Shown here: one piece after another, positions 1 through 64,000 of the stretch
How the letters are laid out: each line of letters starts with the position of its first letter
How positions within the stretch are numbered: the stretch's first letter is position 1
Origin: Streptomyces sp. WZ-12
Lineage (GTDB): Bacteria > Actinomycetota > Actinomycetes > Streptomycetales > Streptomycetaceae
DNA: 64,000 nucleotides
NCBI RefSeq assembly: GCF_028898845.1
Contig: NZ_CP118574.1
Span: forward strand, 1,736,001-1,800,000
Reading direction: 5' to 3'
Notes under the pieces: generated by a model
The model's database searches: none
Seen by the model: only the letters and a program-made list of their open reading frames with translations
Told to the model about the DNA's origin: nothing
Made by a program: the position numbers and the translations under genes

Positions 1-903
1 GTGCGGGACGCCGGCGACGGCCGACTCCGGGTGGAGACCTCGCGGGGGACGTACGCGGCGCGGGCCGTGATCAACGCGACCGGGACCTGGGACCGGCCGT
101 TCTGGCCGCGGTTCCCGGGCCAGGAGGGTTTCCGCGGGCGGCAGTTGCACAGCGCGCAGTACCGCGGGCCGGAGGAGTTCCGCGGCGCCCGGGTGGTGGT
201 GGTCGGGGGCGGCACCTCCGCCGTCCAGCAGTTGATCGAGATCGCGCCGGTCGCGGCGGCGACGACCTGGGTGACCCGGCGGGAGCCGGTGTTCCGCAGC
301 GGGCCGTTCGGGCCGGACGAGGGGCGGGCCGCGGTGGCACTGGTCGAGGAGCGGGTCCGGCAGGGGCTGCCGCCGCGCAGCGTGGTGAGCGTGACCGGGC
401 TGGCGATGACCGAGACGGTCCGGCGGGCCCGCGAGGGCGGCGTCCTGGACCGGCTCCCGCTCTTCGCGCGGATCACCCCCGACGGGGTGGCCTGGGACGA
501 CGGCCGCACCGTCGAGGCCGACGCGCTGCTCTACGCGACCGGGTTCCGGGCCGCCCTCGACCACCTGGCGCCGCTGCGGCTGCGCGAGGCGGGCGGCGGC
601 ATCCGGCTGGCCGGGACGCGGGCGGAGCGCGACCCCCGGGTGCACCTCGTCGGCTACGGGCCCTCGGCCAGCACCATCGGCGCCAACCGGGCGGGGCGGG
701 CCGCGGTCCGGGAGATTCGGCGGCTGCTTGCGGGGACGGAGGCCGCGCCGCCGGGGCCCGGGCAGGGGAGTTGGGGCCCGGAGGACCCCGGTCCCGGCCC
801 GGCCCGCGCGCTTCGGGGAGGCGGTGCCGGCTACGCGGCCGGGGCGGCGGCCGACTCCCCCACCGGGACGCGGCTGAGCTCGGCCGCCCGCAGCTTGGCG
901 TAG
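1..903 (+). CDS. FAD-dependent monooxygenase/oxidoreductase, 5' end cut by window
   Basis: The reading frame is open from the first base, so the N-terminal FAD-binding Rossmann fold lies outside the window and the visible start is not real. The visible part has the second dinucleotide-binding motif [12 protein letters not shown] near residue 65, expected for NADPH in flavin-containing monooxygenase and CzcO-like proteins, and the late motif LLYATGFR near residue 178 that contacts FAD in this family. The protein probably hydroxylates a small substrate in the cytoplasm; the substrate cannot be read from sequence. Its last 73 bp overlap the convergent add gene, and the Gly/Pro-rich tail there looks like read-through rather than a domain. 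Confidence 0.75.
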
Positions 904-2003
904 CCGGGGCGGATCACCTCGTTGATCAGGGCGGTGCGCTCGTCGAAGGGGAGGAACGCGGCCTTGGCGGCGTTGAGCGTGAACTCCTCCAGTTCGGCGG
1001 CGCGGTAGCCGAAGGTCCGTTGCAGGTGCTGGAACTCCCGCGTCATGGTGGTGCCGCTGACCAGGCGGTTGTCGGTGTTGAGGCAGACCCGGAAGCCGAG
1101 TCGGCGGAGCAGGTCGATGGGGTGCTCGGGGTAGCTGGTGGCGGCGCCGGTCTGGAGGTTGGAGGTCGGGCAGACCTCCAGCGCGATCCGCTGGTCGCGG
1201 ACGTAGGAGGCGAGGCGTCCGAGGGTGACGTTGCCGTCGGCGTCGACCGCGATGTCGTCGGTGATCCGGACCCCGTGGCCGATGCGGTGGGCGCCGCAGC
1301 GCAGCACCGCCTCGCGGATGGACTCGGCGCCGACCGCCTCGCCGGCGTGGATGGTCACCCGGGCGCCCTGGCTGCGGAGGTAGTCGAAGGCGTCGGCGTG
1401 CCGGGCGGCGGGGTTGCCGATCTCGCCGCCGGCGATGTCGAAGCCGGCCACCCCGCGGTCGCGGTGGGCGACGGCGAGTTCGGCGATCTCCCGCGCGCGC
1501 TCGGCGTGCCGCATGGCGCACAGCAGGGTGCCGACGCGGATCCGCCGGCCGGTCGCCGCGGCGCGCCGCTCCCCCTCGCGGAAGCCGGCGTTGACCGCCT
1601 CGACGACCTCGTCGAGGGTCAGGCCGCCGGTGAGGTGCTGCTCGGGGGCGTACCGGACCTCGGCGTAGACCACGCCGTCGGCGGCCAGGTCCTCGGCACA
1701 CTCCGCCGCGATCCGGTACAGCGCCTCGGCGGTCTGCATCACGGCGCAGGTGTGCGCGAACGTCTCCAAGTACCGCTCCAGGGAACCGGAGTCGGCGGCG
1801 TCCCGGAACCAGGCCGCCAGCTCGGCCGGATCGGTGCTCGGCAGCGCCCGGTAGCCGAGGGCGCCGGCCAGCTCGATGATCGTCTCCGGACGCAGGCCAC
1901 CGTCGAGGTGATCGTGGAGCAGCACCTTGGGGGCGCGGCGGATCCACTCCGGGGCGAGCACATCGGTGGACTGCGGGGCAAGCAACTTGTCAGACAACGT
2001 CAT
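831..2003 (-). CDS. add: Adenosine deaminase
   Basis: 390-residue cytoplasmic zinc hydrolase that deaminates adenosine or deoxyadenosine to inosine in purine salvage. The N-terminal HDHLDG motif supplies two metal-binding histidines. TIHAGE carries the third metal histidine and the catalytic glutamate, HRIGHG follows, and LNTDNR supplies the late metal-binding aspartate. Length is usual for the longer actinobacterial ADA type. The ATG at 2003 is chosen because the family alignment begins there; the frame continues further upstream without a credible ribosome site. A palindrome matching the probable operator of the neighbouring GntR regulator falls in codons 3-6, suggesting repression of add by that regulator. 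Confidence 0.93.
1987..1997. promoter_or_regulatory. Putative GntR operator inside the start of add
   Basis: Palindrome TTGTCAGACAA, read on the minus strand as TTGTCTGACAAG, covers codons 3-6 of add. The same 12-mer occurs at 3003-3014 near the GntR gene. Symmetrical TTGTC/GACAA half-sites are of the kind bound by HutC-subfamily GntR proteins. Because this copy is also coding, its role is inferred from the exact second copy. Confidence 0.45.
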
Positions 2004-2092
2004 GGGGCGCGAGTATGACACGTCCCGCCGCCACCGGGCGACCGGGTATCGCCGGGTGAACGGGCCGGGCGTGCTGCGGGGGTTCCGGGGCG

Positions 2093-2839
2093 TCAGCGCG
2101 CCTGCCACACCGGGAGCGCGGGGGCGCCCGGCGGCACCATGTGCTTGGCGGCCAGCAGCGGGGTGCGGTCGAGCCGTACGACCTGGGTGACCAGGACGCC
2201 GGGGGTGTCCGCGGGGCGGCCCAACTGGGCGCCGCGCTGCCTGCCGAGGGTGGTGGCCACGATGGTGCTGCCGCCGGTCAGCGGCAGCCCCCGCCCGGCG
2301 TCCAGCAGCAGCCGCAGCATCGACGAGGTCCGCCCGTCGGGCCCGTCGAACGCCGCGACGGCGTCCGGCAGCAGCTCCGCGACGGTCTCGTCCGCGGCCC
2401 ACTCCTGGGTCAGGCAGACCGGCACGCCGTCGACCTCGATCACGCTCTCCCAGAAGCGCACCTCGCCGTGGGCCGGCAGGACCAGGTGCTGGGTGGAGAA
2501 GTCGGTGGGCTCCTCGCGGGTCCGGGCCAGCGGCACGGTCGCGGTCTGCCGCCCCTCCCCCAGCAGTTGCTCCACCGGCTTGAGGAACTCGAAGCCGCGC
2601 GGCGGCAGATGGCGGCTGACCGTGCGGCCCACCCCGCGCCGCACCGTGATCACGCCGTCCTCCTGGAGCAGGATCAGCGCCTCGCGCAACGCGGGCCGGC
2701 CGACGCCCAGTTCGGCGGCGAGCCGGGGCTCGGTGGGCAGGGTGGAGCCCGGCGGGTAGGTGCCGGCGCGGATGGCCTCGACCATCCGCTCGTAGAGCGC
2801 GACGACGGGCCGTCGCCGCTGGGGTTGTCCGGCAGCCAT
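2093..2839 (-). CDS. GntR-family regulator (HutC/UTRA type)
   Basis: 248 residues. Residues 10-75 form a GntR winged helix: [20 protein letters not shown] and [16 protein letters not shown] are family hallmarks, followed by the wing [14 protein letters not shown]. The rest, about residues 95-245, resembles a UTRA ligand-binding domain and ends in the usual late strand motif around [19 protein letters not shown]. It lies between add and a transporter on the same strand, so a purine nucleoside or related metabolite is a reasonable ligand, but this is inference. Two copies of TTGTCTGACAAG nearby are its likely operators and suggest autoregulation plus control of add. Confidence 0.85.
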
Positions 2840-3002
2840 ATCCCTCTCCCGAATCCGTGGTCGGACCGGCCGCCGAGCTCGCAGGCCGTCCGCGTGCGCC
2901 GCACCGGACGGCTACGCCCCGTGCCACGAGAGGAGTTTCGCATCGATCGGTGCCCTGCTGGCGCCCCGCCGACCCGGTGCGCGCGGCCCCGTTCCAACGC
3001 TT

Positions 3003-3015
3003 CTTGTCTGACAAG
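3003..3015. promoter_or_regulatory. Putative GntR operator upstream of the regulator
   Basis: Perfect palindrome CTTGTCTGACAAG lies in the 218-bp gap between the transporter stop and the start of the GntR gene, 164 bp upstream of the latter. It repeats exactly the sequence found in the first codons of add. Nothing else in the gap stands out. Confidence 0.5.
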
Positions 3016-3057
3016 ATTGTCCGAGGCCGCGGGCGCCCTCCGCGTGTGACGGGCCCT

Positions 3058-4368
3058 TCAGCGCTCCAGCGGCCGCCGCGCGGTCTCCGGGAGCATCAGG
3101 TAGACGACGAAGGACACCAGGCAGAGCGCGGAGACGTACCAGGGGAAGAGGTCCGGGTGGCCGGCCTGCTTGAACCACGTGCCGACGTAGGGGGCGGTGC
3201 CGCCGAAGAGGGCGACGGTGACGGAGTACGGGAAGCCGATGCCGGCGGCGCGCACCCGGGCCGGGAAGATCTCGGCGTTCACCGCGGCGGCGATCGAGGT
3301 GTAACCGGTGAGCAGCACCATGCCGACGCACTGCACCAGCAGCAGGGAGGCGAACGCGTCGGTGACCAGGTGGAGCAGCGGCACCGCCAGCACGGCGAAG
3401 CCCAGCGCGAAGGTGAGCAGCAGCGGCTTGCGTCCGATGCGGTCCGAGAGCAGGCCGCCGAGCGGTTGCAGCACCGCGAAGAAGGCCAGCGACAGGGTGC
3501 CGACCAGGAGCGCGTCGCCCTTGTCGAAACCGGCGTTGACCTGGGCGTAGGTGGGCAGGTAGGTGGTCCAGGTGTAGTAGGCGAGGGTGGCGCCGGCGGT
3601 GATGCCGCAGATGAGGAGCGACTGCCGGGGGTAGCGGCGCAGGGCCTCGAAGAGGCCGGGGCGGTCGGCCGGTTCCCCGTCTTGGACGGGGGTGAGGGTC
3701 TCCCGGGCGCCGCGCCGGATCCACAGGCCGAGCAGGCTCAGCAGGGCACCGCCGAGGAAGGCGATCCGCCAGCCCCACCGGCCCATTTGGTCGTCGGTGA
3801 GCAGCGCGGCGAGCAGCGCGCCGACGCCGGAGGCGAGCAGTTGGCCGACGGTGGTGGAGATGTACTGGAAGCTGGAGAACAGGCCGCGCCGGCCCGGCCC
3901 GGCGGACTCGACCAGGAACGTGGTGGAGGCCGCGAACTCGCCGCCCACCGAAAGCCCTTGGACCAGCCGCGCGAGGACCAGCACGACCGGGGCGAGCAGT
4001 CCGGTCGCCGCGTAGGTGGGGGTGAGCGCGACCAGCAGACTGCCGCCGCCCATCAGCAGGATGGTGAGGGTCAGGGCGGTGCGCCGGCCGCGCCGGTCGG
4101 CGACCGCGCCCATCAGCAGCCCGCCGACCGGGCGCATGAAGAAGCCGACGGCGAAGACCGCGAAGGTGGACAGCAGCGGCACCAGGGAGTTGCCGGCGTC
4201 CTTGGGGAAGACCTGGTCGGCGAAGTAGACCGCCAGGAAGGAGTAGGCGTACCAGTCGTACCACTCCACGGCGTTGCCGATGGAGGCGGCGGCCAACTGC
4301 CGTGTGCGCGACGGCGGGCGGGCACCGCCGGGCGCCCGGTCCTCCGCTATGGGCTGTGCGTTCGACAT
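3058..4368 (-). CDS. MFS transporter, metabolite:H+ symporter (MHS) family
   Basis: 436 residues with about 12 hydrophobic segments. The first helix region [20 protein letters not shown], the loop [13 protein letters not shown] and the segment [19 protein letters not shown] are typical of MHS-family permeases such as KgtP and ProP, which import organic acids or small osmolytes with protons. It is divergent from lutABC with 266 bp between the two starts, so lactate or another carboxylate is a plausible substrate; a purine-related substrate is the alternative given add and gntR downstream. Start ATG at 4368 gives the usual short cytoplasmic N-terminus. Confidence 0.88.
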
Positions 4369-4634
4369 GGTCCGTGAACCCCCGGTTCTTCTCCTCGGCC
4401 TGCTGCTGGGGCAGGATGGCCCGAAAGGTGATCATGTACCGGCGAGGCGGCTGTACGCCAGGGGTGCGGCGGTGGCGTCGTGGCCGTCATACCGTGGCAA
4501 GGCGCCGGCAACGGTGCGGCAACGCGGCGGCAACACCCGGCCCGCGCCGCCCCCGAGGCGGTGGCCCGCCCGCCGCGGCCCGGTACCGGCCGACCGCCGG
4601 CGGGACCGCCGGGAGGAGAGCGAGGAGGCACACC

Positions 4635-5417
4635 GTGCGGGTAGCACTGTTCGTCACCTGCATCAACGACACGCTCCGACCACGGACCGGGCAGGCGGTG
4701 GTGACGCTGCTGGAGCGGCTGGGCGTCGAGGTCGACTTCCCCGATGCGCAGAGCTGTTGCGGCCAGCCGCAGTTCAACACCGGCTACCGGCACGCCACCG
4801 AGCCGCTGGTGCGCCGCTTCGACCGGGCGTTCGCGGACTACGAGTACGTGGTGACCCCGTCCGGCTCCTGTGCGGCGATGGTGCGGGACAACTACCCGCG
4901 GATCGCGGCGCGGGCCGCGGCGGAGGGGCGCGGCAGGGAGCTGGCCGGGGCCGCGGCGCGGGCGGTGCCCAAGACCTACGAGCTGACGGAGTTCCTGGTG
5001 GACGTGCTGGGGGTGACCGACGTCGGCGCGTACTACCCGCACACCGTCACCTACCACCCGACCTGCCACGGGCTGCGGTTGCTGGGGCTCGGCGACCGGC
5101 CGCGACGGCTGCTGGAGCGGGTGCGGGGGCTGACGCTCAAGGAGTTGCCGGGCGCCGAGGAGTGCTGCGGGTTCGGCGGGACGTTCGCGGTGAAGAACCC
5201 GGCGGTGTCGGCCGCGATGGGCGCCGACAAGGTCCGGGCGGTCACCGGGACCGGCGCGGAGGCGGTGTGCACGGTGGACAACTCCTGTCTGCTGCACCTC
5301 GGGGGCATGCTCACCCGGCAGGGATCGCCGGTCCGCCCGGTGCACCTGGCCGAGATCCTGGCCAGCACGGAGGCCGATGCCCAGCGCAGTGGGGCCGCGA
5401 AAGAGGGGGTCCGATGA
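4635..5417 (+). CDS. lutA: L-lactate utilization protein LutA (Cys-rich Fe-S oxidoreductase)
   Basis: 260 residues with two CCG-type cysteine-rich domains that bind Fe-S or heterodisulfide-like clusters: SCCGQPQFNTG and PSGSC in the first half, YHPTCHG and ECCGFGGTFAVK in the second. LutA works with LutB and LutC in the cytoplasm to oxidise L-lactate to pyruvate. The GTG at 4635 has a strong GAGGAGG site just upstream. The stop overlaps the lutB start (ATGA), so the three genes are translationally coupled. No lactate-sensing regulator is adjacent, although the divergent transporter shares the promoter region. Confidence 0.92.
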   Translation: MRVALFVTCINDTLRPRTGQAVVTLLERLGVEVDFPDAQSCCGQPQFNTGYRHATEPLVRRFDRAFADYEYVVTPSGSCAAMVRDNYPRIAARAAAEGRGRELAGAAARAVPKTYELTEFLVDVLGVTDVGAYYPHTVTYHPTCHGLRLLGLGDRPRRLLERVRGLTLKELPGAEECCGFGGTFAVKNPAVSAAMGADKVRAVTGTGAEAVCTVDNSCLLHLGGMLTRQGSPVRPVHLAEILASTEADAQRSGAAKEGVR

Positions 5418-6907
5418 GCCGCAGCTTCCTCGGCATGCCGGCGTTCCCGCGGGCCGCGGCACTCTCCACCCGGGACACCCGGCTGCGGGCCAACCTCACC
5501 CACGCCACCCACACCATCCGCGACAAACGGGCCGGTGCGGTGGCCGAGTTGGACGACTGGGCACAGTTGCGGGCCGCGGGCGCCGCGATCAAGGACCGCA
5601 CGCTCCGCCATCTCGACCACTACCTGGAACGGTTGGAGGAGTCGGTGACGGCCGCCGGTGGCCGGGTGCACTGGGCGGCGGACGCCGACGAGGCCAACCG
5701 GATCGTGACCCGGCTGGTCCGGGAGACCGGCGAACGTGAGGTCGTCAAGGTCAAGTCGATGGCGACGCAGGAGATCGGGCTCAACGAGGCGCTGGCGCAG
5801 GCGGGCATCCGGGCCTACGAGACGGATCTGGCGGAGCTGATCGTGCAGCTCGGCGACGACCTGCCGTCGCACATCCTGGTGCCGGCGATCCACCGCAACC
5901 GCGGGGAGATCCGCGACATCTTCCGCCGGGAGATGGGCCGTTGGGGCCGCCCGGCCCCCGAGGGGTTGTCCGACTCCCCCGCCGAGCTGGCGGAGGCGGC
6001 CCGGCTGCATCTGCGGGAGAAGTTCCTGACCGCGAAGGTGGGGATCTCCGGCGCCAACTTCATGGTCGCCGAGAGCGGCACGCTGGTGGTCGTGGAGTCC
6101 GAGGGCAACGGCCGGATGTGCCTGACCCTGCCGGAGACCCTGATCTCCATCGTCGGCATCGAGAAGGTGGTGCCGACCTGGCAGGACCTGGAGGTCTTCC
6201 TCCAGTTGCTGCCCCGCTCCTCGACGGCCGAGCGGATGAACCCGTACACCACCACCTGGACCGGGACCACCGACGGCGACGGGCCGCGGACCTTCCACCT
6301 CGTGCTGCTCGACAACGGCCGGACCGACACCCTGGCGGACACCGTGGGCCGGCAGGCGCTGCGCTGCATCCGCTGCTCGGCCTGCCTGAACGTCTGCCCG
6401 GTGTACGAGCGGGCCGGCGGGCACGCGTACGGGTCCCCCTATCCGGGGCCGATCGGGGCCATCCTCACACCCCAACTACGCGGCATCACCGGCCCGTTGG
6501 AACAGTCGCTGCCGTACGCGTCGTCGCTGTGCGGGGCGTGCTACGAGGTGTGTCCGGTGGCCATCGACATCCCCGAGGTGCTGGTGCACCTGCGGGAGCG
6601 GGTGGTGGAGGGCGGCCCGGTCACCCGGCGCGGGGCGCGGGTCGTCCTCAAGCCGGCGAAGGGCCACGCCGCGGAGCGGGCCGCGATGCGGGCCGCGGCC
6701 TGGGCGTTCGATCATCCGGGGGCGCTGCGCGGCGGGATGCGGCTGGCCGCACGGACCCGGCGGCTGCATCCCGGGCGGCTGCCGGGTCCGGGCCGGGCCT
6801 GGTCCGACACCCGCGCGCTGCCGGCGGTGCCCGCCGAGTCGTTCCGCGACTGGTGGCAACGCACCCGGGGCGGAGCCGACCGGTCGAGGCGAGGAGGCGT
6901 CAAGTGA
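5414..6907 (+). CDS. lutB: L-lactate utilization protein LutB (LUD domain plus ferredoxin domain)
   Basis: 497 residues. The N-terminal two thirds is a LUD domain (ILVPAIHRNRGEIRDIF, then VGISGANFMVAESGTLVVVE). The C-terminal third carries two 4Fe-4S motifs, CIRCSACLNVCPVY near residue 317 and CGACYEVCPVAIDIP near residue 372. It passes electrons from lactate oxidation together with LutA and LutC. The ATGA overlap with lutA and GTGA overlap with lutC fix both ends. The length is normal and no residues look damaged. Confidence 0.94.
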   Translation: MSRSFLGMPAFPRAAALSTRDTRLRANLTHATHTIRDKRAGAVAELDDWAQLRAAGAAIKDRTLRHLDHYLERLEESVTAAGGRVHWAADADEANRIVTRLVRETGEREVVKVKSMATQEIGLNEALAQAGIRAYETDLAELIVQLGDDLPSHILVPAIHRNRGEIRDIFRREMGRWGRPAPEGLSDSPAELAEAARLHLREKFLTAKVGISGANFMVAESGTLVVVESEGNGRMCLTLPETLISIVGIEKVVPTWQDLEVFLQLLPRSSTAERMNPYTTTWTGTTDGDGPRTFHLVLLDNGRTDTLADTVGRQALRCIRCSACLNVCPVYERAGGHAYGSPYPGPIGAILTPQLRGITGPLEQSLPYASSLCGACYEVCPVAIDIPEVLVHLRERVVEGGPVTRRGARVVLKPAKGHAAERAAMRAAAWAFDHPGALRGGMRLAARTRRLHPGRLPGPGRAWSDTRALPAVPAESFRDWWQRTRGGADRSRRGGVK

Positions 6908-7560
6908 GCAGCAGGGACGTGGTGTTGGCGCGGGTACGGCGGGCGCTGGCCGATGTGCCGCGGGGCGAGGGGCCCTACGATCCACCGGTCCCCCGCGACT
7001 ACCACCGGGTGCACGGGTCGCGGACGACCGAGGAGACCGTGGAACTGCTCGCGGAGCATCTGGCGGACTACCGGGCGGTGGTGCACCGCTGCGCCGCCGA
7101 CGACCTGCCGGCGCTCATCGGCCGGCTGTTGGCCGAGCGCGGGGCGCGGACGGTGGTGGTGCCGCCGGGGCTGGACCCGCGGTGGCTCTCCGTCGCCGAG
7201 GCGGCCCAGGTCCCGGACCGGGCCGCGGACACCGCGCGCGAACTGGACGCCGTGGACAGCGTGGTGACCGGGTGCGCGCTGGCCGTCGCGGAGACCGGCA
7301 CGCTGGTGCTGGACGGCGGTCCGGACCAGGGCCGGCGCCGGATCACCCTCGTCCCGGACCACCACATCTGTGTCGTGTGCGTTCCGGACCAGGTGGTCGG
7401 GTCGGTCCCGGAGGCGCTGCCGCGGCTCTCCCCGGAGCGCCCGCTGACCTGGATCTCCGGGCCGTCCGCCACCAGCGACATCGAGCTGGACCGGGTGGAG
7501 GGGGTGCACGGCCCGCGAACGCTGGAGGTCGTCTTGGCAAGTGGCCCTGCGGCCGGCTGA
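6904..7560 (+). CDS. lutC: L-lactate utilization protein LutC (LUD domain)
   Basis: 218-residue single-domain LUD protein and last gene of the lutABC operon. Family features include TGCALAVAETGTLVLDGGPDQ and LVPDHHICVV in the C-terminal half, corresponding to the conserved ETGT and VPD-H elements. The GTG at 6904 overlaps the lutB stop by 4 bp. Immediately after the stop begins an array of 65-bp tandem repeats, then the inverted-repeat end of the integrated element, so lutC is the last intact chromosomal gene before the insertion. Confidence 0.93.
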   Translation: MSSRDVVLARVRRALADVPRGEGPYDPPVPRDYHRVHGSRTTEETVELLAEHLADYRAVVHRCAADDLPALIGRLLAERGARTVVVPPGLDPRWLSVAEAAQVPDRAADTARELDAVDSVVTGCALAVAETGTLVLDGGPDQGRRRITLVPDHHICVVCVPDQVVGSVPEALPRLSPERPLTWISGPSATSDIELDRVEGVHGPRTLEVVLASGPAAG

Positions 7561-7840
7561 GCCGGGCCGCTGCGCAGGGCTTGCTCCCCACGCTGCCGAC
7601 TTTCCCGCCATGGCGCCTGCGGCGGGCCGGGCCGCTGCGCGGGGCTTGCTCCCCACGCTGCCGACTTTCCCGCCATGGCGCCTGCGGCGGGCCGGGCCGC
7701 TGCGCGGGGCTTGCTCCCCACGCTGCCGACTTTCCCACCATGGCGCCTGCGGCGGGCCGGGCCGCTGCGCAGGGCTTGCTGCCCACGTTGCTGGCTTTCC
7801 CGCCATGGCGCCTGCGGCGGGCCGGGCCGCTGCGCGGGGC
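7561..7840. repeat. 65-bp tandem repeat array (four full units plus 20 bp)
   Basis: A 65-bp unit starting GCCGGGCCGCTGCGC begins at 7561, 7626, 7691 and 7756, with a 20-bp fifth copy at 7821. Units differ at only a few positions, mostly in the fourth. 65 is not a multiple of three, so the apparent reading frames through the array are artefacts. The array directly follows the lutC stop and ends 29 bp before the element. It is not CRISPR: repeats are contiguous without spacers. It may act as a variable-number tandem repeat or transcriptional end region. Confidence 0.9.
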
Positions 7841-7869
7841 CGTCGGCTGCGGTGACGGGCCTCCGGGGT

Positions 7870-7964
7870 GGGGGAGTAGAGAGAGACCCCAGATTCTGTC
7901 CGATCGTTGCGTACGTCAACGACTCTGGCGCTCCGGGGCATGCGAACGGCCACCCTCTGTGAGG
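7870..7964 (+). repeat. Left terminal inverted repeat, 95 bp
   Basis: Begins GGGGGAGTAGAGAGAGACCC and is identical, base for base, to the reverse complement of 23985-24079. Just inside the identity lies a hairpin, CCACCCTC followed after a short loop by GAGGGTGG (about 7950-7971), also present at the other end with a shorter loop. The hairpin lies beyond the stop of the leftmost gene and could also terminate its transcription. Confidence 0.95.
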
Positions 7965-7989
7965 AGGGTGGCCGTCGGGTCGTCAAGCA

Positions 7990-9330
7990 TCAAGCGAACC
8001 ACGCAGATGGGGTAACCAATCGGGCCCGCTCGTAAAGTTCCCGTGCAGCATGGTTTTTGAGGTGGGGGCGAATTCGCGTATACATAGATCGAATACGGTC
8101 GTCCGCACGGCCGGATTGAACACTCGGATAGTCATCAAGGGCGAGATTCCAGGTCTCGCAAGCTGCCTCAAGGTGTCCAATTTCTAGCTGACGCTCGGCC
8201 AGGGTGCACCGGTGGCGGACACGTGCACGTCGATACACACCCTGCCGTTGTCGGTCCGACTGCTCCAATGCGCTAACTGACCCAACCGTGTCGCCGAGTT
8301 CATACCGAACTTGACTCACGTGGTAGAGCAGTGACGACGGATCGTAAGAACCGAAAGCCTTTGCTCGGGATTCCGCCTTTTCCATAGCTGTCTCAGCTTC
8401 CCGGATATACGTCAACGCGTTACCGCTGTCACCGATCTGAGCTGAGGCGTGGGCCTGCTGACCAGAAAGGAAGGCACGCATCCTTGGGCCGGCATTTGGT
8501 GATGCGGACGCGGCGGCATCAGCCAACCGCATGGCTTGTCGCCCGTGTCCAAGGTCTACTGCTTGAACACTCATACCCCGCAGAGTTGTGCAGTACGTCA
8601 AATGATCCTCAGACGCACCGGCAAGTTCCAGCGCCTTTACGTAATACTGCTGGGCCAGCCCATGAACCCCTTCGTCAACGGCCATGTACCCAGTTAGGTA
8701 ACACAAGTCGGACGCAGCCGACATCATCGCTTTACGCACTGATTCGGGGGCATCGGCCTTGAGGTACGGAGCGACTGTATTCACGAGGAACGCCGCCGCC
8801 ATCGGCCGAGCATGACGGCCGCCGAACTGGTCATCAAGGTCGGAAATTCGCTCGGTCATTGCGATGACCATTTCAACTTCAGGCATTCCTACGCGCTGAG
8901 TCTGGCCCGTCTGCACAGCCTCCATTCGACCGACAACATCAGGCCAGCCTGGCACGTTGAGGGCGACAGAGAAAAGTCCAGCCTCAATAACGCTGCGGCG
9001 TGAAGGGTCCATGTCTTCCCTCCCCAAATCAACAAGCCCTTCCACGGAATTCGCACTGACATGCGATTGATTTGGGGGTGACGGAAACCCTGCCTCACTG
9101 TGCGTGACAGGGCGACCAAGTCTCCGAGCCAGGGCTTCCAAGATCAGTGTTCGAGTGCCCTCCCGTGGCATGTGGCCCTTGAGCCATTGGTGAACGGATG
9201 GCTCCCGGTACTTCACGGGCGTTCGCCGTTCGGTGCCGATGCGGTTGACCTCTTGTGCGAACTGACGGAGCGTCCAGCCAGTCTCACGGTGCAGTCGCTC
9301 AAGACCTCTGTTCGGTTCAGGCGTACCCAC
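7990..9330 (-). CDS. XRE-type helix-turn-helix regulator with TPR-like C-terminus
   Basis: 446 residues. The N-terminal 15-60 form an HTH of the Streptomyces XRE kind (TLRQFAQEVNRI, then SVHQWLKGHMP and LEALARRLGRPV). The remaining 380 residues are helical, TPR-like repeats, as in many actinobacterial regulators that respond to peptides or stress. The GTG at 9330 is the only start that includes the HTH. It is transcribed toward the left inverted repeat and divergently from the small genes at 9551-10696. It may maintain lysogeny or control those genes; this is inferred only from position. Codon use is closer to the host than that of the replication genes. Confidence 0.8.
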   Translation of the reverse strand: MGTPEPNRGLERLHRETGWTLRQFAQEVNRIGTERRTPVKYREPSVHQWLKGHMPREGTRTLILEALARRLGRPVTHSEAGFPSPPNQSHVSANSVEGLVDLGREDMDPSRRSVIEAGLFSVALNVPGWPDVVGRMEAVQTGQTQRVGMPEVEMVIAMTERISDLDDQFGGRHARPMAAAFLVNTVAPYLKADAPESVRKAMMSAASDLCYLTGYMAVDEGVHGLAQQYYVKALELAGASEDHLTYCTTLRGMSVQAVDLGHGRQAMRLADAAASASPNAGPRMRAFLSGQQAHASAQIGDSGNALTYIREAETAMEKAESRAKAFGSYDPSSLLYHVSQVRYELGDTVGSVSALEQSDRQRQGVYRRARVRHRCTLAERQLEIGHLEAACETWNLALDDYPSVQSGRADDRIRSMYTRIRPHLKNHAARELYERARLVTPSAWFA

Positions 9331-9550
9331 GTGCGCTCAACTCCTCGGACTGGTCGGGCACTTAAAGCTCTTAAAAGCCACTCCCGTTGCCACGGTACCG
9401 CTGTGCACGGCAGTCGAGTTGCCTAGAGCGAGCACAGACCACCCGTCAAAGCGTCACCCACACCCAACGTGGGGCCCCAGGTACGGGACACCCCGGCGAC
9501 CGTCCGCACGGCCCCGGGGCATGGTCACCAACCGCTAGGAGGTTGACGAC

Positions 9551-9769
9551 ATGCGCCAACATAGCGCGTGGATCATCGAACTGGTCTTGAAAGTCTTACT
9601 GCCCGCACAAGGGCGTCACCGGTCCACCAACCAACCGCCCACCACCAAACGCCCGGACACGCCGCAGGAGCGGCGGTTGCAGCGTTCCCGGCGGCGGGCG
9701 GTGTGGCTGGCGACGGTCGGAGTCGATGCCGGGCCGCGTTGGATTCACGGTGTGGAGGTGGCTGGCTAA
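9551..9769 (+). CDS. Small basic hypothetical protein
   Basis: 72 residues, rich in Arg and Pro, with no recognised domain. The ATG at 9551 follows AGGAGG at a good distance. The stop overlaps the next start (TAATG), so it heads a coupled run of four small genes divergent from the XRE regulator. Such short strings beside XRE regulators are common in Streptomyces accessory DNA. Function unknown. Confidence 0.6.
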   Translation: MRQHSAWIIELVLKVLLPAQGRHRSTNQPPTTKRPDTPQERRLQRSRRRAVWLATVGVDAGPRWIHGVEVAG

Positions 9770-9960
9770 TGCCCAGTCTGAGCGACCCCGTGCACCTGGC
9801 GGACCCGTTCCCGGAACCGAAGCCGGTTGAAGGGTGCGACGTGTGCGCCGAGTTGGTGAAGCAACGAGCCGAGCACCGGAAGAACGGGAAGCGTGCACTG
9901 GCCGCCATGTGCACGCTGGAGTTGGAGAAGCACGTCCACAAGCGGAAGAAGAAGAGCTGA
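9769..9960 (+). CDS. Small hypothetical protein with CxxC and basic tail
   Basis: 63 residues, starting at the ATG that overlaps the previous stop. It has a VCAEL segment preceded by Cys (GCDVC) and ends in the basic run HVHKRKKKS, suggesting nucleic-acid contact, but no family is recognised. Its TGA overlaps the next ATG (TGATG). Confidence 0.6.
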   Translation: MPSLSDPVHLADPFPEPKPVEGCDVCAELVKQRAEHRKNGKRALAAMCTLELEKHVHKRKKKS

Positions 9961-10208
9961 TGCCCGGTATACGCGGCATCGTCAAAACCTGGTTGTGGAT
10001 CGAGGAGTGGTGGAACCGCCACGCCAGGTACCGAGACCTGTACCGCCAACTCGACGCCTGGCGGGACGACTTCAAGGCCCGTTCCGCGTGGGTGGACGCC
10101 CTGACTGACGATGAGTTGGAGGAGATGCAGCAGCGTCTCGCTGACTGCATCGAGGCCATACAAGGCACGGCCGGCGAAGCGTCGGAACCTCCGGGCGGTG
10201 CGTCATGA
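9960..10208 (+). CDS. Small hypothetical helical protein
   Basis: 82 residues, Trp- and Arg-rich N-terminal half (WLWIEEWWNRH), then an acidic helix (DALTDDELEEMQQRLADCIE). Predicted mostly helical and soluble. It is coupled to both neighbours by overlapping stop and start codons. No domain is recognised. Confidence 0.6.
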   Translation: MPGIRGIVKTWLWIEEWWNRHARYRDLYRQLDAWRDDFKARSAWVDALTDDELEEMQQRLADCIEAIQGTAGEASEPPGGAS

Positions 10209-10429
10209 CGGGGGCGGGGAGGGTCCTGCAATGGACGCTCCAAGCGAATTCGGGACCCACGTACGTGGGGAAGTGCTGGGACTGCACGAAGTTCAGTCTT
10301 GGTACTCCTTCCAAGGATGACGCCCGGAGTTGGTGTCTTCAGCACGTGGGAGCCACCGGTCACACCGACTTCGACGTAACGGCGGAGGAGTCCTTTGTCG
10401 CCGTACTTGCGGAGCATCCGGCGACGTAG
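10205..10429 (+). CDS. Small protein resembling DUF7848
   Basis: 74 residues. The pattern of a beta-rich N-terminus (VLQWTLQ), a Cys-x2-Cys element (CWDCTKF), DDARSWCLQHVGATGHTDF and a final strand resembles small Streptomyces DUF7848 proteins, which contain a zinc-ribbon-like core. The start overlaps the preceding stop by 4 bp. Role unknown; these proteins are widespread beside XRE regulators. Confidence 0.6.
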   Translation: MTGAGRVLQWTLQANSGPTYVGKCWDCTKFSLGTPSKDDARSWCLQHVGATGHTDFDVTAEESFVAVLAEHPAT

Positions 10430-10594
10430 ACGAGGGCGGGGCCGCTGCTGGTCGCCTCGCCCGCACAGTTGTCCCGCCCTTTCCTGGGGTTCCGGGGAAG
10501 GGCGGGATCACCCCGCATGAGGGGTATCCGTTCTCGTCATCGTCAGTGCGAGAACAGTCAACATCATGATCATCAATCTGAAGGAGATCAGTTC

Positions 10595-10696
10595 ATGTGT
10601 CCTGAAAGCCCGAGCGGGGATCACGACATGCAGCCGGATGGTCCTTTCTTGTACCGGTGCACTTACTGCGGGGGCACCACCGCTCAAAGCCATTAG
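10595..10696 (+). CDS. 33-residue peptide with a CxxC knuckle
   Basis: Very short frame starting at ATG 10595 with an excellent AAGGAGA site 7 bp upstream. The C-terminal half contains CTYCGGTT, a single zinc-knuckle-like pair. The strong ribosome site argues for real translation. It is the last gene before the terminator separating the accessory block from the polymerase. Confidence 0.5.
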   Translation: MCPESPSGDHDMQPDGPFLYRCTYCGGTTAQSH

Positions 10697-10750
10697 CGAA
10701 GATCATCGGTTATAGTGTAGTCGCCTGGCTGGCGGAGCATTCAGGCGACG

Positions 10751-10785
10751 AAAGGACCCGTCAGCGTGGGGCTGGCGGGTCCTTT
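10751..10785. terminator. Bidirectional hairpin terminator
   Basis: AAAGGACCCGTCAGC pairs with GGCTGGCGGGTCCTTT around a short loop, giving an A-rich left foot and T-rich right foot. It lies between convergent genes: the small rightward genes and the leftward polymerase, whose stop is 5 bp away. Confidence 0.85.
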
Positions 10786-10789
10786 GCTG

Positions 10790-13462
10790 TCAGCGTTTGA
10801 TGTGGTGCCAGGTTTGCAGCACGTGTAGCGGGTCGAGATTCAGGATTGAATCCGCGTGTTCCTTTCTCAGATCTCGCCATGCGTAGAGTGCGCAGGCTTG
10901 GATGATTGACTTCATTTTGTTGGGTTTGGGTGCGTCGCCCCTGCGGTAGCGGCGCATTTGTCGATCGGAGACGATTCGATCGGTTATGCATTGCGCCTCA
11001 AATGGCGTGATGAGTGGTAGCCAATCGTCCCAGGTTTTTCCGAAAAGGATGGGCGCGATTCCTTCGGCGTCGAGTAGTTCCGTCCCCTCCAAACTGTTGG
11101 ATTCCTTGCCTACTGTCGTGGCACTGGGAGCATGAATCCACTGACGCCGTAGTATTCCTCGCATTGGCGGCATGCAGGGTTGGCCACTTAGGTCTTCGAA
11201 TTTCCATTCTGGGTGGACGGCGTAGTCGTCGATGACGTCTTGGAAGACAACGAGCGGCGGGCGTTTGATGGGCTTCTCGGGGTTGTTTCTGTCCACCCAT
11301 GTCACGCGGTCCCATTTGCTGCTGTCGGACTCGTAGGGCGCGATGAGCAGCCCCCCTTGCGGGTCTCGGTACATGGGCTGCACTTGCCCGATCATCATGA
11401 AGTTAAAAGGCTTCATTTGCTGCGGGTAGGGCTTTTTCGCATTGAGGGTGCGGAAGGCGTTGTAGAGGCCCCAGGATGAAACGCTGTGCGGCATGAGGGC
11501 GGGGAGGGTTCCCCATTCGGGTTCTTCGTCATCGAGGATGGCACGCCACAGTTTCTCAATCCAATCTTTGTGCTTTCCCTTCTTCGGTGCCATGAGATAG
11601 CCGAGACCATGCTCGGAACTCTTGACGATGTTCCCGGCCGCATCGGTGAGTACGTAGCGTTTAGCGCTGACGACGTAGGCGTATCCGTCAAATTCTCGTT
11701 TGAGCATGTGGGGCACGAGATCACGGTCATAGGGGTTCAGTGCGTCGAAGCGTTCAATGATGGTGTCGGGATCAGTGCCGGTTACCGCACAGGAATCTGT
11801 GTCCATGAACGCGTAATATCCGCCGGAGTCCAGAACGATTTTTTCCATGAGTGCGAGCATGAGCCGCGCCCCGGAAGTCGGCATGGTCGCCAGTGGCGGA
11901 TAGCAATACTCGCCTGGTGTTTCCTTGACTGTGCTGATACGTTGGGTTACTCCGGAACGGTGCAACAGTTTGCCCGGTGTCGGTTGGGCGAATTTCTTGC
12001 GGTTGACCTGGGCGAAGATTCCGTAACTTCCGGAGTTCACCACGGTCTTAAGGAGCGCCGCCAATTGGGGGTCGGAGTTCTTGACCCGTTGGCGCTCCTC
12101 CACTGCGTATTTGAAGAAGTCTTCTTCCGGGGATACTTCGATGCGTCCCAGGAGTGAGACCGGTTGAAGTGAGGGGGCGCGGCCGGCCGACGTGAACCGG
12201 TACGCTTTGAGCACCTTCGGGGCCTTTCCGGTGAGGAGGGTGGAGGCGATTACGTCGGGAATGGCGTACCAGAAGGGTTCGGTGGCGCTGAAGTAATTGA
12301 CGCCGATGTTTGGCGTCTCGTTCGGCCCGTATTTCGCGCGGACTGGTAGCACGTCTTTATCCGGCATGACTTGGGCTATGCCGACGAAGCTAGGCCAGTT
12401 ATCGGGGTTCAGGCAGTAGTCCACATCGACGCTGCTTAGGTCGAGATCGAATTCCACGGCTTGAATGTCGGCGGACGTGATCAGGTCCCACAAGCCCATG
12501 AGGTGACCGACGGTGGGATACATAGATGTGAAGTCGAGAACGCTGACGGGAGCCGTGGTGCGTCGGATGCGTGCTTCGGCCCGGCCGCCGAAGAAGGTGG
12601 ACATGGTGAACCCCAACACGTCGTCCGGGACTGAGGAACGCCCCATGTGCGGAGTGATGCCCATGGATTCGAAATAGCCTTTCGCCAGTGTGGCGGGCGA
12701 GTAGACCTGGTGGGCCAGTTTGGGGATGGGGTGCTTGTAGAACTCGGACAGCATGGCGTCGAAAAGGCGGGCGGTCGCTGCTACGTCCTCACGGCAGTAG
12801 TCGATGTACTCCGGGGTGATGACGCCGTGTTCCACCACAGGGTTCTTACCCTCAACGCTGAACGCCCGACAGGCGGATTCGAGGCTGTGAGGCGTGCTGG
12901 TCAGTCCGAAGGCCAGCGTGCGACAGTCGATGAACAGACCCCGCCATTTGTGCTCGGGAGTCGTGCCCCACCCTATGAACGACTTCTTCGAGTCCAAATG
13001 CTTGACTCGCAACCTGGGGCGCCAATGGTCGTTGTCCTCCCAGAGTTTGAAGGAGAATCCGCCATCGTAGAAACCTCGCGCGGCTCCTACGTCTACGGCG
13101 ATTCGGGAAATGTCGAAGGGGAGGTTGAAGCCGACTACTCCCATGCGGTACCGGTAGGCGCGTCGCCACAGGTAGTGTTCAACGAATTCGGAACGCGAAA
13201 GGAAATGCAGCTTCCGATCAGCGATCGATATTGACAGGATGCGATGGTCGATCGGGGCAGTGTGGGATTCAGCGTATTCCCGCAGTGTCGCGAACCCTTC
13301 CGGATCGCGCTCCGGCAAGTCGTCCTGATAGAAGATGCCTTCCTCAATCAGGGTGAGTATCTGCCCTTCGTGGTTGAGTTCGTAGATGCGGAACGCGCCG
13401 AAGTTGAGGTTCTGTACGGTGTCGGCGGTGGTTTCCGTATCGAAAACGAGAATGTGCCTCAC
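10790..13462 (-). CDS. polB: Family B DNA polymerase, probably protein-primed
   Basis: 890 residues. The 3'-5' exonuclease has Exo I FDTET (D8, E10), Exo II GFNLPFD (111-117) and Exo III YCRED (222-226). Polymerase motifs are A DFTSMYPT (D310), B KTVVNSGSYG (472-481), C DTDS (554-557) and KRY near 601. The interval from motif A to B is about 160 residues, long enough for the TPR1 insertion of phi29-like enzymes and much longer than in RNA-primed polymerases such as E. coli Pol II. With 95-bp inverted termini this points to protein-primed linear replication. Start is GTG at 13462. The gene closes a leftward operon with the HNH-type and candidate terminal-protein genes. Confidence 0.93.
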   Translation of the reverse strand: MRHILVFDTETTADTVQNLNFGAFRIYELNHEGQILTLIEEGIFYQDDLPERDPEGFATLREYAESHTAPIDHRILSISIADRKLHFLSRSEFVEHYLWRRAYRYRMGVVGFNLPFDISRIAVDVGAARGFYDGGFSFKLWEDNDHWRPRLRVKHLDSKKSFIGWGTTPEHKWRGLFIDCRTLAFGLTSTPHSLESACRAFSVEGKNPVVEHGVITPEYIDYCREDVAATARLFDAMLSEFYKHPIPKLAHQVYSPATLAKGYFESMGITPHMGRSSVPDDVLGFTMSTFFGGRAEARIRRTTAPVSVLDFTSMYPTVGHLMGLWDLITSADIQAVEFDLDLSSVDVDYCLNPDNWPSFVGIAQVMPDKDVLPVRAKYGPNETPNIGVNYFSATEPFWYAIPDVIASTLLTGKAPKVLKAYRFTSAGRAPSLQPVSLLGRIEVSPEEDFFKYAVEERQRVKNSDPQLAALLKTVVNSGSYGIFAQVNRKKFAQPTPGKLLHRSGVTQRISTVKETPGEYCYPPLATMPTSGARLMLALMEKIVLDSGGYYAFMDTDSCAVTGTDPDTIIERFDALNPYDRDLVPHMLKREFDGYAYVVSAKRYVLTDAAGNIVKSSEHGLGYLMAPKKGKHKDWIEKLWRAILDDEEPEWGTLPALMPHSVSSWGLYNAFRTLNAKKPYPQQMKPFNFMMIGQVQPMYRDPQGGLLIAPYESDSSKWDRVTWVDRNNPEKPIKRPPLVVFQDVIDDYAVHPEWKFEDLSGQPCMPPMRGILRRQWIHAPSATTVGKESNSLEGTELLDAEGIAPILFGKTWDDWLPLITPFEAQCITDRIVSDRQMRRYRRGDAPKPNKMKSIIQACALYAWRDLRKEHADSILNLDPLHVLQTWHHIKR

Positions 13463-13525
13463 GGTTCGAGCCCCCGAATGATGACGTCGATGACACGCGG
13501 CTTAGTCGGAATGAGGTCTTCGGGC

Positions 13526-13813
13526 TTAGGCAGCGCGAGGGGTTCGGTATCCAGTGCGGGTGTCGGGTCGGAGTCCGTAGCGTTCTGCGATGCGTCGGGT
13601 GTAGGCATTCGCGATTGTCTCCACGATGATGAGCAGTCCGAGAACCATGGCGGCGGTGCGTTGGGTTTCCTGGGTTGTCCCAGAAAGGGGAACGCCTAGT
13701 GCGCCCTGGCATGCTGTGATGCGGCGGTGGCATTCGACGCATAGTCGGATGGTGGCGTTGGAGTTTCGGCGTCCGGCTATGTGGTGTTCTTCGTAGCGCA
13801 CGTCTCTCCTCAC
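13526..13813 (-). CDS. Small HNH-type protein with one membrane segment
   Basis: 95 residues. The N-terminal 45 carry an HNH signature (EEHHIAGRRN, then LCVECHRRIT), fitting a beta-beta-alpha metal nuclease. The next stretch, AAMVLGLLIIVETIANAY, is a probable membrane helix, which is odd for a nuclease. The upstream stop and this GTG overlap, so it is coupled to the gene before; a second GTG four codons in is an alternative start. HNH nucleases recur in casposons. Whether this one cuts DNA is not shown. Confidence 0.6.
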   Translation of the reverse strand: MRRDVRYEEHHIAGRRNSNATIRLCVECHRRITACQGALGVPLSGTTQETQRTAAMVLGLLIIVETIANAYTRRIAERYGLRPDTRTGYRTPRAA

Positions 13814-14271
13814 GCGGTGGGGGTATAGATTGATTCGACGTTCATTTCCCCCGTGATGGCCAGTTGGTAGAGCTGCATGCTGGCTTCGGCGAGTGGGATG
13901 TTCTCCCCGGTGTCCACGTCTTGGACGGTGACACCTTCCATCGCATTTATCTTGTCGGCTTGACCTTTCTTAGCCCACACCTTGGCCGCGTTCCAGTGTT
14001 GAGCGACTTTGCTCCGGTCGGCTTTATCGAGCCGCACCCGCCGTAATCCCGCGTCAGTGAGAACGTTGATTCTCTTAGCGTTGCGTACTCGGTAGGCTGT
14101 GAAGTCGGCCGGCCGCCGGGCAGCGTCGCGTGGGTGCTCAGGGGTTTCGCGGTGACCACGTGCGGATTTGAGCGACGCCCCGGATTCGTAGGCTGCACGG
14201 TCGATGCCTTTCCTTTCGAGCCGTGCGCGGTATCCGTCGCTGAGGGCGGACCATTCACGGCGACTGGCCAC
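13810..14271 (-). CDS. Basic protein, candidate terminal (priming) protein
   Basis: 153 residues, strongly basic. The N-terminus contains YRARLERKGIDRAAYESG followed by ARGH and TPEHP, a pattern I associate with small proteins of actinobacterial phages and mobile elements. The middle (FTAYRVRNAKRINVLTDAGL) looks helical and DNA-binding. GTG start at 14271 follows GGGGG at good spacing. Its place two genes upstream of polB mirrors PRD1 and phi29, where the terminal protein gene precedes the polymerase; that is the main reason for the proposal. A plain DNA-binding role is equally possible. Confidence 0.45.
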   Translation of the reverse strand: MASRREWSALSDGYRARLERKGIDRAAYESGASLKSARGHRETPEHPRDAARRPADFTAYRVRNAKRINVLTDAGLRRVRLDKADRSKVAQHWNAAKVWAKKGQADKINAMEGVTVQDVDTGENIPLAEASMQLYQLAITGEMNVESIYTPTA

Positions 14272-14347
14272 TTGAGCGCCCCCTTTCAGCTACGAAAAAG
14301 GTGGGGCACACGTTCCCCATGACGCGTGCCCCACCAGCTCTTCGAGA

Positions 14348-14875
14348 TCAGGTCAGGTAGAAGGTGGTCGCCTTCCGCCAGTCGCCCTCACTGTCCGGAC
14401 GCTTTCGGGAAATCGCCCCGGTGTCGGGGTTGAACCAGTATTCGGAGGTTCGCAACCCGTCCTTGTGCATGATCGGCCCGCGTTGGCGTCCGATGCTTTC
14501 GGTAAGTTGCTTGTACTGACGGTATATCCCGGTGCCGCCGTCGTTGAGGACAGCAAGGGAGTTATCCCGCCGCATGATGACCGCTGACACAAACTCTCCA
14601 TTGTCCCCCTCGTTGAATTGCCATTCGAGTGAGACGAACGGAACCGCGATCAGTTCCCGCTTGTCCTTGATGACGGAGTAAGACTCCGAGAACTTATCGA
14701 AGTCGGCGGCGTGCGATGCGACGGATTCGAATCCAGCTTCCTGGATTCGAGTGATCTCTTCGTCGGTGAAACGGGCCGCCCCTGATTCGGGGGCGGTGGT
14801 TACGTCGGTGCTTTGCGTCGCCTTACGCGGCAATTTGACCTCCGTGTGCTGCTGGTGAGCGATAACTGTAGGCAT
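14348..14875 (-). CDS. Hypothetical protein, possible replication accessory
   Basis: 175 residues, mixed alpha/beta, no membrane segment. The first 40 residues are polar and disordered; the rest includes EWQFNEGDNGEFVSAVIMRR and an aromatic C-terminus. It is the first gene of the replication cluster (this gene, candidate terminal protein, HNH-type protein, polB). A single-stranded DNA-binding role would suit that place, but no OB-fold motif is evident, so it stays unknown. ATG at 14875 has no strong ribosome site. Confidence 0.6.
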   Translation of the reverse strand: MPTVIAHQQHTEVKLPRKATQSTDVTTAPESGAARFTDEEITRIQEAGFESVASHAADFDKFSESYSVIKDKRELIAVPFVSLEWQFNEGDNGEFVSAVIMRRDNSLAVLNDGGTGIYRQYKQLTESIGRQRGPIMHKDGLRTSEYWFNPDTGAISRKRPDSEGDWRKATTFYLT

Positions 14876-15035
14876 ACGCCCACGGCCCGTGCCAGCGTTT
14901 ACTTATTCGTCTTTTCTATGGCAGAAATCGGATTGATAGCGGAGAAATCTAACGGAAGTCCGGCACTATTGGCCTTCCTGCGATGCGAATGAATGCGGAT
15001 TGCGAGGCGAATACGCAACAGAAACAGATACTTTT

Positions 15036-15401
15036 TCATGCAGAAGTCGCCCCGCTACCTGGCCGGTCCTTGACCGAACCCCCCGAACTACCTGGCGGGT
15101 TACCGGAGTTGGCGCCCGAGTTGCCCGTACCACCACCCTGCACCCGCATCGCGTCATCCGTGGTGACCCCCTGGGGGAGCACGAACACCGCCGGGACCTG
15201 GGCGGTGGGAGTGGCCCCGAGGTTCACGTCCTGGCCCTGCTTGCCGGACGTGACCGGCGTGCTCTGACCAGCAGGTTTCTTCGAACCGCCCTTGAACCTC
15301 TCCCACAGGTACATCGCTGCGACCCCGCCGAGAATCCACACCCACATCGGCCACGGCCCGAGATCACGAGCGAAGAACTGGCGGTCGATCGGTTCAGCCA
15401 T
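15036..15401 (-). CDS. Single-helix membrane protein, probable virion membrane component
   Basis: 121 residues. After about 15 residues comes one membrane helix (MWVWILGGVAAMYLWERF) with positive residues following, then a long Gly/Ser/Pro/Asn-rich, probably exposed tail. ATG at 15401 overlaps the stop of the upstream gene by 8 bp and follows GGGGG. The architecture resembles minor membrane proteins of internal-membrane phages. Identity beyond that is unknown. Confidence 0.6.
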   Translation of the reverse strand: MAEPIDRQFFARDLGPWPMWVWILGGVAAMYLWERFKGGSKKPAGQSTPVTSGKQGQDVNLGATPTAQVPAVFVLPQGVTTDDAMRVQGGGTGNSGANSGNPPGSSGGSVKDRPGSGATSA

Positions 15402-15888
15402 CACGACCCCCAATAACCTGGGTAGTCGCCGAGTACGTCTGCCCCCGGTAGCGCTGCTCCGTGAGCCGGTTCCGGCGGGGCCGCACCATCACCTTGGGCT
15501 TGTTGCTCCCGGCCGTCCTGGCAGCCCTCATCGCGACGGGGGTACCGGTGTGGAGCCCCGTCCGGTCCTGGTGACTCCCTCCCGACCAACGGCGCCAGGT
15601 GAAGGTATCCATGTGCAGCTCGGCACGGATCGGGCCCGAGTCCGTCCACCTGAGGGGGTCGGCAGCAGGGCGATAGTTCCCGGCCCGCCAGTAGGGCCCC
15701 CTGCGTCGCTCCTCCGTTGCCGTTGAGGGGTTGGCGAACGCGGGACCCCCGACGCGCTCAATCGGCCCCCAGGCATGCCGTATCCGGCCGCTCTCGGGCG
15801 GTCCGCCGGACGCGTCGCCCCGTCGCAGGGTCGCCGTGTCGTAGCGGGGCCGGGTGTACGGCAAGGGGGTGCTGCTGCGGTGGCTCAT
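15394..15888 (-). CDS. Basic hypothetical protein in the structural operon
   Basis: 164 residues, very rich in Arg, Gly, Pro and Thr, without membrane segments or a known fold. The ATG at 15888 overlaps the preceding stop (TGATG) and is preferred to an ATG three codons upstream. It might bind DNA or bridge capsid and membrane, but nothing in the sequence proves either. Confidence 0.55.
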   Translation of the reverse strand: MSHRSSTPLPYTRPRYDTATLRRGDASGGPPESGRIRHAWGPIERVGGPAFANPSTATEERRRGPYWRAGNYRPAADPLRWTDSGPIRAELHMDTFTWRRWSGGSHQDRTGLHTGTPVAMRAARTAGSNKPKVMVRPRRNRLTEQRYRGQTYSATTQVIGGRDG

Positions 15889-16046
15889 CACGACCATGAC
15901 CCCCCGCCGGTCGCGGCCTTGATCATCGAGGAGAACGAGGACCCAACGGAGTTGACCAGTGAGGGCCCCTGCGATCCCGGGCGCACCAGGACCATGATTC
16001 CGGCGACGATGATCACGCCGGTAAGAATGTCAATGATCTTGTTCAC
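15888..16046 (-). CDS. Small one-helix membrane protein
   Basis: 52 residues: short basic start, then the hydrophobic helix IIDILTGVIIVAGIMVLV, then a Ser/Gly tail. The GTG at 16046 sits in a GTGA overlap with the upstream stop. Part of the leftward chain of small membrane proteins. Confidence 0.6.
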   Translation of the reverse strand: MNKIIDILTGVIIVAGIMVLVRPGSQGPSLVNSVGSSFSSMIKAATGGGSWS

Positions 16047-16489
16047 GTGCTCACGCTCCCGTTTCCCTGATTTCCATTTCCCTGACTTCCGTTCCCTTGA
16101 GTTCCCATTCCGGTGCCGAAGCCGCTGTTGGTGTTGGTCGGCCACGTCACGCCGGAGAACAGTGTTTGCTCCCTGGTGTCGCTGGATTGCTTCGCATTCG
16201 CTCCGCCATCACCGGATTGAAGTGCCTGTCCGAGTTTCCCCAGGGCGCCGGAGACCAACAGCCCTTCCCGGGCCGACCCTCCGTAGACCAACAGCCCGAG
16301 CACAATCAACCCGCCAAGACCCGCTGCGACCTTTCCTGTCCGGGCTCCGAATTTCGAGGCCAGCATCAGGAATACGAACGTCAGCCATACCGCGACAAGA
16401 CGTTTCAGCCACGTCACCGGAGAAAATTTCTTCGCCACCAGGGGAAAGAGTGCGACGATGATCAGGGCTGCAAGGAACTCCGCTTTCAC
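16043..16489 (-). CDS. Membrane protein with Gly/Asn-rich repeat tail
   Basis: 148 residues with about three hydrophobic segments in the first 90 (FLAALIIVALFPLVA; LVAVWLTFVFLMLA; GLGGLIVLGLLVYGG), followed by a polar tail ending in short GNGxQ repeats. GTG start at 16489. Its stop overlaps the next start. Likely embedded in the virion inner membrane; tectivirus genomes carry several such proteins. No individual homologue can be named. Confidence 0.65.
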   Translation of the reverse strand: MKAEFLAALIIVALFPLVAKKFSPVTWLKRLVAVWLTFVFLMLASKFGARTGKVAAGLGGLIVLGLLVYGGSAREGLLVSGALGKLGQALQSGDGGANAKQSSDTREQTLFSGVTWPTNTNSGFGTGMGTQGNGSQGNGNQGNGSVST

Positions 16490-16549
16490 TGCCTGCGGAT
16501 AGCGCCCCGTTGCCTTGGGAAGAGGAATACGCGACTTCTTACCCTGCGC

Positions 16550-16714
16550 CTACCCCTTCGGCACCGCGGCGCCCTTTGCCTTTCCCTGCGGCTTTCCGCC
16601 TGCTTGGTCTTTGGCTCCCTTCGCTGCAACCACCATGGCGCCAGCCTTGACGGTCGGAATCGGTGCGACTTTGGCGGCGACCGTGGCGGCTTGTTGGACC
16701 TTTTCGCTAGGCAC
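16550..16714 (-). CDS. Small Lys/Ala-rich protein
   Basis: 54 residues, rich in Ala, Lys, Gly and Val, with a weakly hydrophobic middle (TVKAGAMVVAAKG). The GTG at 16714 has GGGGGG at good spacing and overlaps the previous gene by 8 bp; longer starts would run against that gene. A DNA-condensing or peptidoglycan-contacting role would be guesswork. Confidence 0.5.
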   Translation of the reverse strand: MPSEKVQQAATVAAKVAPIPTVKAGAMVVAAKGAKDQAGGKPQGKAKGAAVPKG

Positions 16715-16856
16715 CGCCACCCCCCTTTTCGGTTGACTGCACCTTGCCGAAGAACTGGGAGAGCATTTCCGCCATGGTTCCTTCGTGGCCGTGCACACCG
16801 ATCCAAATCAGCATGGCGCCCACCCCCATGAGGACCAGCCCGATTACGTCGCCCAT
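16707..16856 (-). CDS. Small one-helix membrane protein
   Basis: 49 residues starting at ATG 16856. An N-terminal helix (VIGLVLMGVGAMLIWIGV) is followed by a short amphipathic stretch and a Gly tail. It overlaps both neighbours by a few bases, as expected in a compact viral structural operon. Confidence 0.55.
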   Translation of the reverse strand: MGDVIGLVLMGVGAMLIWIGVHGHEGTMAEMLSQFFGKVQSTEKGGGGA

Positions 16857-16981
16857 GATCGGCGGCAAAGGTCAGTGGCTTCGGCAATCAGCAGGCGTGC
16901 CGAGAACTGGCGGAAGAACTCCGCCAGGAGGGCGCAGGCGACCGACCCGAGCACGACACCGGCCGTGAACCTAGACTCCAC
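16844..16981 (-). CDS. Small one-helix membrane protein
   Basis: 45 residues from GTG 16981 with AAGGGG about 6 bp upstream. Hydrophobic helix TAGVVLGSVACALLAEFF, then a polar end. It overlaps the genes on both sides in different frames. Confidence 0.5.
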   Translation of the reverse strand: MESRFTAGVVLGSVACALLAEFFRQFSARLLIAEATDLCRRSWAT

Positions 16982-17078
16982 TGCGGAGCCCCTTGAAACC
17001 GGCCATGAGAATGGTCGGGGAGATCAGCAGTGCGGCCAGCCACCCGACAAAGAACGCGATGACGACATGCTTATTCAT
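16971..17078 (-). CDS. 35-residue membrane peptide
   Basis: Starts at ATG 17078 and is almost entirely one helix (HVVIAFFVGWLAALLISPTI) with a basic C-terminus. It overlaps the following gene by 11 bp. Such minute membrane proteins are typical of tectivirus-like virions. Confidence 0.5.
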   Translation of the reverse strand: MNKHVVIAFFVGWLAALLISPTILMAGFKGLRSGV

Positions 17079-17084
17079 GCGGTA

Positions 17085-17288
17085 TCAACCCCCGTGAGCA
17101 TTGCGGAAGACATGACGGAGAAAGGCATAGGTTCCGAACTCCGCCAGGACCAGCAGAACGAGATAGACCGTCGTGGGGTGCCAGGACGTGACACCGCCCT
17201 TTCGGGAGAAATTAGGGCTGTTGACCGGCTGACTGTTGGGGATATCTCCGGAAGTCCCTCCGAGGTCTACGCCGAGTCGGTATTGCAT
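17085..17288 (-). CDS. Small one-helix membrane protein
   Basis: 67 residues: a 40-residue polar N-terminus, then the helix TVYLVLLVLAEFGTYAFL and a basic end. It begins 2 bp after the capsid gene stop, so it is co-translated with it. It may link the capsid shell to the membrane, but this is inferred only from location. Confidence 0.6.
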   Translation of the reverse strand: MQYRLGVDLGGTSGDIPNSQPVNSPNFSRKGGVTSWHPTTVYLVLLVLAEFGTYAFLRHVFRNAHGG

Positions 17289-17290
17289 TC

Positions 17291-18409
17291 TCAGACCCCC
17301 TCAAGTTCAACCGGAACCGGTGCCACAGGCACGACTTCATCCGAGATGAATTCAGCAGTGCCGGGGACATTGGTGGCGTCATTTGGTGTGGAGGACTCGA
17401 TCACGAGATAAGTTGCGTTGGACGTGCCAAGCCAGTATTCGCCAATAAGGTCACCAGGGCGCCGGAATCGCGGGATGACGTAGACACCGGTCTCCCGATG
17501 ACTCGTCCCATTGGACAAGAACGGATAGAAATCCGTCATCTTGTTGACGATGGTGGTCGGTGAGAACACCGACAGTGAACGGTCATCGAGGCGGAACCGT
17601 ACCGGGGACGACAGATAATCCTGCCGAACCCCCTTCGAATCACGCGCCACAATGATGAGGCACCGTACCTCGTTACCGGTGTTGGTGAGTTGAAAAGTGT
17701 TGTCGGCCCCGGCCGCGTTGAGCGTCAGAATCTGGTGCCGGGTAATCGCAGCGACCGCCAACCCATCGGGCCGAGCCTGGATCGGATTGCCGTGCAAGTC
17801 CGCCGTATCCGTCTGAGCCCACGCCTCCATTACTCCGGTGACGGTAGTAATCGGCATGGTCGCCGGAACGGTGCTGTAGACCTGAGAAGCGGGCGCCATG
17901 GTGATACGAATGCGATACTGCGCACGGGCATCCGTATTCGCCAGGACCCCGGCCGTATCGCGAATCTCGGGGAACATGCGCAGCTCGAAACCGAAGTTCC
18001 CGCCGGAGTGCCCAATGTTGTGTGCTCGGGGCCCTCGTGCGGGGTCGCCGTGCCACGGAGCGCAGTACTTGTTCTGGAGATACCAGGAAAACCCGTTCAT
18101 CGGGTACTTGATCGGAGACCCGTCGATGTTCTCCAGGGAAATACTCTGGATAATCGACCATGGCGCGTCATCGTGGTACTTGGCGCTACCAGCCCCGCCC
18201 GAGTTGCTAACCTGAATGCGGATTCCCCGCAGGAACCCGCCGGGCGTGATGTTGTGGACGTATTCGTGAGCGGAAGAGTCCTGAACCAGTGAAAATTGGA
18301 AGTTCTGTTCACTGTAGTGGTTGGAGCCGACGACGAACGGAACACCGCCGGTAGCGCTCATCGTGGCGCCAGGAGCCGCACCATTGGCGCCATTAGTGGC
18401 AGCGGGCAT
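17291..18409 (-). CDS. Candidate double-jelly-roll major capsid protein
   Basis: 372 residues, close to the size of tectivirus capsid proteins (PRD1 P3 and Bam35 are similar). After a flexible Ala/Gly-rich start the protein is nearly all beta-strand. The segment GFLRGIRIQVSNSGG, followed by DAPWSIIQSISLENIDGSPI and a GFSWYLQNKY-like stretch, resembles the first jelly roll of capsid proteins in actinobacterial (Toil-type) double-jelly-roll phages. A second beta-rich half follows from about residue 215. It sits between the packaging ATPase and the small membrane proteins, the usual arrangement. ATG 18409 follows AAAGGA. Assignment rests on pattern and context, not on a search. Confidence 0.8.
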   Translation of the reverse strand: MPAATNGANGAAPGATMSATGGVPFVVGSNHYSEQNFQFSLVQDSSAHEYVHNITPGGFLRGIRIQVSNSGGAGSAKYHDDAPWSIIQSISLENIDGSPIKYPMNGFSWYLQNKYCAPWHGDPARGPRAHNIGHSGGNFGFELRMFPEIRDTAGVLANTDARAQYRIRITMAPASQVYSTVPATMPITTVTGVMEAWAQTDTADLHGNPIQARPDGLAVAAITRHQILTLNAAGADNTFQLTNTGNEVRCLIIVARDSKGVRQDYLSSPVRFRLDDRSLSVFSPTTIVNKMTDFYPFLSNGTSHRETGVYVIPRFRRPGDLIGEYWLGTSNATYLVIESSTPNDATNVPGTAEFISDEVVPVAPVPVELEGV

Positions 18410-18422
18410 GTGAATGATCCTT

Positions 18423-18575
18423 TCAATACTGGAAAGCCATTGCCTTACCGAGGTGGTTCGCGAAAGAACTGTTGGCCGCCGTCAAATGAGCTGCGATGAG
18501 TCGCCAAAGGGTGCCCACCACGACGATTCCGAGAAAGGCGCCGAGTGCCGCCATGGCACTGAAGTGCGTGTGCAT
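18423..18575 (-). CDS. Small one-helix membrane protein
   Basis: 50 residues from ATG 18575 with a strong GGAGGTG site. Helix MAALGAFLGIVVVGTLWRLI, then a polar end. It lies between the packaging ATPase and the capsid gene. The good ribosome site suggests high expression, as expected for a structural protein. Confidence 0.6.
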   Translation of the reverse strand: MHTHFSAMAALGAFLGIVVVGTLWRLIAAHLTAANSSFANHLGKAMAFQY

Positions 18576-18659
18576 ATTCACCTCCGTTCTGCATGACGAA
18601 GAGAAGCCCGGAAGAATGCCGGGGAAATACTTTTAGGGAAGGCCCCGCGGCCCAGGGTA

Positions 18660-19379
18660 CTACGCGATCCGAGAAATGTACGCAAGCCTTTTTCTGCGAT
18701 GAATGATGAGGAATTCTCGGGGCTCAAGAGACATCAACACTTCGGTGTACTTACGCCGCCCGCCGATAATCTCGGCAACTCGCTTTGCTTCATCCTCATC
18801 ACTGGGCAGAAATGCGACTGACCAGGTTGGCTCTGAATGCATGTAGCGGGATACGTACCGAGGTCGCTGTGTTGTCGCGACAATCGTGATTCCTAGGGAC
18901 CGCGCCTCTCGCCAATACTTCGTGATGAAGGGTTGAAGGCGTAGGTCCTGTTCGACGTAGGCGATTTCGTCGAAAGCGACGATGGTATTCGCGTCCGGTT
19001 TCCAGGTTTCCGCGAGAACTTCGTAGATTGCTTTGCGCTGCTGCTGAACACCTTCAGCGAGCCCCGTTGCTTTGGGCCAGAATATGACGCGTTCTTCACC
19101 GTAGGACGGTGGCCATGTGCGACGCATTTTCCACTCACCGCTTCTCGTGAGTCGCGTCATGGTCGAATCCGCTGGCTTCGTCGCGATAATCACCGCGTTC
19201 GCGCCGCTACGTCGGGCCCGTTGGTCGATGATGTGCGTCATGAAGAAGGATTTCCCGGAACCCGTCGGCCCGAGAATCGCCAAGTGTTCAGGCTCCCATT
19301 TCCCGCCCGGCCACCCCCATGAGCCGATGAACTCGGGCCCGAGTTCAGACCACGGGACTCGTTCCGGCGGCATCGTCAC
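18660..19379 (-). CDS. A32/P9-type genome-packaging ATPase
   Basis: 239 residues, the usual size for tectivirus packaging ATPases. Walker A GPTGSGKS at 37-44, Walker B TIVAFDE at 132-138, and a TTQRP sensor near 170 place it in the FtsK/HerA-related A32 group that pumps DNA into membrane-containing capsids. Its position just upstream of the capsid gene supports packaging rather than conjugation or chromosome segregation, and there is no FtsK gamma or membrane domain. The start overlaps the end of the upstream gene by 35 bp; an internal ATG two codons later is possible. Confidence 0.88.
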   Translation of the reverse strand: MTMPPERVPWSELGPEFIGSWGWPGGKWEPEHLAILGPTGSGKSFFMTHIIDQRARRSGANAVIIATKPADSTMTRLTRSGEWKMRRTWPPSYGEERVIFWPKATGLAEGVQQQRKAIYEVLAETWKPDANTIVAFDEIAYVEQDLRLQPFITKYWREARSLGITIVATTQRPRYVSRYMHSEPTWSVAFLPSDEDEAKRVAEIIGGRRKYTEVLMSLEPREFLIIHRRKRLAYISRIA

Positions 19380-19770
19380 CCCCGTTCTCGAAGCGAGAGG
19401 TGATGTGGTGCATCCGCACCGCTTGAAGAACCGGTGTGACGTGCATGAGCAGTGGAATTACCCTGCCCATGTCGGCGGTCCGCGTGAGGTACTTCCGCGC
19501 CCATTCGCTTTTCATGGCCAGCGCCGCGAGATCTTCAGCGATCAAAGGCGCCTGTTGCCCGAGAACTCCGGCACATACGTCGTCACGAGTTCCCCAAAAG
19601 ATAGCAGCGAGTTGCATGAACGCCTGCAATTGGTCGCGAATCTCCGCCTCAATCGACGCATTCGACCGCCGACCGCGCCCCTTCTTCGACTTCTCTCCTG
19701 GCTTCGGTTCTTTAGGTGCTGCTTTCGGCTCTGATTCGAGAACATCGAACTCAATTTGTGGTATCGACAT
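19345..19770 (-). CDS. Hypothetical protein heading the structural operon
   Basis: 141 residues: polar Lys/Pro-rich first 40, then helices (EIRDQLQAFMQLAAIFWG and a later hydrophobic stretch). No clear membrane helix or known domain. It overlaps the ATPase start and is the first leftward gene after the divergent promoter region (19771-19944). The overlap suggests it acts with the ATPase in packaging, but that is inference. Confidence 0.6.
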   Translation of the reverse strand: MSIPQIEFDVLESEPKAAPKEPKPGEKSKKGRGRRSNASIEAEIRDQLQAFMQLAAIFWGTRDDVCAGVLGQQAPLIAEDLAALAMKSEWARKYLTRTADMGRVIPLLMHVTPVLQAVRMHHITSRFENGGDDAAGTSPVV

Positions 19771-19790
19771 GGCTCCCCCGGATCGGGCGG

Positions 19791-19804
19791 CGAGTGCTTA
19801 CACT
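19791..19804. promoter_or_regulatory. Inverted repeat in the divergent promoter region
   Basis: GAGTG-CTTA-CACTC lies 20 bp upstream of the first leftward structural gene, in the 174-bp gap between the two divergent late operons. Placement suggests an operator. No matching copy was noticed elsewhere in the element. Confidence 0.35.
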
Positions 19805-19944
19805 CAAAGCATGCCAGCGAATTCGAGAAATCGGCAGGAGTGTTCCCACCCACCCATGCCGGTGTCCGCGTTTCCGCTGGTCAGAGGGAGAAAACACAGG
19901 GTGCCTCACGGCCCCACGGCTGTCCGGAAAAGGCAGGGAATCCC

Positions 19945-20250
19945 ATGGCACGTTTGAGCGCCGAAGAAAAAGCACTTCTTAAGCGATTGATGGAGGAAGC
20001 AGAACAGGAACAGAACGAGGCCGAACCCGAAGAGATTGCTGACCAGGTGGACGATGCCGGAACGGAGGAGATCATCGTTTTCCGGGGAAACGCGGCGGCG
20101 TTCAAAAAGGCTTTCGGCTTCGCGGTACCAGAATCCCCGAAAAATGAAGACACTGCGAAGGAATCGCCCGAGGAAACCGCCGAAGCCGAAGCGGAACCCG
20201 AGCGGAAGAAGGAACCGAAGGCGCCGAGTAGGAGCCGTTACTTTGGCTGA
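19945..20250 (+). CDS. Acidic, charged hypothetical protein
   Basis: 101 residues. The N-terminal 40 form a charged coiled-coil-like helix (EKALLKRLMEEAEQEQNE). The centre has a short mixed segment, and the C-terminal third is a disordered Glu/Pro/Lys stretch ending RSRYFG. First gene of the rightward late operon; its end overlaps the TTG start of the lysin by 8 bp. It may be a scaffold or chaperone, but no homologue is recognised. Confidence 0.6.
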   Translation: MARLSAEEKALLKRLMEEAEQEQNEAEPEEIADQVDDAGTEEIIVFRGNAAAFKKAFGFAVPESPKNEDTAKESPEETAEAEAEPERKKEPKAPSRSRYFG

Positions 20251-20899
20251 CTCCGTCGTACAAGCGATCCTTGACGCCACCAAAGACCCCCACGTGCGGG
20301 AATCCATGCTGCTTGGTTCTCGACTGGAGTCGAGTTGGAATCCGGGCGCAGTTGGCGACAACGGCACGTCCTTCGGGCCCTACCAGATCCACCTGCCCGC
20401 ACACCCCGGCGTCACGGCCGCCCAAGCGCAGAACCCCGCATGGGCGACTCGGTACATGCTCAGTGCCTACCAGCGGGGAGCCGCAGCACAGCCCGAGTCC
20501 CTGTGGCGCTCCAACCCTGAGAGGGCCGCAGAGCAAGCTGCGGTGGCTGCTGAAGCCCCCGCAGAGCCCTACTACTCCGGCCGGGGCGCCGAGAGCGTGC
20601 ACGCGGCCTGGAGGGCCACGGTGGGAGCCCTGGGGGGTCACGCACCCGCCGACGGAGCACCGCCAGGAGGGGGCGGTCCTGGCGCCACGTCGGCGCAGAA
20701 CGCGGGGCTCTTCGACTTCGGGATAGGCGGACTCATTTCCGCGATTGCCGTGCCGTTCGCGATGATTGCACAGCCTTTCGCGGAAATAGGTACGCTGCTT
20801 ACGTGGTGGTGGACCAATCGCATGAAAGTCGCGTTCATCGCGGTGGGTGTCGTCTTCTTCATCATCGGACTGGTTTTCTTCGCAAAGGACAACCTATGA
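20243..20899 (+). CDS. Membrane-anchored lytic transglycosylase (virion lysin)
   Basis: 218 residues. The N-terminal 100 resemble a lysozyme-like/SLT domain: ESSWNP with the likely catalytic Glu near residue 26, then GTSFGPYQIHLPAHPG. A Gly/Pro linker follows, then two hydrophobic helices near 155-180 and 190-212. A peptidoglycan hydrolase fixed in the virion membrane is characteristic of tectiviruses (compare PRD1 P7). TTG 20243 is chosen because AGGAG lies 8 bp upstream and it overlaps the preceding stop. The stop overlaps the next ATG. Confidence 0.8.
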   Translation: MADSVVQAILDATKDPHVRESMLLGSRLESSWNPGAVGDNGTSFGPYQIHLPAHPGVTAAQAQNPAWATRYMLSAYQRGAAAQPESLWRSNPERAAEQAAVAAEAPAEPYYSGRGAESVHAAWRATVGALGGHAPADGAPPGGGGPGATSAQNAGLFDFGIGGLISAIAVPFAMIAQPFAEIGTLLTWWWTNRMKVAFIAVGVVFFIIGLVFFAKDNL

Positions 20900-21321
20900 A
20901 GTTCAGAATCAAGGCAGGGGCAGAGGTCGATTTCCTCACGAAGGATGAACTAAATCAGGTACTCACCGACCAACTAGGCCCATGGCGGGGTGGAGTCCGA
21001 TACAAGCGCATCCCCTACTCCGGACCGCTCCCCGCAACCGTCGGTGCCCCCGAAAGCGGCTACGTCTGGTCAGTGCGGCTCCTGTCCGCCACGTTCGATG
21101 AACACAGTCCCCTACGAGTCTTCACACAATCTCTCGAAACCTCCTCGCTGGTCGGAATAGAGCGGGGTGACGAGACAGAACACGTCATGCGCTGGCAAGA
21201 CAACCAAGTCATTCTCTTCGGTACACAACCGCTCATCGTGACTGGATTGGGCGAAGCCCGACACGTCACCGGGCTCGTACACGTGGCTGAGGTACCCGTA
21301 GGGCGGGAATGGCAACTGTGA
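20896..21321 (+). CDS. Hypothetical protein, possible minor virion protein
   Basis: 141 residues, soluble, mostly beta-strand, beginning KFRIKAGAEVDFLTKDEL and containing SGYVWSVRLLSATF and QPLIVTGLGEARHVTGLVHV. Coupled to the lysin by an ATGA overlap. The beta-rich content and late-operon position suit a vertex or spike-associated protein, without sequence proof. Confidence 0.55.
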   Translation: MKFRIKAGAEVDFLTKDELNQVLTDQLGPWRGGVRYKRIPYSGPLPATVGAPESGYVWSVRLLSATFDEHSPLRVFTQSLETSSLVGIERGDETEHVMRWQDNQVILFGTQPLIVTGLGEARHVTGLVHVAEVPVGREWQL

Positions 21322-21375
21322 CGACGGGCCGGGAATACGGGATGGGAACATAGTGTTCGCCAATGTCATATGCCC

Positions 21376-21405
21376 CCGGCCCTTGACCAACTCATGGTCA
21401 ACCGG
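21376..21405. terminator. Hairpin after the first rightward late genes
   Basis: TTGACC pairs with GGTCAA around a 7-base loop, flanked by CCGG on each side. It lies 55 bp beyond a stop codon and about 85 bp before the next gene. No T-run follows, so it could be an operator or a Streptomyces-type terminator. Confidence 0.4.
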
Positions 21406-21491
21406 CCACGTTTTATTTAAGCGACATCCCGCTACCGGCGGGTTAGACTTGGACGCGTGTTCGAGTAAATGCGAGTACATGGGGGATTCAC

Positions 21492-21794
21492 GTGCTGTCT
21501 GAAATTCCAATCGAAACCGTGCCGGAGAACGAGGTACCCACCGGTCGGGGACGCCCCGGCCCCAGCCTCCCCACCTGGCTACTGGAAAGCATCTCCGCCA
21601 GCGCCCAAAAGGGTGCGTGGCTCTCCGCAAAGTTCGAGACGGCCGAACAGGCCGAAGAACTCGCGAAGCTACTCCAGTACGTCAACCGCTCCACCCGCTT
21701 CGCCTACCACGTCGCCACGCGCCGTGACGAAACCGCCGAAGGGCACCGCGTCCTGTTCAAGGCCGAGCACGACATGGGTGAGTCCAATGGTTGA
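21492..21794 (+). CDS. Small hypothetical protein
   Basis: 100 residues from GTG 21492 with GGGGG about 6 bp upstream. The middle SAKFETAEQAEELAKLLQYV is an amphipathic helix and there is a basic patch after it. The region RRDETAEGHRVLFKAEHD suggests a small alpha/beta fold. Possibly a DNA-binding or regulatory protein; no family is recognised. Confidence 0.55.
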   Translation: MLSEIPIETVPENEVPTGRGRPGPSLPTWLLESISASAQKGAWLSAKFETAEQAEELAKLLQYVNRSTRFAYHVATRRDETAEGHRVLFKAEHDMGESNG

Positions 21795-21948
21795 GGCAAC
21801 CCTCATCCTGCGGGCAGAGCTGTACCGAGAAGCTGACGACACGTTCAGCGTCGAAATCGTCGATCCAGTCACAGGAAAAACCGAGCGCCAACCGATTCCC
21901 GCTCAGTATGCCGCGATGCTCCCCCAGGTAATCGCCATGCTCCGTTAA
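21787..21948 (+). CDS. Small hypothetical protein
   Basis: 53 residues, overlapping the previous gene by 8 bp. A beta-hairpin-like N-terminus (ATLILRAELYREADDTFSVE) is followed by a short helix. A strong terminator follows 14 bp later. Unknown function. Confidence 0.5.
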   Translation: MVEATLILRAELYREADDTFSVEIVDPVTGKTERQPIPAQYAAMLPQVIAMLR

Positions 21949-21962
21949 GTACGTGCGCCACC

Positions 21963-21989
21963 AACGCCCCGACCCCGCGTCGGGGCGTT
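21963..21989. terminator. Hairpin terminator
   Basis: AACGCCCCGAC pairs perfectly with GTCGGGGCGTT around a CCCGC loop. It separates the small-gene pair from the following two genes. Confidence 0.85.
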
Positions 21990-22021
21990 CCGCGTTTCCG
22001 GACCAATAACGAGGGAATATC

Positions 22022-22372
22022 GTGCCTAGTCTTTCGCCAATCACCGAACAGGGCTCACTAGTAGACGGGACTGCATTCGGCGCACCCGGACAACAGGTCT
22101 GGGCGATCCAATTCCCGCCGGACAACCGGCCCAGGTCCTTCTATCGGATAGCGATCAACCCACCTAGCGGCATCCCGCCGAACACCACACTTGAACTCCG
22201 CAATGACTCCGTGATGATTTCCGGGGCGCCGAGCGCCACCACACGAGAATTCGAGCCGTACCACAAGGTTTCCATCCCGCCGGGTACCCGCCTCTACCTC
22301 GTGTGGCTCACTGACGCGGGCGTGAATCCACCCGTGGCGACGCTCTTCACCGAACTTGAGGGGTTGATCTGA
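22022..22372 (+). CDS. Hypothetical beta-rich protein, possible minor capsid component
   Basis: 116 residues from GTG 22022, mainly beta-strand (AFGAPGQQVWAIQFP; RSFYRIAINPPSGIPPNTTL; TRLYLVWLTDAG), resembling a single jelly-roll or immunoglobulin-like domain. A penton or decoration role in a double-jelly-roll virus is possible on size and strand content. The stop overlaps the next start. Confidence 0.5.
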   Translation: MPSLSPITEQGSLVDGTAFGAPGQQVWAIQFPPDNRPRSFYRIAINPPSGIPPNTTLELRNDSVMISGAPSATTREFEPYHKVSIPPGTRLYLVWLTDAGVNPPVATLFTELEGLI

Positions 22373-22557
22373 TGCCCTGGGGCGAAGGGACTCAACGCGC
22401 CTTTGACTCATTGCATGTGTACGACGCTGGTGGGAAGTTGGTGGCGCACATCGATGGGGAGGGCAACGCTCACTTCGAGACAGTTACCGTGAGGGCAGGG
22501 CGGTTGCGTCGCATGTGGCGACGATTGCGAGGAAAGAAGCTTCCCCAAGTTGGGTAA
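22372..22557 (+). CDS. Small protein with basic C-terminus
   Basis: 61 residues. The first 40 look like a short beta-repeat (LHVYDAGGKLVAHIDGEGNA), as in phage tail-fibre or spike stems, followed by a very basic helix (RLRRMWRRLRGKK). It overlaps the preceding gene by one base. Its partner may be the adjacent beta-rich protein. Confidence 0.45.
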   Translation: MPWGEGTQRAFDSLHVYDAGGKLVAHIDGEGNAHFETVTVRAGRLRRMWRRLRGKKLPQVG

Positions 22558-22562
22558 AACTC

Positions 22563-22591
22563 TTCGGAATTGGGGACATGGTCGATAGAAT
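22563..22591 (+). promoter_or_regulatory. Putative promoter of a leaderless cas1 transcript
   Basis: TTCGGA (22563-22568), 17 bp spacer, TAGAAT (22586-22591), then exactly 6 bp to the cas1 ATG. No ribosome site precedes the ATG. A near-identical layout precedes the next gene. Confidence 0.45.
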
Positions 22592-22597
22592 TAGAGC

Positions 22598-23647
22598 ATG
22601 ACGGATGCTGAAATCCCCGAACTGGCCGAGATTTTCGCTCCCCGCACCATCGGACCCACACTCATCGTAGAAGGCTTCGGAGCCAAACTCACCGTGGAAC
22701 GCGGACAGTTGGCCATCCACGATGGCTTCGGCCCCCACCGCCGCACCAACCAACTCTCCCGAATCGAACGGAGAGTGAAACGCATCATCATCAAAGCCGT
22801 TGACGGTTACCTCACCATCGACGCGATGAAGTGGTGCAAAGACGTGGGAATCAGCGTCATCATGCTCGATCCAGCCGGAGATGTCCTTATGACATCTCCG
22901 GCTGACACCTACTACGAAGGCCGGCTGCACCGAGCACAAGCACTCGGCAGCATCGAAGCCGTGCGGTACATCATGGATCGCAAAATCACCGGACAGTACG
23001 AGGTCAGCGGACACCCCCGGATCAAAGACCACTTGATCCGGCTGCAACACGACGTAGACACCATCCCCGAAATTACCGCGATCGAAGCCAAGACCAGCCG
23101 CTACTACTGGGCCAGCATCAGGGGCACCCAGGTCAAGTTCCGTGGCGACGTGCCCGAACACTGGACGACATTCCAAACACGCTCCTCCGCATTGCAGTAC
23201 GCAGGGAAGACACCACGTAAGGCTGTAACCCCGTTCAACGCACTGTTGAACCTTGGCTACTCGATTGGCTACGCCGAAGCACGGCTAGCCTGCCACGCCT
23301 TAGGACTCGACACGGAACTAGGGCTGCTGCACCGCCCCAAGGAACACAAGTCACACAGCATGGCTCTGGACCTAGTGGAAGTCGCCCGGCCTCACGTAGA
23401 CCAGATGGTTCTTGATCTGGTCACAGAACGAGTCTTCACTCGTCGCGACTTCCACGAAACCAACGAGGGTCAATGCACGGTGGGAAGCCCACTTGATCGC
23501 GAAGTCATCGAACAGGCGCGAGAAGCGGTCAAGGAGCCGCTAGCCGAAGCCGCTGAAGACGTTACGCACATACTTGCGGAATCGTGTGACACTAAGATCA
23601 AAAAGCGGACGCCCCTCACAAGGCGGACCCTCAAAGCTACACATTGA
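22598..23647 (+). CDS. cas1: Cas1-family integrase (casposase-like)
   Basis: 349 residues, slightly longer than CRISPR Cas1. Residues 1-95 form the beta-rich N-terminal domain. The catalytic domain has IEAKTSRYYW (E163), NALLNLGYSIGYAEARLAC, LGLDTELGLLH (H245) and MALDLVEVARPHVD (D258, E261): the Cas1 active-site set is intact. There is no cas2, effector gene or CRISPR repeat in the window, so a role in spacer acquisition is unlikely. Together with inverted repeats, PolB and an HNH-type protein it matches casposases, which insert inverted-repeat-ended DNA. A basic tail (KIKKRTPLTRRTLKATH) may bind DNA. The gene appears to be leaderless and ends about 340 bp from the right inverted repeat. Confidence 0.93.
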   Translation: MTDAEIPELAEIFAPRTIGPTLIVEGFGAKLTVERGQLAIHDGFGPHRRTNQLSRIERRVKRIIIKAVDGYLTIDAMKWCKDVGISVIMLDPAGDVLMTSPADTYYEGRLHRAQALGSIEAVRYIMDRKITGQYEVSGHPRIKDHLIRLQHDVDTIPEITAIEAKTSRYYWASIRGTQVKFRGDVPEHWTTFQTRSSALQYAGKTPRKAVTPFNALLNLGYSIGYAEARLACHALGLDTELGLLHRPKEHKSHSMALDLVEVARPHVDQMVLDLVTERVFTRRDFHETNEGQCTVGSPLDREVIEQAREAVKEPLAEAAEDVTHILAESCDTKIKKRTPLTRRTLKATH

Positions 23648-23670
23648 GTGGGCAGGTTACGCGTATCAGC

Positions 23671-23698
23671 TTCGGGTAACTCCCTGATTCGGTACGGT
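23671..23698 (+). promoter_or_regulatory. Putative leaderless promoter of the last gene
   Basis: TTCGGG (23671-23676), 16 bp spacer, TACGGT (23693-23698), then 6 bp to the ATG at 23705. It matches the cas1 promoter in both boxes and in distance to the start. Confidence 0.4.
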
Positions 23699-23704
23699 AC
23701 TTGA

Positions 23705-23956
23705 ATGAACGCCTTGGATGACTACGACACCCTTGTGCATGACTTGATTCGACGCACCGAAGCAGCGGTAGACGTGATTGCCCCCATCGCAGTGGACACG
23801 GGAATTACGTTTCAAATCGAGGACATCGTTCGGAAGGTGGAGGATGGCCTGCCGCCCGACTACCCGGAAGCCGCGATCGGCAACGATTGGACACGCCGGG
23901 ACGTGATCGCCGCCATGGCCCGGGATCTGTTCTCGGGCGACATGTACGACGACTGA
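23705..23956 (+). CDS. Small acidic protein next to cas1
   Basis: 83 residues, strongly acidic and probably all helical: LDDYDTLVHDLIRRTEAAVD, then FQIEDIVRKVEDGLP and DWTRRDVIAAMARDLFSGD. No match to Cas2 is visible (no ferredoxin-like strand pattern). Adjacent to cas1 with a matching promoter, it could be a partner or regulator of integration or excision, or an unrelated late protein. It ends 28 bp from the right inverted repeat. Confidence 0.6.
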   Translation: MNALDDYDTLVHDLIRRTEAAVDVIAPIAVDTGITFQIEDIVRKVEDGLPPDYPEAAIGNDWTRRDVIAAMARDLFSGDMYDD

Positions 23957-23984
23957 ACCTAAGCGGCACACCCCGAACGGCCAC

Positions 23985-24079
23985 CCTCACAGAGGGTGGC
24001 CGTTCGCATGCCCCGGAGCGCCAGAGTCGTTGACGTACGCAACGATCGGACAGAATCTGGGGTCTCTCTCTACTCCCCC
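23985..24079 (-). repeat. Right terminal inverted repeat, 95 bp
   Basis: Exact reverse complement of 7870-7964, ending in CTACTCCCCC. Just inside lies a CCACCCTC/GAGGGTGG hairpin whose loop is 3 bp shorter than at the left end. Outside the repeat the two flanks diverge at the first base. Confidence 0.95.
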
Positions 24080-24276
24080 TCCCGTGAGTGGGTGGGAAGA
24101 CGGGTGAGTGGGGGCTAACCATCGTGGCCCTCTGACCGTCAGGACCTGTCATTCTGGTGATGGTCGTTGCTCGTCACCTGACGGTCACCACTCAACCCAG
24201 AGGCCCGAGTTGACCTACTGGCAGGAGGCACCAGCCACCGTTTTTTCACCCATCCCACGGGAGGGGACGGGCCGGA

Positions 24277-24325
24277 GGGGCAGGGCGTTCGGACGTAAAG
24301 CGAAGCAGTCCGAACGCCCTGCCCC
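24277..24325. terminator. Large hairpin terminator, host DNA
   Basis: An 18-bp perfect stem (GGGGCAGGGCGTTCGGAC with its complement) around a 13-base loop. It lies beyond the stop of the leftward ABC exporter gene. The rest of 24080-24369 shows short GTGAGTGGG direct repeats and no gene. Confidence 0.85.
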
Positions 24326-24369
24326 GGAGGCCCGTCACCGCACCCCGACAGCCCCGCGCAGCGGACAAC

Positions 24370-26229
24370 TCAGCCCGCGCTGCAGGCGCAAAGGACAGCA
24401 ACCCCCACGGCGGGACAGCCGACAACGTGCGGCGCCGACCCATGGGCATCGCGGCGCACCAATGCCGCATAGCGGCCATCCGCGGCCAACAGCTCGTCGT
24501 GGGTGCCGCGTTCGGCGATCCGACCGTCGTCGAGGACGACGATCTGGTCGGCGTCCCGGACGGTGGAGAGGCGGTGCGCGATGGTGAGGGTGGTGCGGCC
24601 CTCGGAGAGCGCGTCGATGGCCTTCTGGACGGCGTGTTCCGTGCGGGTGTCCAGCGCGCTGGTGGCCTCGTCCAGGACGAGGACCGGTGGGTCGCGCAGG
24701 ATGGTGCGGGCGATGGCCAGGCGCTGCTTCTCGCCGCCGGAGAAGCGGTAGCCGCGTTCGCTGACGACGGTGTCGTAGCCGTTGGGGAGCGCCGCGATGT
24801 GGTCGTGGATCTGGGCGGTCCGGGCGGCCCGTTCGATCTCCTCGTCGGTGGCGTCCGGCTTGGCGAAGCGGAGGTTCTCGGCGACCGAGGCGTGGAAGAG
24901 GTAGGTCTCTTGGGAGACCACGCCGACCGCGCCGGCCAGGGTCTCGAAGTCGAGGTCACGGACGTCGGTGCCGTCGAGGGTGACCCGGCCGCCGGTGACG
25001 TCGTACAGGCGCGGGACGAGGTAGCTCAGGGTGGTCTTGCCGCTGCCGGTCGGGCCGACGACGGCGAGGCTGCTGCCGGCCGGGACGGTCAGGTCGATGC
25101 CGTCGAGGGTGGGGGCGACCTCCGGGTCGTAGCCGAAGGAGACGCCCTCGAAGCGGATCTCGCCGCGCGGGGCGGGCAGTTGGACCGGCGCGGCGGGTTC
25201 GGTGATGGTGACCGGCAGGTCGAGGTACTCGAAGATGCGCTGGAAGAGCGCGAGCGAGGTCTGCATGTCGACGCCGGTGGACAGCAGGGAGACGGTGGGG
25301 CGCAGCAGGCCCTGCTGGAGGGTGACGAAGGCGACCAGGGTGCCCAGGGAGAAGGCGGGGCCGCCGAGTTGGAGGACCAGGCCGGCGGCCCAGTAGATGA
25401 GCGCGGGCATGGCGGCCATGACGATGCCGATGGTGGCCATCCGCCAGCGGCCGGCCATGCTGGCGCGGACCTCCAGGTCGACCAGGCGCTCGGACTCGGT
25501 GGCGAAGTCCTTGGTGAGGGAGTCGGCCCGGCCCATGGTGCGGCCGAGCAACACCCCGCTGACCGACAGCGACTCGGTGACCATCGCGGACATCGTGGCC
25601 ATCTGCTTCTGCCGCTTGGTGGTGATCTTCTTGCGTTCGTTGCCGACCCGACGGCTGACCCAGACGAAGACCGGGAGCAGGAGCAGCGAGACGACGGTCA
25701 GCCGCCAGTCGAGGGCGACCATGGCGACGACGGTGGCGACGACGGAGGTCAGGTTGGAGACCAGGGACGTCGCGGTGGAGGTGACGGTGGCCTGCATCCC
25801 GCCGATGTCGTTGGCGATCCGGGACTGGACCTCGCCGGTGCGGGTGCGGGTGAAGAACGCCAGCGGCATCCGCTGGAGCTTGGCGTAGACGGCGGTGCGC
25901 AGGTCGTGCATGACGCGCTGGCCGACGGTGGTGGAGATCAGGGTCTGCAGGACGCCGAAGACGCTGGTGGTGACCGCGGTGGCGATCATGCCGAGGGCGA
26001 GCAGGGTGAGCAGGCCGGTGCGCCGGTCGGGTATGGCGACGTCCAGGACCTCCCGGAGGAGGAAGGGGGAGGCCACCGAGACCAGGGAGGACGCGGCGAC
26101 GAGCAGGCCGACCAGAGCCAGCCGGGCGCGGTAGGGCCGGAACAGCGCGAGGATCCGGCGGAGTTGGACCGGGGCGTCGGGGTCCTTGGGCGGCGGGGTC
26201 CAGTCCGGTGCGGGCGGTTCGGGACGCAT
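24370..26229 (-). CDS. ABC exporter, fused membrane and ATPase domains
   Basis: 619 residues: six membrane helices in about residues 35-330, then a nucleotide-binding domain with Walker A GPTGSGKTT, Q-loop VSQETYLF, signature FSGGEKQR and Walker B VLVLDEATSALD, all intact. It is a half-transporter expected to homodimerise, of the MsbA/LmrA-like drug or lipid export type. It is divergent from a marR gene with a clear operator between them, so it is probably an inducible efflux pump. The last 25 residues are non-conserved and run toward the terminator. Confidence 0.92.
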   Translation of the reverse strand: MRPEPPAPDWTPPPKDPDAPVQLRRILALFRPYRARLALVGLLVAASSLVSVASPFLLREVLDVAIPDRRTGLLTLLALGMIATAVTTSVFGVLQTLISTTVGQRVMHDLRTAVYAKLQRMPLAFFTRTRTGEVQSRIANDIGGMQATVTSTATSLVSNLTSVVATVVAMVALDWRLTVVSLLLLPVFVWVSRRVGNERKKITTKRQKQMATMSAMVTESLSVSGVLLGRTMGRADSLTKDFATESERLVDLEVRASMAGRWRMATIGIVMAAMPALIYWAAGLVLQLGGPAFSLGTLVAFVTLQQGLLRPTVSLLSTGVDMQTSLALFQRIFEYLDLPVTITEPAAPVQLPAPRGEIRFEGVSFGYDPEVAPTLDGIDLTVPAGSSLAVVGPTGSGKTTLSYLVPRLYDVTGGRVTLDGTDVRDLDFETLAGAVGVVSQETYLFHASVAENLRFAKPDATDEEIERAARTAQIHDHIAALPNGYDTVVSERGYRFSGGEKQRLAIARTILRDPPVLVLDEATSALDTRTEHAVQKAIDALSEGRTTLTIAHRLSTVRDADQIVVLDDGRIAERGTHDELLAADGRYAALVRRDAHGSAPHVVGCPAVGVAVLCACSAG

Positions 26230-26291
26230 GGGCTCCTTCGAGGGGGCGGGAACCAGAAGGCTGGGCGGATGGGAACTTTGCCGAGCTTAGC

Positions 26292-26316
26292 TCATTGTTA
26301 CCTATACTCACAATGA
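26292..26316. promoter_or_regulatory. Putative MarR operator
   Basis: TCATTGT-N11-ACAATGA, a perfect 7+7 inverted repeat in the 110-bp gap between the divergent ABC exporter and marR genes. It is placed to repress both promoters. Confidence 0.65.
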
Positions 26317-26339
26317 ATCTTGTCCTGTACCCTGGGGCC

Positions 26340-26795
26340 ATGTCCTCCCCCGAGCCGTCGGTCAGCGCCAACGTCGCCGAGCAACTGGTGCGACTGACCC
26401 GTCGGATGCACCGCAGCCAGAAGCGCCACATGGCCGACCTGGATCTCGCGTTCACCCCCGCGCAGTCCCGTCTGCTGCGGATCGTCGGCCACTGCCACGA
26501 CGCCCCGCCGCGGATGGCCGACCTCGCCGAGCGGCTGGAGGTGGTGCCCCGCGCGGTGACGACGCTGGTGGACGCGCTGGAGGCGAACGGCGCGGTGCGC
26601 CGGGTGCCCGATCCGACCAACCGCCGGGTGGTGCGGATCGAGCTGACCGACACCGGCCGGTCCGCGCTGCGGGCGTTGCGCGGCGCCCGTCGGGCCGCCG
26701 CGGAGGAGATCCTGGCTCCACTCACCGCCGAACAGCGCGCGGAGCTCGGCGGCCTGCTGTCCACCCTCGTCGACGGTCCGGGCGAACCGCACTGA
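26340..26795 (+). CDS. MarR-family transcriptional regulator
   Basis: 151 residues with a winged helix at about 30-110: FTPAQSRLLRIVG, then MADLAERLEVVPRAVTTLVDALEANGAV and the wing DPTNRRVVRIELTDTG. MarR proteins dimerise and release DNA on binding small phenolic or lipophilic ligands. Divergent from the ABC exporter with a shared palindrome upstream, it is the probable repressor of that pump. The ATG at 26340 is chosen because upstream codons would run into the operator. Confidence 0.9.
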   Translation: MSSPEPSVSANVAEQLVRLTRRMHRSQKRHMADLDLAFTPAQSRLLRIVGHCHDAPPRMADLAERLEVVPRAVTTLVDALEANGAVRRVPDPTNRRVVRIELTDTGRSALRALRGARRAAAEEILAPLTAEQRAELGGLLSTLVDGPGEPH

Positions 26796-26844
26796 CGGGG
26801 CCGCCCGGCCCGCCGCACTGACGCACCGTCAACCGGAGGTCACC

Positions 26845-29790
26845 GTGCCCCTGCTGGAGCCCACCCCCGAGGCCCTGCGGCCCACCGCGACCCGGCCCGC
26901 ATCCGACCGGGTGCCCGAGCGGCTGGCGGGCGGCACTCCGGAACCGTTGCGCGGCGACCTGATCGCCCTGCTCGGCGCGGACAAGGTGCGGCACGGGGTC
27001 TCCGACCTGGTCCGGTACGCCTCCGACGCCAGCCCCTACCGCTTCCTCCCGCAGGTCGTGGTGATCGCCGAGACCGCCGACGACATCGCGGCGGTCTTCG
27101 GCTACGCCCGCGCGCACGGCCGCCACGTGGTCTTCCGGGCCGCCGGCACCTCGCTCAACGGCCAGGCGCAGGGCGAGGACATCCTCGTCGACGTGCGCCG
27201 GCACTGGTCCGGCATCGAGGTGCTGGACGACGGCGCCCGGGCCAGGATCCGGCCCGGCACCACCGTCCTGCGGGCCAACGCCACGCTCGCCCGGTACGGC
27301 CGGCTGCTCGGCCCCGACCCGGCCAGCGCCATCGCCTGCACGGTGGGCGGCGTGGTCGCCAACAACGCCTCCGGCATGACCGCCGGCACCACCCGCAACT
27401 CCTACCGCACGCTGTCCTCGCTGACCCTCGTGCTGCCGTCCGGCACCGTCGTCGACACCGCCCGGCCGGACGCCGACGCCCATCTGGCCCGGGCCGAACC
27501 GGTGCTCTGCACCGAGCTGTTGGCCCTCAAGGCGGAGATCGAGGCGGACCCTGAGCTGGTCGCCCGGATCCGCGCCAAGTACGCGCTCAAGAACACCAAC
27601 GGCTACCGCCTGGACGCCCTCCTCGACGGGCGGACGCCGACGGAGATCCTGCGCGGCCTGATGGTCGGCTCCGAGGGCACCCTCGGCTTCATCGCCGAGA
27701 CGGTCTTCACGACCCTGCCGCTGGACCGGTGCACCTCCACCGCGCTGCTGTTCTTCCCCACCCTGGCCGCCGCGGCGAGGGCCGTCCCGCGCTTCAACGA
27801 GGCCGGCGCCCGGGCCGTGGAGCTGATGGACGGCAACACCCTGCGCGCGTCGGTCAGCGTGGCCGGAGTGCCCGCGGACTGGGCGGAGTTGCCCAAGGAG
27901 ACCGCTGCGCTGCTGGTGGAGTTCCGGGCGCCGGACGAGGCCGCGCAGCGGGCCCGGGAAGAGGCGGCGGCCGGGGTGTTGGCGGGGCTGGAGCTGGTCG
28001 CCCCGGTGCCGTCGGTCGACAACGCCTTCACCCGGGACGCGGCCACCATCACCGGCTACTGGAAGGCTCGCAAGGCGTTCGTCACCGCGGTGGGCGGCTC
28101 CCGGCCCTCCGGCACGACGCTGATCACCGAGGACTTCGCGGTGCCGCCGGCCCGGCTCGCCGACGCCTGCACGGCGCTGCTGGAGCTCCAGGCCCGGCAC
28201 GGCTTCGACGCGGCGGTCGCCGGGCACGCCGCCCACGGCAACCTGCACTTCCTGCTCGCCTTCGACGCCGGCGACCCCGACGACGTGGCCCGCTACGCCG
28301 CCTTCATGGACGACTTCTGCCGGCTGACCGTCGAGCGCTTCGACGGCTCCCTCAAGGCCGAGCACGCCACCGGCCGGAACATCGCGCCGTTCCTGGAGCT
28401 CGAATGGGGGCCGCGGGCCACCGAGTTGATGTGGCGGATCAAGGAGATCGTGGACCCGCGGGGCATCCTCGCCCCGCGGATCCTCCTCGACCGTGATCCG
28501 CGGGCGCACCTGCGCGGGCTGAAGACCATCCCGCAGGTCGAGGCGCTCGCCGACCCCTGCATCGAGTGCGGTTTCTGCGAACCGACCTGCCCCAGCGAGG
28601 ACCTGACCACCACGCCCCGCCAACGCATCGTGCTGCGCCGCGAGATGCTGCGCCAGCCGCCCCGCTCCGCCGTCAACGACGCCCTGCTGGCCGCCTACGG
28701 CTATGACGCGGTCGACACCTGCGCCGGCGACTCCACCTGCAAACTGGCCTGCCCGGTCGGCATCGACACCGGCGCGCTGATGAAGGACTTCCGGCACCGG
28801 CGGCACTCCCCGCGCGAGGAGCGGATGGCCGAGCGGACCGCCCGGCACTTCGCCGTCGTCGAGCGGGCCGCCCGGCTGGCGGTGGCCGCCGCGGACCGGC
28901 TCGACGACCGCCTGTTGACCTCGCTGACCGGCGCCGCCCGTAAGGCCGTCCGCCCCGATCTGGTACCGGAGTGGCTGCCCCAACTCCCCGGCGCGGCGGC
29001 CCGCCGCCTGCCCGCGACCCGCCGGCCGGGCGCCGCCGCCGTGTACTACCCGGCCTGCGTCAACCGGATCTTCGGCGGCCCCACCGACCACCACGGCCCG
29101 TCCCTCCCCGAGGCCGTGGTGGCGCTCGCCCGCCGGGCCGACCGCCCGGTCTGGATCCCCCCGGACACCACCGGCACCTGCTGCGCCACCATCTGGCACT
29201 CCAAGGGCTACGAGCGGGGCAACCGCCTGATGGCCAACCGCGTCGTCGAGGCGGCCTGGGGCTGGACGGCCGGCGGCCAACTCCCGCTGATCGTGGACGC
29301 GTCCTCCTGCGCCCTGGGCCTGGCCCGCGAAGTCGTCCCCTACCTCACGCCGCCCAACCGCGCGCTGCACGCCGAACTGACCGTCGTCGACTCGATCGTC
29401 TGGGCCACGGAGCTCCTCCCCCACCTGGAGATCGGGCGCACCCTCGGCTCCGCCGTCCTCCACCCCACCTGTTCCATGCAGCACTTGGGGGACGAGGAGC
29501 AGTTGCGGCGGGTCGCCGAGGCGTGCGCCGACGAGGTGGTGGTGCCGGACGACGCGGGCTGCTGCGCGTTCGCCGGCGACCGCGGCATGCTCCACCCGGA
29601 ACTCACCGAGTCCGCCACCGCGAGGGAGGCCGCGGAGGTCACCGCCCGCCACTTCGACGCCCACCTCTCGGCCAACCGCATGTGCGAGATCGGCATGGAC
29701 CACGCCACGGGGGGCCGCGGCTACCGCTCGGCCCTCCTGGCGCTGGAGTGGGCGACACGGCCGGGACACTCCAGCCCGTCCGGAGGGTGA
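26845..29790 (+). CDS. D-lactate dehydrogenase-type FAD and Fe-S oxidoreductase
   Basis: 981 residues. The first 500 are an FAD-linked oxidase (PCMH fold): VVIAETADDIAAVFGYAR, RAAGTSLNGQAQG and ACTVGGVVANNASGM. The C-terminal half has 4Fe-4S motifs CIECGFCEPTC near 572 and CAGDSTCKLACPVG near 626, and CCG-like motifs near 778 and 905. This fusion matches large D-lactate (or 2-hydroxyacid) dehydrogenases that feed electrons to the respiratory chain. GTG 26845 follows GGAGGT. With lutABC on the other side of the element, both lactate isomers would be covered; substrate choice is inferred. Confidence 0.88.
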   Translation: MPLLEPTPEALRPTATRPASDRVPERLAGGTPEPLRGDLIALLGADKVRHGVSDLVRYASDASPYRFLPQVVVIAETADDIAAVFGYARAHGRHVVFRAAGTSLNGQAQGEDILVDVRRHWSGIEVLDDGARARIRPGTTVLRANATLARYGRLLGPDPASAIACTVGGVVANNASGMTAGTTRNSYRTLSSLTLVLPSGTVVDTARPDADAHLARAEPVLCTELLALKAEIEADPELVARIRAKYALKNTNGYRLDALLDGRTPTEILRGLMVGSEGTLGFIAETVFTTLPLDRCTSTALLFFPTLAAAARAVPRFNEAGARAVELMDGNTLRASVSVAGVPADWAELPKETAALLVEFRAPDEAAQRAREEAAAGVLAGLELVAPVPSVDNAFTRDAATITGYWKARKAFVTAVGGSRPSGTTLITEDFAVPPARLADACTALLELQARHGFDAAVAGHAAHGNLHFLLAFDAGDPDDVARYAAFMDDFCRLTVERFDGSLKAEHATGRNIAPFLELEWGPRATELMWRIKEIVDPRGILAPRILLDRDPRAHLRGLKTIPQVEALADPCIECGFCEPTCPSEDLTTTPRQRIVLRREMLRQPPRSAVNDALLAAYGYDAVDTCAGDSTCKLACPVGIDTGALMKDFRHRRHSPREERMAERTARHFAVVERAARLAVAAADRLDDRLLTSLTGAARKAVRPDLVPEWLPQLPGAAARRLPATRRPGAAAVYYPACVNRIFGGPTDHHGPSLPEAVVALARRADRPVWIPPDTTGTCCATIWHSKGYERGNRLMANRVVEAAWGWTAGGQLPLIVDASSCALGLAREVVPYLTPPNRALHAELTVVDSIVWATELLPHLEIGRTLGSAVLHPTCSMQHLGDEEQLRRVAEACADEVVVPDDAGCCAFAGDRGMLHPELTESATAREAAEVTARHFDAHLSANRMCEIGMDHATGGRGYRSALLALEWATRPGHSSPSGG

Positions 29791-29803
29791 GGGCGAGCGG
29801 GCG

Positions 29804-31225
29804 TCAGCGAGCGATGTGCAGCGCCACCGCGCCGTGCGCCGGCACCGTGATCGCCGCCGAGCCGTCCCCGCCCACGCTCACCGTGTGCCCAGCGCACGCC
29901 GACGGATCCGCCGCGACCACGTCACAGTACGTGCCGGCCGGCAACGACGTCGCGAACGTCCGCTTCACCTCCCCGTCCCCGCCGTTGAGGGCGACGAACC
30001 CCGTCGACCCCCGCCCGAACGCGATCGCGTTGCCCCCGTTGTCCCACCAGTTGGTCAGCCCCGCCGACCCCACCGCATTACGGAACCCCACCATCCCGGT
30101 GATCTCCCGCTTGGCGTGCTCGTCGGTCCACCCGGAACTGCCCGACGGCGGCGGGCCGGCGTCCTTGTCGGTCCAGGTGTAGCCGGAGTAGACGTTGGGC
30201 GAGCCGTACGGCGAGGCGAGCATGAAGACGTTGGCCAGGGTGTAGGCCGCGCCGTCCTTGTAGCTGAGGGTGGAGCCGTTCCGCTCGGTGTCCCAATTGT
30301 CGACGAACGTACGGGCGTTGTCGCTGCCCAGTTTGCCATCGGCGACGGACTTCAGCTGGGCGAGGTTGCCGCCCTGGAAGGCGCTCTTGAGGTGGGTGCC
30401 GTAGCGGAACTCGTCGACGTCGCCGGTGCCGGTGTACTCGTCGGGCTGGACGGCCTCGTTGGCGCCGTAGACGACCTCCTGCACCCAGTAGCCGGGGTCC
30501 TTCATCTTGCCCTTGATGGCGGCGAGGTCGGTGGCGGCGATGTGCTTGGCGGCATCGATCCGGAAGCCGTCCGCGCCCAACGACCGCAGGTCGTCGAGGT
30601 ACTTGGCGAGGGTGGTCCGGACGTAGTCGCTGCCGGTGTCGAGGTCGGCGAGGCCGACCAGTTCGCAGTTCTGGACGTCGGAGCGGTTGGTGTAGTCGGA
30701 GATCGGCTTGCGGCAGGTGTGGAAGTCCCAGTCCTGGTAGTAGCCGGGGTAGTTGTACTTGGTGTACTGGGTACCGCCGGTGCCGGTCCCGGAGCCGGCC
30801 GACATGTGGTTGATGACGGCGTCGGCGATGACCTTGACGCCGGCGCCGTGGCAGGCGTTGACCATCGAGGCGAACGCGGTGCGGTCCCCGAGCCGGCCGG
30901 CGATCTTGTAGCTGACCGGCTGGTACGACGTCCACCACTGGTCGCCCTGGATGTGCTCGCTGGCGGGTGAGACCTCCACGTAGCCGTAGCCGGCCGGGCC
31001 CAGTTGGTCGGTGCAGGCCCGGGCGACGTCCGCGTACTTCCACTCGAAGAGGGTGGCGGTGACGGTCCGGTCGCCTGGTGGGGTGGCCTGCGAGGGCCAG
31101 GGGGCCAGGACGGTCAGGCCGACCGCGGTCACCATCCCGGTCAGCGCCCCGCCCAGAACACGGGCCCGGCGTCGGGCCGTTGGGCTTCCGGGTCGCCGTG
31201 CGGGGCGGCTCCTGCGTCGCTGCAT
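29804..31225 (-). CDS. Secreted alpha-amylase (GH13)
   Basis: 473 residues. A basic N-terminus ([18 protein letters not shown]) and a hydrophobic stretch ending before ATPPGDR form an export signal. The catalytic residues are present: nucleophile D224 in [10 protein letters not shown], acid/base E250 in VQEVVYG, and D309 in FVDNWD. It hydrolyses internal alpha-1,4 bonds in starch outside the cell and has the usual C-terminal beta domain without a starch-binding module. The ATG at 31225 is preferred over a longer frame because AAGGAG lies 7 bp upstream. An inverted repeat at 31352-31373 may be its operator. Confidence 0.93.
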
Positions 31226-31566
31226 CGTTGCGGCTCCTTCGTCATGGGGCACGGGGACCGCGCCCACGAGAGCAGCCACGCGCCAGGCCGCCATGGGGGG
31301 ATTTCCGTTCCGGAGCCTGCCTTTTCGTGCGTGGACACGTCAAGGTTTTCGGCAAGGCTTTTCAGGCTCTTGCGAAAGACACCGGCCGTGCCGGGCGGAG
31401 CGCCGCGCCGCGCCCTCGACGGCCGGGCACGCGCCCCGGTGCGAAAAGTCCAGCTACGCGCACCAGGAGTCCAATGTGCCCTCTTGTGCCCCAGGCCGCC
31501 CAACCGTCAAGGTCCTCACCGAGGTTCACGACTGTCCCGCGTACGATCCGCTCCCTTGGAGGACCG
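31226..31566. other. Divergent intergenic region, no gene
   Basis: 341 bp between divergent amylase and GH109 starts. Open frames here have no ribosome site or family features. The only structure seen is the inverted repeat listed separately. Confidence 0.6.
31352..31373. promoter_or_regulatory. Possible sugar-responsive operator upstream of amylase
   Basis: GCAAG-N12-CTTGC, within a wider imperfect match of TTTCGGCAAG to CTTGCGAAAG. CTTGC-type half-sites occur in operators of maltose-responsive LacI-family regulators in Streptomyces. It lies about 130 bp upstream of the amylase start. Confidence 0.35.
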
Positions 31567-33003
31567 ATGCACGAGGCACCACCGCAGAACCAGGAGCCCG
31601 AGGAGACCGGCCCCAGCCGCCGCTCGGTGCTGTGGACCGCCGGCGCGGCGGGCGCCGCCGGGCTGGGGCTCGCCGCTCTCGGCACCGGCCCGGCGGCCGC
31701 GGCCGCACCCGGCGCGGACGGCACCGCCGAGGCCGCAGCGACCGCCCCGAAGCCGCAGGGCAAGACCATGATCGGGGTGCCGTTCGCGCCGCGCAGCACG
31801 GTGCGGGTCGGCATCATCGGCCTCGGCAACCGGGGCGACAGCATGATCGACCTCTTCCTGGCGGTCCCGCACGTCCGCGTGGTGGCGCTCTGCGACCCGG
31901 TGAAGGAGAAGGTCGCCAGGGCCGTCGCCAAGGTGACCAAGGCCGGCCAACCCGCCCCGGCCGTCTACACCAACGGGGACCACGACTTCGAAAACCTCTG
32001 TCGGCGCACCGACATCGACTTCGTCTACGCGGCGACGCCCTGGGACCGGCACTTCGAGATGGCGAAGACCGCCCTGCTCAACGGCAAGCACGTGGGCACC
32101 GAATGCCCGCTGGCGCTGCGGCTGGACCAGCTCTGGGAACTGGTGGACCTCTCGGAGCGCACCCGCAGACACTGCCTGCAGTTGGAGAACTGCTGTTACG
32201 GCAGAAACGAGATGCGGGTGCTGCGGATGGCGCACGCCGGCCTCTTCGGCGAACTGCTGCACGGCGCCGGGGCGTACCTCCACGACCTGCGGGGCCTGAT
32301 GTTCGACCCGACGTACTACGAGGGGCCCTGGCGCCGGCTGTGGCACACCCGGCTGCGCGGCGACCTCTACCCCACCCACGGCTTCGGTCCGGTCGCCAGC
32401 TACATGGACGTCAACCGCGGCGACCGGGTGGTGCGGATCGCCAGCTTCGGCACGCCCGCGCTGGGCCTGGCCGCGTACCGCAAGCAGCACATGCCGCCCG
32501 GCGACCCGAGTTGGCGGGAGTCGTACGTCGAGAGCGACCGGACGATCAGCCTGGTGCAGACGGCCAAGGGCCGGGTGATCCGGCTGGAGCACGACGTCTC
32601 CACCCCGCACCCGTACAGCCGGATCAACAGCCTCGGCGGGACCAAGGGGGTCTTCGAGGACTATCCCGAGCGGATCTATCTGGAGCCGGACCAGGGCAAC
32701 GACGAGTGGGGCGACTTCGGCAAGTACGCCGAGTGGGACCACTGGTTGTGGAAGGAGCACGCCAACCCGCCCGGCGGCCACGGCGGGATGGACTACATGC
32801 TGGTCTTCCGGCTGACCCAGTGCCTGCGCCTCGGCCTGGTACCGGACTTCGACGTCTACGACGCGGCGACCTGGTCCGCACCGGTGCCGCTGAGCGACCG
32901 CTCGCTGAGGGCGAAGGGCATGCCGCAGGAGATCCCGGACTTCACCCGCGGGCTGTGGCACAAGGCGCGGCCCGGGATGGACTCGCCCAAACCGACCGAG
33001 TAA
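31567..33003 (+). CDS. GH109-type glycosidase (Gfo/Idh/MocA fold), Tat-exported
   Basis: 478 residues. A twin-arginine signal ([19 protein letters not shown]) leads to a Rossmann NAD site ([10 protein letters not shown] near residue 80), CDPVKEK and YAATPWDRH, then ECPLAL. This matches GH109 alpha-N-acetylgalactosaminidase-like proteins, which use tightly held NAD to cleave glycosidic bonds by an oxidation-elimination route. Export by Tat fits a cofactor-loaded enzyme. ATG 31567 follows TTGGAGGACCG. Substrate specificity cannot be read from sequence. Confidence 0.87.
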
Positions 33004-33029
33004 CGGGGGACTTGCCCCCCGGCATGGCT

Positions 33030-33067
33030 CCGGGGTCCGGTGGCCGGTGGGGGCCGCCGGACCCCGG
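33030..33067. terminator. Bidirectional terminator hairpin
   Basis: CCGGGGTCCGG pairs perfectly with CCGGACCCCGG around a 16-base loop, between the convergent GH109 and dctA genes. Confidence 0.8.
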
Positions 33068-33071
33068 TGGG

Positions 33072-34445
33072 TCACTGCTCGCCGGGCGCGACGGCGGTGC
33101 CGTCCGGCTCCTCCTGGCCGGCGGGGGCGGGCGTCGCCGGCGACCGCCCGGCCGGGGCCGCGCCGGCCAGTACCTGCTTCGCCGTCACCCGGTCCAGCGC
33201 ACCCTCCCAACGGGACACCGCGAAGACCGCGACGCAGTTGCCGAGCAGGTTGGTCGCCACCCGCATCGAGTCCATGAGCCGGTCGACGCCGAGCAGCAGG
33301 GCGACCGCGGCGGCCGGGATGACGCCCAGCGCGGAGGCGGTCGCGGAGAGCGCCAGGAACGCCGAACCGGGTACCCCCGCCATGCCCTTGCTGGTCAGCA
33401 TCAGCACCAGCACGACGGTGAGTTGCTGGCCGAGCGAGAGGTGCACGCCGATGGCCTGCGCGATGAAGAGGGTGCCGACGGAGAGGTAGATGGAGGCGCC
33501 GTCGAGGTTGAAGGAGTAGCCGGTGGGCAGCACCAGACCCACCGCGTCGTCCCGGCAGCCGGCGGCGCGCAGCTTCTGCATCATCCGGGGCATCACCGTC
33601 TCGCTCGATCCGGTGCCCAGCGCCAGCAGCAGCTCCTCGCGGGTGTAGCGGACGAACCTCCACAGGCTCAGCCCGGTCACGGCCTTGAGGGCGAGGCCCA
33701 GCAGGACCAGGAAGACCAGCGCGACGCCGTAGCAGACCGCGATCAGCTTGCCGTACGTGGACATCGCGCCCAGCCCGTATTGGGCGACGAGGTGGGCGGT
33801 GGCCCCGAAGACCGCGAGCGGGGCGAGGCGCATGAGGTAGCCGACGATGGTGAAGACCACGTCCTGGGTCTGCTCGATCAGCGGCAGCACCTGGGGCACC
33901 CGCTGCTGCCCGAGGTGCAGCAGTGCCGCGCCCACCAGGCAGGCCAGGACCAGGACTTGCAGCAGCGAGTTCTCGGCGAACGCGCCGACCGCGCTGTTCG
34001 GCAGCGCCTCCAGGACGAACTGGGCGGCGGAGGGCAGCTTTCCGCCGCCGGTCTGGGCGTTGACCGCACCCTTGTCGAGCGTGGCCGGATCGATGTGCAT
34101 CCCCGCGCCGGGCGCGAAGACGTTGCCCGCCAGCAGGCCCACGACCAGGGCGGCGCTGGTCGCGACCTCGAACCAGATCAGGGCCTTGACGCCGATCCGG
34201 CCGAAGGACTTCAGGTCGCCGGCTTTGGTGATGCCGGCGACCACGACGCAGAAGACGAGCGGGGAGATCACCGCCTTGATGAGGCGGACGAAGCCGTCGC
34301 CCAACGGCTGGAGCGAGCCGCCCGCCTGCGGCCAGAGGCGTCCTACCAGGACACCGAGCAGCAGGGCGAGCAAGACCTGGGCGAACAGGCTGGTGCGCAG
34401 CAGTCGTCCGGCGCGGCGGACGAGGGTTCCGGTGGCGTGCGGCAC
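33072..34445 (-). CDS. dctA: C4-dicarboxylate carrier DctA
   Basis: 457-residue cation symporter of the DAACS family that takes up succinate, fumarate and malate. Diagnostic segments are GTGSSETVMP, LPTGYSFNLDG, TSKGMAGVPG and DRLMDSMRVATNLLGN, covering the re-entrant loops and substrate or cation sites. The polar Pro/Ala tail after residue 425 is not conserved. The second GTG (34445) is chosen since GGAGGA is 6 bp upstream; the first GTG abuts that site. Overlapping palindromes lie just upstream. Confidence 0.92.
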   Translation of the reverse strand: MPHATGTLVRRAGRLLRTSLFAQVLLALLLGVLVGRLWPQAGGSLQPLGDGFVRLIKAVISPLVFCVVVAGITKAGDLKSFGRIGVKALIWFEVATSAALVVGLLAGNVFAPGAGMHIDPATLDKGAVNAQTGGGKLPSAAQFVLEALPNSAVGAFAENSLLQVLVLACLVGAALLHLGQQRVPQVLPLIEQTQDVVFTIVGYLMRLAPLAVFGATAHLVAQYGLGAMSTYGKLIAVCYGVALVFLVLLGLALKAVTGLSLWRFVRYTREELLLALGTGSSETVMPRMMQKLRAAGCRDDAVGLVLPTGYSFNLDGASIYLSVGTLFIAQAIGVHLSLGQQLTVVLVLMLTSKGMAGVPGSAFLALSATASALGVIPAAAVALLLGVDRLMDSMRVATNLLGNCVAVFAVSRWEGALDRVTAKQVLAGAAPAGRSPATPAPAGQEEPDGTAVAPGEQ

Positions 34446-34476
34446 GGGCACTCCTCCATGGACGGATTTTGGAGTA

Positions 34477-34498
34477 CGGAAGTGGACTTCCGAAGTCC
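34477..34498. promoter_or_regulatory. Overlapping palindromes upstream of dctA
   Basis: CGGAAGT-GG-ACTTCCG (34477-34492) overlaps GGACTTC-C-GAAGTCC (34484-34498). Both are perfect, 32-53 bp from the dctA start, and look like alternative or tandem regulator sites. Confidence 0.55.
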
Positions 34499-34621
34499 GT
34501 CACTATGGCCGGTTGCCGATCACGCCGGAAGAGGACGGTGCAACTTCCGGGAAAATCTTGGAGCTTGATCCAAGAAGAGCGGCGCGGTGGCTTCCCTCGC
34601 CCCGGCCCGCCCCTCCCCGGT

Positions 34622-35380
34622 TCACCCCGACAGGTGCGCCTTGTCCCCCATCACCACCACCGGCTGCCGCGCCGGGTCGAGCGCCCGCAGCAGCGCCGCC
34701 ATCGCCGGCTCGGCCACGCTGACGCAGGCCGAGGTCCCGCTCCCGTGGTCCACATGGAGCCAGACCCCGCCGCCCTTGGACTGCCCCTGCGGGCGCGTGG
34801 GGTCCAACGGGGAGGCCCCCGCGACCCGGTTGTAGTCGATCGCCACCACGTAGTCGAAGTCGTGGCGGGTGTTCTTCGACCAGTACGACGGCGGGGTGAA
34901 GGCCGCCGAGTGGGTGTACGGGAGCCGGGTCCCCGGATCGGCGCGCACCCCGCCAGCGTCGGTCAGCCGGAACACCCCGACCGGGCTGCGCTGATCGTCC
35001 TCGTGGTGATCCACCGTCCACCCGCGCCGACCGTTGTGCGCCGGCCAACTCCCCTCACTCACCCAGTCGTTGCCCTCGCGGTCGTACAGCACCACGGTCG
35101 CGTCCGGGGAGTTCGGGCCCGCCCCGTACACCGCGACGACCTGGCGACTGCCGGCCGGAATCCGGGACCGCAGCGCGACGCCGACCTCCGGGAGGTCCTT
35201 GTGACGGGTGGTGGCCGAGTCCCCGCGGGCCGGACCGCCGGGCCGCTCCCGGGCCCCGGCCCCCTCGCCCTTGGCGTCCCGCCGCCCGTCGCCCCCGTGG
35301 CCGGCACCGCAACCGGCCAGCAGGACCACCGTCGCCACGGCCACCGCCGCCACCCTCATCGCACCGCCCACCGTCCGCAT
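34622..35380 (-). CDS. L,D-transpeptidase-family lipoprotein
   Basis: 252 residues. A lipoprotein signal ends in the lipobox LLAGC. The C-terminal half resembles the YkuD fold, with WLHVDHGSGTSACVSV holding the likely catalytic His and Cys. Such enzymes form 3-3 crosslinks in peptidoglycan or attach proteins to it, outside the membrane. The region after the Cys is a Gly/Arg-rich spacer. Start ATG 35380 is preferred (GGGAG upstream); 35359 would also leave the signal intact. Confidence 0.8.
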   Translation of the reverse strand: MRTVGGAMRVAAVAVATVVLLAGCGAGHGGDGRRDAKGEGAGARERPGGPARGDSATTRHKDLPEVGVALRSRIPAGSRQVVAVYGAGPNSPDATVVLYDREGNDWVSEGSWPAHNGRRGWTVDHHEDDQRSPVGVFRLTDAGGVRADPGTRLPYTHSAAFTPPSYWSKNTRHDFDYVVAIDYNRVAGASPLDPTRPQGQSKGGGVWLHVDHGSGTSACVSVAEPAMAALLRALDPARQPVVVMGDKAHLSG

Positions 35381-35649
35381 GACGCCCATGCTCCCATCCC
35401 ACCCTGACGGGCCATCGACCCCCAACGAGTGGGACGGTAAAGCCGTTCCGGCGGCTTAACCACCTTTCTGGTGAAAAACGGTTTGAAGCCAGGCCCCTCA
35501 ACACGCCACGCTTCCCTGTGCCGCCGCTCGCGCCGGGGCCCGTCACGGCCGGCCGCGAGGGCCACTCCGGCCTGCCCGCAAGACACCGCACCAGCCGCAG
35601 CACGCACGCGGCCCGCCCCTCGACCACCGCGACAACTCCCTTGGACATC

Positions 35650-37671
35650 ATGCGCATTCGTGACCTACCCCATCCCGACCCCGGCGTCCCGGACGTCCGC
35701 AGCGGCGGCCGATTCCTCGCCTGGCTGTGCCGGCAACAGCGCGGCGGGTTGCTCAAGGCCCTCTTCTGGGGGCTGGTGCACATGGGTTCGCTGGCCGCCT
35801 TCCCGCTGCCGGTGGGCCTGGCCGTACAGGCCGCGGTCGACGGCCGCGGCTCCCGACTGGTGCTGGCGGGCGGGGTGTTGGCGCTGCTCGGCACCGCGGT
35901 CGCGGTCAGCGACATCATGCTGCACCGCGCGTCCGTGACCAACTGGATCGTCACGGTGGCCCGGATGCAGCAACTGCTCAGCCGCAAGACCGCGGAGCTG
36001 GGCGGGGCGATGACCCGACGGGTGGCCGCCGGCGAGATCGTGGCCGTCAGCACCGGTGACCTGGAGCGCATCGGCTGGTTCGTCGAGGCGCTCTCGCGGT
36101 TCACCGCGGCGCTGGTGGCCTCGGTCGGCGTCTGCCTGGCGCTCGTCGGCTACCAGCCCACACTCGGCCTCATCGTCGCCCTCGGCACGCCCGTCCTGGC
36201 ACTGGCCGTGCTGCCGCTGCTGCCGCCGGCCACCCGCCGGGCCGACGACCAGCGCGACAAGGCCGGGCGGGCCACCGAACTCGCCTCCGACACCGTCGCC
36301 GGACTCCGGGTGCTGCGCGGCATCGGCGGCGAGGACCTCTTCCTCGGCCGCTACCGCGACGCCTCCCAGGAGGTCCGCCGGGCCGCCGTCCGCAGCGCCC
36401 GCATGTGGTCGCTGATCTCGGCCGTCCAGGTCGCGCTGCCGGGCCTGTTGCTGATCGCGGTGGTCTGGTACGGCGTCCGCCTCGCGCTCGACGGCAGCAT
36501 CGCCATCGGCGAACTCGTCACCGTCTACGGCGCGGTGTCCTTCCTGCTGTACCCGCTGCGCCACTTCGAAGAGGTCACGATGTCCTGGTCGTTCTCCCTC
36601 CCCTCGGCGGGACGCACGGCCCGCGTGCTGGCGCTGAGCCGGCCGGTGGAGGGCCGGCTGACCGCCGCGGAGCCGCCCACCGGCGACCTGCACGACCCGG
36701 TGAGCGGACTGACCGCCCGGGCCGGGCAGTTGACCGCCGTGGTCTGCGGCGACCCGGACGCCGCCGGCCGGCTCGCCGACCGGCTCGGCGGCCACCCGCT
36801 GCACACCGCCCCGCCCCCGCGCCCGGATCTCCCTCCTGACCTCGGCGCCGACACCGGCACTGACGTCGAGGCCGGCATCGAGGCCGAGGCTGACGCCGTC
36901 GCAGCCACGAACCCCGCTCCAACGGCCGGCGAACCGACCCCGCCGCGCCACGGAGCAGGCCGACGCGACACGGACCAGACCGTCCCGGACCACCACGACC
37001 CGGCCCGCCTCGACACCGTCAACTCCCCCGTAGAACGGGACAGTTCGCCCTCCGTCGCGCTCGGCGGCACCCCGCTGGACGACCTCCCCCGCGACACCGC
37101 CCGGGCCGCGGTGCTCGTCCAGGACAAGGACCCGGTACTGCTCTCCGGGACGCTCGGGGAACTCCTCGACGTCCCGGCGTCCGGCCGGGTGACCGCCACC
37201 GCGGCGCTCGACGCGGCCCACTGCGCCGATGTACTGGCCGCGTTGGCCCGGGCGTCCGCCGACGACCGCGCCGACCCGATGCGCAGCCGCCTCACCGAAC
37301 GCGGCCGGTCGCTCTCCGGCGGCCAGCGCCAGCGCCTGGCCCTGGCCCGCTCGCTGGTCGCCGACCCCGAGGTGCTGGTGCTGGACGAGCCGACCAGCGC
37401 GGTCGACGCCCACACCGAGGCCCGGGTCGCGGACGGTCTGCGGGATATCAGGACGGGCCGCACGACCGTGGTCCTCACCTCCAGCCCGCTGCTCCTGGAC
37501 CGCGCCGACCAGGTGGTGTTCGTCCAGGGCGGCAAGGTCGCCGGCGAGGCCCCGCACCGCGAACTGCTCGTCACCCACCCCGAATACCGCGCCGTCGTCA
37601 CCCGCGAACCCGACCCCGCCCCCGTCGCGTCGGCGCCCCGCGCCGAACCCACCATCGAGGAGACCGCATGA
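35650..37671 (+). CDS. ABC exporter subunit with degenerate Walker A
   Basis: 673 residues: six membrane helices to about residue 310, then an ATPase domain. Walker A is replaced by VVCGDPDAAGRLAD, lacking the GxxGxGK[ST] lysine, while the signature LSGGQRQR and Walker B VLVLDEPTSAVD are intact. An unusual 110-residue acidic and disordered insertion (about 395-470) separates the altered P-loop from the rest. It is the catalytically impaired half of a heterodimer; the partner overlaps by 4 bp downstream. Probable export of a peptide, lipid or drug. The ATG at 35650 lacks a strong ribosome site. Confidence 0.85.
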   Translation: MRIRDLPHPDPGVPDVRSGGRFLAWLCRQQRGGLLKALFWGLVHMGSLAAFPLPVGLAVQAAVDGRGSRLVLAGGVLALLGTAVAVSDIMLHRASVTNWIVTVARMQQLLSRKTAELGGAMTRRVAAGEIVAVSTGDLERIGWFVEALSRFTAALVASVGVCLALVGYQPTLGLIVALGTPVLALAVLPLLPPATRRADDQRDKAGRATELASDTVAGLRVLRGIGGEDLFLGRYRDASQEVRRAAVRSARMWSLISAVQVALPGLLLIAVVWYGVRLALDGSIAIGELVTVYGAVSFLLYPLRHFEEVTMSWSFSLPSAGRTARVLALSRPVEGRLTAAEPPTGDLHDPVSGLTARAGQLTAVVCGDPDAAGRLADRLGGHPLHTAPPPRPDLPPDLGADTGTDVEAGIEAEADAVAATNPAPTAGEPTPPRHGAGRRDTDQTVPDHHDPARLDTVNSPVERDSSPSVALGGTPLDDLPRDTARAAVLVQDKDPVLLSGTLGELLDVPASGRVTATAALDAAHCADVLAALARASADDRADPMRSRLTERGRSLSGGQRQRLALARSLVADPEVLVLDEPTSAVDAHTEARVADGLRDIRTGRTTVVLTSSPLLLDRADQVVFVQGGKVAGEAPHRELLVTHPEYRAVVTREPDPAPVASAPRAEPTIEETA

Positions 37672-39452
37672 TCGGCCTGGCCCCGCCGGAGCAGGACGCC
37701 GGCACGCCACCGACCGCCGCCACCCTGCCGGTCGGCTCGCCGGCGACGGTCCGCGCCTATGTCGGCGAGCTGATCCGCCGGCACCGCGGGCCGTTCACCG
37801 TGCTGGTCACCGTCAACGCCGTCGCCGTGATCGCCTCGATGGTCGGGCCCTACCTCCTCGGCGGGCTGGTCGAGGACCTGTCGGCGGGCCGCGGCGGACA
37901 GATCCAACTCGGCCGCACCATCGGCCTGTTCGCCCTCGCGCTGATCGTCCAGACGGTCTTCGTCCGGATGGTGCGGCTGCGCGGTGCGATGCTCGGCGAG
38001 CGGATGTTGGCGGACCTGCGCGAGGACTTCCTGGTCCGGTCGGTGGCGCTGCCGCCGGGCGTACTGGAGCGGGCCGGCACCGGCGACCTGCTGTCCCGGA
38101 TCACCACCGACATCGACCGGCTCGCCGAGGCGATGCGGGAGGCCGTGCCGCAACTGTCGATCGGCGTGGTGTGGATCGGGCTGCTGATCGGCGGGCTCAC
38201 CGTCACCGCCCCGCCGCTCGCGCTGTCCGTGCTGATCGCGCTGCCGGTGCTGTGCGTGGGCTGCCGCTGGTACTTCAAGCGCGCGCCCGCCGCCTACCGC
38301 TCCGAGGCCGCCGGCTACGCCGCGGTCTCCGCCGTCCTCACCGAGTCCGTGGACGCCGGCCGCACCATCGAGGCGCACCGGATGGGCGCCCGCCGGATCG
38401 CCCTGTCCGAGCGCCGGATCCGCACCTGGACCCAGTGGGAGCGCTACACCCTCTCCCTGCGCTCGGTCCTCTTCCCGGTCATCAACGTCACCCACGTACT
38501 GGTCCTCGGTGCGGTCGTGGTGCTCGGTGGGGCCTTCGTGCTGCGCGGCTGGCTCACCCCGGGGCAGTTGACGACCGGCGCGCTGCTGGCCCAGATGCTG
38601 ACCGAACCAGTCAACCTCGTGCTGCGCTGGTACGACGAACTCCAGGTGGCCCAGGTGTCGATCGCCCGGCTCGTCGGCGTCCGGGAGATCGAACCGGAGG
38701 CGGCCGACGCCTCGGCGGCGCCCGACGGCCGGGAGGTGCGCGCCGAGGACGTCACCTTCGGCTACCGCGCCGGCGTCGACGTGCTGCGCGAGGTGTCCCT
38801 GCGCGTCCGGCCGGGCAGCAGGGTGGCGCTGGTCGGCCCGTCGGGCGCCGGAAAGTCCACCCTGGGCCGGCTGTTGGCCGGCATCTACGGGCCGCGGGCC
38901 GGCTCGGTGTCTTTGGGCGGCACGGAGCTGTCCACGATGCCGACCGAGCGCGTCCGGGAACACGTCGCCCTGGTCAACCAGGAGCACCACGTCTTCGTCG
39001 GGACGCTCCGGGACAACCTGCTGCTGGCCCGCACGGACGCGGCCGACGCCGAACTCTGGGCGGCGCTGGGCGCGGTGGACGCGGACGCCTGGGCCGGCGC
39101 GCTGCCCGGCGGCCTGGACGCCGAGGTGGGCTCCGGCGGCGCGGCACTGACCCCGGCCCAGGCCCAACAGATCGCGCTGGCCCGCCTGGTGCTGGCCGAC
39201 CCGCACACCCTGGTCCTGGACGAGGCGACGTCGCTGCTGGACCCGCGGGCCGCCCGCCAGTTGGAGCGGTCCCTGGGCAAGGTCCTCGACGGACGCACGG
39301 TGGTGGCCATCGCCCACCGGCTGCACACCGCACACGACGCCGATGTCATCGCGGTCGTCGAGGACGGCCGGATCAGCGAACTGGGCAGCCACCGCGAACT
39401 GGTCGCGGCCGGCGGCGCATACGCGGCGCTGTGGAGCTCCTGGCACGGCTGA
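37668..39452 (+). CDS. ABC exporter subunit with altered signature motif
   Basis: 594 residues, fused membrane and ATPase domains. Walker A GPSGAGKST and Walker B LVLDEATS are intact, but the signature reads LTPAQAQQ instead of LSGGQ. Since the partner keeps LSGGQ and lacks the P-loop lysine, only one of the two ATP sites in the dimer would hydrolyse normally, as in heterodimeric exporters such as TM287/288. The ATG overlaps the stop of the first subunit. Confidence 0.9.
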   Translation: MIGLAPPEQDAGTPPTAATLPVGSPATVRAYVGELIRRHRGPFTVLVTVNAVAVIASMVGPYLLGGLVEDLSAGRGGQIQLGRTIGLFALALIVQTVFVRMVRLRGAMLGERMLADLREDFLVRSVALPPGVLERAGTGDLLSRITTDIDRLAEAMREAVPQLSIGVVWIGLLIGGLTVTAPPLALSVLIALPVLCVGCRWYFKRAPAAYRSEAAGYAAVSAVLTESVDAGRTIEAHRMGARRIALSERRIRTWTQWERYTLSLRSVLFPVINVTHVLVLGAVVVLGGAFVLRGWLTPGQLTTGALLAQMLTEPVNLVLRWYDELQVAQVSIARLVGVREIEPEAADASAAPDGREVRAEDVTFGYRAGVDVLREVSLRVRPGSRVALVGPSGAGKSTLGRLLAGIYGPRAGSVSLGGTELSTMPTERVREHVALVNQEHHVFVGTLRDNLLLARTDAADAELWAALGAVDADAWAGALPGGLDAEVGSGGAALTPAQAQQIALARLVLADPHTLVLDEATSLLDPRAARQLERSLGKVLDGRTVVAIAHRLHTAHDADVIAVVEDGRISELGSHRELVAAGGAYAALWSSWHG

Positions 39453-39652
39453 GCCGCGGACGACGCAGGGTGGCGCCCCGACATGCGGCGGTGCGCCACC
39501 CGCGCGCCGCTGCGCCGTGACACACCGGGCCGCCCCGGCGCGACGCGCCCCCGACAGTCCCAGAGGCATCCCCGACGCACCGGAACGGACCGTCGATACG
39601 CCGAGCCGGACCGCCCGTGCTCCGCCCCGCATCCGCGAGCCGGCGCGGCGGA

Positions 39653-40444
39653 TCAGACGTAGCCCAGGGCCCCCAACGCCCCTATGCCGCCCAGCAGCAT
39701 GAACACCGGCATCAGCACCTTGATCTCCACCCAGCTCCCGGCCCGGAACCGCATCGGCTTGGGTGTGCCCAGCGGGTACCACCGCTTCCGGCCTATCGGG
39801 ATCGGCCACAGGATCGGGCAGCCCGAGACGGTCAGCGCGTCGCCGATGTCGTGCACCAGCGCGCCCAACATGATCGGCAGGCCCAGCCAGAGGTACTCCT
39901 GGCCCGGCCCGGCGAACAGCCAGTTCGCGCCGTTGCCCGGCTCGTCCATCACCTGCGCCAGGATCCAGGCCGTCGTGGCGCCGAGCAGCCACACCAGCAC
40001 GTCGCTGGAGACCCGCGCCACCCGCCACAGCAGCCCTTCGATGGCGAGCACCATGTGCACGAAGAGGATGCCGAGCACCGCCCAGCGGCCACCCTCCGTG
40101 GCCAGCAGCGACATGCCACCACCGACCAGCACCGCCCACAGCCAGGTGTGGGTCAGCGTCCGGTGCCCGCCGGAACGGTTCGCGTCGCCGCGCATCTTGG
40201 TCGCCTTGTAAACAGCGTGCGAGAGGGCGTCGACCACTTCGCACAGCCACCGCGACAGCGGCCCGAAGGCGCGCGAGATGGTGGCCGCCTTGTGGTCGAG
40301 GTCCGGAGCGAGCGCGGCCCCGGCACAGATCAGCGCACCACTGACCAAGACCGGCCAGGGCATCGGATGCCCTGCGCCGTAGGCCGCCGCTCCCACCCCC
40401 AGCCAGGCCGCGGCTCCCGACAGCGAGTGCGCCGGTCCCATCAT
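39653..40444 (-). CDS. YdjM-type membrane protein, putative metal-dependent hydrolase
   Basis: 263 residues with about seven hydrophobic segments. It belongs to the LexA-regulated YdjM family, marked by N-terminal HSLSG, ALAPDLDHK, GGHRTLTHTW and LVHDIGDALT, whose His/Asp residues could bind a metal at the membrane face. Biological role is unknown for the family. It is divergent from the helicase gene with 271 bp between starts. Confidence 0.85.
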   Translation of the reverse strand: MMGPAHSLSGAAAWLGVGAAAYGAGHPMPWPVLVSGALICAGAALAPDLDHKAATISRAFGPLSRWLCEVVDALSHAVYKATKMRGDANRSGGHRTLTHTWLWAVLVGGGMSLLATEGGRWAVLGILFVHMVLAIEGLLWRVARVSSDVLVWLLGATTAWILAQVMDEPGNGANWLFAGPGQEYLWLGLPIMLGALVHDIGDALTVSGCPILWPIPIGRKRWYPLGTPKPMRFRAGSWVEIKVLMPVFMLLGGIGALGALGYV

Positions 40445-40715
40445 GGTTGTTCCCCACCCCTTGTTCTGCGCTTCTGACGCCCGGTCGGCAACTCAGCGTA
40501 GCGTCAAACGATCTCCGTCCGAGGAGCGGGTGCACCGGCCCGCCGGCACCGACGGCAGGGTCGGACACGGTCCGCACGCGGCCGTGCGCGGGGTGTGCGC
40601 CCCCTCGTACACCGGGGCACAGGACAGCCTCCCCCGACCGTCGTTGGTCTCCGGTTGATCTCCATCCGGAGCACCGGTTCCCGGATCCGGGTGCCGGGCA
40701 GGCAGTATGGGGGGC

Positions 40716-43229
40716 GTGACCCTCATCGATCATCTGCCGAACACCGCCGACCCCGACGCCCTCTTCGAAGCCTTTTCGGGCTGGGCCGAACAGCAGGGCA
40801 TCGCGCTCTACCCTGCCCAGGAGGAGGCGCTGATCGAAGTGGTCTCGGGGGCGAACGTCGTGCTCTCCACCCCCACCGGCTCCGGCAAGAGCCTGGTGGC
40901 CGCCGGCGCGCACTTCACCGCCCTCGCAAGCGACCAGGTCACCTTCTACACCGCGCCGATCAAGGCGCTGGTCTCGGAGAAGTTCTTCGACCTGTGCAAG
41001 CTGTTCGGCACCGAGAACGTCGGGATGCTCACCGGCGACGCCTCCGTCAACTCCGACGCCCCGGTGATCTGCTGCACCGCCGAGGTGCTCGCCTCGATCG
41101 CGCTGCGTGACGGCAAGCACGCCGACATCGGCCAGGTCGTGATGGACGAGTTCCACTTCTACGCCGAACCGGACCGCGGCTGGGCCTGGCAGATCCCGCT
41201 GCTGGAGCTGCCGCAGGCGCAGTTCGTGCTGATGTCGGCGACGCTCGGCGACATGTCGCGCTTCGAGGAGGACCTGACCCGGCGCACCGGCCGGCCCACG
41301 TCGGTGGTCCGCTCCGCGACCCGCCCCGTGCCGCTGTCGTACGAGTACCGCACCACGGCGATGACGGAGACGCTGACCGAGCTGCTGGAGACCCGCCAGT
41401 CGCCGGTCTACATCGTGCACTTCACCCAGGCCGCCGCCGTGGAGCGGGCGCAGGCGCTGATGAGCATCAACATGTGCACCCGCGCCGAGAAGGACGAGAT
41501 CGCCAAGCTGATCGGGAACTTCCGGTTCACCACCAAGTTCGGGCGGAACCTCTCGCGGTACGTCCGGCACGGCATCGGCGTGCACCACGCGGGCATGCTG
41601 CCGAAGTACCGACGGCTGGTGGAGAAGCTGGCGCAGGCGGGGCTGCTGAAGGTGATCTGCGGCACCGACACCCTTGGCGTGGGCGTCAACGTCCCCATCC
41701 GCACCGTGCTGTTCACCGCGCTGACCAAGTACGACGGGACGCGGGTGCGGACGCTGCGGGCGCGGGAGTTCCACCAGATCGCGGGCCGCGCCGGGCGGGC
41801 CGGCTTCGACACCGCCGGCTTCGTGGTGGCGCAGGCGCCCGAGCACGTGGTGGAGAACGAGAAGGCGCTGGCCAAGGCGGGCGACGATCCGAAGAAGCGC
41901 CGCAAGGTGGTCCGCAAGAAGGCGCCGGAGGGCTTCGTCAACTGGAACGAGAACACCTTCGAGAAGCTGATCGCCTCCGATCCGGAGCCGCTCACGTCCC
42001 GTTTCCGGGTGACGCACGCGATGCTGCTGTCGGTGATCGCCCGGCCGGGCAATGCCTTCGAGGCGATGCGGCGGCTGTTGGAGGACAACCACGAGCCGCG
42101 CCGGAACCAACTGCGCCACATCCGCCGCGCGATCGCGATCTACCGCTCCCTCGTGGACGGCGGCATCGTCGAACGGCTCCCGGAGCCGGACGCGGAGGGC
42201 CGGATCGTCCGGCTCACCGTGGACCTCCAGCAGGACTTCGCGCTCAACCAGCCGCTGTCGACGTTCGCGCTGGCCGCCTTCGACCTGCTCGACCCCGAAT
42301 CCCCCTCCTACGCCCTGGACATGGTCTCGGTGGTGGAGTCGACGCTGGACGACCCCCGGCAGATCCTGGCCGCACAGCAGAACAAGGCGCGCGGCGAGGC
42401 GGTCGCGCAGATGAAGGCCGACGGCGTCGAGTACGAGGAGCGCATGGAGCGCCTCATGGACGTCGAGTACCCCAAGCCGCTGGACGAGGTGCTGTCGCAC
42501 GCCTACGGCCTCTACCGCAAGAGCCACCCGTGGGTCGGCGACCACCCGCTGTCGCCGAAGTCGGTCATCCGCGACATGTACGAACGCGCCATGACCTTCA
42601 CGGAGTTCACCTCCTTCTACGAGCTGGCGCGCACCGAGGGCATCGTGCTGCGCTACCTCGCCAGCGCGTACAAGGCGCTGGACCACACCGTGCCCGACGA
42701 CCTGAAGTCGGAGGACTTCCAGGACATCGTGGCCTGGCTCGGCGAGATGGTCCGGCAGGTCGACTCCAGCCTGCTGGACGAGTGGGAGCAGTTGGCCAAC
42801 CCGGAAGTGGAGACGGCGGAGCAGGCGGCCGAGCGCGCCGACCAGGTCCGGCCGGTCACCGCCAACGCCCGGGCGTTTCGCGTGCTGGTCCGCAACGCGA
42901 TGTTCCGGCGGGTGGAGCTGGCGGCGCTGGACAAGGTCGAGGAACTCGGCGAGATGGACGGCGAGTCCGGCTGGGACGCCGACGCCTGGGGCGAGGCGAT
43001 GGACGCCTACTGGGACGAGTACGAGGACCTGGGCACCGGCCCGGACGCCCGCGGCCCCAAGCTCCTGCAGATCGAGGAGGATGCCGAGCACGGGCTGTGG
43101 AGGGTGCGGCAGACTTTCGCCGACCCGAACGGTGACCACGACTGGGGCATCTCGGCCGAGGTGGACCTGGCCGCCTCCGACGAGGAGGGCCGCGCCGTCG
43201 TGCGGGTCGCCGAGGTGGGGCAGTTGTGA
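40716..43229 (+). CDS. SKI2-like DExH helicase with DUF3516 domain
   Basis: 837 residues. Helicase domain 1 has Walker A STPTGSGKS (51-59) and DEFH near 145, then SATLGD. Domain 2 has VHHAGMLPKYRR, GTDTLGVGVN and QIAGRAGRAGFD. The C-terminal 350 residues are DUF3516, typical of the actinobacterial family. It probably unwinds RNA or structured nucleic acid; the cellular target is not known. GTG 40716 fits the family N-terminus (MTLIDHLPNTADPDALFEAF); an in-frame ATG three codons upstream is the alternative. Confidence 0.92.
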   Translation: MTLIDHLPNTADPDALFEAFSGWAEQQGIALYPAQEEALIEVVSGANVVLSTPTGSGKSLVAAGAHFTALASDQVTFYTAPIKALVSEKFFDLCKLFGTENVGMLTGDASVNSDAPVICCTAEVLASIALRDGKHADIGQVVMDEFHFYAEPDRGWAWQIPLLELPQAQFVLMSATLGDMSRFEEDLTRRTGRPTSVVRSATRPVPLSYEYRTTAMTETLTELLETRQSPVYIVHFTQAAAVERAQALMSINMCTRAEKDEIAKLIGNFRFTTKFGRNLSRYVRHGIGVHHAGMLPKYRRLVEKLAQAGLLKVICGTDTLGVGVNVPIRTVLFTALTKYDGTRVRTLRAREFHQIAGRAGRAGFDTAGFVVAQAPEHVVENEKALAKAGDDPKKRRKVVRKKAPEGFVNWNENTFEKLIASDPEPLTSRFRVTHAMLLSVIARPGNAFEAMRRLLEDNHEPRRNQLRHIRRAIAIYRSLVDGGIVERLPEPDAEGRIVRLTVDLQQDFALNQPLSTFALAAFDLLDPESPSYALDMVSVVESTLDDPRQILAAQQNKARGEAVAQMKADGVEYEERMERLMDVEYPKPLDEVLSHAYGLYRKSHPWVGDHPLSPKSVIRDMYERAMTFTEFTSFYELARTEGIVLRYLASAYKALDHTVPDDLKSEDFQDIVAWLGEMVRQVDSSLLDEWEQLANPEVETAEQAAERADQVRPVTANARAFRVLVRNAMFRRVELAALDKVEELGEMDGESGWDADAWGEAMDAYWDEYEDLGTGPDARGPKLLQIEEDAEHGLWRVRQTFADPNGDHDWGISAEVDLAASDEEGRAVVRVAEVGQL

Positions 43230-43278
43230 GGCGGCGGCCTCGACCGAGGCCGCCGGGGAAGACGACGGAGGGCCACCG

Positions 43279-44151
43279 GTGACGACGAATCCGGCCGAGA
43301 AACTGGTCGATCTGCTGGACCTCGAACAGATCGAGGTGAACATCTTCCGGGGCCGCAGCCCCCAGGAGAGCCTCCAGCGGGTCTTCGGCGGACAGGTCGC
43401 CGGCCAGGCGCTGGTGGCCGCCGGGCGGACGACGGACGGAGACCGCCCGGTCCACTCGCTGCACGCGTACTTCCTCCGGCCGGGCCGGCCGGGGGTGCCG
43501 ATCGTGTACCAGGTCGAACGGGTCCGGGACGGGCGGTCGTTCACCACCCGTCGGGTCGTCGCCGTCCAGCAGGGACGCACGATCTTCAATCTGACCGCCT
43601 CCTTCCACAAGCCGGAACCCGGCTTCGAACACCAACTGCCGATGCACCGGGCGCTGCCCGACCCGGAGGAACTGCCCAACGTCGCGGAAGAGGTCCGCGC
43701 GCACCTGGGCGGTCTGCCCGAGGCGCTGGAGCGGATGGCGCGCCGACAGCCGTTCGACATCCGGTACGTCGACCGGTTGCGCTGGACGCCGGAGGAGATC
43801 GAGGGCGCGGAGCCGCGCAGCGCGGTCTGGATGCGCGCCGTCGGGCCGCTGGGCGATGACCCGTTGGTGCACACCTGCGCGCTGACCTACGCCAGCGATA
43901 TGACGTTGCTGGACGCGGTCCGCATCCCGATCGAACCCCTGTGGGGCCCGCGCGGCTTCGACATGGCCTCCCTCGATCACGCGATGTGGTTCCACCGCCC
44001 GTTCCGCGCGGACGAGTGGTTCCTCTACGACCAGGAGTCCCCAATCGCCACCGGCGGCCGGGGCCTGGCGCGCGGCCGCATCTACGACCGCGCCGGCCGC
44101 CTGCTGGTCTCCGTCGTCCAGGAGGGGCTCTTCCGCACCTTGGGCGACTGA
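43279..44151 (+). CDS. tesB: Acyl-CoA thioesterase II
   Basis: 290 residues forming two hotdog domains. FRGRSPQESLQRVFGGQVAGQAL is near the family signature at the N-terminus (split here: FRGRSP then VFGGQVAGQAL). The C-terminal domain has LTYASDMTLLDA, SLDHAMWFHRPFRADEWFLY and the late RGLARGRIYD with the usual catalytic region. It hydrolyses medium- and long-chain acyl-CoA to free acid and CoA. GTG 43279 follows GGAGGG. Confidence 0.92.
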   Translation: MTTNPAEKLVDLLDLEQIEVNIFRGRSPQESLQRVFGGQVAGQALVAAGRTTDGDRPVHSLHAYFLRPGRPGVPIVYQVERVRDGRSFTTRRVVAVQQGRTIFNLTASFHKPEPGFEHQLPMHRALPDPEELPNVAEEVRAHLGGLPEALERMARRQPFDIRYVDRLRWTPEEIEGAEPRSAVWMRAVGPLGDDPLVHTCALTYASDMTLLDAVRIPIEPLWGPRGFDMASLDHAMWFHRPFRADEWFLYDQESPIATGGRGLARGRIYDRAGRLLVSVVQEGLFRTLGD

Positions 44152-44195
44152 CGGGGCCCGCACGGCGAGCGGCGCCGAAGTCCTACGCTCGACTC

Positions 44196-44450
44196 GTGGA
44201 CTTCACCCTCACCGCGGCTGAGCAGGCCGTCGTCCGCCAGATCGCCGTCCGACTGCGGGCCGGCGCGCCCCCGACGGATGACGAACTGGCCGACGAACTG
44301 GGCGACGAGGCCCGCCCGTTGCTGCAGTCCCTGCTCGACAAGGGCTGGTTGGTCATCGGCGCGGAGCGCACCGTGACCCTGTCGACGATCGCCCGGGCCG
44401 TGCTGTCGGAGCCGTCGGACGAGAGGGACGCCGGGCAACCCCACCGGTGA
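44196..44450 (+). CDS. Small helical hypothetical protein
   Basis: 84 residues, helical: DFTLTAAEQAVVRQIAVRLR, then DDELADELGDEARPLLQSLL and a strand pair. It resembles a small winged-helix-like fold but no family is recognised. It appears leaderless: TACGCT at 44184-44189 is 6 bp before the GTG, with no ribosome site. Confidence 0.65.
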   Translation: MDFTLTAAEQAVVRQIAVRLRAGAPPTDDELADELGDEARPLLQSLLDKGWLVIGAERTVTLSTIARAVLSEPSDERDAGQPHR

Positions 44451-44582
44451 CGGTGGGCGACGCCTCCTGGCCCATCGCCCGCGCCGGTGCAGCCGTCACG
44501 TCCCCGCCCACGGCGGCCGGATCGCGTGCCGCCAGCGGGCGCGCCAGGCGTCGCGACGCCGCGGAGATCCGTCAGACGCGGC

Positions 44583-45473
44583 CTAGCCCCGCACGGTGAG
44601 GTTTCTGGCGCCGGCCGGCCACGTGGGGGCGTTCCGCAGGCTCGGTGGCCGGCCGGTGCGCTGGGCGGCCGCGGGGCGGGCCCGGCCCGGGTCCTCCCGG
44701 CGGGCGGTTTCCAGGGCGCGGGAGAGATTGACGCGGTACCACAGCACCTCGTCGAACTCCTCCGCCACCAGGACCCGTTCGAAGGACTCCCGGGCCGCCG
44801 GGGTGGCCGTGATCGCGGAGGCGAGGGCGGGCCGGAGCCGGCGGAGCACGGCGCGCTCCAGCGCGTCCTCGGCCACCGACGCCAGTTCCTCCGGCGGCAG
44901 GACGGCGGCGATCACCGCCGCCGACTCCCATGGATCGTCGGTCCGGCCCATGAGTTGGGCGACCCGGCGGCTGCGCCACTGACGGGCCCGCCAGTCCTGC
45001 CCGCTGGTGAGCATCACCCGCATCGCGATCGGGGTGTTGCCCCGCAGCAGCTCCGGCTCCCGGTCGGCGAACTCCGCGATCTCCGCGGCGAGATAGAGCC
45101 AGACCACGGCACCGAAGCGGTTCACATAGAAGCGGACCGGGCCCACGCAGCCGGCGCGGGTGAGCCGCAGCGCCCGGCCGGGGCCGACGCCCATCAGTGC
45201 GGCCGCCTCATGGGTGGTGACCGTACGGAGGCGACTGCGGAGCGCCTCGGGAAAGCCCGGCTCGATCTGGAGGCGGGCGACCTCCTCCGCCGGCACCCGG
45301 CGCCGGCCGGGCGGCCCCCCGCTTCCCTGCCGGCCGTCGAACCCGGCCGGGACCGTACGGACCTCCCCGAGCTGGATGGCGAGCTCGAACTCGCCGGTCC
45401 GCAACTGGAGTTCCTGGGCGGCGCGCCCCGTCGAGAGCGTCTGCTGCCCGTCGCACATCACTGTCACCGTCAT
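44583..45473 (-). CDS. DUF6397 family protein
   Basis: 296 residues, soluble and helical with many Arg and Leu. The N-terminal STGRAAQELQLRTGEFELAI and TTHEAAALMGV look like two helix-turn-helix-type units, followed by VGPVRFYVNRFGAVVWLYLA and DDPWESAAVIAAVLPP. I recognise it as the Streptomyces DUF6397 group, function unknown; DNA binding is possible. ATG at 45473. Confidence 0.7.
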   Translation of the reverse strand: MTVTVMCDGQQTLSTGRAAQELQLRTGEFELAIQLGEVRTVPAGFDGRQGSGGPPGRRRVPAEEVARLQIEPGFPEALRSRLRTVTTHEAAALMGVGPGRALRLTRAGCVGPVRFYVNRFGAVVWLYLAAEIAEFADREPELLRGNTPIAMRVMLTSGQDWRARQWRSRRVAQLMGRTDDPWESAAVIAAVLPPEELASVAEDALERAVLRRLRPALASAITATPAARESFERVLVAEEFDEVLWYRVNLSRALETARREDPGRARPAAAQRTGRPPSLRNAPTWPAGARNLTVRG

Positions 45474-45545
45474 GGTGGTTTCCCCCTGCGACTCGTTCGT
45501 CGTTCACTGACGGTTACGACGTTAGCCGCTGGCGGTGACAGCGCG

Positions 45546-45965
45546 TCAATGCTTGCTTCGGGCCTGTGGATAACTCTCCGGCCGGCGGGCCGCGACGCCC
45601 AGGTGCTCCCCGACCCGGTTGACCAACAGCGTCATCTCGTAGGCGATCTGGCCCATGTCGGCGTCGGCGCCGGCCAGCACGCACAGACAACTGCCGTCCC
45701 CCGCCGCCGTCACGAACAACACCCCGTCGTCATACTCGATCATCGTCTGCCGCACCCGACCGACGCCGAAGTGCAGCGCGGATCCCTTCGCGAGGCTGTG
45801 CAGTCCGGAGGCGACCGCGGCGAGGTGCTCGGCGTCCGCCCCCGCCAGCTCCTGGCTCGCGCCGGTCACCAGCCCGTCGTTGGACAGCACCAACGCGTGC
45901 CGCACCAACTCGACCCGCTTGGTCAGGTCGTCCAGCAGCCAGTCGAGTCCGCTGCTCAGTGCCAT
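45546..45965 (-). CDS. Roadblock/LC7 domain protein (CvnB-like)
   Basis: 139 residues: LDWLLDDLTKRVELVRHALVLSNDGL, then HLAAVASGLHSLAKGSALHFG and TAAGDGSCLCVLAGADADMG. This is the Streptomyces conservon B component, which works with a GTPase (CvnD), DUF742 protein (CvnC) and sensor kinase (CvnA). Here only a CvnD-like gene is nearby, 650 bp away and separated by an opposite-strand gene. ATG 45965. Confidence 0.88.
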   Translation of the reverse strand: MALSSGLDWLLDDLTKRVELVRHALVLSNDGLVTGASQELAGADAEHLAAVASGLHSLAKGSALHFGVGRVRQTMIEYDDGVLFVTAAGDGSCLCVLAGADADMGQIAYEMTLLVNRVGEHLGVAARRPESYPQARSKH

Positions 45966-46129
45966 GCCGCTCCCTCCCCGTATCCCCGTCCGCGGTCTGG
46001 CCGGACGGCAGTTCGCGGCCCGTCGGCGGGCCGCCGTGCCAGCCTGTCCCACCTCCGCCGTCTCGGCAAGCGGCCCCGCAGCGGCGCGCCACGTGCGGTG
46101 CTGATCGTGCCGACGGCGAGGATGGCGGC

Positions 46130-46558
46130 ATGGCACACAGGATGACGAAGGATGAGTGGCGGGCGTTCCTTTCCGAGGGCACCCGAACCGGAAAACTCTC
46201 GACGGTGCGGGCCGACGGCAGTCCGCACATCGCCCCGGTGTGGTTCCTCATGGACGGCGACGAGCTGGTGTTCAACACCGGTCGGGACACGGTCAAGGGC
46301 CGCAATCTGGCCCGCGACGGCAGGGTGGCGCTGTGCGTCGACGACGAGCGGCCGCCGTTCTCGTTCGTGGTCGTGCAGGGAACGGCGGAGCTGGGCGACG
46401 AGCTGTCGGACGTGCGGCACTGGGCGACCCGGATCGCGGCGCGCTACGTGGGCGAGGAGCGCGCGGAGGAGTACGGGGCCCGCAACGGCGTCCCGGGCGA
46501 ACTGGTGGTGCGGGTCCGGATCGACAAGGCGGTGGCGCTCGCCGGGGTCGCGGACTGA
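46130..46558 (+). CDS. F420-dependent PPOX-class oxidoreductase
   Basis: 142 residues forming a split-barrel flavin/deazaflavin fold: GKLSTVRADGSPHIAPVWFL, NTGRDTVKGRNLARDGRVAL and SFVVVQGTAEL are family-typical. These enzymes reduce small molecules such as quinones or biliverdin with coenzyme F420. It lies between the roadblock and GTPase genes on the opposite strand. ATG 46130. Confidence 0.85.
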   Translation: MAHRMTKDEWRAFLSEGTRTGKLSTVRADGSPHIAPVWFLMDGDELVFNTGRDTVKGRNLARDGRVALCVDDERPPFSFVVVQGTAELGDELSDVRHWATRIAARYVGEERAEEYGARNGVPGELVVRVRIDKAVALAGVAD

Positions 46559-46615
46559 GGAACGGGCCCGCTGGCCGGCGCCCGCGCCCGGTGCCGGTCA
46601 GCCCGCCGGTCCCAC

Positions 46616-47212
46616 CTACCGGACGGAGTGCCTCCGCCCGGCGTGCTCGACCAGCCGGACCAGCACCTCCTTGCCCGAGTCGCGGTCCCGGGCGTCGCAC
46701 AACACAACAGGCGTCCCACGGCCCAGGTCCAGGGCGCGGGAGACCTCGTCGGCCCCGTAAGAGCCGGCCCCCGGGAAGCAGTTGACGGCCACCACGAACG
46801 GCAGGTCGCGGCGCTCGAAGTAGTCCACGGCCGGGAAGCAGTCCGGCAGCCGCCGGGTGTCGGCCAGTACCACCGCGCCCAGCGCCCCCTCGGAGAGGTC
46901 GTCCCACAGGAACCAGAAGCGGTCCTGGCCCGGGGTGCCGAAGAGATACAGGGAGAGCCCCGCCCGTATGGTGATGCGGCCGAAATCCATCGCCACGGTG
47001 GTGCTGGTCTTGCCCACCACTCCCCCGGCGTCGTCGACCACCCGTCCCGCCTCGCTGAGTTGCTCCTCGGTGCGCAGCGGCCGGATCTCGCTCACCGCGC
47101 CCACCAGAGTCGTCTTGCCCACGCCGAAACCACCCGCCACCAAGACCTTCAGGGCCATATCGGGGGCAGGGGGTGGGGGCGTGTCCTCCGGGGGCCCTTG
47201 CACGGCGTTCAT
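46616..47212 (-). CDS. Conservon-type small GTPase (CvnD-like)
   Basis: 198 residues. P-loop GGFGVGKTT near residue 28, TSTTVAMDFG, then LFGTPGQDRF and a late NCFPG in place of NKxD. These are the features of actinobacterial DUF/ATP-GTP-binding conservon D proteins, related to MglA. It would cycle between GTP and GDP and signal with roadblock partners. ATG 47212 follows GGAGGA at 7 bp. CvnA and CvnC partners are not adjacent. Confidence 0.88.
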   Translation of the reverse strand: MNAVQGPPEDTPPPPAPDMALKVLVAGGFGVGKTTLVGAVSEIRPLRTEEQLSEAGRVVDDAGGVVGKTSTTVAMDFGRITIRAGLSLYLFGTPGQDRFWFLWDDLSEGALGAVVLADTRRLPDCFPAVDYFERRDLPFVVAVNCFPGAGSYGADEVSRALDLGRGTPVVLCDARDRDSGKEVLVRLVEHAGRRHSVR

Positions 47213-47487
47213 CGGCCGTCTCCTCCAAGGTGCGAGGTCCCGCGCGGCGCGGGTGTGCGGATCCAGGGCACAGCGATGGGGCCGGCTGCGGCACCGCGTG
47301 CCGTCCGGAACCATGGCGAGGACCGTACCTCCCGCTGATCGGGATGTCCTCGGATTCGGGAAAGCCGGTGCCGGCCCGTACGGTGCGCTGGCATTCGGCC
47401 ATGCCCACCGTGGACCGCGGCCGCCTCGGGCCGGAGTTGTCGTACGGGCGTTCCCTGCCCGCGCCGGCCATGGGGAATCATGTGCGC

Positions 47488-48981
47488 ATGACGCAGCAGC
47501 GGGCAGCGCGGTCGCCGGAGCGGCGCCCGACGGCCGCCGGGGCCACCCCCTCGGCGGCGACCGTGGAACGCAACGGCATCGACCCGGTGCCGGACGCCGA
47601 ACGGCACGGCGCGCCCCGCGCGTTGTTCTGGCCCTGGGCCGCCTCCGGACTGTCCCTGCTCGGCATCGCCTACGGGATCTACGTCATGGGCCTCGGCCTC
47701 AATACCTGGCAGGCGGTGGTCACCGGGACGGTGGGCTATGTGCTGTCGTTCCTCCTGGTGGGCCTGGTGTCGGTGGCCGGGACGCGAACCGGCGCGCCCA
47801 CCATGGCCATCGGGCGGACCGTCTTCGGCCGTCGGGGCAACGCGCTGCCCACCGTGTTCAGTTACGTCTCCAACGTCGGCTGGGAGACGGTCCTGGTCGC
47901 GCTCTCCTCCCTGGGCGGCGCCACCATCCTGGCGCGCGTTGCGCCGGCGGTCTTCGCGCGGGCGGACGGGCGGACGCCCACCACCGGGGCCCAGGCCCTG
48001 TGCTTCGCCGTGACCGCCGTGACGGTGGTGGTCGTCGGCGTCTACGGGCACGCGCTGATCATGAAGGTGCAGAAGTACCTGACCGCCGCCATCACCGCGA
48101 TGACCGCGGCCTACCTGGCGCTGATGGCGGACCGGATCCACCTCTCCGCCCTCGGGGCGGGCCGGCCGGCCACTCTCGGCACCGCCATCGGGGGCGTGGT
48201 CTTCGCGATGACCCTGTTGGGGCTGGGGTGGGTCAACTGTGCCGCGGACTACAGCCGTTACCTGCCGCGGGACAGCAGCGCCCGGGCTGTTGCCGGCTGG
48301 ACGACGCTGGGCGGGGTGCTGGCCCCGGTGGTGCTGCTGGTCTTCGGGGTGCTGCTGAACGCCGGCGACCCCACGCTGGCCGCCGCGGCCGCCGCCGACC
48401 CGGTGGGCGCGCTGGCGGCCACGCTGCCGACCTGGTTCCTGGTGCCCTATCTGCTCACCGCCATCGGGGGGTTCGCCTCCGGGGCGATCATGGACATCTA
48501 CAGTTCGGGGATGTCACTGCTGGCCCTCGGGGTGCCCGTCCGCCGGCACCTCGCGGTGCTGGTGGACGGGGCGTTGATGGCCGCCGGCGGCTGGTACGTG
48601 CTGTTCGTCTCGCCCAGTTTCTTCGCCACGTTCCAGGCGTTCCTGTCGGTGGTCGGGGTGGCGATGGCCGCGTGGACGGCGATCTTCCTGGTGGAGCGGT
48701 GGCGCGCCCGCCGCTCCGGTACCGGACTGGCCGCGGCACCCGCCGTCAGGTGGCCCGCGCTCCTCTCGCTCACCGTGGCCACCGCCGTCGGGCTCGGCCT
48801 TATCACCTCCGCCGACCCCAACCTCGCCCGCGCCACCGGCTTTCTGCTGGGCGACGGCGCCGCGCACGGCACGCTGGGCGCCATGAACCTCGGCGTGGTG
48901 GCCGCGCTGCTCGTCGCGGGCGCCCTCTACGCCCTCACCGCACCTCTGGCCCGTACCGCAGCACCCGAAGGAGACCGATGA
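47488..48981 (+). CDS. NCS1-family nucleobase permease
   Basis: 497 residues with 12 predicted helices. The first helix region (LFWPWAASGLSLLGIAYGIY) and GWVNCAADYSRYLPR are typical of cytosine/purine NCS1 transporters that import nucleobases or related compounds with a cation. The ATG at 47488 gives a normal N-terminus; one at 47470 in the same frame is possible. The stop overlaps the methyltransferase start. Its substrate and any link to add are inferred only loosely. Confidence 0.85.
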   Translation: MTQQRAARSPERRPTAAGATPSAATVERNGIDPVPDAERHGAPRALFWPWAASGLSLLGIAYGIYVMGLGLNTWQAVVTGTVGYVLSFLLVGLVSVAGTRTGAPTMAIGRTVFGRRGNALPTVFSYVSNVGWETVLVALSSLGGATILARVAPAVFARADGRTPTTGAQALCFAVTAVTVVVVGVYGHALIMKVQKYLTAAITAMTAAYLALMADRIHLSALGAGRPATLGTAIGGVVFAMTLLGLGWVNCAADYSRYLPRDSSARAVAGWTTLGGVLAPVVLLVFGVLLNAGDPTLAAAAAADPVGALAATLPTWFLVPYLLTAIGGFASGAIMDIYSSGMSLLALGVPVRRHLAVLVDGALMAAGGWYVLFVSPSFFATFQAFLSVVGVAMAAWTAIFLVERWRARRSGTGLAAAPAVRWPALLSLTVATAVGLGLITSADPNLARATGFLLGDGAAHGTLGAMNLGVVAALLVAGALYALTAPLARTAAPEGDR

Positions 48982-49589
48982 CCGGCCCGCACAGCAGCCA
49001 TCCGCACGACGTCCGCGCGTTCTTCGGCGTCCGCGCCGCCGGCTGGGACGCCAAGTTCCCCGACGACGGCCCCGCTTACGCCGCCGGCGTGGCCGAGTTG
49101 GGCCTCCGACCGGGCCAGCGGGTGCTGGACGCCGGCTGCGGCACCGGACGCGCCCTGCCGGCCCTCAGAGCGGCCGTGGGGCCGCACGGGACGGTGCTGG
49201 GCGCGGATCTCACCCCGGAGATGCTGGCGGCCGCCGTGCGGGCCGGACGAGGCGCCTGCGCGGGCCTGTTGCTCGCCGATGTGGCCCGACTCCCCCTCCC
49301 GTCCGCGACGTTGGACGCCGTGTTCGCCGCCGGGCTGATCTCCCATCTGTCCGACTCCGCGGGCGGGCTGGCCGAACTCGCCAGAGTGGTGCGCCCCGGT
49401 GGGCGGCTGGCGCTCTTCCACCCCATCGGGCGGGCCGCCCTCGCCGCCCGCAAGGGGCGCCCGCTCACCCCCGACGACCTGCGCGCCGAACCCCGACTGC
49501 GGCCCCTCCTGGCCAGCAGTGGCTGGGAGCTTCGCCAGTACACCGACGAGGACAGCCGCTATCTGGCACTGGCGGTCCGGCGGGGATGA
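48978..49589 (+). CDS. Class I SAM-dependent methyltransferase
   Basis: 203 residues. The SAM site is VLDAGCGTGRALPAL near residue 50, followed by GADLTPEML and a VVRPGGRLALFHP strand. UbiE/Methyltransf_11 type acting on a small molecule. It overlaps the permease gene by 4 bp, so the two are expressed together, perhaps for a modified nucleobase; this is speculative. Confidence 0.87.
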   Translation: MTGPHSSHPHDVRAFFGVRAAGWDAKFPDDGPAYAAGVAELGLRPGQRVLDAGCGTGRALPALRAAVGPHGTVLGADLTPEMLAAAVRAGRGACAGLLLADVARLPLPSATLDAVFAAGLISHLSDSAGGLAELARVVRPGGRLALFHPIGRAALAARKGRPLTPDDLRAEPRLRPLLASSGWELRQYTDEDSRYLALAVRRG

Positions 49590-49616
49590 CGCGCCCCTGG
49601 CGGACCGCCGCGCGCC

Positions 49617-50528
49617 TCAGGACGCCGGGTCCTCCTGGGCGGCAGCGTCGCCGACGGGGTGAACGGGACAGCCGCCGAGCCCACGGGACTTGGGGAAGGT
49701 CCCGAGTTCGGCGACCCGGTAGCCGTTCGGGTAGCCCTTGATCTCGGGGTTCTGGCGGGCGTAGTGGGGCGTGCGACGCGGCGGCAGCAGCCGCACGGCC
49801 TTGGCGCGCAGCTTCAGGGCCGTCTGCACCACCGTCCGCACGGCGGGCCGGGGCCGGTCGTAGCGGAAGGCGTCCAGCAGAGTGTCGTCCAGGAGGGCCT
49901 TGCTGGCGCCGCGCACCGCGGGGGCGAGCGGGCCGTACCAGCCCGCCATCAGATCCAGGGAGGCGTCGGCCACCCGGCGGGCACCGGGGTCCCACCCGAA
50001 GTGGGCCTCCTCGTAGGCGTCCAGGCAGCTCTCGAACTCCTGGTAGGTCTCCGGGATGTCGCTGATCCCCATGTGGCGGCCGAGGGTGCGGTAGTACGCG
50101 GCGATGGCGCGCTTCTCGTGTTCGCTCAGCCGCCGCCAGCCGTACCGCTCGATCCAGCGGATCGGGACCGCCACGAAGGTGCACAGCACATAGCGCATGT
50201 CCTCGTTGCTGATGTCGTAGCTGCGGTGCATCTGGTTGATGCGGCGGATCGCGGTCCGGCCGTCGCCGGTCTCGAAGCCGTGCTCGATGACGGTGTCCAG
50301 GAGCAACGCGGTGTCGTCGTACCGCTTTTGCGTGCGGTCCGTGAGCTCTGCGGTCTCGGCGAGCAACCGCCCGATGCTCGGCACCGCGTAGGTGCGGTAG
50401 AGCGCCAACTCCAGGGCCCTGGTGATGTCCCAGGGGAACTCGTGGGCGTAGGTGATGCGGTGGATCCGTAAGAAGTCGCGCTCGGGGTCGAGCCGTTGGA
50501 TCTCCTTGAGCCAGTCGAAGCGCTGCAC
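49617..50528 (-). CDS. MpaB-family oxygenase (DUF2236-like)
   Basis: 303 residues, helical. The N-terminal ITRALELALYRTYAVPSIGRLL and NEDMRYVLCTFVAVPIRWIERYGWR are typical of the MpaB/latex-clearing-protein-related oxygenases, which carry a haem or metal bound by histidines in a helical fold. The region IRRINQMHRSYDISNEDM carries a conserved His. Substrate is unknown. ATG 50528. Confidence 0.8.
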   Translation of the reverse strand: MQRFDWLKEIQRLDPERDFLRIHRITYAHEFPWDITRALELALYRTYAVPSIGRLLAETAELTDRTQKRYDDTALLLDTVIEHGFETGDGRTAIRRINQMHRSYDISNEDMRYVLCTFVAVPIRWIERYGWRRLSEHEKRAIAAYYRTLGRHMGISDIPETYQEFESCLDAYEEAHFGWDPGARRVADASLDLMAGWYGPLAPAVRGASKALLDDTLLDAFRYDRPRPAVRTVVQTALKLRAKAVRLLPPRRTPHYARQNPEIKGYPNGYRVAELGTFPKSRGLGGCPVHPVGDAAAQEDPAS

Positions 50529-50741
50529 CGGTCGTCCGTCCCTTCGTCGCCGTAGTTCTCACAGTAAGGGCTGCGGAGGACACCTCGCCCCGGAGGAGAC
50601 CGAGTTGCCGCCGCTCCTACGGGCCGGCGGCCCCGCGTCCCGGTACCGGTCGCATCGTCGCAGCGTACGGCTGGTGACAAGGTCGCTCCCGGCCAATTAG
50701 GGTGCGCGGCGAAGTGCGGACCCGATGGAGGGAGACCCGGC

Positions 50742-51527
50742 GTGCCCACGATCGAGAGCGGCGACGGCGATCAGTTGTTCGTGCTGACGGCGGTGCTGCT
50801 CACGCCCGCGCAGTTCCCGAGCGTGCTCGGCGACGACTATCCCGAGGTGTGCGCGGGGCTCGGTCTCGAACCGTACGCGGAGGGCTACGGGTTGCTGCTC
50901 GGGCAGGACGGCGCCGGGGCGCGCTGGACCGTGGCCACCGAGGACGTGTCGCTGGTGGCCTGCGCGATCGCGGCCTGGGACTGCGGCATGGAGTACGACC
51001 TGTCGCCCAGTGAGGAGAGCATGGTGGCGGCGCTGCCGGGCTGGCCGCTGGCGCTCGCGGTGTCGGCCCCCGGGGTCCCGCAGCCGCACGACCCGGAGCC
51101 GCACACGGGCGACCGGGCACCGCTGGCGCCGCCGGACGCCGCCGGCTGGGGGCCCGCCCAACGGCGGCTGGGCGCGGACGAGATAGCGCTCCAGTGGGCC
51201 TCCTGGCGCGCCCAGGTCGAGGACGCGGACGTGACCTTCGCGGAGCCCGGCGAGGAGCGTCACCGGGGCGTGCGGCGGGTGCTGGCCGAGGCCCGCGGCT
51301 ATGTGGCCGACCCGCCGCCGCCCGGCCGGGTGCGGTCGTCGTTCGCCGCGGGCGGGGCCCGCACACTGCGGGTCGACGGCCCGGGGTGGAGCATGGTGGC
51401 CCGCACCGACGACATCGCGCTCGTCCTGTTGGACGACGAGCCGGGCCAGGTGCACCCGGTGGGCCGGGGGCCCGAACTGCCCGGCCTGCTGGCCTCATTG
51501 GACGGACTGGCGGCCCGCCCCGTCTGA
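50742..51527 (+). CDS. Hypothetical protein, Streptomyces-type
   Basis: 261 residues from GTG 50742 after a GGAGGGAGA-rich site. Acidic and soluble, with aromatic N-terminal segment QLFVLTAVLLTPAQF and a C-terminal part (WSMVARTDDIALVLLDDEPG) that looks beta-rich. No known domain is recognised. Alone, with a small membrane protein convergent downstream. Confidence 0.65.
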   Translation: MPTIESGDGDQLFVLTAVLLTPAQFPSVLGDDYPEVCAGLGLEPYAEGYGLLLGQDGAGARWTVATEDVSLVACAIAAWDCGMEYDLSPSEESMVAALPGWPLALAVSAPGVPQPHDPEPHTGDRAPLAPPDAAGWGPAQRRLGADEIALQWASWRAQVEDADVTFAEPGEERHRGVRRVLAEARGYVADPPPPGRVRSSFAAGGARTLRVDGPGWSMVARTDDIALVLLDDEPGQVHPVGRGPELPGLLASLDGLAARPV

Positions 51528-51577
51528 CGGCGGCGCCCCGGGCCGCGCTCATCCGCGGCCCGGTGGGGCCCGTCGAC

Positions 51578-51760
51578 TCAGCGGCCGAGCTCCTTGCGGC
51601 TCGCCCTGCGCAGCCGGCGCCGCTGGGAGGGGTCCAGCGTCAGATACGCGGCGGCCGGGATCCCGACCATGACCAAGACGGCCGCCCAGAAGGGCAGCAG
51701 CCACAGCAGGATCACTCCCACCGCGACGCCGCCGATCGCGACCTTCGCCTGTGTGGACAT
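51578..51760 (-). CDS. Small two-helix membrane protein
   Basis: 60 residues: two close hydrophobic helices (KVAIGGVAVGVILLWLLPF; AAVLVMVGIPAAAYLTL) and a basic cytoplasmic tail. No family is recognised. The start ATG at 51760 has a ribosome-site-like AAGGAT upstream. Confidence 0.65.
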   Translation of the reverse strand: MSTQAKVAIGGVAVGVILLWLLPFWAAVLVMVGIPAAAYLTLDPSQRRRLRRASRKELGR

Positions 51761-51906
51761 CCTTCACGCCCTTTCTGCGGCGCGTGCCGCGCTCTGTCGT
51801 ATTCCATTGAACGCCGGTTCGGCGCCGGAGGTTCCCTCACGGGGCGGAATGTGCTGTACTCCCGGCCGCTCCACGCCAGTAGTCAAATTTGAGGAGTACC
51901 GGTCCA

Positions 51907-54475
51907 GTGGGTTCCCTCCCCTCCGTCACGCCCTCGCTGCTCTGCGCACTCTCCCGCTGCGCGGCGGTCTTCCTGCCGTCCAACCCGCCGCGGCTCGGAC
52001 GGGTCGCCTTCTGGCATCCGGACGGCGAGGGTGCCCTGGACACCGCCCTACGGGCCGCCTCCCCTGGGGACGGTGGACGGGCTCCTGTACTGGAGGACCT
52101 GCCGGTCGCGCTGCCCACGGGGCCGGCGGGCAGCGCCTGGACCGAAGACGGCGACGCCATCGCCGTGCGTGCCGTGTCGGCCCTGGTGCTCCCGGTCGCC
52201 GAGGCGCTCCCCCTCCTCACCCGTATACGGGGCCGCCGCGACGCCCATCCGGCCGCCGCCTTCTGGGGCGCGGCCGCCCTGCTGGCGCTCCACCTCGCGG
52301 CCCGCGGTCGGCTGCTGCCCGGTCTGTCCCCCACCGACCACGACGCCTGGCGGGCCGGCCCGCTCGACCTCGACGACATGGCGCGGCTGCGTGAGCTGGC
52401 CGCCGCGATGCCACCGCACGCCCACGCCACCCCGCTCCCCGGTTCCGCCCCGGTGCGGCTGCCGGAACCGGAGCACCGGGTGCGGGCCTTCCTGGACGCG
52501 GTCGCCGACGGGCTGCCCCGTACGCCCGCCGCCGAACTCGTCGCCGGCGGGCCGGCGTTCGCCGCGCCGGCCCCGCAGCGCCTCCCCGAGCTGCGGCCCT
52601 GGGCGACGGAGGTGGCCGCCGGGCACGACGCGGGGGTGCGGCTCTCCCTGCGGGTGGAGGTGCACGGCGTGGACCTGGGACGGCCGGCGGCGCCGGCGAC
52701 CGGGGAGCCCACGGGTGCGTCGGGTACGCCCCGAGTGCGGGCGGGAAGCGGGGCGGCGGGCCCGTTGGCAAGGGGTGGCGGCGAGGCGCCCGGTACGGAG
52801 GGGGCGGGCGCCGCGCCCTCGGGGGCGACGTTCTCCGCCGTCGTCCAGGTGCACAGCGCCTCCGACCCCACCGTGGTCGCCGACGCCGCCGAGGTGTGGG
52901 CGGGAACGGCACCGGCGGGGCGCGAGTTCGGCGCGCGGGCGCGGGCGGAGACGCTGCTGACACTGCGCCGGACGGCCGGGGCCTGGGAGCCGCTGACGCC
53001 GCTGCTGAGCGCCGCGGTACCCGATGCGCTGGAGCTGGCGGACGAGGAGGTCGCCGAGCTGCTGGGGCCGGCCTCCGGCGCGCTGGCCGCCGTCGGCGTC
53101 CGGGTCCACTGGCCCGCGGAGCTGACGCGGACGCTGACCACGCGGGCCGTGGTGGGGCCGCCGGACGGGCCGGCCGCCGGCGCGTACGGTGCCGGGCCCG
53201 GTGGGGTGCCCTCGCTGGTCTCCACCGAGGCGCTGCTGTCGTTCAGTTGGCGGTTCGCCGTCGGCGACCGGGATATCGACCGGGCGGAGTTGGACCGGCT
53301 CGCCGAGGCCCGGCGCCCCTGGTGCGCCTGCACGGCCGTTGGGTCCTGTTGGGCCCGGAGCAGGTGCGCGCCGCCCGGGAGCGCGAGGACCGCGCCGTCG
53401 CCCCGTTGGACGTCCTGGGGGCGGCGCTCACCGGTTCCGCCCGGGACGAGGACGGCCGGCCGGTGGAGGTCCAAGCGGCGGGCTGGCTGGCGCAGTTGCG
53501 CGACCGGCTGGCCGACCAGGAGCAGGCACAGGGGCCGTCCATCGGGCAACCGGCCGGCCTCACCGCCACGTTGCGCGACTATCAGGTGCGCGGCCTGGAC
53601 TGGTTGCACCGGATGACCTCGCTCGGCCTGGGCGGCTGCCTGGCCGACGACATGGGCCTGGGCAAGACCCTCACCCTGATCGCCCTGCATCTGCACCGGC
53701 AGGCCGACCCGGAGTCGAGGAGCTGCTGGCCGAGCTCCAGCGACGCAGCGCGTCCCGGGCCGGCACGGCGGCCGGGGACGGCCGCACGGACGCGGACGCG
53801 GCGGGTGTCCCGGCCGGCGCGGCATACGCGGCACCGGATGCACCGCCGCCGCTGCCCGCGCCCCCGCCCCCGCCGCCGGTCGCGGCACCGGGCCCGGCAC
53901 CGTCGCTAACGGGCGGCACCCCACCGCCCGAAGTGGCCGCGGACGCCCTGGAGTTCCTGCTCGCCGACGCGGCGGCGCGCGCCCAGCAGATGTTGGCCGA
54001 GGCGCTGTCCCCCGGGCACGCGGACGGTCCGCCGGCGCCGTCCCTGACGCCCGCGCAGGACGCGGTGCGGCTGGCGGCCGCCGGTCCGGGGGCGACGGCC
54101 GCGGCGCGGCTGGCGGACGGTTCGGGGCGCGATGCGCGGGGCCTCGTACTGGCCGTCCGCGCCTGGCAGTTGGGCGGTGCGGCCGGACTGGCGGCCCTTG
54201 AGGAGGAGTGGGTGCCGGCGCCGGAGGTGGCGGCGCGGGCGCGGGACCGGCTGGCGGACGCCTGGGCCGACGCGACGCCCCGGCCCCGGCTGCGGGCCGT
54301 CGGCAACCGCTGGACGGTCGTGGGCGGCGGCACCCAGCTCCGCTACGGGCGCGACGGCCGGTGGTGGCCGTTCCGCAAGGAGGGCGGGCGGTGGGCGCCC
54401 GCGGGGCCGGCGGCGGACGATCCGGTGGCGGCGCTGGCCGGGGTCGCGGCAGAGCTACCCGATGTGCACCCGTAG
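51907..54475 (+). pseudogene. SNF2 helicase/SWIM-protein remnant: frameshift plus internal deletion
   Basis: The first 470 codons encode the N-terminus of a large SNF2-family helicase. Near 53317 one C appears missing from a C-run, and the reading frame shifts: [20 protein letters not shown] continues in another frame through [18 protein letters not shown] and the Walker A segment [16 protein letters not shown]. After about 53715 the DEAH box, helicase C domain and everything else are absent. A third frame resumes with [14 protein letters not shown] and ends in RYGRDGRWWPFRKEGGRWAP, which is the C-terminus of a SWIM zinc-finger protein, usually the next gene downstream. A deletion thus fused two genes. 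An assembly fault is the alternative. Confidence 0.75.
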
Positions 54476-54668
54476 GGGAATCCCCCCGTGATGCGAGAAA
54501 CCTCACGTTTGCCCAAGCCTTGACACCTGGTGGTCAGTTCGGGTCGCCACCAATGACAGGATGGAACCGAATCCGCACCCTTTTCGTGCGATTCATTCCG
54601 CGACGCCGCCCACTTGCGTCCGCATACGCCCCCGTCCGACCGATCCGACCGTTAGGCCCCGTCCTGCC

Positions 54669-55541
54669 ATGCCGCTCGCCATCCTCCGCCGCCTGCGCGA
54701 CCGCACGCCGCACAGCCCGCAGCCGACCCTCCCGCACGGGGCGGGCGCGCTGGACCTGTGCGTCAACGATCCCGTCGGACTGCCGATGGCCGGAGTGGAG
54801 ATCGCCATCCGGGACGCCGGGGGCCGGGACGTCACGCACGGCCGGACCGACCCCAACGGCCGGCTCACGGTGACCCTGCAGCCCGGCCCCTACCGGGTCG
54901 TCGTGACCTCCGACGGCTTCCAGCCGGCCCGTTTCGAGGCCGTGGTGGTGGCGGGCGACCGGACCGCGCCCCTCCCGGTCACCCTGGAGCTGGCGCCCGC
55001 CCTGCCCCTCCCGGAGGCCGGCCAGTGGCGGCTCGACCCCGACCACAGCGCCATCCGCTTCACCGCCCGGCACATCGGACTGGCCGAGATCCACGGCCGG
55101 TTCAACCGCTTCGAGGGCGGGCTGTGGATCGGCGAGCGGATGCAGGACTCCCGGGTCGACGTGACCATCGACGCGGCCAGCATCGACACCGGCGTGCGGA
55201 TGCGCGACGACCACCTGCGTTCGGCGGAATTCCTGGACGTGGACCGATACCCCCACCTCCAGTTCGTCAGCGACAAGTTCGTCCACAAGGGGGGCGGCCG
55301 GTGGGCCGTGCAGGGCGTGCTCTACCTGCACGGCGTCAGCCGCACCATCCAACTGGACACCCGCTACCTGGGCATCGGCACCGGCATCATGGGCGAGACC
55401 CGCACCGCCTGCCAGGCCGTCACCGAACTGCACCGCGAGGACTTCACCCTGGACTGGCGCAAGATGCTCGCCAGGGGCATCGCGGCGATCGGCGCTACGA
55501 TCCGGATCGAGCTGGACATCCAGGCGGTCCGGCCCGAGTAG
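54669..55541 (+). CDS. YceI-family protein with N-terminal carboxypeptidase-regulatory-like domain
   Basis: 290 residues. Residues 30-105 form a beta-sandwich (VGLPMAGVEIAIRDAGGRDV, then GPYRVVVTSDGFQPARFE). Residues 117-285 are a YceI lipocalin-like barrel (GQWRLDPDHSAIRFTARHIG; DDHLRSAEFLDVDRYPHLQF; HGVSRTIQLD). YceI proteins bind long-chain isoprenoid lipids. No signal peptide is evident, so cytoplasmic or membrane-surface binding is likely. Confidence 0.87.
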   Translation: MPLAILRRLRDRTPHSPQPTLPHGAGALDLCVNDPVGLPMAGVEIAIRDAGGRDVTHGRTDPNGRLTVTLQPGPYRVVVTSDGFQPARFEAVVVAGDRTAPLPVTLELAPALPLPEAGQWRLDPDHSAIRFTARHIGLAEIHGRFNRFEGGLWIGERMQDSRVDVTIDAASIDTGVRMRDDHLRSAEFLDVDRYPHLQFVSDKFVHKGGGRWAVQGVLYLHGVSRTIQLDTRYLGIGTGIMGETRTACQAVTELHREDFTLDWRKMLARGIAAIGATIRIELDIQAVRPE

Positions 55542-55564
55542 CCACGCACGGAGAGGTGGTCGCC

Positions 55565-56497
55565 ATGACCGGCCCGTCACCAAAGCCGTCGCCCTCACTG
55601 GCCGAGGCGCTCGCCGCCGGCCCGGTGGTCCTCGACGGCGGCCTGTCCAACCAACTGGAGGCCGACGGGCGCGACCTGAGCGACGCCCTGTGGTCGGCCC
55701 GGCTGCTCGCCGAGGACCCCGAGGCCGTGGTGCGCGCCCACCTGGCGTACTACCGGGCCGGCGCCCAAGTGGCCATCACCGCCAGCTACCAGGCCACGTT
55801 CGAGGGGTTCGCGCGGCGCGGCACCGGGCCCGAAGAGGCCGCCGGGCTGCTGCGCCGGAGCGTCGCACTGGCCCGCGAGGCGGCCGCGCGGGCCGGCGCG
55901 GCCGGGACCGCCGGCCCGCTGTACGTCGCCGCGTCCGCGGGCCCGTACGGGGCGATGCTGGCGGACGGCTCCGAATACCGCGGCCAATACGGGCTGTCCG
56001 TGGGCGCGTTGGAGCGCTTCCACCGACCGCGCCTGGAGGTCCTGGCCGCCGCCCGGCCGGACGTCCTGGCCCTGGAGACGGTGCCGGACGCGGACGAGGC
56101 GCGGGCGCTGCTGCGGGCGGTGCGCGGCCTCGGCGTCCCCGCCTACCTGTCGTACAGCATCGCCGGGGACCGCACCCGCGCCGGGCAGCCGCTGGCCGAG
56201 GCGTTCGCGGCGCTCGCCGACGCGGACGAGCTGATCGCGGTCGGCGTCAACTGCTGTGCGCCGGACGACGCCGACGCGGCGGTGGCCCTCGCGGCGCACA
56301 TCACCGGCAAGCCGGTGGTGGTCTATCCGAACAGCGGCGAGCACTGGGACGCCGCGGCCCGGACCTGGCGCGGCAGCCCGGCGTTCCCCGCCGACCGGGT
56401 GGCCGGCTGGGTCGCTTCGGGCGCCCGGTTGATCGGCGGCTGCTGCCGGGTCGGCCCGGAGACCATCGCCGAACTGGCGGCCGTACTGGGCCGCTGA
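55565..56497 (+). CDS. mmuM: Homocysteine S-methyltransferase
   Basis: 310 residues. VLDGGLSNQLEADGRDL begins the barrel, followed by ITASYQATFEGF, then GVNCC and IGGCCRVGPE, which supply the three zinc-binding cysteines. It transfers methyl from S-methylmethionine or SAM to homocysteine to make methionine. ATG 55565 follows GAGAGGTGG. Confidence 0.92.
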   Translation: MTGPSPKPSPSLAEALAAGPVVLDGGLSNQLEADGRDLSDALWSARLLAEDPEAVVRAHLAYYRAGAQVAITASYQATFEGFARRGTGPEEAAGLLRRSVALAREAAARAGAAGTAGPLYVAASAGPYGAMLADGSEYRGQYGLSVGALERFHRPRLEVLAAARPDVLALETVPDADEARALLRAVRGLGVPAYLSYSIAGDRTRAGQPLAEAFAALADADELIAVGVNCCAPDDADAAVALAAHITGKPVVVYPNSGEHWDAAARTWRGSPAFPADRVAGWVASGARLIGGCCRVGPETIAELAAVLGR

Positions 56498-56552
56498 CCG
56501 GCCCCCGGAAAACGGGGCGCCGACCACCGGCGCGCCCCGTTAGCCTCCCGCC

Positions 56553-57277
56553 ATGGAGTGGGACGACGCGGCGTTGCTCGCGCTGGAAGTGGACACCATC
56601 TACGGGCTGGTACCGGCCACCGCCGACGGCCCGGCGACCGTGACGGACAAACCGGTCAAGGCCGTCTGGGCCTGGTCGCCGCGCGCCCGACTGCTGGCAC
56701 TGGGGCCGGGCGTGACCGGCCCGTTGCCGCCCCCCGCCACCACCGGTAACCAGGAGCAGCCCTACGCCCCGGAGGAGGCTCCCCTGGAGCTGGTGCGGTT
56801 GGCCCGTGCCCTGGGGGTGGCCGACCCGGACGCCGCCATCGAGGGCGGCCCGTCGTTGGTCTTCCCCCGCCACCTCCCGGCGCCGCCCCCGGCGGAGCTG
56901 CCGGTGATCGTCTCGGACGCCGACGGCCGCCGGGCCGCGGGGCAACTGGAGCGGCCCGGCAACTGGGAGCCCGACGAGTGGGCGGAGTTGATCTCCGGTG
57001 CCGCCGGGGAGTGGGCGATGGCCCTGGACGGCCCCGCGCCGGTGTCCATCTGCCACACCCCGGAGGCCAACGCCACCGCCGCGGAGGCGGGATCTGGACC
57101 CGCGCGGACTTCCACGGCCGCCGGCTGGCGCCGGCCGTCGTCGCCACCTGGGCCCACCGCATCGCCCGGCACAAGGAGGTGCTCTTCTACAGCACCACCG
57201 CCGGCAACCACGCCTCCCGTTCGGTCGCCCGCGCCCTCGGCCTCACCCCGCTCGGCTGGCTCTGGACGCTGCGCTGA
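56553..57277 (+). pseudogene. GNAT-family acetyltransferase interrupted by a frameshift
   Basis: The first 180 codons (EVDTIYGLVPATADGPATVT to ICHTPEANATAAEAG) form the N-terminus. At about 57093 one base appears missing (GCGGGATCTGG, where GCG GGx ATC TGG is expected). The family C-terminus continues in the next frame: IWTRADFHGRRLAPAVVATW, then STTAGNHASRSVARALGL, the acetyl-CoA-binding part of a GNAT fold, ending GWLWTLR. Either a real disruption or a sequencing error; restoring one base gives a full-length protein of about 241 residues. Confidence 0.75.
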
Positions 57278-57279
57278 GT

Positions 57280-57323
57280 CGCCCCCAAGGGGCAGCGCGG
57301 CCCGGCGCCGCCCCTTGGGGGCG
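57280..57323. terminator. Hairpin terminator
   Basis: CGCCCCCAAGGGGC pairs with GCCCCTTGGGGGCG around a 16-base GC-rich loop, 3 bp after the GNAT stop and 115 bp before the ABC importer operon. Confidence 0.85.
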
Positions 57324-57437
57324 TTACGGAGCCGCAACGGGACGCACCGGCGACAGCGCCCCCGGCCGATGGCAGGATGCAGGCCAACTCGCCGCACCCA
57401 CGGCCCGGTTGCCCGGCACGGCACTCCTGGAGGACCT

Positions 57438-58220
57438 GTGACCGCTCGCTCCGCGTTGCCCGTATCAGCCGCCGCGGCGGTAGCCGCCCTCCTGGCGGGC
57501 TGCACCAGCACCGCCCCCAACGGGAAGCAGGGCGCCGGCGCCGAACTGGTCCGCCCCGGGACCCTGGTGACCTGTACGCACCTGCCCTACGCCCCGTTCG
57601 AGGAGACCCGGAACGGCAAGATCGTCGGCTTCGACGTCGACCTGGTGGACCTCGTCGCCAAGGATCTAGGCGTCACCCAGCGGATCGTCAACACCCCGTT
57701 CGAGGGCGTCGAAACCGGCCAGGACTTCGCCATCCGCACCTGCGACCTCGCCGCCGCGGGCATGACCATCACCCCCGCCCGCGCCAAGGTCATGGACTTC
57801 TCCGACCCGTACTTCGACGCCACCCAGGCGCTCCTGGTCAGGCGCGGCGCCACCCCGGTCAGGAAGATCGCGGACCTGAAGGGAAAGAAGCTCGGCTACC
57901 TGAAGGCCACGACCGGCGCCAGCTACGCCAAGGACCACGGACCGGGCGTCGAGCTCGTCGAGTTCGAGGACGTCGGGCTGCTGCTCGCGGCGGTGCGATC
58001 CGGCCAGGTCGACGCCGGCATCAACGACAACGGCGTGCTCCTGGACTACGCCAAGCACAACCAGGACACCGCCGTGACCGCGGAGTTCGACACCGGCGAG
58101 CGCTACGGGTTCGCCGTCCGCAAGGGCAACGACGCGCTGCGGCGGCGCATCGACACGGCCCTGGCCAAGGCACAACGGGACGGGAGCTACGACCGGATCC
58201 ACCGGAAGTGGTTCGGTTGA
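57438..58220 (+). CDS. Amino-acid ABC importer, substrate-binding lipoprotein
   Basis: 260 residues. Lipobox LLAGC near residue 21, then an SBP family 3 domain: LPYAPFEETRNGKIVGFDVD, AAAGMTITPARAKVMDFSDPYF, and AGINDNGVLL. It binds a polar amino acid or opine outside the membrane and delivers it to the permease encoded next. GTG 57438 follows GGAGG. The stop overlaps the permease start (TGATG). Confidence 0.9.
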   Translation: MTARSALPVSAAAAVAALLAGCTSTAPNGKQGAGAELVRPGTLVTCTHLPYAPFEETRNGKIVGFDVDLVDLVAKDLGVTQRIVNTPFEGVETGQDFAIRTCDLAAAGMTITPARAKVMDFSDPYFDATQALLVRRGATPVRKIADLKGKKLGYLKATTGASYAKDHGPGVELVEFEDVGLLLAAVRSGQVDAGINDNGVLLDYAKHNQDTAVTAEFDTGERYGFAVRKGNDALRRRIDTALAKAQRDGSYDRIHRKWFG

Positions 58221-59011
58221 TGCCCCGGCCGCGCTCCCGGCGCCGCCGGGCCCTACTGGTCCGCGGCGCGCACTACGGCGTGCTGGTCGCCGCGGTCGCG
58301 GCACTCGCCCTGTTCGCTGACTGGCACCAGTTGGGGACGGCGTTCTTCGACCCCGCCGTCGCCGGGGCGCTGTTCCCCGACGTCCTCACCACCGCGCTGG
58401 TCAACACCGTGCGCTACACCCTCCTCGGCTTCGGCTTCGGGCTCGCCCTCGGCATGGTGCTGGCGCTGCTGCGGCTGTCGTCGGTACCGCCGTACCGCTG
58501 GCTGGCGGTGGTCTACATCGAGTTCTTCCGCGGGATCCCCGCCCTGTTGGTCTTCATCGCGCTCGGCTTCGGGGTGCCGCTGGCGTTCCAGGTCGCGCTC
58601 GACCAGAGCGCCACGGTGATGCTGTCCCTGGGGCTGGTGGGCGCGGCCTACATCGCCGAGACCCTGCGGGCCGGAATCCAGGCGGTGCCCAAGGGGCAGA
58701 CGGAGGCGGCCCGTTCGCTGGGCATGTCGCGGGGCCGGGCGATGGTCTCGATCGTCCTTCCGCAGGCGTTCCGGATCGTGCTGCCGCCGCTGACCAACGA
58801 GCTGATCCTGCTGACGAAGGACTCCTCGCTGGTCTATCTGCTGGGGCTGTCGCTCAACCAGTTCGAGCTGGCCAACTTCGGGCGGGACGCGCTGAACGAG
58901 CACAAGAGCCTCACCCCGGTACTGATCGCCGGGCTGCTCTATCTGGTGATCACCCTTCCGCTGGGCCAGGTGGTCCGGCGGCTGGAATCCCGTACGGCGC
59001 GGGCCAGATGA
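58220..59011 (+). CDS. Amino-acid ABC importer, permease
   Basis: 263 residues, five to six helices. The HisM/GlnP-type core is present: TLVNT-like start ([20 protein letters not shown]), [15 protein letters not shown], then [26 protein letters not shown], the EAA loop contacting the ATPase (split here at [20 protein letters not shown]). Forms the channel with the preceding SBP and following ATPase; it may homodimerise because no second permease is present. Confidence 0.9.
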
Positions 59012-59051
59012 GGCGCCGGGGCAGACAGGTGGGAAAACGGGAGGGGAATCG

Positions 59052-59963
59052 ATGACCGGCGGCGGACACGACATCGCCATCGAAGTGCGCGGGCTGCGCA
59101 AGGCGTTCGGCGACCTGGAGGTGCTGCGCGGGATCGACCTCTCGGTGGGCCGGGGCGAGGTGGTGTGCCTCATCGGGCCGTCCGGTTCGGGCAAGTCCAC
59201 GCTGCTGCGCTGCGTGAACCTGCTGGAGGAGCCGACCGCGGGCCGCATCACCGTCGCCGGCACCGAGGTCACCGACCCGGACGTCGACATCGACCGGCTG
59301 CGGCGCCGGATCGGCATGGTCTTCCAGTCCTTCAACCTCTTCCCGCACCTGACCGCCCTGGAGAACCTCGCCATCGCCCAGCGCAGGGTGCTCCACCGGG
59401 ACCGCGCCACGGCCGAACGGATCGCCCGGGACCAGTTGGCCCGGGTGGGACTGGCCGACAAGGCGGCCGCCTATCCGGCACGGCTGTCCGGCGGGCAGCA
59501 GCAACGGGTGGCGATCGCCCGCGCGTTGGCGATGGACCCGGAGCTGATGCTCTTCGACGAGCCGACCTCGGCGCTGGACCCGGAGCTAGTCGGCGACGTC
59601 CTGGCGGTGATGCGGGCACTGGCCCGGGACGGGATGACGATGCTGGTCGTCACGCACGAGATGGGCTTCGCCCGGGAGGTCGCCGACCGGGTCGCCTTCC
59701 TGGACGGCGGGCTGATCGTTGAGGAGGGCACCCCGGAAACGGTGGTCGGCGCGCCCCGGCACGAGCGGACCCGGGCGTTCCTGACCCGCGTCCTCAACCC
59801 GGCGGCCACCGAGGTGGACGAGGTGGGCGGCGCGGACCCGGCGGCCGGCCGGCCCGCCTCACAGCGCGCGCCGGCCGCTCCCGGTTGCCGGCTCAACGCA
59901 ACGGCGCCGTCAGCTTCTTGCTGCCGCTGCGGTTGCCGGTCAGGCTGCACACCACGGACCTGA
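59052..59963 (+). CDS. Amino-acid ABC importer, ATPase
   Basis: 303 residues. Walker [11 protein letters not shown]-loop [12 protein letters not shown], signature LSGGQQQR, Walker [14 protein letters not shown]-loop VVTHEMGFA: a complete GlnQ/HisP-type ATPase. These usually end near residue 250; the last 45 residues are non-conserved and overlap the convergent gene by 71 bp, so the true stop may have been lost or the tail is simply extra. ATG 59052 follows GGGAGGGG. Confidence 0.92.
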
Positions 59964-60729
59964 TGCCCACCTTGTAGCCCTCGGCGTTGGGGAACTGCAC
60001 GTAGGTGCCCTCGGCCGTCCCCTTGGGCTGCTTGGCCGCGCGGTCGTGGAGTTCGACCGAACACAGCGCGGCCGCCTTGTCCTTGATCTCGTTCTCGGAG
60101 GTCAGGCCGCGCGGCAGGGTGTAGACGAAGACCACCTCGGCGTCGTGCGGGGCGTGGCAGGAGGCCCGCTCGTTGTTGCCACCGTTGCCGCCCGGCGGGA
60201 TGTCGTAGCAGTCGCCGGTCCTCAGCCGGTAGAAGGGGGCGGTGGCGCCGGTGGGCGTGGCCGTGGAGCTCTCCGGGGCGCTCGGGGTCGCGGAGTCGGA
60301 GGGGGTCGGGGCGGTGGCCGACGGGGTGGCGCTCGCGCCGGTGCCGGGGCCCGGGCTGGCCTGCTTGCCGCCGCCGGCACCGCCGTTGGCCCAGACGAAG
60401 CCGCCGATGACCAACGCGAGGACGAGCACGCCGGCACCGATGATCAGCGCGACGGTGGTGCCGTTGCCGCCGCCGGAGGGCGGTGCGGACGGCTGCTGCC
60501 AGCCCCCGTTGCCGCCGCCCGGACCAGCACCCCCGGCAGGGCCGAAGCCAGCGGGTGCGCCGTACGGGCCGGCGGGCGGCTGCCCGGCCTGCGGCGTCGA
60601 CGGCCCGTAACCCCTGGGACCGAAACCACTCGGGCCGCACGCGCCGCCCGTTGGCGGACCGAAACCGCCCCCTCCACCCTGGGGCGGCTGCGGCGGCTGG
60701 TTGGACTGCGGAGGCGGGGGAAAGCTCAT
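59893..60729 (-). CDS. Membrane-anchored protein with Pro/Gly-rich N-terminus and extracellular domain
   Basis: 278 residues. About 90 residues of Pro/Gly/Gln-rich cytoplasmic tail, one membrane helix ([20 protein letters not shown]), a Ser/Thr/Pro spacer, then an outside domain of about 110 residues ([46 protein letters not shown]) with four cysteines fitting two disulfides, like septum-formation (DUF4190/DUF4352-neighbour) actinobacterial surface proteins. Function unknown. ATG 60729. Confidence 0.78.
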
Positions 60730-61328
60730 GCGGAGTTGATCGCTTCTTCGGTGTGGAGTCAGGGACCCGGCGACCGCTCCGGACCGTTCCGACGCGAAAT
60801 GTCCGCCCTGCGGCCACCGTTGACGACCCGCGGCCCGGTACGGACGGTTCCCGGCCCCGATCGCCCGGACAGACCCTAACGTGCCTGACGTGGCCACTTC
60901 ACTACCCGGAGGGTGCACCACCTTCGCCGACCTCACCGGGCCGAAGCGCGCCGCCCCGGGCCCGAGCAGCGAACTGCCCCGCCCCCTCGCCGGCCGGCGC
61001 GACCACGTCGACACCGCGCCGCGCGACGAGTTCGCCCCGCCGCCCACCGGCTTCGCCGCCCCTCACCACAGCGCCGACGAGCGGCAGTTGGCGATGCGGC
61101 GACACCCTCCGCGAGAGCGACGAGGACGGACGGCACGCCGCGGAGATCCGCCCCTCCGCAGGCCGCTCGGCGCCCGATCCACACCCGCCGGCGGGCCCGG
61201 CGCGTGTCGTCCACAGGCGCCGCGGGAGCCGTCGCGCGCGCATTACTATGCGGCAGCGCACGGGGTCCGAAGCGGCCGGGGCCCCGCCGCCAGGGCCTGG
61301 GCCACCGGCCGCCGAGGGAGAGTGCTCG
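60730..61328. other. Intergenic region, no gene supported
   Basis: 599 bp between divergent genes. Long open frames exist on both strands, but their translations are Arg/Pro/Ala-rich without a fold, ribosome site or family feature. It presumably holds the promoters of the membrane-anchored protein and of xylB; no clear operator was seen. Confidence 0.6.
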
Positions 61329-62759
61329 ATGGGCGCAGAGTCGGTCGGACCGCTGGTCGTCGGGGTGGACAGCTCGACGCAGTCCACCAAGGCGCTGGTG
61401 GTGGACGCGTCCACCGGCGAGGTGCTGGCCCGGGGGCAGGCACCGCACACGGTCGACGGCACGGCGGGCAAGGAGAGCGACCCCCGGCAGTGGTGGCGGG
61501 CGTTGGGCGAGGCACTGGCGCAGTGCGGGCCCGCCGCGCGCCAGGCGTCCGCGGTCTCGGTCGCCGGACAGCAGCACGGCCTGGTCACGTTGGACGCGGC
61601 CGGCGAGCCGGTCCGCCCGGCGCTGCTGTGGAACGACGTCCGACCGGCCCGCGAGAGCGAGCAGTTGATCGCCGACGGCGGCGGACCGGCGGCGTGGGCG
61701 AAACGGATCGGGAGCGTCCCGGGCCCGGCGTTCACGGTCGCCAAGTGGGCCTGGCTGCGCGCCCATGAGCCGGCGGCGGCCGCCGCCACCGCCGCCGTTC
61801 GACTACCGCACGACTACCTCGTCCAGCGGCTGACCGGCCAGCCGGTCACCGACCGCGGCGACGCCTCCGGCACCGGCTGGTGGTCGTCCACCACCGGGGC
61901 CTACGACCCGGAGGTGCTGGAACGGGTCGGGCTGGCCCCCGCCATGCTCCCGCGGGTGGCGCTCCCCGGAGAGGCCGCCGGCACCGTGCGGACCGACGAA
62001 CTACCGTTGCCCCACGGGGCGTTGGTGGCCGCTGGAACGGGCGACAACATGGCGGCGGCGCTCGGCCTGGGCCTGCGCCCCGGGCAGCCGGTGCTGAGCC
62101 TGGGCACCTCCGGCACCGTCTACGCGGTCAGCACCCGCCGGCCCGCCGACCCCACCGGCACGGTCGCGGGCTTCGCCGACGCCCGAGGCGACTGGCTCCC
62201 CCTGGCCTGCACGCTCAACTGCACGCTCGCCGTGGACCGGGTGGCCGCGCTGCTCGGCCGCGACCGGGAGGCCGTCGAGCCGGGCGGCGACGCCGTGTTG
62301 CTGCCCTTCCTGGACGGCGAGCGGACCCCGAATCTGCCGCACGCCTCGGGCCTGCTGCACGGCCTGCGCCACGACACCACCGCCGGCCAACTGCTCCAAG
62401 CCGCCTATGACGGCGCGGTGTTCGCGCTGCTGCGGGCGCTGGACGAGCTGCCGGGGACGGACGCCGCGCCCGGCGCGCCGCTGCTGCTGATCGGCGGCGG
62501 GGCCCGGGGCGACGCCTGGCGGGAGACCGTGCGCCGGCTCTCCGGCCGGCCGGTGGTGGTGCCCGACGCCGACGAGCTCGCCGCACTGGGGGCGGCGGCG
62601 CAGGCGGCCGGGCTGCTACTGGAGGAGGATCCGGCGGCGGTGGCGCGCCGTTGGGGCACGGCCCGCGGCGCGGAATACCCGGCCCGGGAGCAAGACACCG
62701 CCACCTGGGGGAGATTGACTGCCACACTGAGCAACGCGGCGCTCCTGTGGGGCAGTTGA
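61329..62759 (+). CDS. xylB: Xylulokinase
   Basis: 476 residues of the FGGY carbohydrate kinase family. The N-terminal ATP fold begins GVDSSTQSTKALVVD; the substrate site includes VAGQQHGLV and LLWNDVRP; the C-terminal half has GTGDNMAAALGLGL, SLGTSGTVYA and LIGGGARGDAWRE. It phosphorylates D-xylulose to xylulose 5-phosphate. No xylA or xyl regulator is adjacent. ATG 61329. Confidence 0.9.
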   Translation: MGAESVGPLVVGVDSSTQSTKALVVDASTGEVLARGQAPHTVDGTAGKESDPRQWWRALGEALAQCGPAARQASAVSVAGQQHGLVTLDAAGEPVRPALLWNDVRPARESEQLIADGGGPAAWAKRIGSVPGPAFTVAKWAWLRAHEPAAAAATAAVRLPHDYLVQRLTGQPVTDRGDASGTGWWSSTTGAYDPEVLERVGLAPAMLPRVALPGEAAGTVRTDELPLPHGALVAAGTGDNMAAALGLGLRPGQPVLSLGTSGTVYAVSTRRPADPTGTVAGFADARGDWLPLACTLNCTLAVDRVAALLGRDREAVEPGGDAVLLPFLDGERTPNLPHASGLLHGLRHDTTAGQLLQAAYDGAVFALLRALDELPGTDAAPGAPLLLIGGGARGDAWRETVRRLSGRPVVVPDADELAALGAAAQAAGLLLEEDPAAVARRWGTARGAEYPAREQDTATWGRLTATLSNAALLWGS

Positions 62760-62810
62760 CCGACGGGGCAATCACCCCGGCACACCGTGCCCACATCGAA
62801 AAAACGCTAA

Positions 62811-64000
<1,190 letters not shown>

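Follow-up and report, generated by a model that had tools for sequence, protein, structure and literature searches.

A probable tectivirus-like provirus with a casposase-type Cas1 in Streptomyces and its putative insertion target

We read the element bounded by inverted repeats in the window, that is, the whole 64-kb stretch of Streptomyces DNA analysed here, as a Toil-like tectivirus in its proviral state, with a Cas1 of casposase type serving as the integrase, and we put the probability of this reading at roughly 0.78. Its direct basis is the gene content, the predicted folds, the terminal inverted repeats (TIRs), the 14-bp duplications in two relatives, a shared target repeat and purifying selection, while catalysis by the window Cas1, protein priming, excision and particle formation are inferred.

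Cas1-bearing tectivirus-like proviruses are a kind described in 2018, and the window holds a further one. Yutin et al. 2018 reported a Toil-like major capsid protein (MCP), ATPase and PolB together with a casposon-type Cas1 in the S. albulus chromosome, and interpreted this as acquisition of a casposon cas1 by a tectivirus-like prophage (PMC5894146); Krupovic et al. 2014 had counted the S. albulus island among the casposons (PMC4046053). The main idea of the initial annotation, which had offered the Cas1/tectivirus combination as new, was therefore already in print. The S. albulus element shares with ours these four genes and a Streptomyces chromosome; it belongs to a different genome (CP011533), and the comparison is by published description. 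To this we add an inferred target of insertion with its 14-bp spacing, a picture of how the genes have been selected and exchanged, the finding that the Cas1 is short, and a relative from the same genus that apparently has no capsid.

An integrated element with tectivirus and casposon genes

The outer ends at 7870 and 24079 match as reverse complements at 95 of 95 positions inward and at none outward, exactly as first annotated, and the extended repeat (104 nt, 97% identity) is far above chance. Counted in 1-kb windows, GC content ranges from 0.56 to 0.68 over the sixteen that cover 8001-24000 and from 0.68 to 0.80 over the remainder of the 64 kb. Between the TIRs lie genes for Cas1, PolB, a capsid protein and an ATPase for packaging; the TIRs match perfectly, the main ORFs are open, and the element is confirmed as genuine and integrated. 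With its TIRs and a PolB of its own it shows two casposon traits. The features are collected in Table 1.

Table 1 Features of the element and its flanks (window positions)
Feature	Position	Strand	Basis
Remnant of left hairpin arm	7827..7869	+	Lacks the second arm and the left 14-bp copy
Left terminal inverted repeat	7870..7964	+	95/95 match with right repeat
NsdA-family regulator, accessory gene at left end	7990..9330	-	NF053720 E 2.2e-133
Family B DNA polymerase (PolB), nearest fold phi29	10790..13462	-	phrog_1907, predicted fold
HNH-like protein	13526..13813	-	Motif by eye; 31% to like-placed L021 protein
Protein common to tectiviruses Toil, P19, Badulia	14348..14875	-	E 8e-7, 3e-11, 1e-12 respectively
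Membrane DNA delivery protein, tectivirus type	15888..16145	-	phrog_8052 E 1.4e-7
Small hydrophobic protein	16043..16489	-	Hydropathy; conserved in S. noursei
Major capsid protein, predicted double jelly-roll	17291..18409	-	tblastn, predicted fold
Small hydrophobic protein between ATPase and capsid genes	18423..18581	-	Hydropathy
Genome packaging ATPase (HerA/FtsK type)	18660..19379	-	DUF87, phrog_2666, tectivirus ATPases
Candidate membrane-anchored lysin	20036..20899	+	Weak NCBIfam match, hydropathy
Casposase-type Cas1, 349 aa, without C-terminal HTH	22598..23647	+	Pfam, PDB profile match
Right terminal inverted repeat	23985..24079	-	Repeat comparison
Right target copy, CTCCCGTGAGTGGG, 14 bp	24079..24092	+	Found at 24079 by exact pattern
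Dispersed host repeat with hairpin; element inside or beside it	24090..24434	+	Own-genome copies, 80-87% identity

The double jelly-roll proposed for the capsid candidate is borne out by its predicted fold, and tblastn against tectivirus capsid proteins gave a best E of 2e-25; a PDB sequence search with the MCP alignment returned nothing above chance level (best E 0.017, a non-capsid protein). The packaging ATPase was recovered with DUF87 above its Pfam cutoff and phrog_2666 at E 4e-20, and its tectivirus homologues, together with the capsid matches, support the proposed tectivirus relationship. PolB is weak in Pfam (5.8e-5, below cutoff) but matches phrog_1907 at 3.1e-14 and is clear from its phi29-like predicted fold, as annotated; neither a PDB sequence search with its alignment nor a search of phage records gave a match, and no terminal protein was identified for the window element.

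Two further assignments held in part. The HNH-type protein carries a motif recognised by eye and is 31% identical over 65 aa to a like-placed protein of a Cas1/PolB element, L021, described below; Pfam matched neither protein. The membrane lysin is plausible but unproved, having a strongly hydrophobic C-terminal stretch but no Pfam match and a single, sub-cutoff NCBIfam match (E 0.022). The many tiny membrane proteins of the initial annotation correspond to several small ORFs with membrane-type hydropathy.

The element has partial counterparts in tectiviruses and in casposons. The tectiviruses Toil, P19, Forthebois and Badulia have MCP and ATPase homologues, a PolB and, in most records, inverted ends; unlike the window, their records gave no Cas1 match, the order of the genes is different, and the Toil PolB (596 aa) was unmatched by tblastn. 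Casposons share the solo Cas1, the PolB, the HNH-like protein and the TIRs, as well as the target duplications seen in the element's relatives, but Krupovic et al. 2014 reported finding no capsid protein in them, in contrast to the capsid and packaging genes found here (PMC4046053).

A short Cas1 and its distribution

Cas1 is unambiguous at the family level (PF01867 E 7.9e-29; TIGR00287 above its NCBIfam cutoff). The best PDB match of a 24-row profile was 6opm, the M. mazei casposase, at 3e-43, followed by the CRISPR Cas1 4n06 at 2.8e-41, a narrow margin of two orders of magnitude. E163, H245 and E261, which we take to be the catalytic residues of Cas1, are invariant in 24 of 24 rows. The casposase-like character first proposed is supported by these sequence comparisons. 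A single-sequence search found no other Cas1 in the host genome, and no regularly spaced repeat family indicative of a CRISPR array beside cas1 was found between 5000 and 27000 of the window.

The protein is short. Apart from the Cas1 domain, Pfam gave one chance-level match and no C-terminal HTH. The M. mazei casposase has 431 aa, and removal of its C-terminal HTH abolished integration (PMC6977970), which speaks against a simple transfer of mechanism to the HTH-less window enzyme. In a tree of 25 rows, 11 Streptomyces-type sequences form one group (support 100/100), with lengths of 347-376 residues. Thirteen of the other 14 rows have 414-593 residues; the exception, P0024 of Saccharopolyspora hattusasensis, has 369, and its placement in one clade with the Streptomyces type gave a p-AU of 0.437. 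An earlier tree had an outgroup of seven CRISPR-like ORFs from Streptomyces, six of the original 13 having been removed before it was built; the outgroup branches were very long, and it was unused for rooting. Neither tree includes row P0026 or the partial rows P0007 and P0011. Capsid genes were observed right next to Cas1 only in the window and in Streptomyces noursei. Since the S. hattusasensis clusters for Cas1 (P0024), PolB (P0040) and MCP (P0154) each have a longest contig of equal size (8,742,384 bases), the short Cas1 form may be associated with the capsid.

Among 392 Streptomyces genomes, the window's own included, Cas1 was found in 16, strongly in three (G000, which is the window's own, G311 and G256), the MCP in seven (one weak) and the TIR in three (G000, G175 and G311). 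The window's own genome is the only one with matches to both Cas1 and MCP, and the Cas1 profile matched none of the six other MCP-bearing genomes. A contig scan yielded one relative, a collinear element with 86% identical TIRs in S. noursei A-2-1 (NZ_CP070326.1). Given these six genomes and the published reading of cas1 acquisition, the suggested link between the origin of the CRISPR integrase and a virus is not supported; our data do not contradict the published acquisition.

Two of the strong Cas1 genomes hold informative elements. In G256, a TIR-flanked element of about 11.4 kb (L021:2524-13971; 66-base arms at 86%) encodes Cas1, an HNH-like protein (HNH_5 label), an exonuclease and PolB. 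Its Cas1 has 514 aa with a DUF4096-like C-terminal stretch, and neither MCP nor ATPase was matched within it, apparently making it a capsid-less element in the same genus; the contig stops at the right arm, leaving the flanks unreadable. In G311, an internally deleted relative of 4.7 kb (L020:9848-14509; 119-base arms at 97%) is bounded by near-perfect inverted ends, between which the second half of Cas1 adjoins the PolB end.

Wider searches gave little. IMG/VR scans gave no relative by Cas1 protein or alignment and no exact TIR pattern. Cas1 matched two of 50,697 phage records, both partially (21% and 33% identity) and without annotation, and 23 of 72,556 plasmid records, where 18 of the 20 matches listed are annotated as CRISPR cas1 and two lack annotation. 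When PolB was searched across the class at E <= 1e-20, one of 393 genomes matched besides the window's own: G445, a genome from another family, carries a PolB of the present family (L097:12879-15734), with no Cas1 or MCP match in the 20 kb around it. L052 and L053 were queried only with genes of the window and L021.

Two further Streptomyces assemblies deserve mention. Strain NPDC059152 carries two Cas1/PolB pairs (P0001, P0002, P0027, P0028) whose longest contigs, of 15,577 and 15,682 bases, are about the size of a whole element; these are either extrachromosomal copies or assembly breaks at repeats. A 16.8-kb contig (L048:1-16823) has inverted ends of 21 bp and encodes an MCP and an ATPase of tectivirus type; it is probably a complete extrachromosomal prophage, and its genome gave no Cas1 match.

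Target sequence and 14-bp duplications

We read the flanks with the TIR terminus taken as GGGAGTAG. Only S. noursei and G311 offered both flanks, and duplication lengths were read from the printed sequences. In S. noursei, CTCCCGTGAGTGGG (14 bp) abuts both ends, and in G311 both ends are abutted by CCTCCGGCAGACGG (14 bp), giving 14-bp duplications of two different sequences in two of two relatives. Published casposase duplications are 14-15 bp in A. boonei (PMC6614799) and 14 bp in M. mazei (PMC6977970), with a casposon median of 15 bp (Krupovic et al. 2014, PMC4046053). The window copy is without a target duplication; the duplications at the TIR ends of the relatives support the initially proposed Cas1-type insertion.

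The right flank of the window begins with the 14 bases of S. noursei and continues into the same dispersed repeat. Since the flanks of the two elements have only this repeat in common, the loci differ, and the same putative target repeat lies at two unrelated sites. In S. noursei, a hairpin whose arms are 32 bases long has the target at its foot. The M. mazei casposon is alike in that its 14-bp duplication adjoins a feature of the host, in its case the 3' end of a tRNA-Leu; it differs in residing in an archaeon and in not being described as a virus (PMC6977970). Searches of open-access literature, by listings and passages, brought up no account of a target repeat, or of Cas1 exchange, for Streptomyces elements; the main text of Yutin et al. 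2018 does not contain 'target site' (PMC5894146), and a duplication for S. albulus may be given in the supplement of Krupovic et al. 2014, which tabulates casposon duplications.

With two mismatches allowed and the sites at the elements counted, CTCCCGTGRGTGGGTGGG has 16 matches in the window's genome against 1 for the reversed motif, 12 against 1 in S. noursei and 6 against 2 in G311; with three allowed, the window's genome has 30 against 14. At 11 of its 29 non-element sites, the 80 bases just upstream fold strongly, with z of -4.5 or lower from mononucleotide shuffles. Single TIRs in S. noursei and G311 adjoin similar C-rich sequences. No such sequence adjoins the single TIR in G175, and no such hairpin lies upstream of the G311 deletion copy; the hairpin would at most be an insertion preference.

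In-genome copies of the repeat were used in place of an empty site: the left flank (5501-7869) matched none of 11 relatives' loci (L037-L047, 1.5 kb either side), although all 18 relatives from the genus have a strong homologue of the gene on the right side. Just outside the element, the left flank also carries four contiguous 65-bp repeats (7561-7820), and elsewhere in this genome parts of them are found close to further copies of the hairpin repeat.

The left flank stops within the left hairpin arm, CTCCCGTGAGTGGG is absent there, and by eye about 70 bp, including the left 14-bp copy, are missing relative to the repeat copy L064. Having lost one target copy and a hairpin arm, the window copy might be a locked or decaying provirus for which exit is impossible, and the internally deleted relative in G311 fits such decay. 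We consider this unlikely, given the perfect TIRs and the open main ORFs; moreover, because a casposase acts on the element ends, an intact target duplication may be dispensable.

Selection, exchange and the proposed mechanism

Between the window and S. noursei A-2-1, identity is 99% for the MCP, 98% for the ATPase, 94% for PolB and 75% for Cas1. Across 13 genes, dS is 0.23-0.86 for the other 12 (MCP 0.47, ATPase 0.41, PolB 0.45) and 1.50 for Cas1, a value near saturation and not exact. Cas1 has a history different from that of the other element genes, and exchange is the best reading of this divergence. The left ends differ as well, with the NsdA-family regulator in the window in place of HTH-DUF5753 and DUF397 genes in S. 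noursei; in the G175 remnant (L099), a protein end similar to that regulator, by eye, adjoins a TIR. Constraint among the 13 genes is strongest on the MCP and the ATPase (dN/dS 0.014 and 0.018, against 0.078 for PolB, 0.104 for Cas1 and a maximum of 0.398 for the DNA delivery protein), and the capsid genes are therefore strongly conserved as proteins.

The unlike divergence of Cas1, together with its missing HTH domain, would also fit a passenger Cas1 that processes ends, serves repair or interferes with host defence, something else inserting the element. This is improbable, since scans of 10 proteins with Pfam and NCBIfam and of 20 with PHROGs matched no recombinase or transposase family and the duplications have casposase length. 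A casposon carrying capsid genes as cargo and moving solely as a transposon would explain why Cas1, PolB and the HNH-like protein recur in L021, where no capsid gene was found, but is improbable in view of the constraint on MCP and ATPase and the retention of the DNA delivery protein.

Under the preferred reading of a tectivirus provirus with Cas1 as integrase, a linear genome with inverted ends would be copied by its own PolB, probably protein-primed. Cas1 would join both ends to positions 14 bp apart in a target that is often a C-rich sequence, CTCCCGTGAGTGGG for example, where a hairpin in the chromosome has its foot, and gap repair would duplicate the 14 bp. The provirus would then persist, its left-end regulator being exchangeable, and the ATPase could package its genome into a double jelly-roll, membrane-containing capsid.

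More tentatively, and at somewhat short of even odds, actinobacterial Cas1-tectiviruses may be a living lineage in which an HTH-less Cas1 serves as a swappable integration module, inserting at the foot of dispersed hairpins with duplication of 14 bp, a viral counterpart of the leader-plus-repeat recognition of CRISPR Cas1. Such a lineage would reach beyond Streptomyces, with S. hattusasensis carrying MCP, PolB and short Cas1 on one contig, while capsid-less Cas1/PolB elements would persist in the same genus.

With a concrete end sequence, target repeat and 14-bp spacing, the integrase activity of a Cas1 carried by a virus becomes testable in vitro. The passage of casposon integrases into viruses can be studied where capsid genes are almost identical but the neighbouring Cas1 has diverged, and where the same genus also has an apparently capsid-less Cas1/PolB element.
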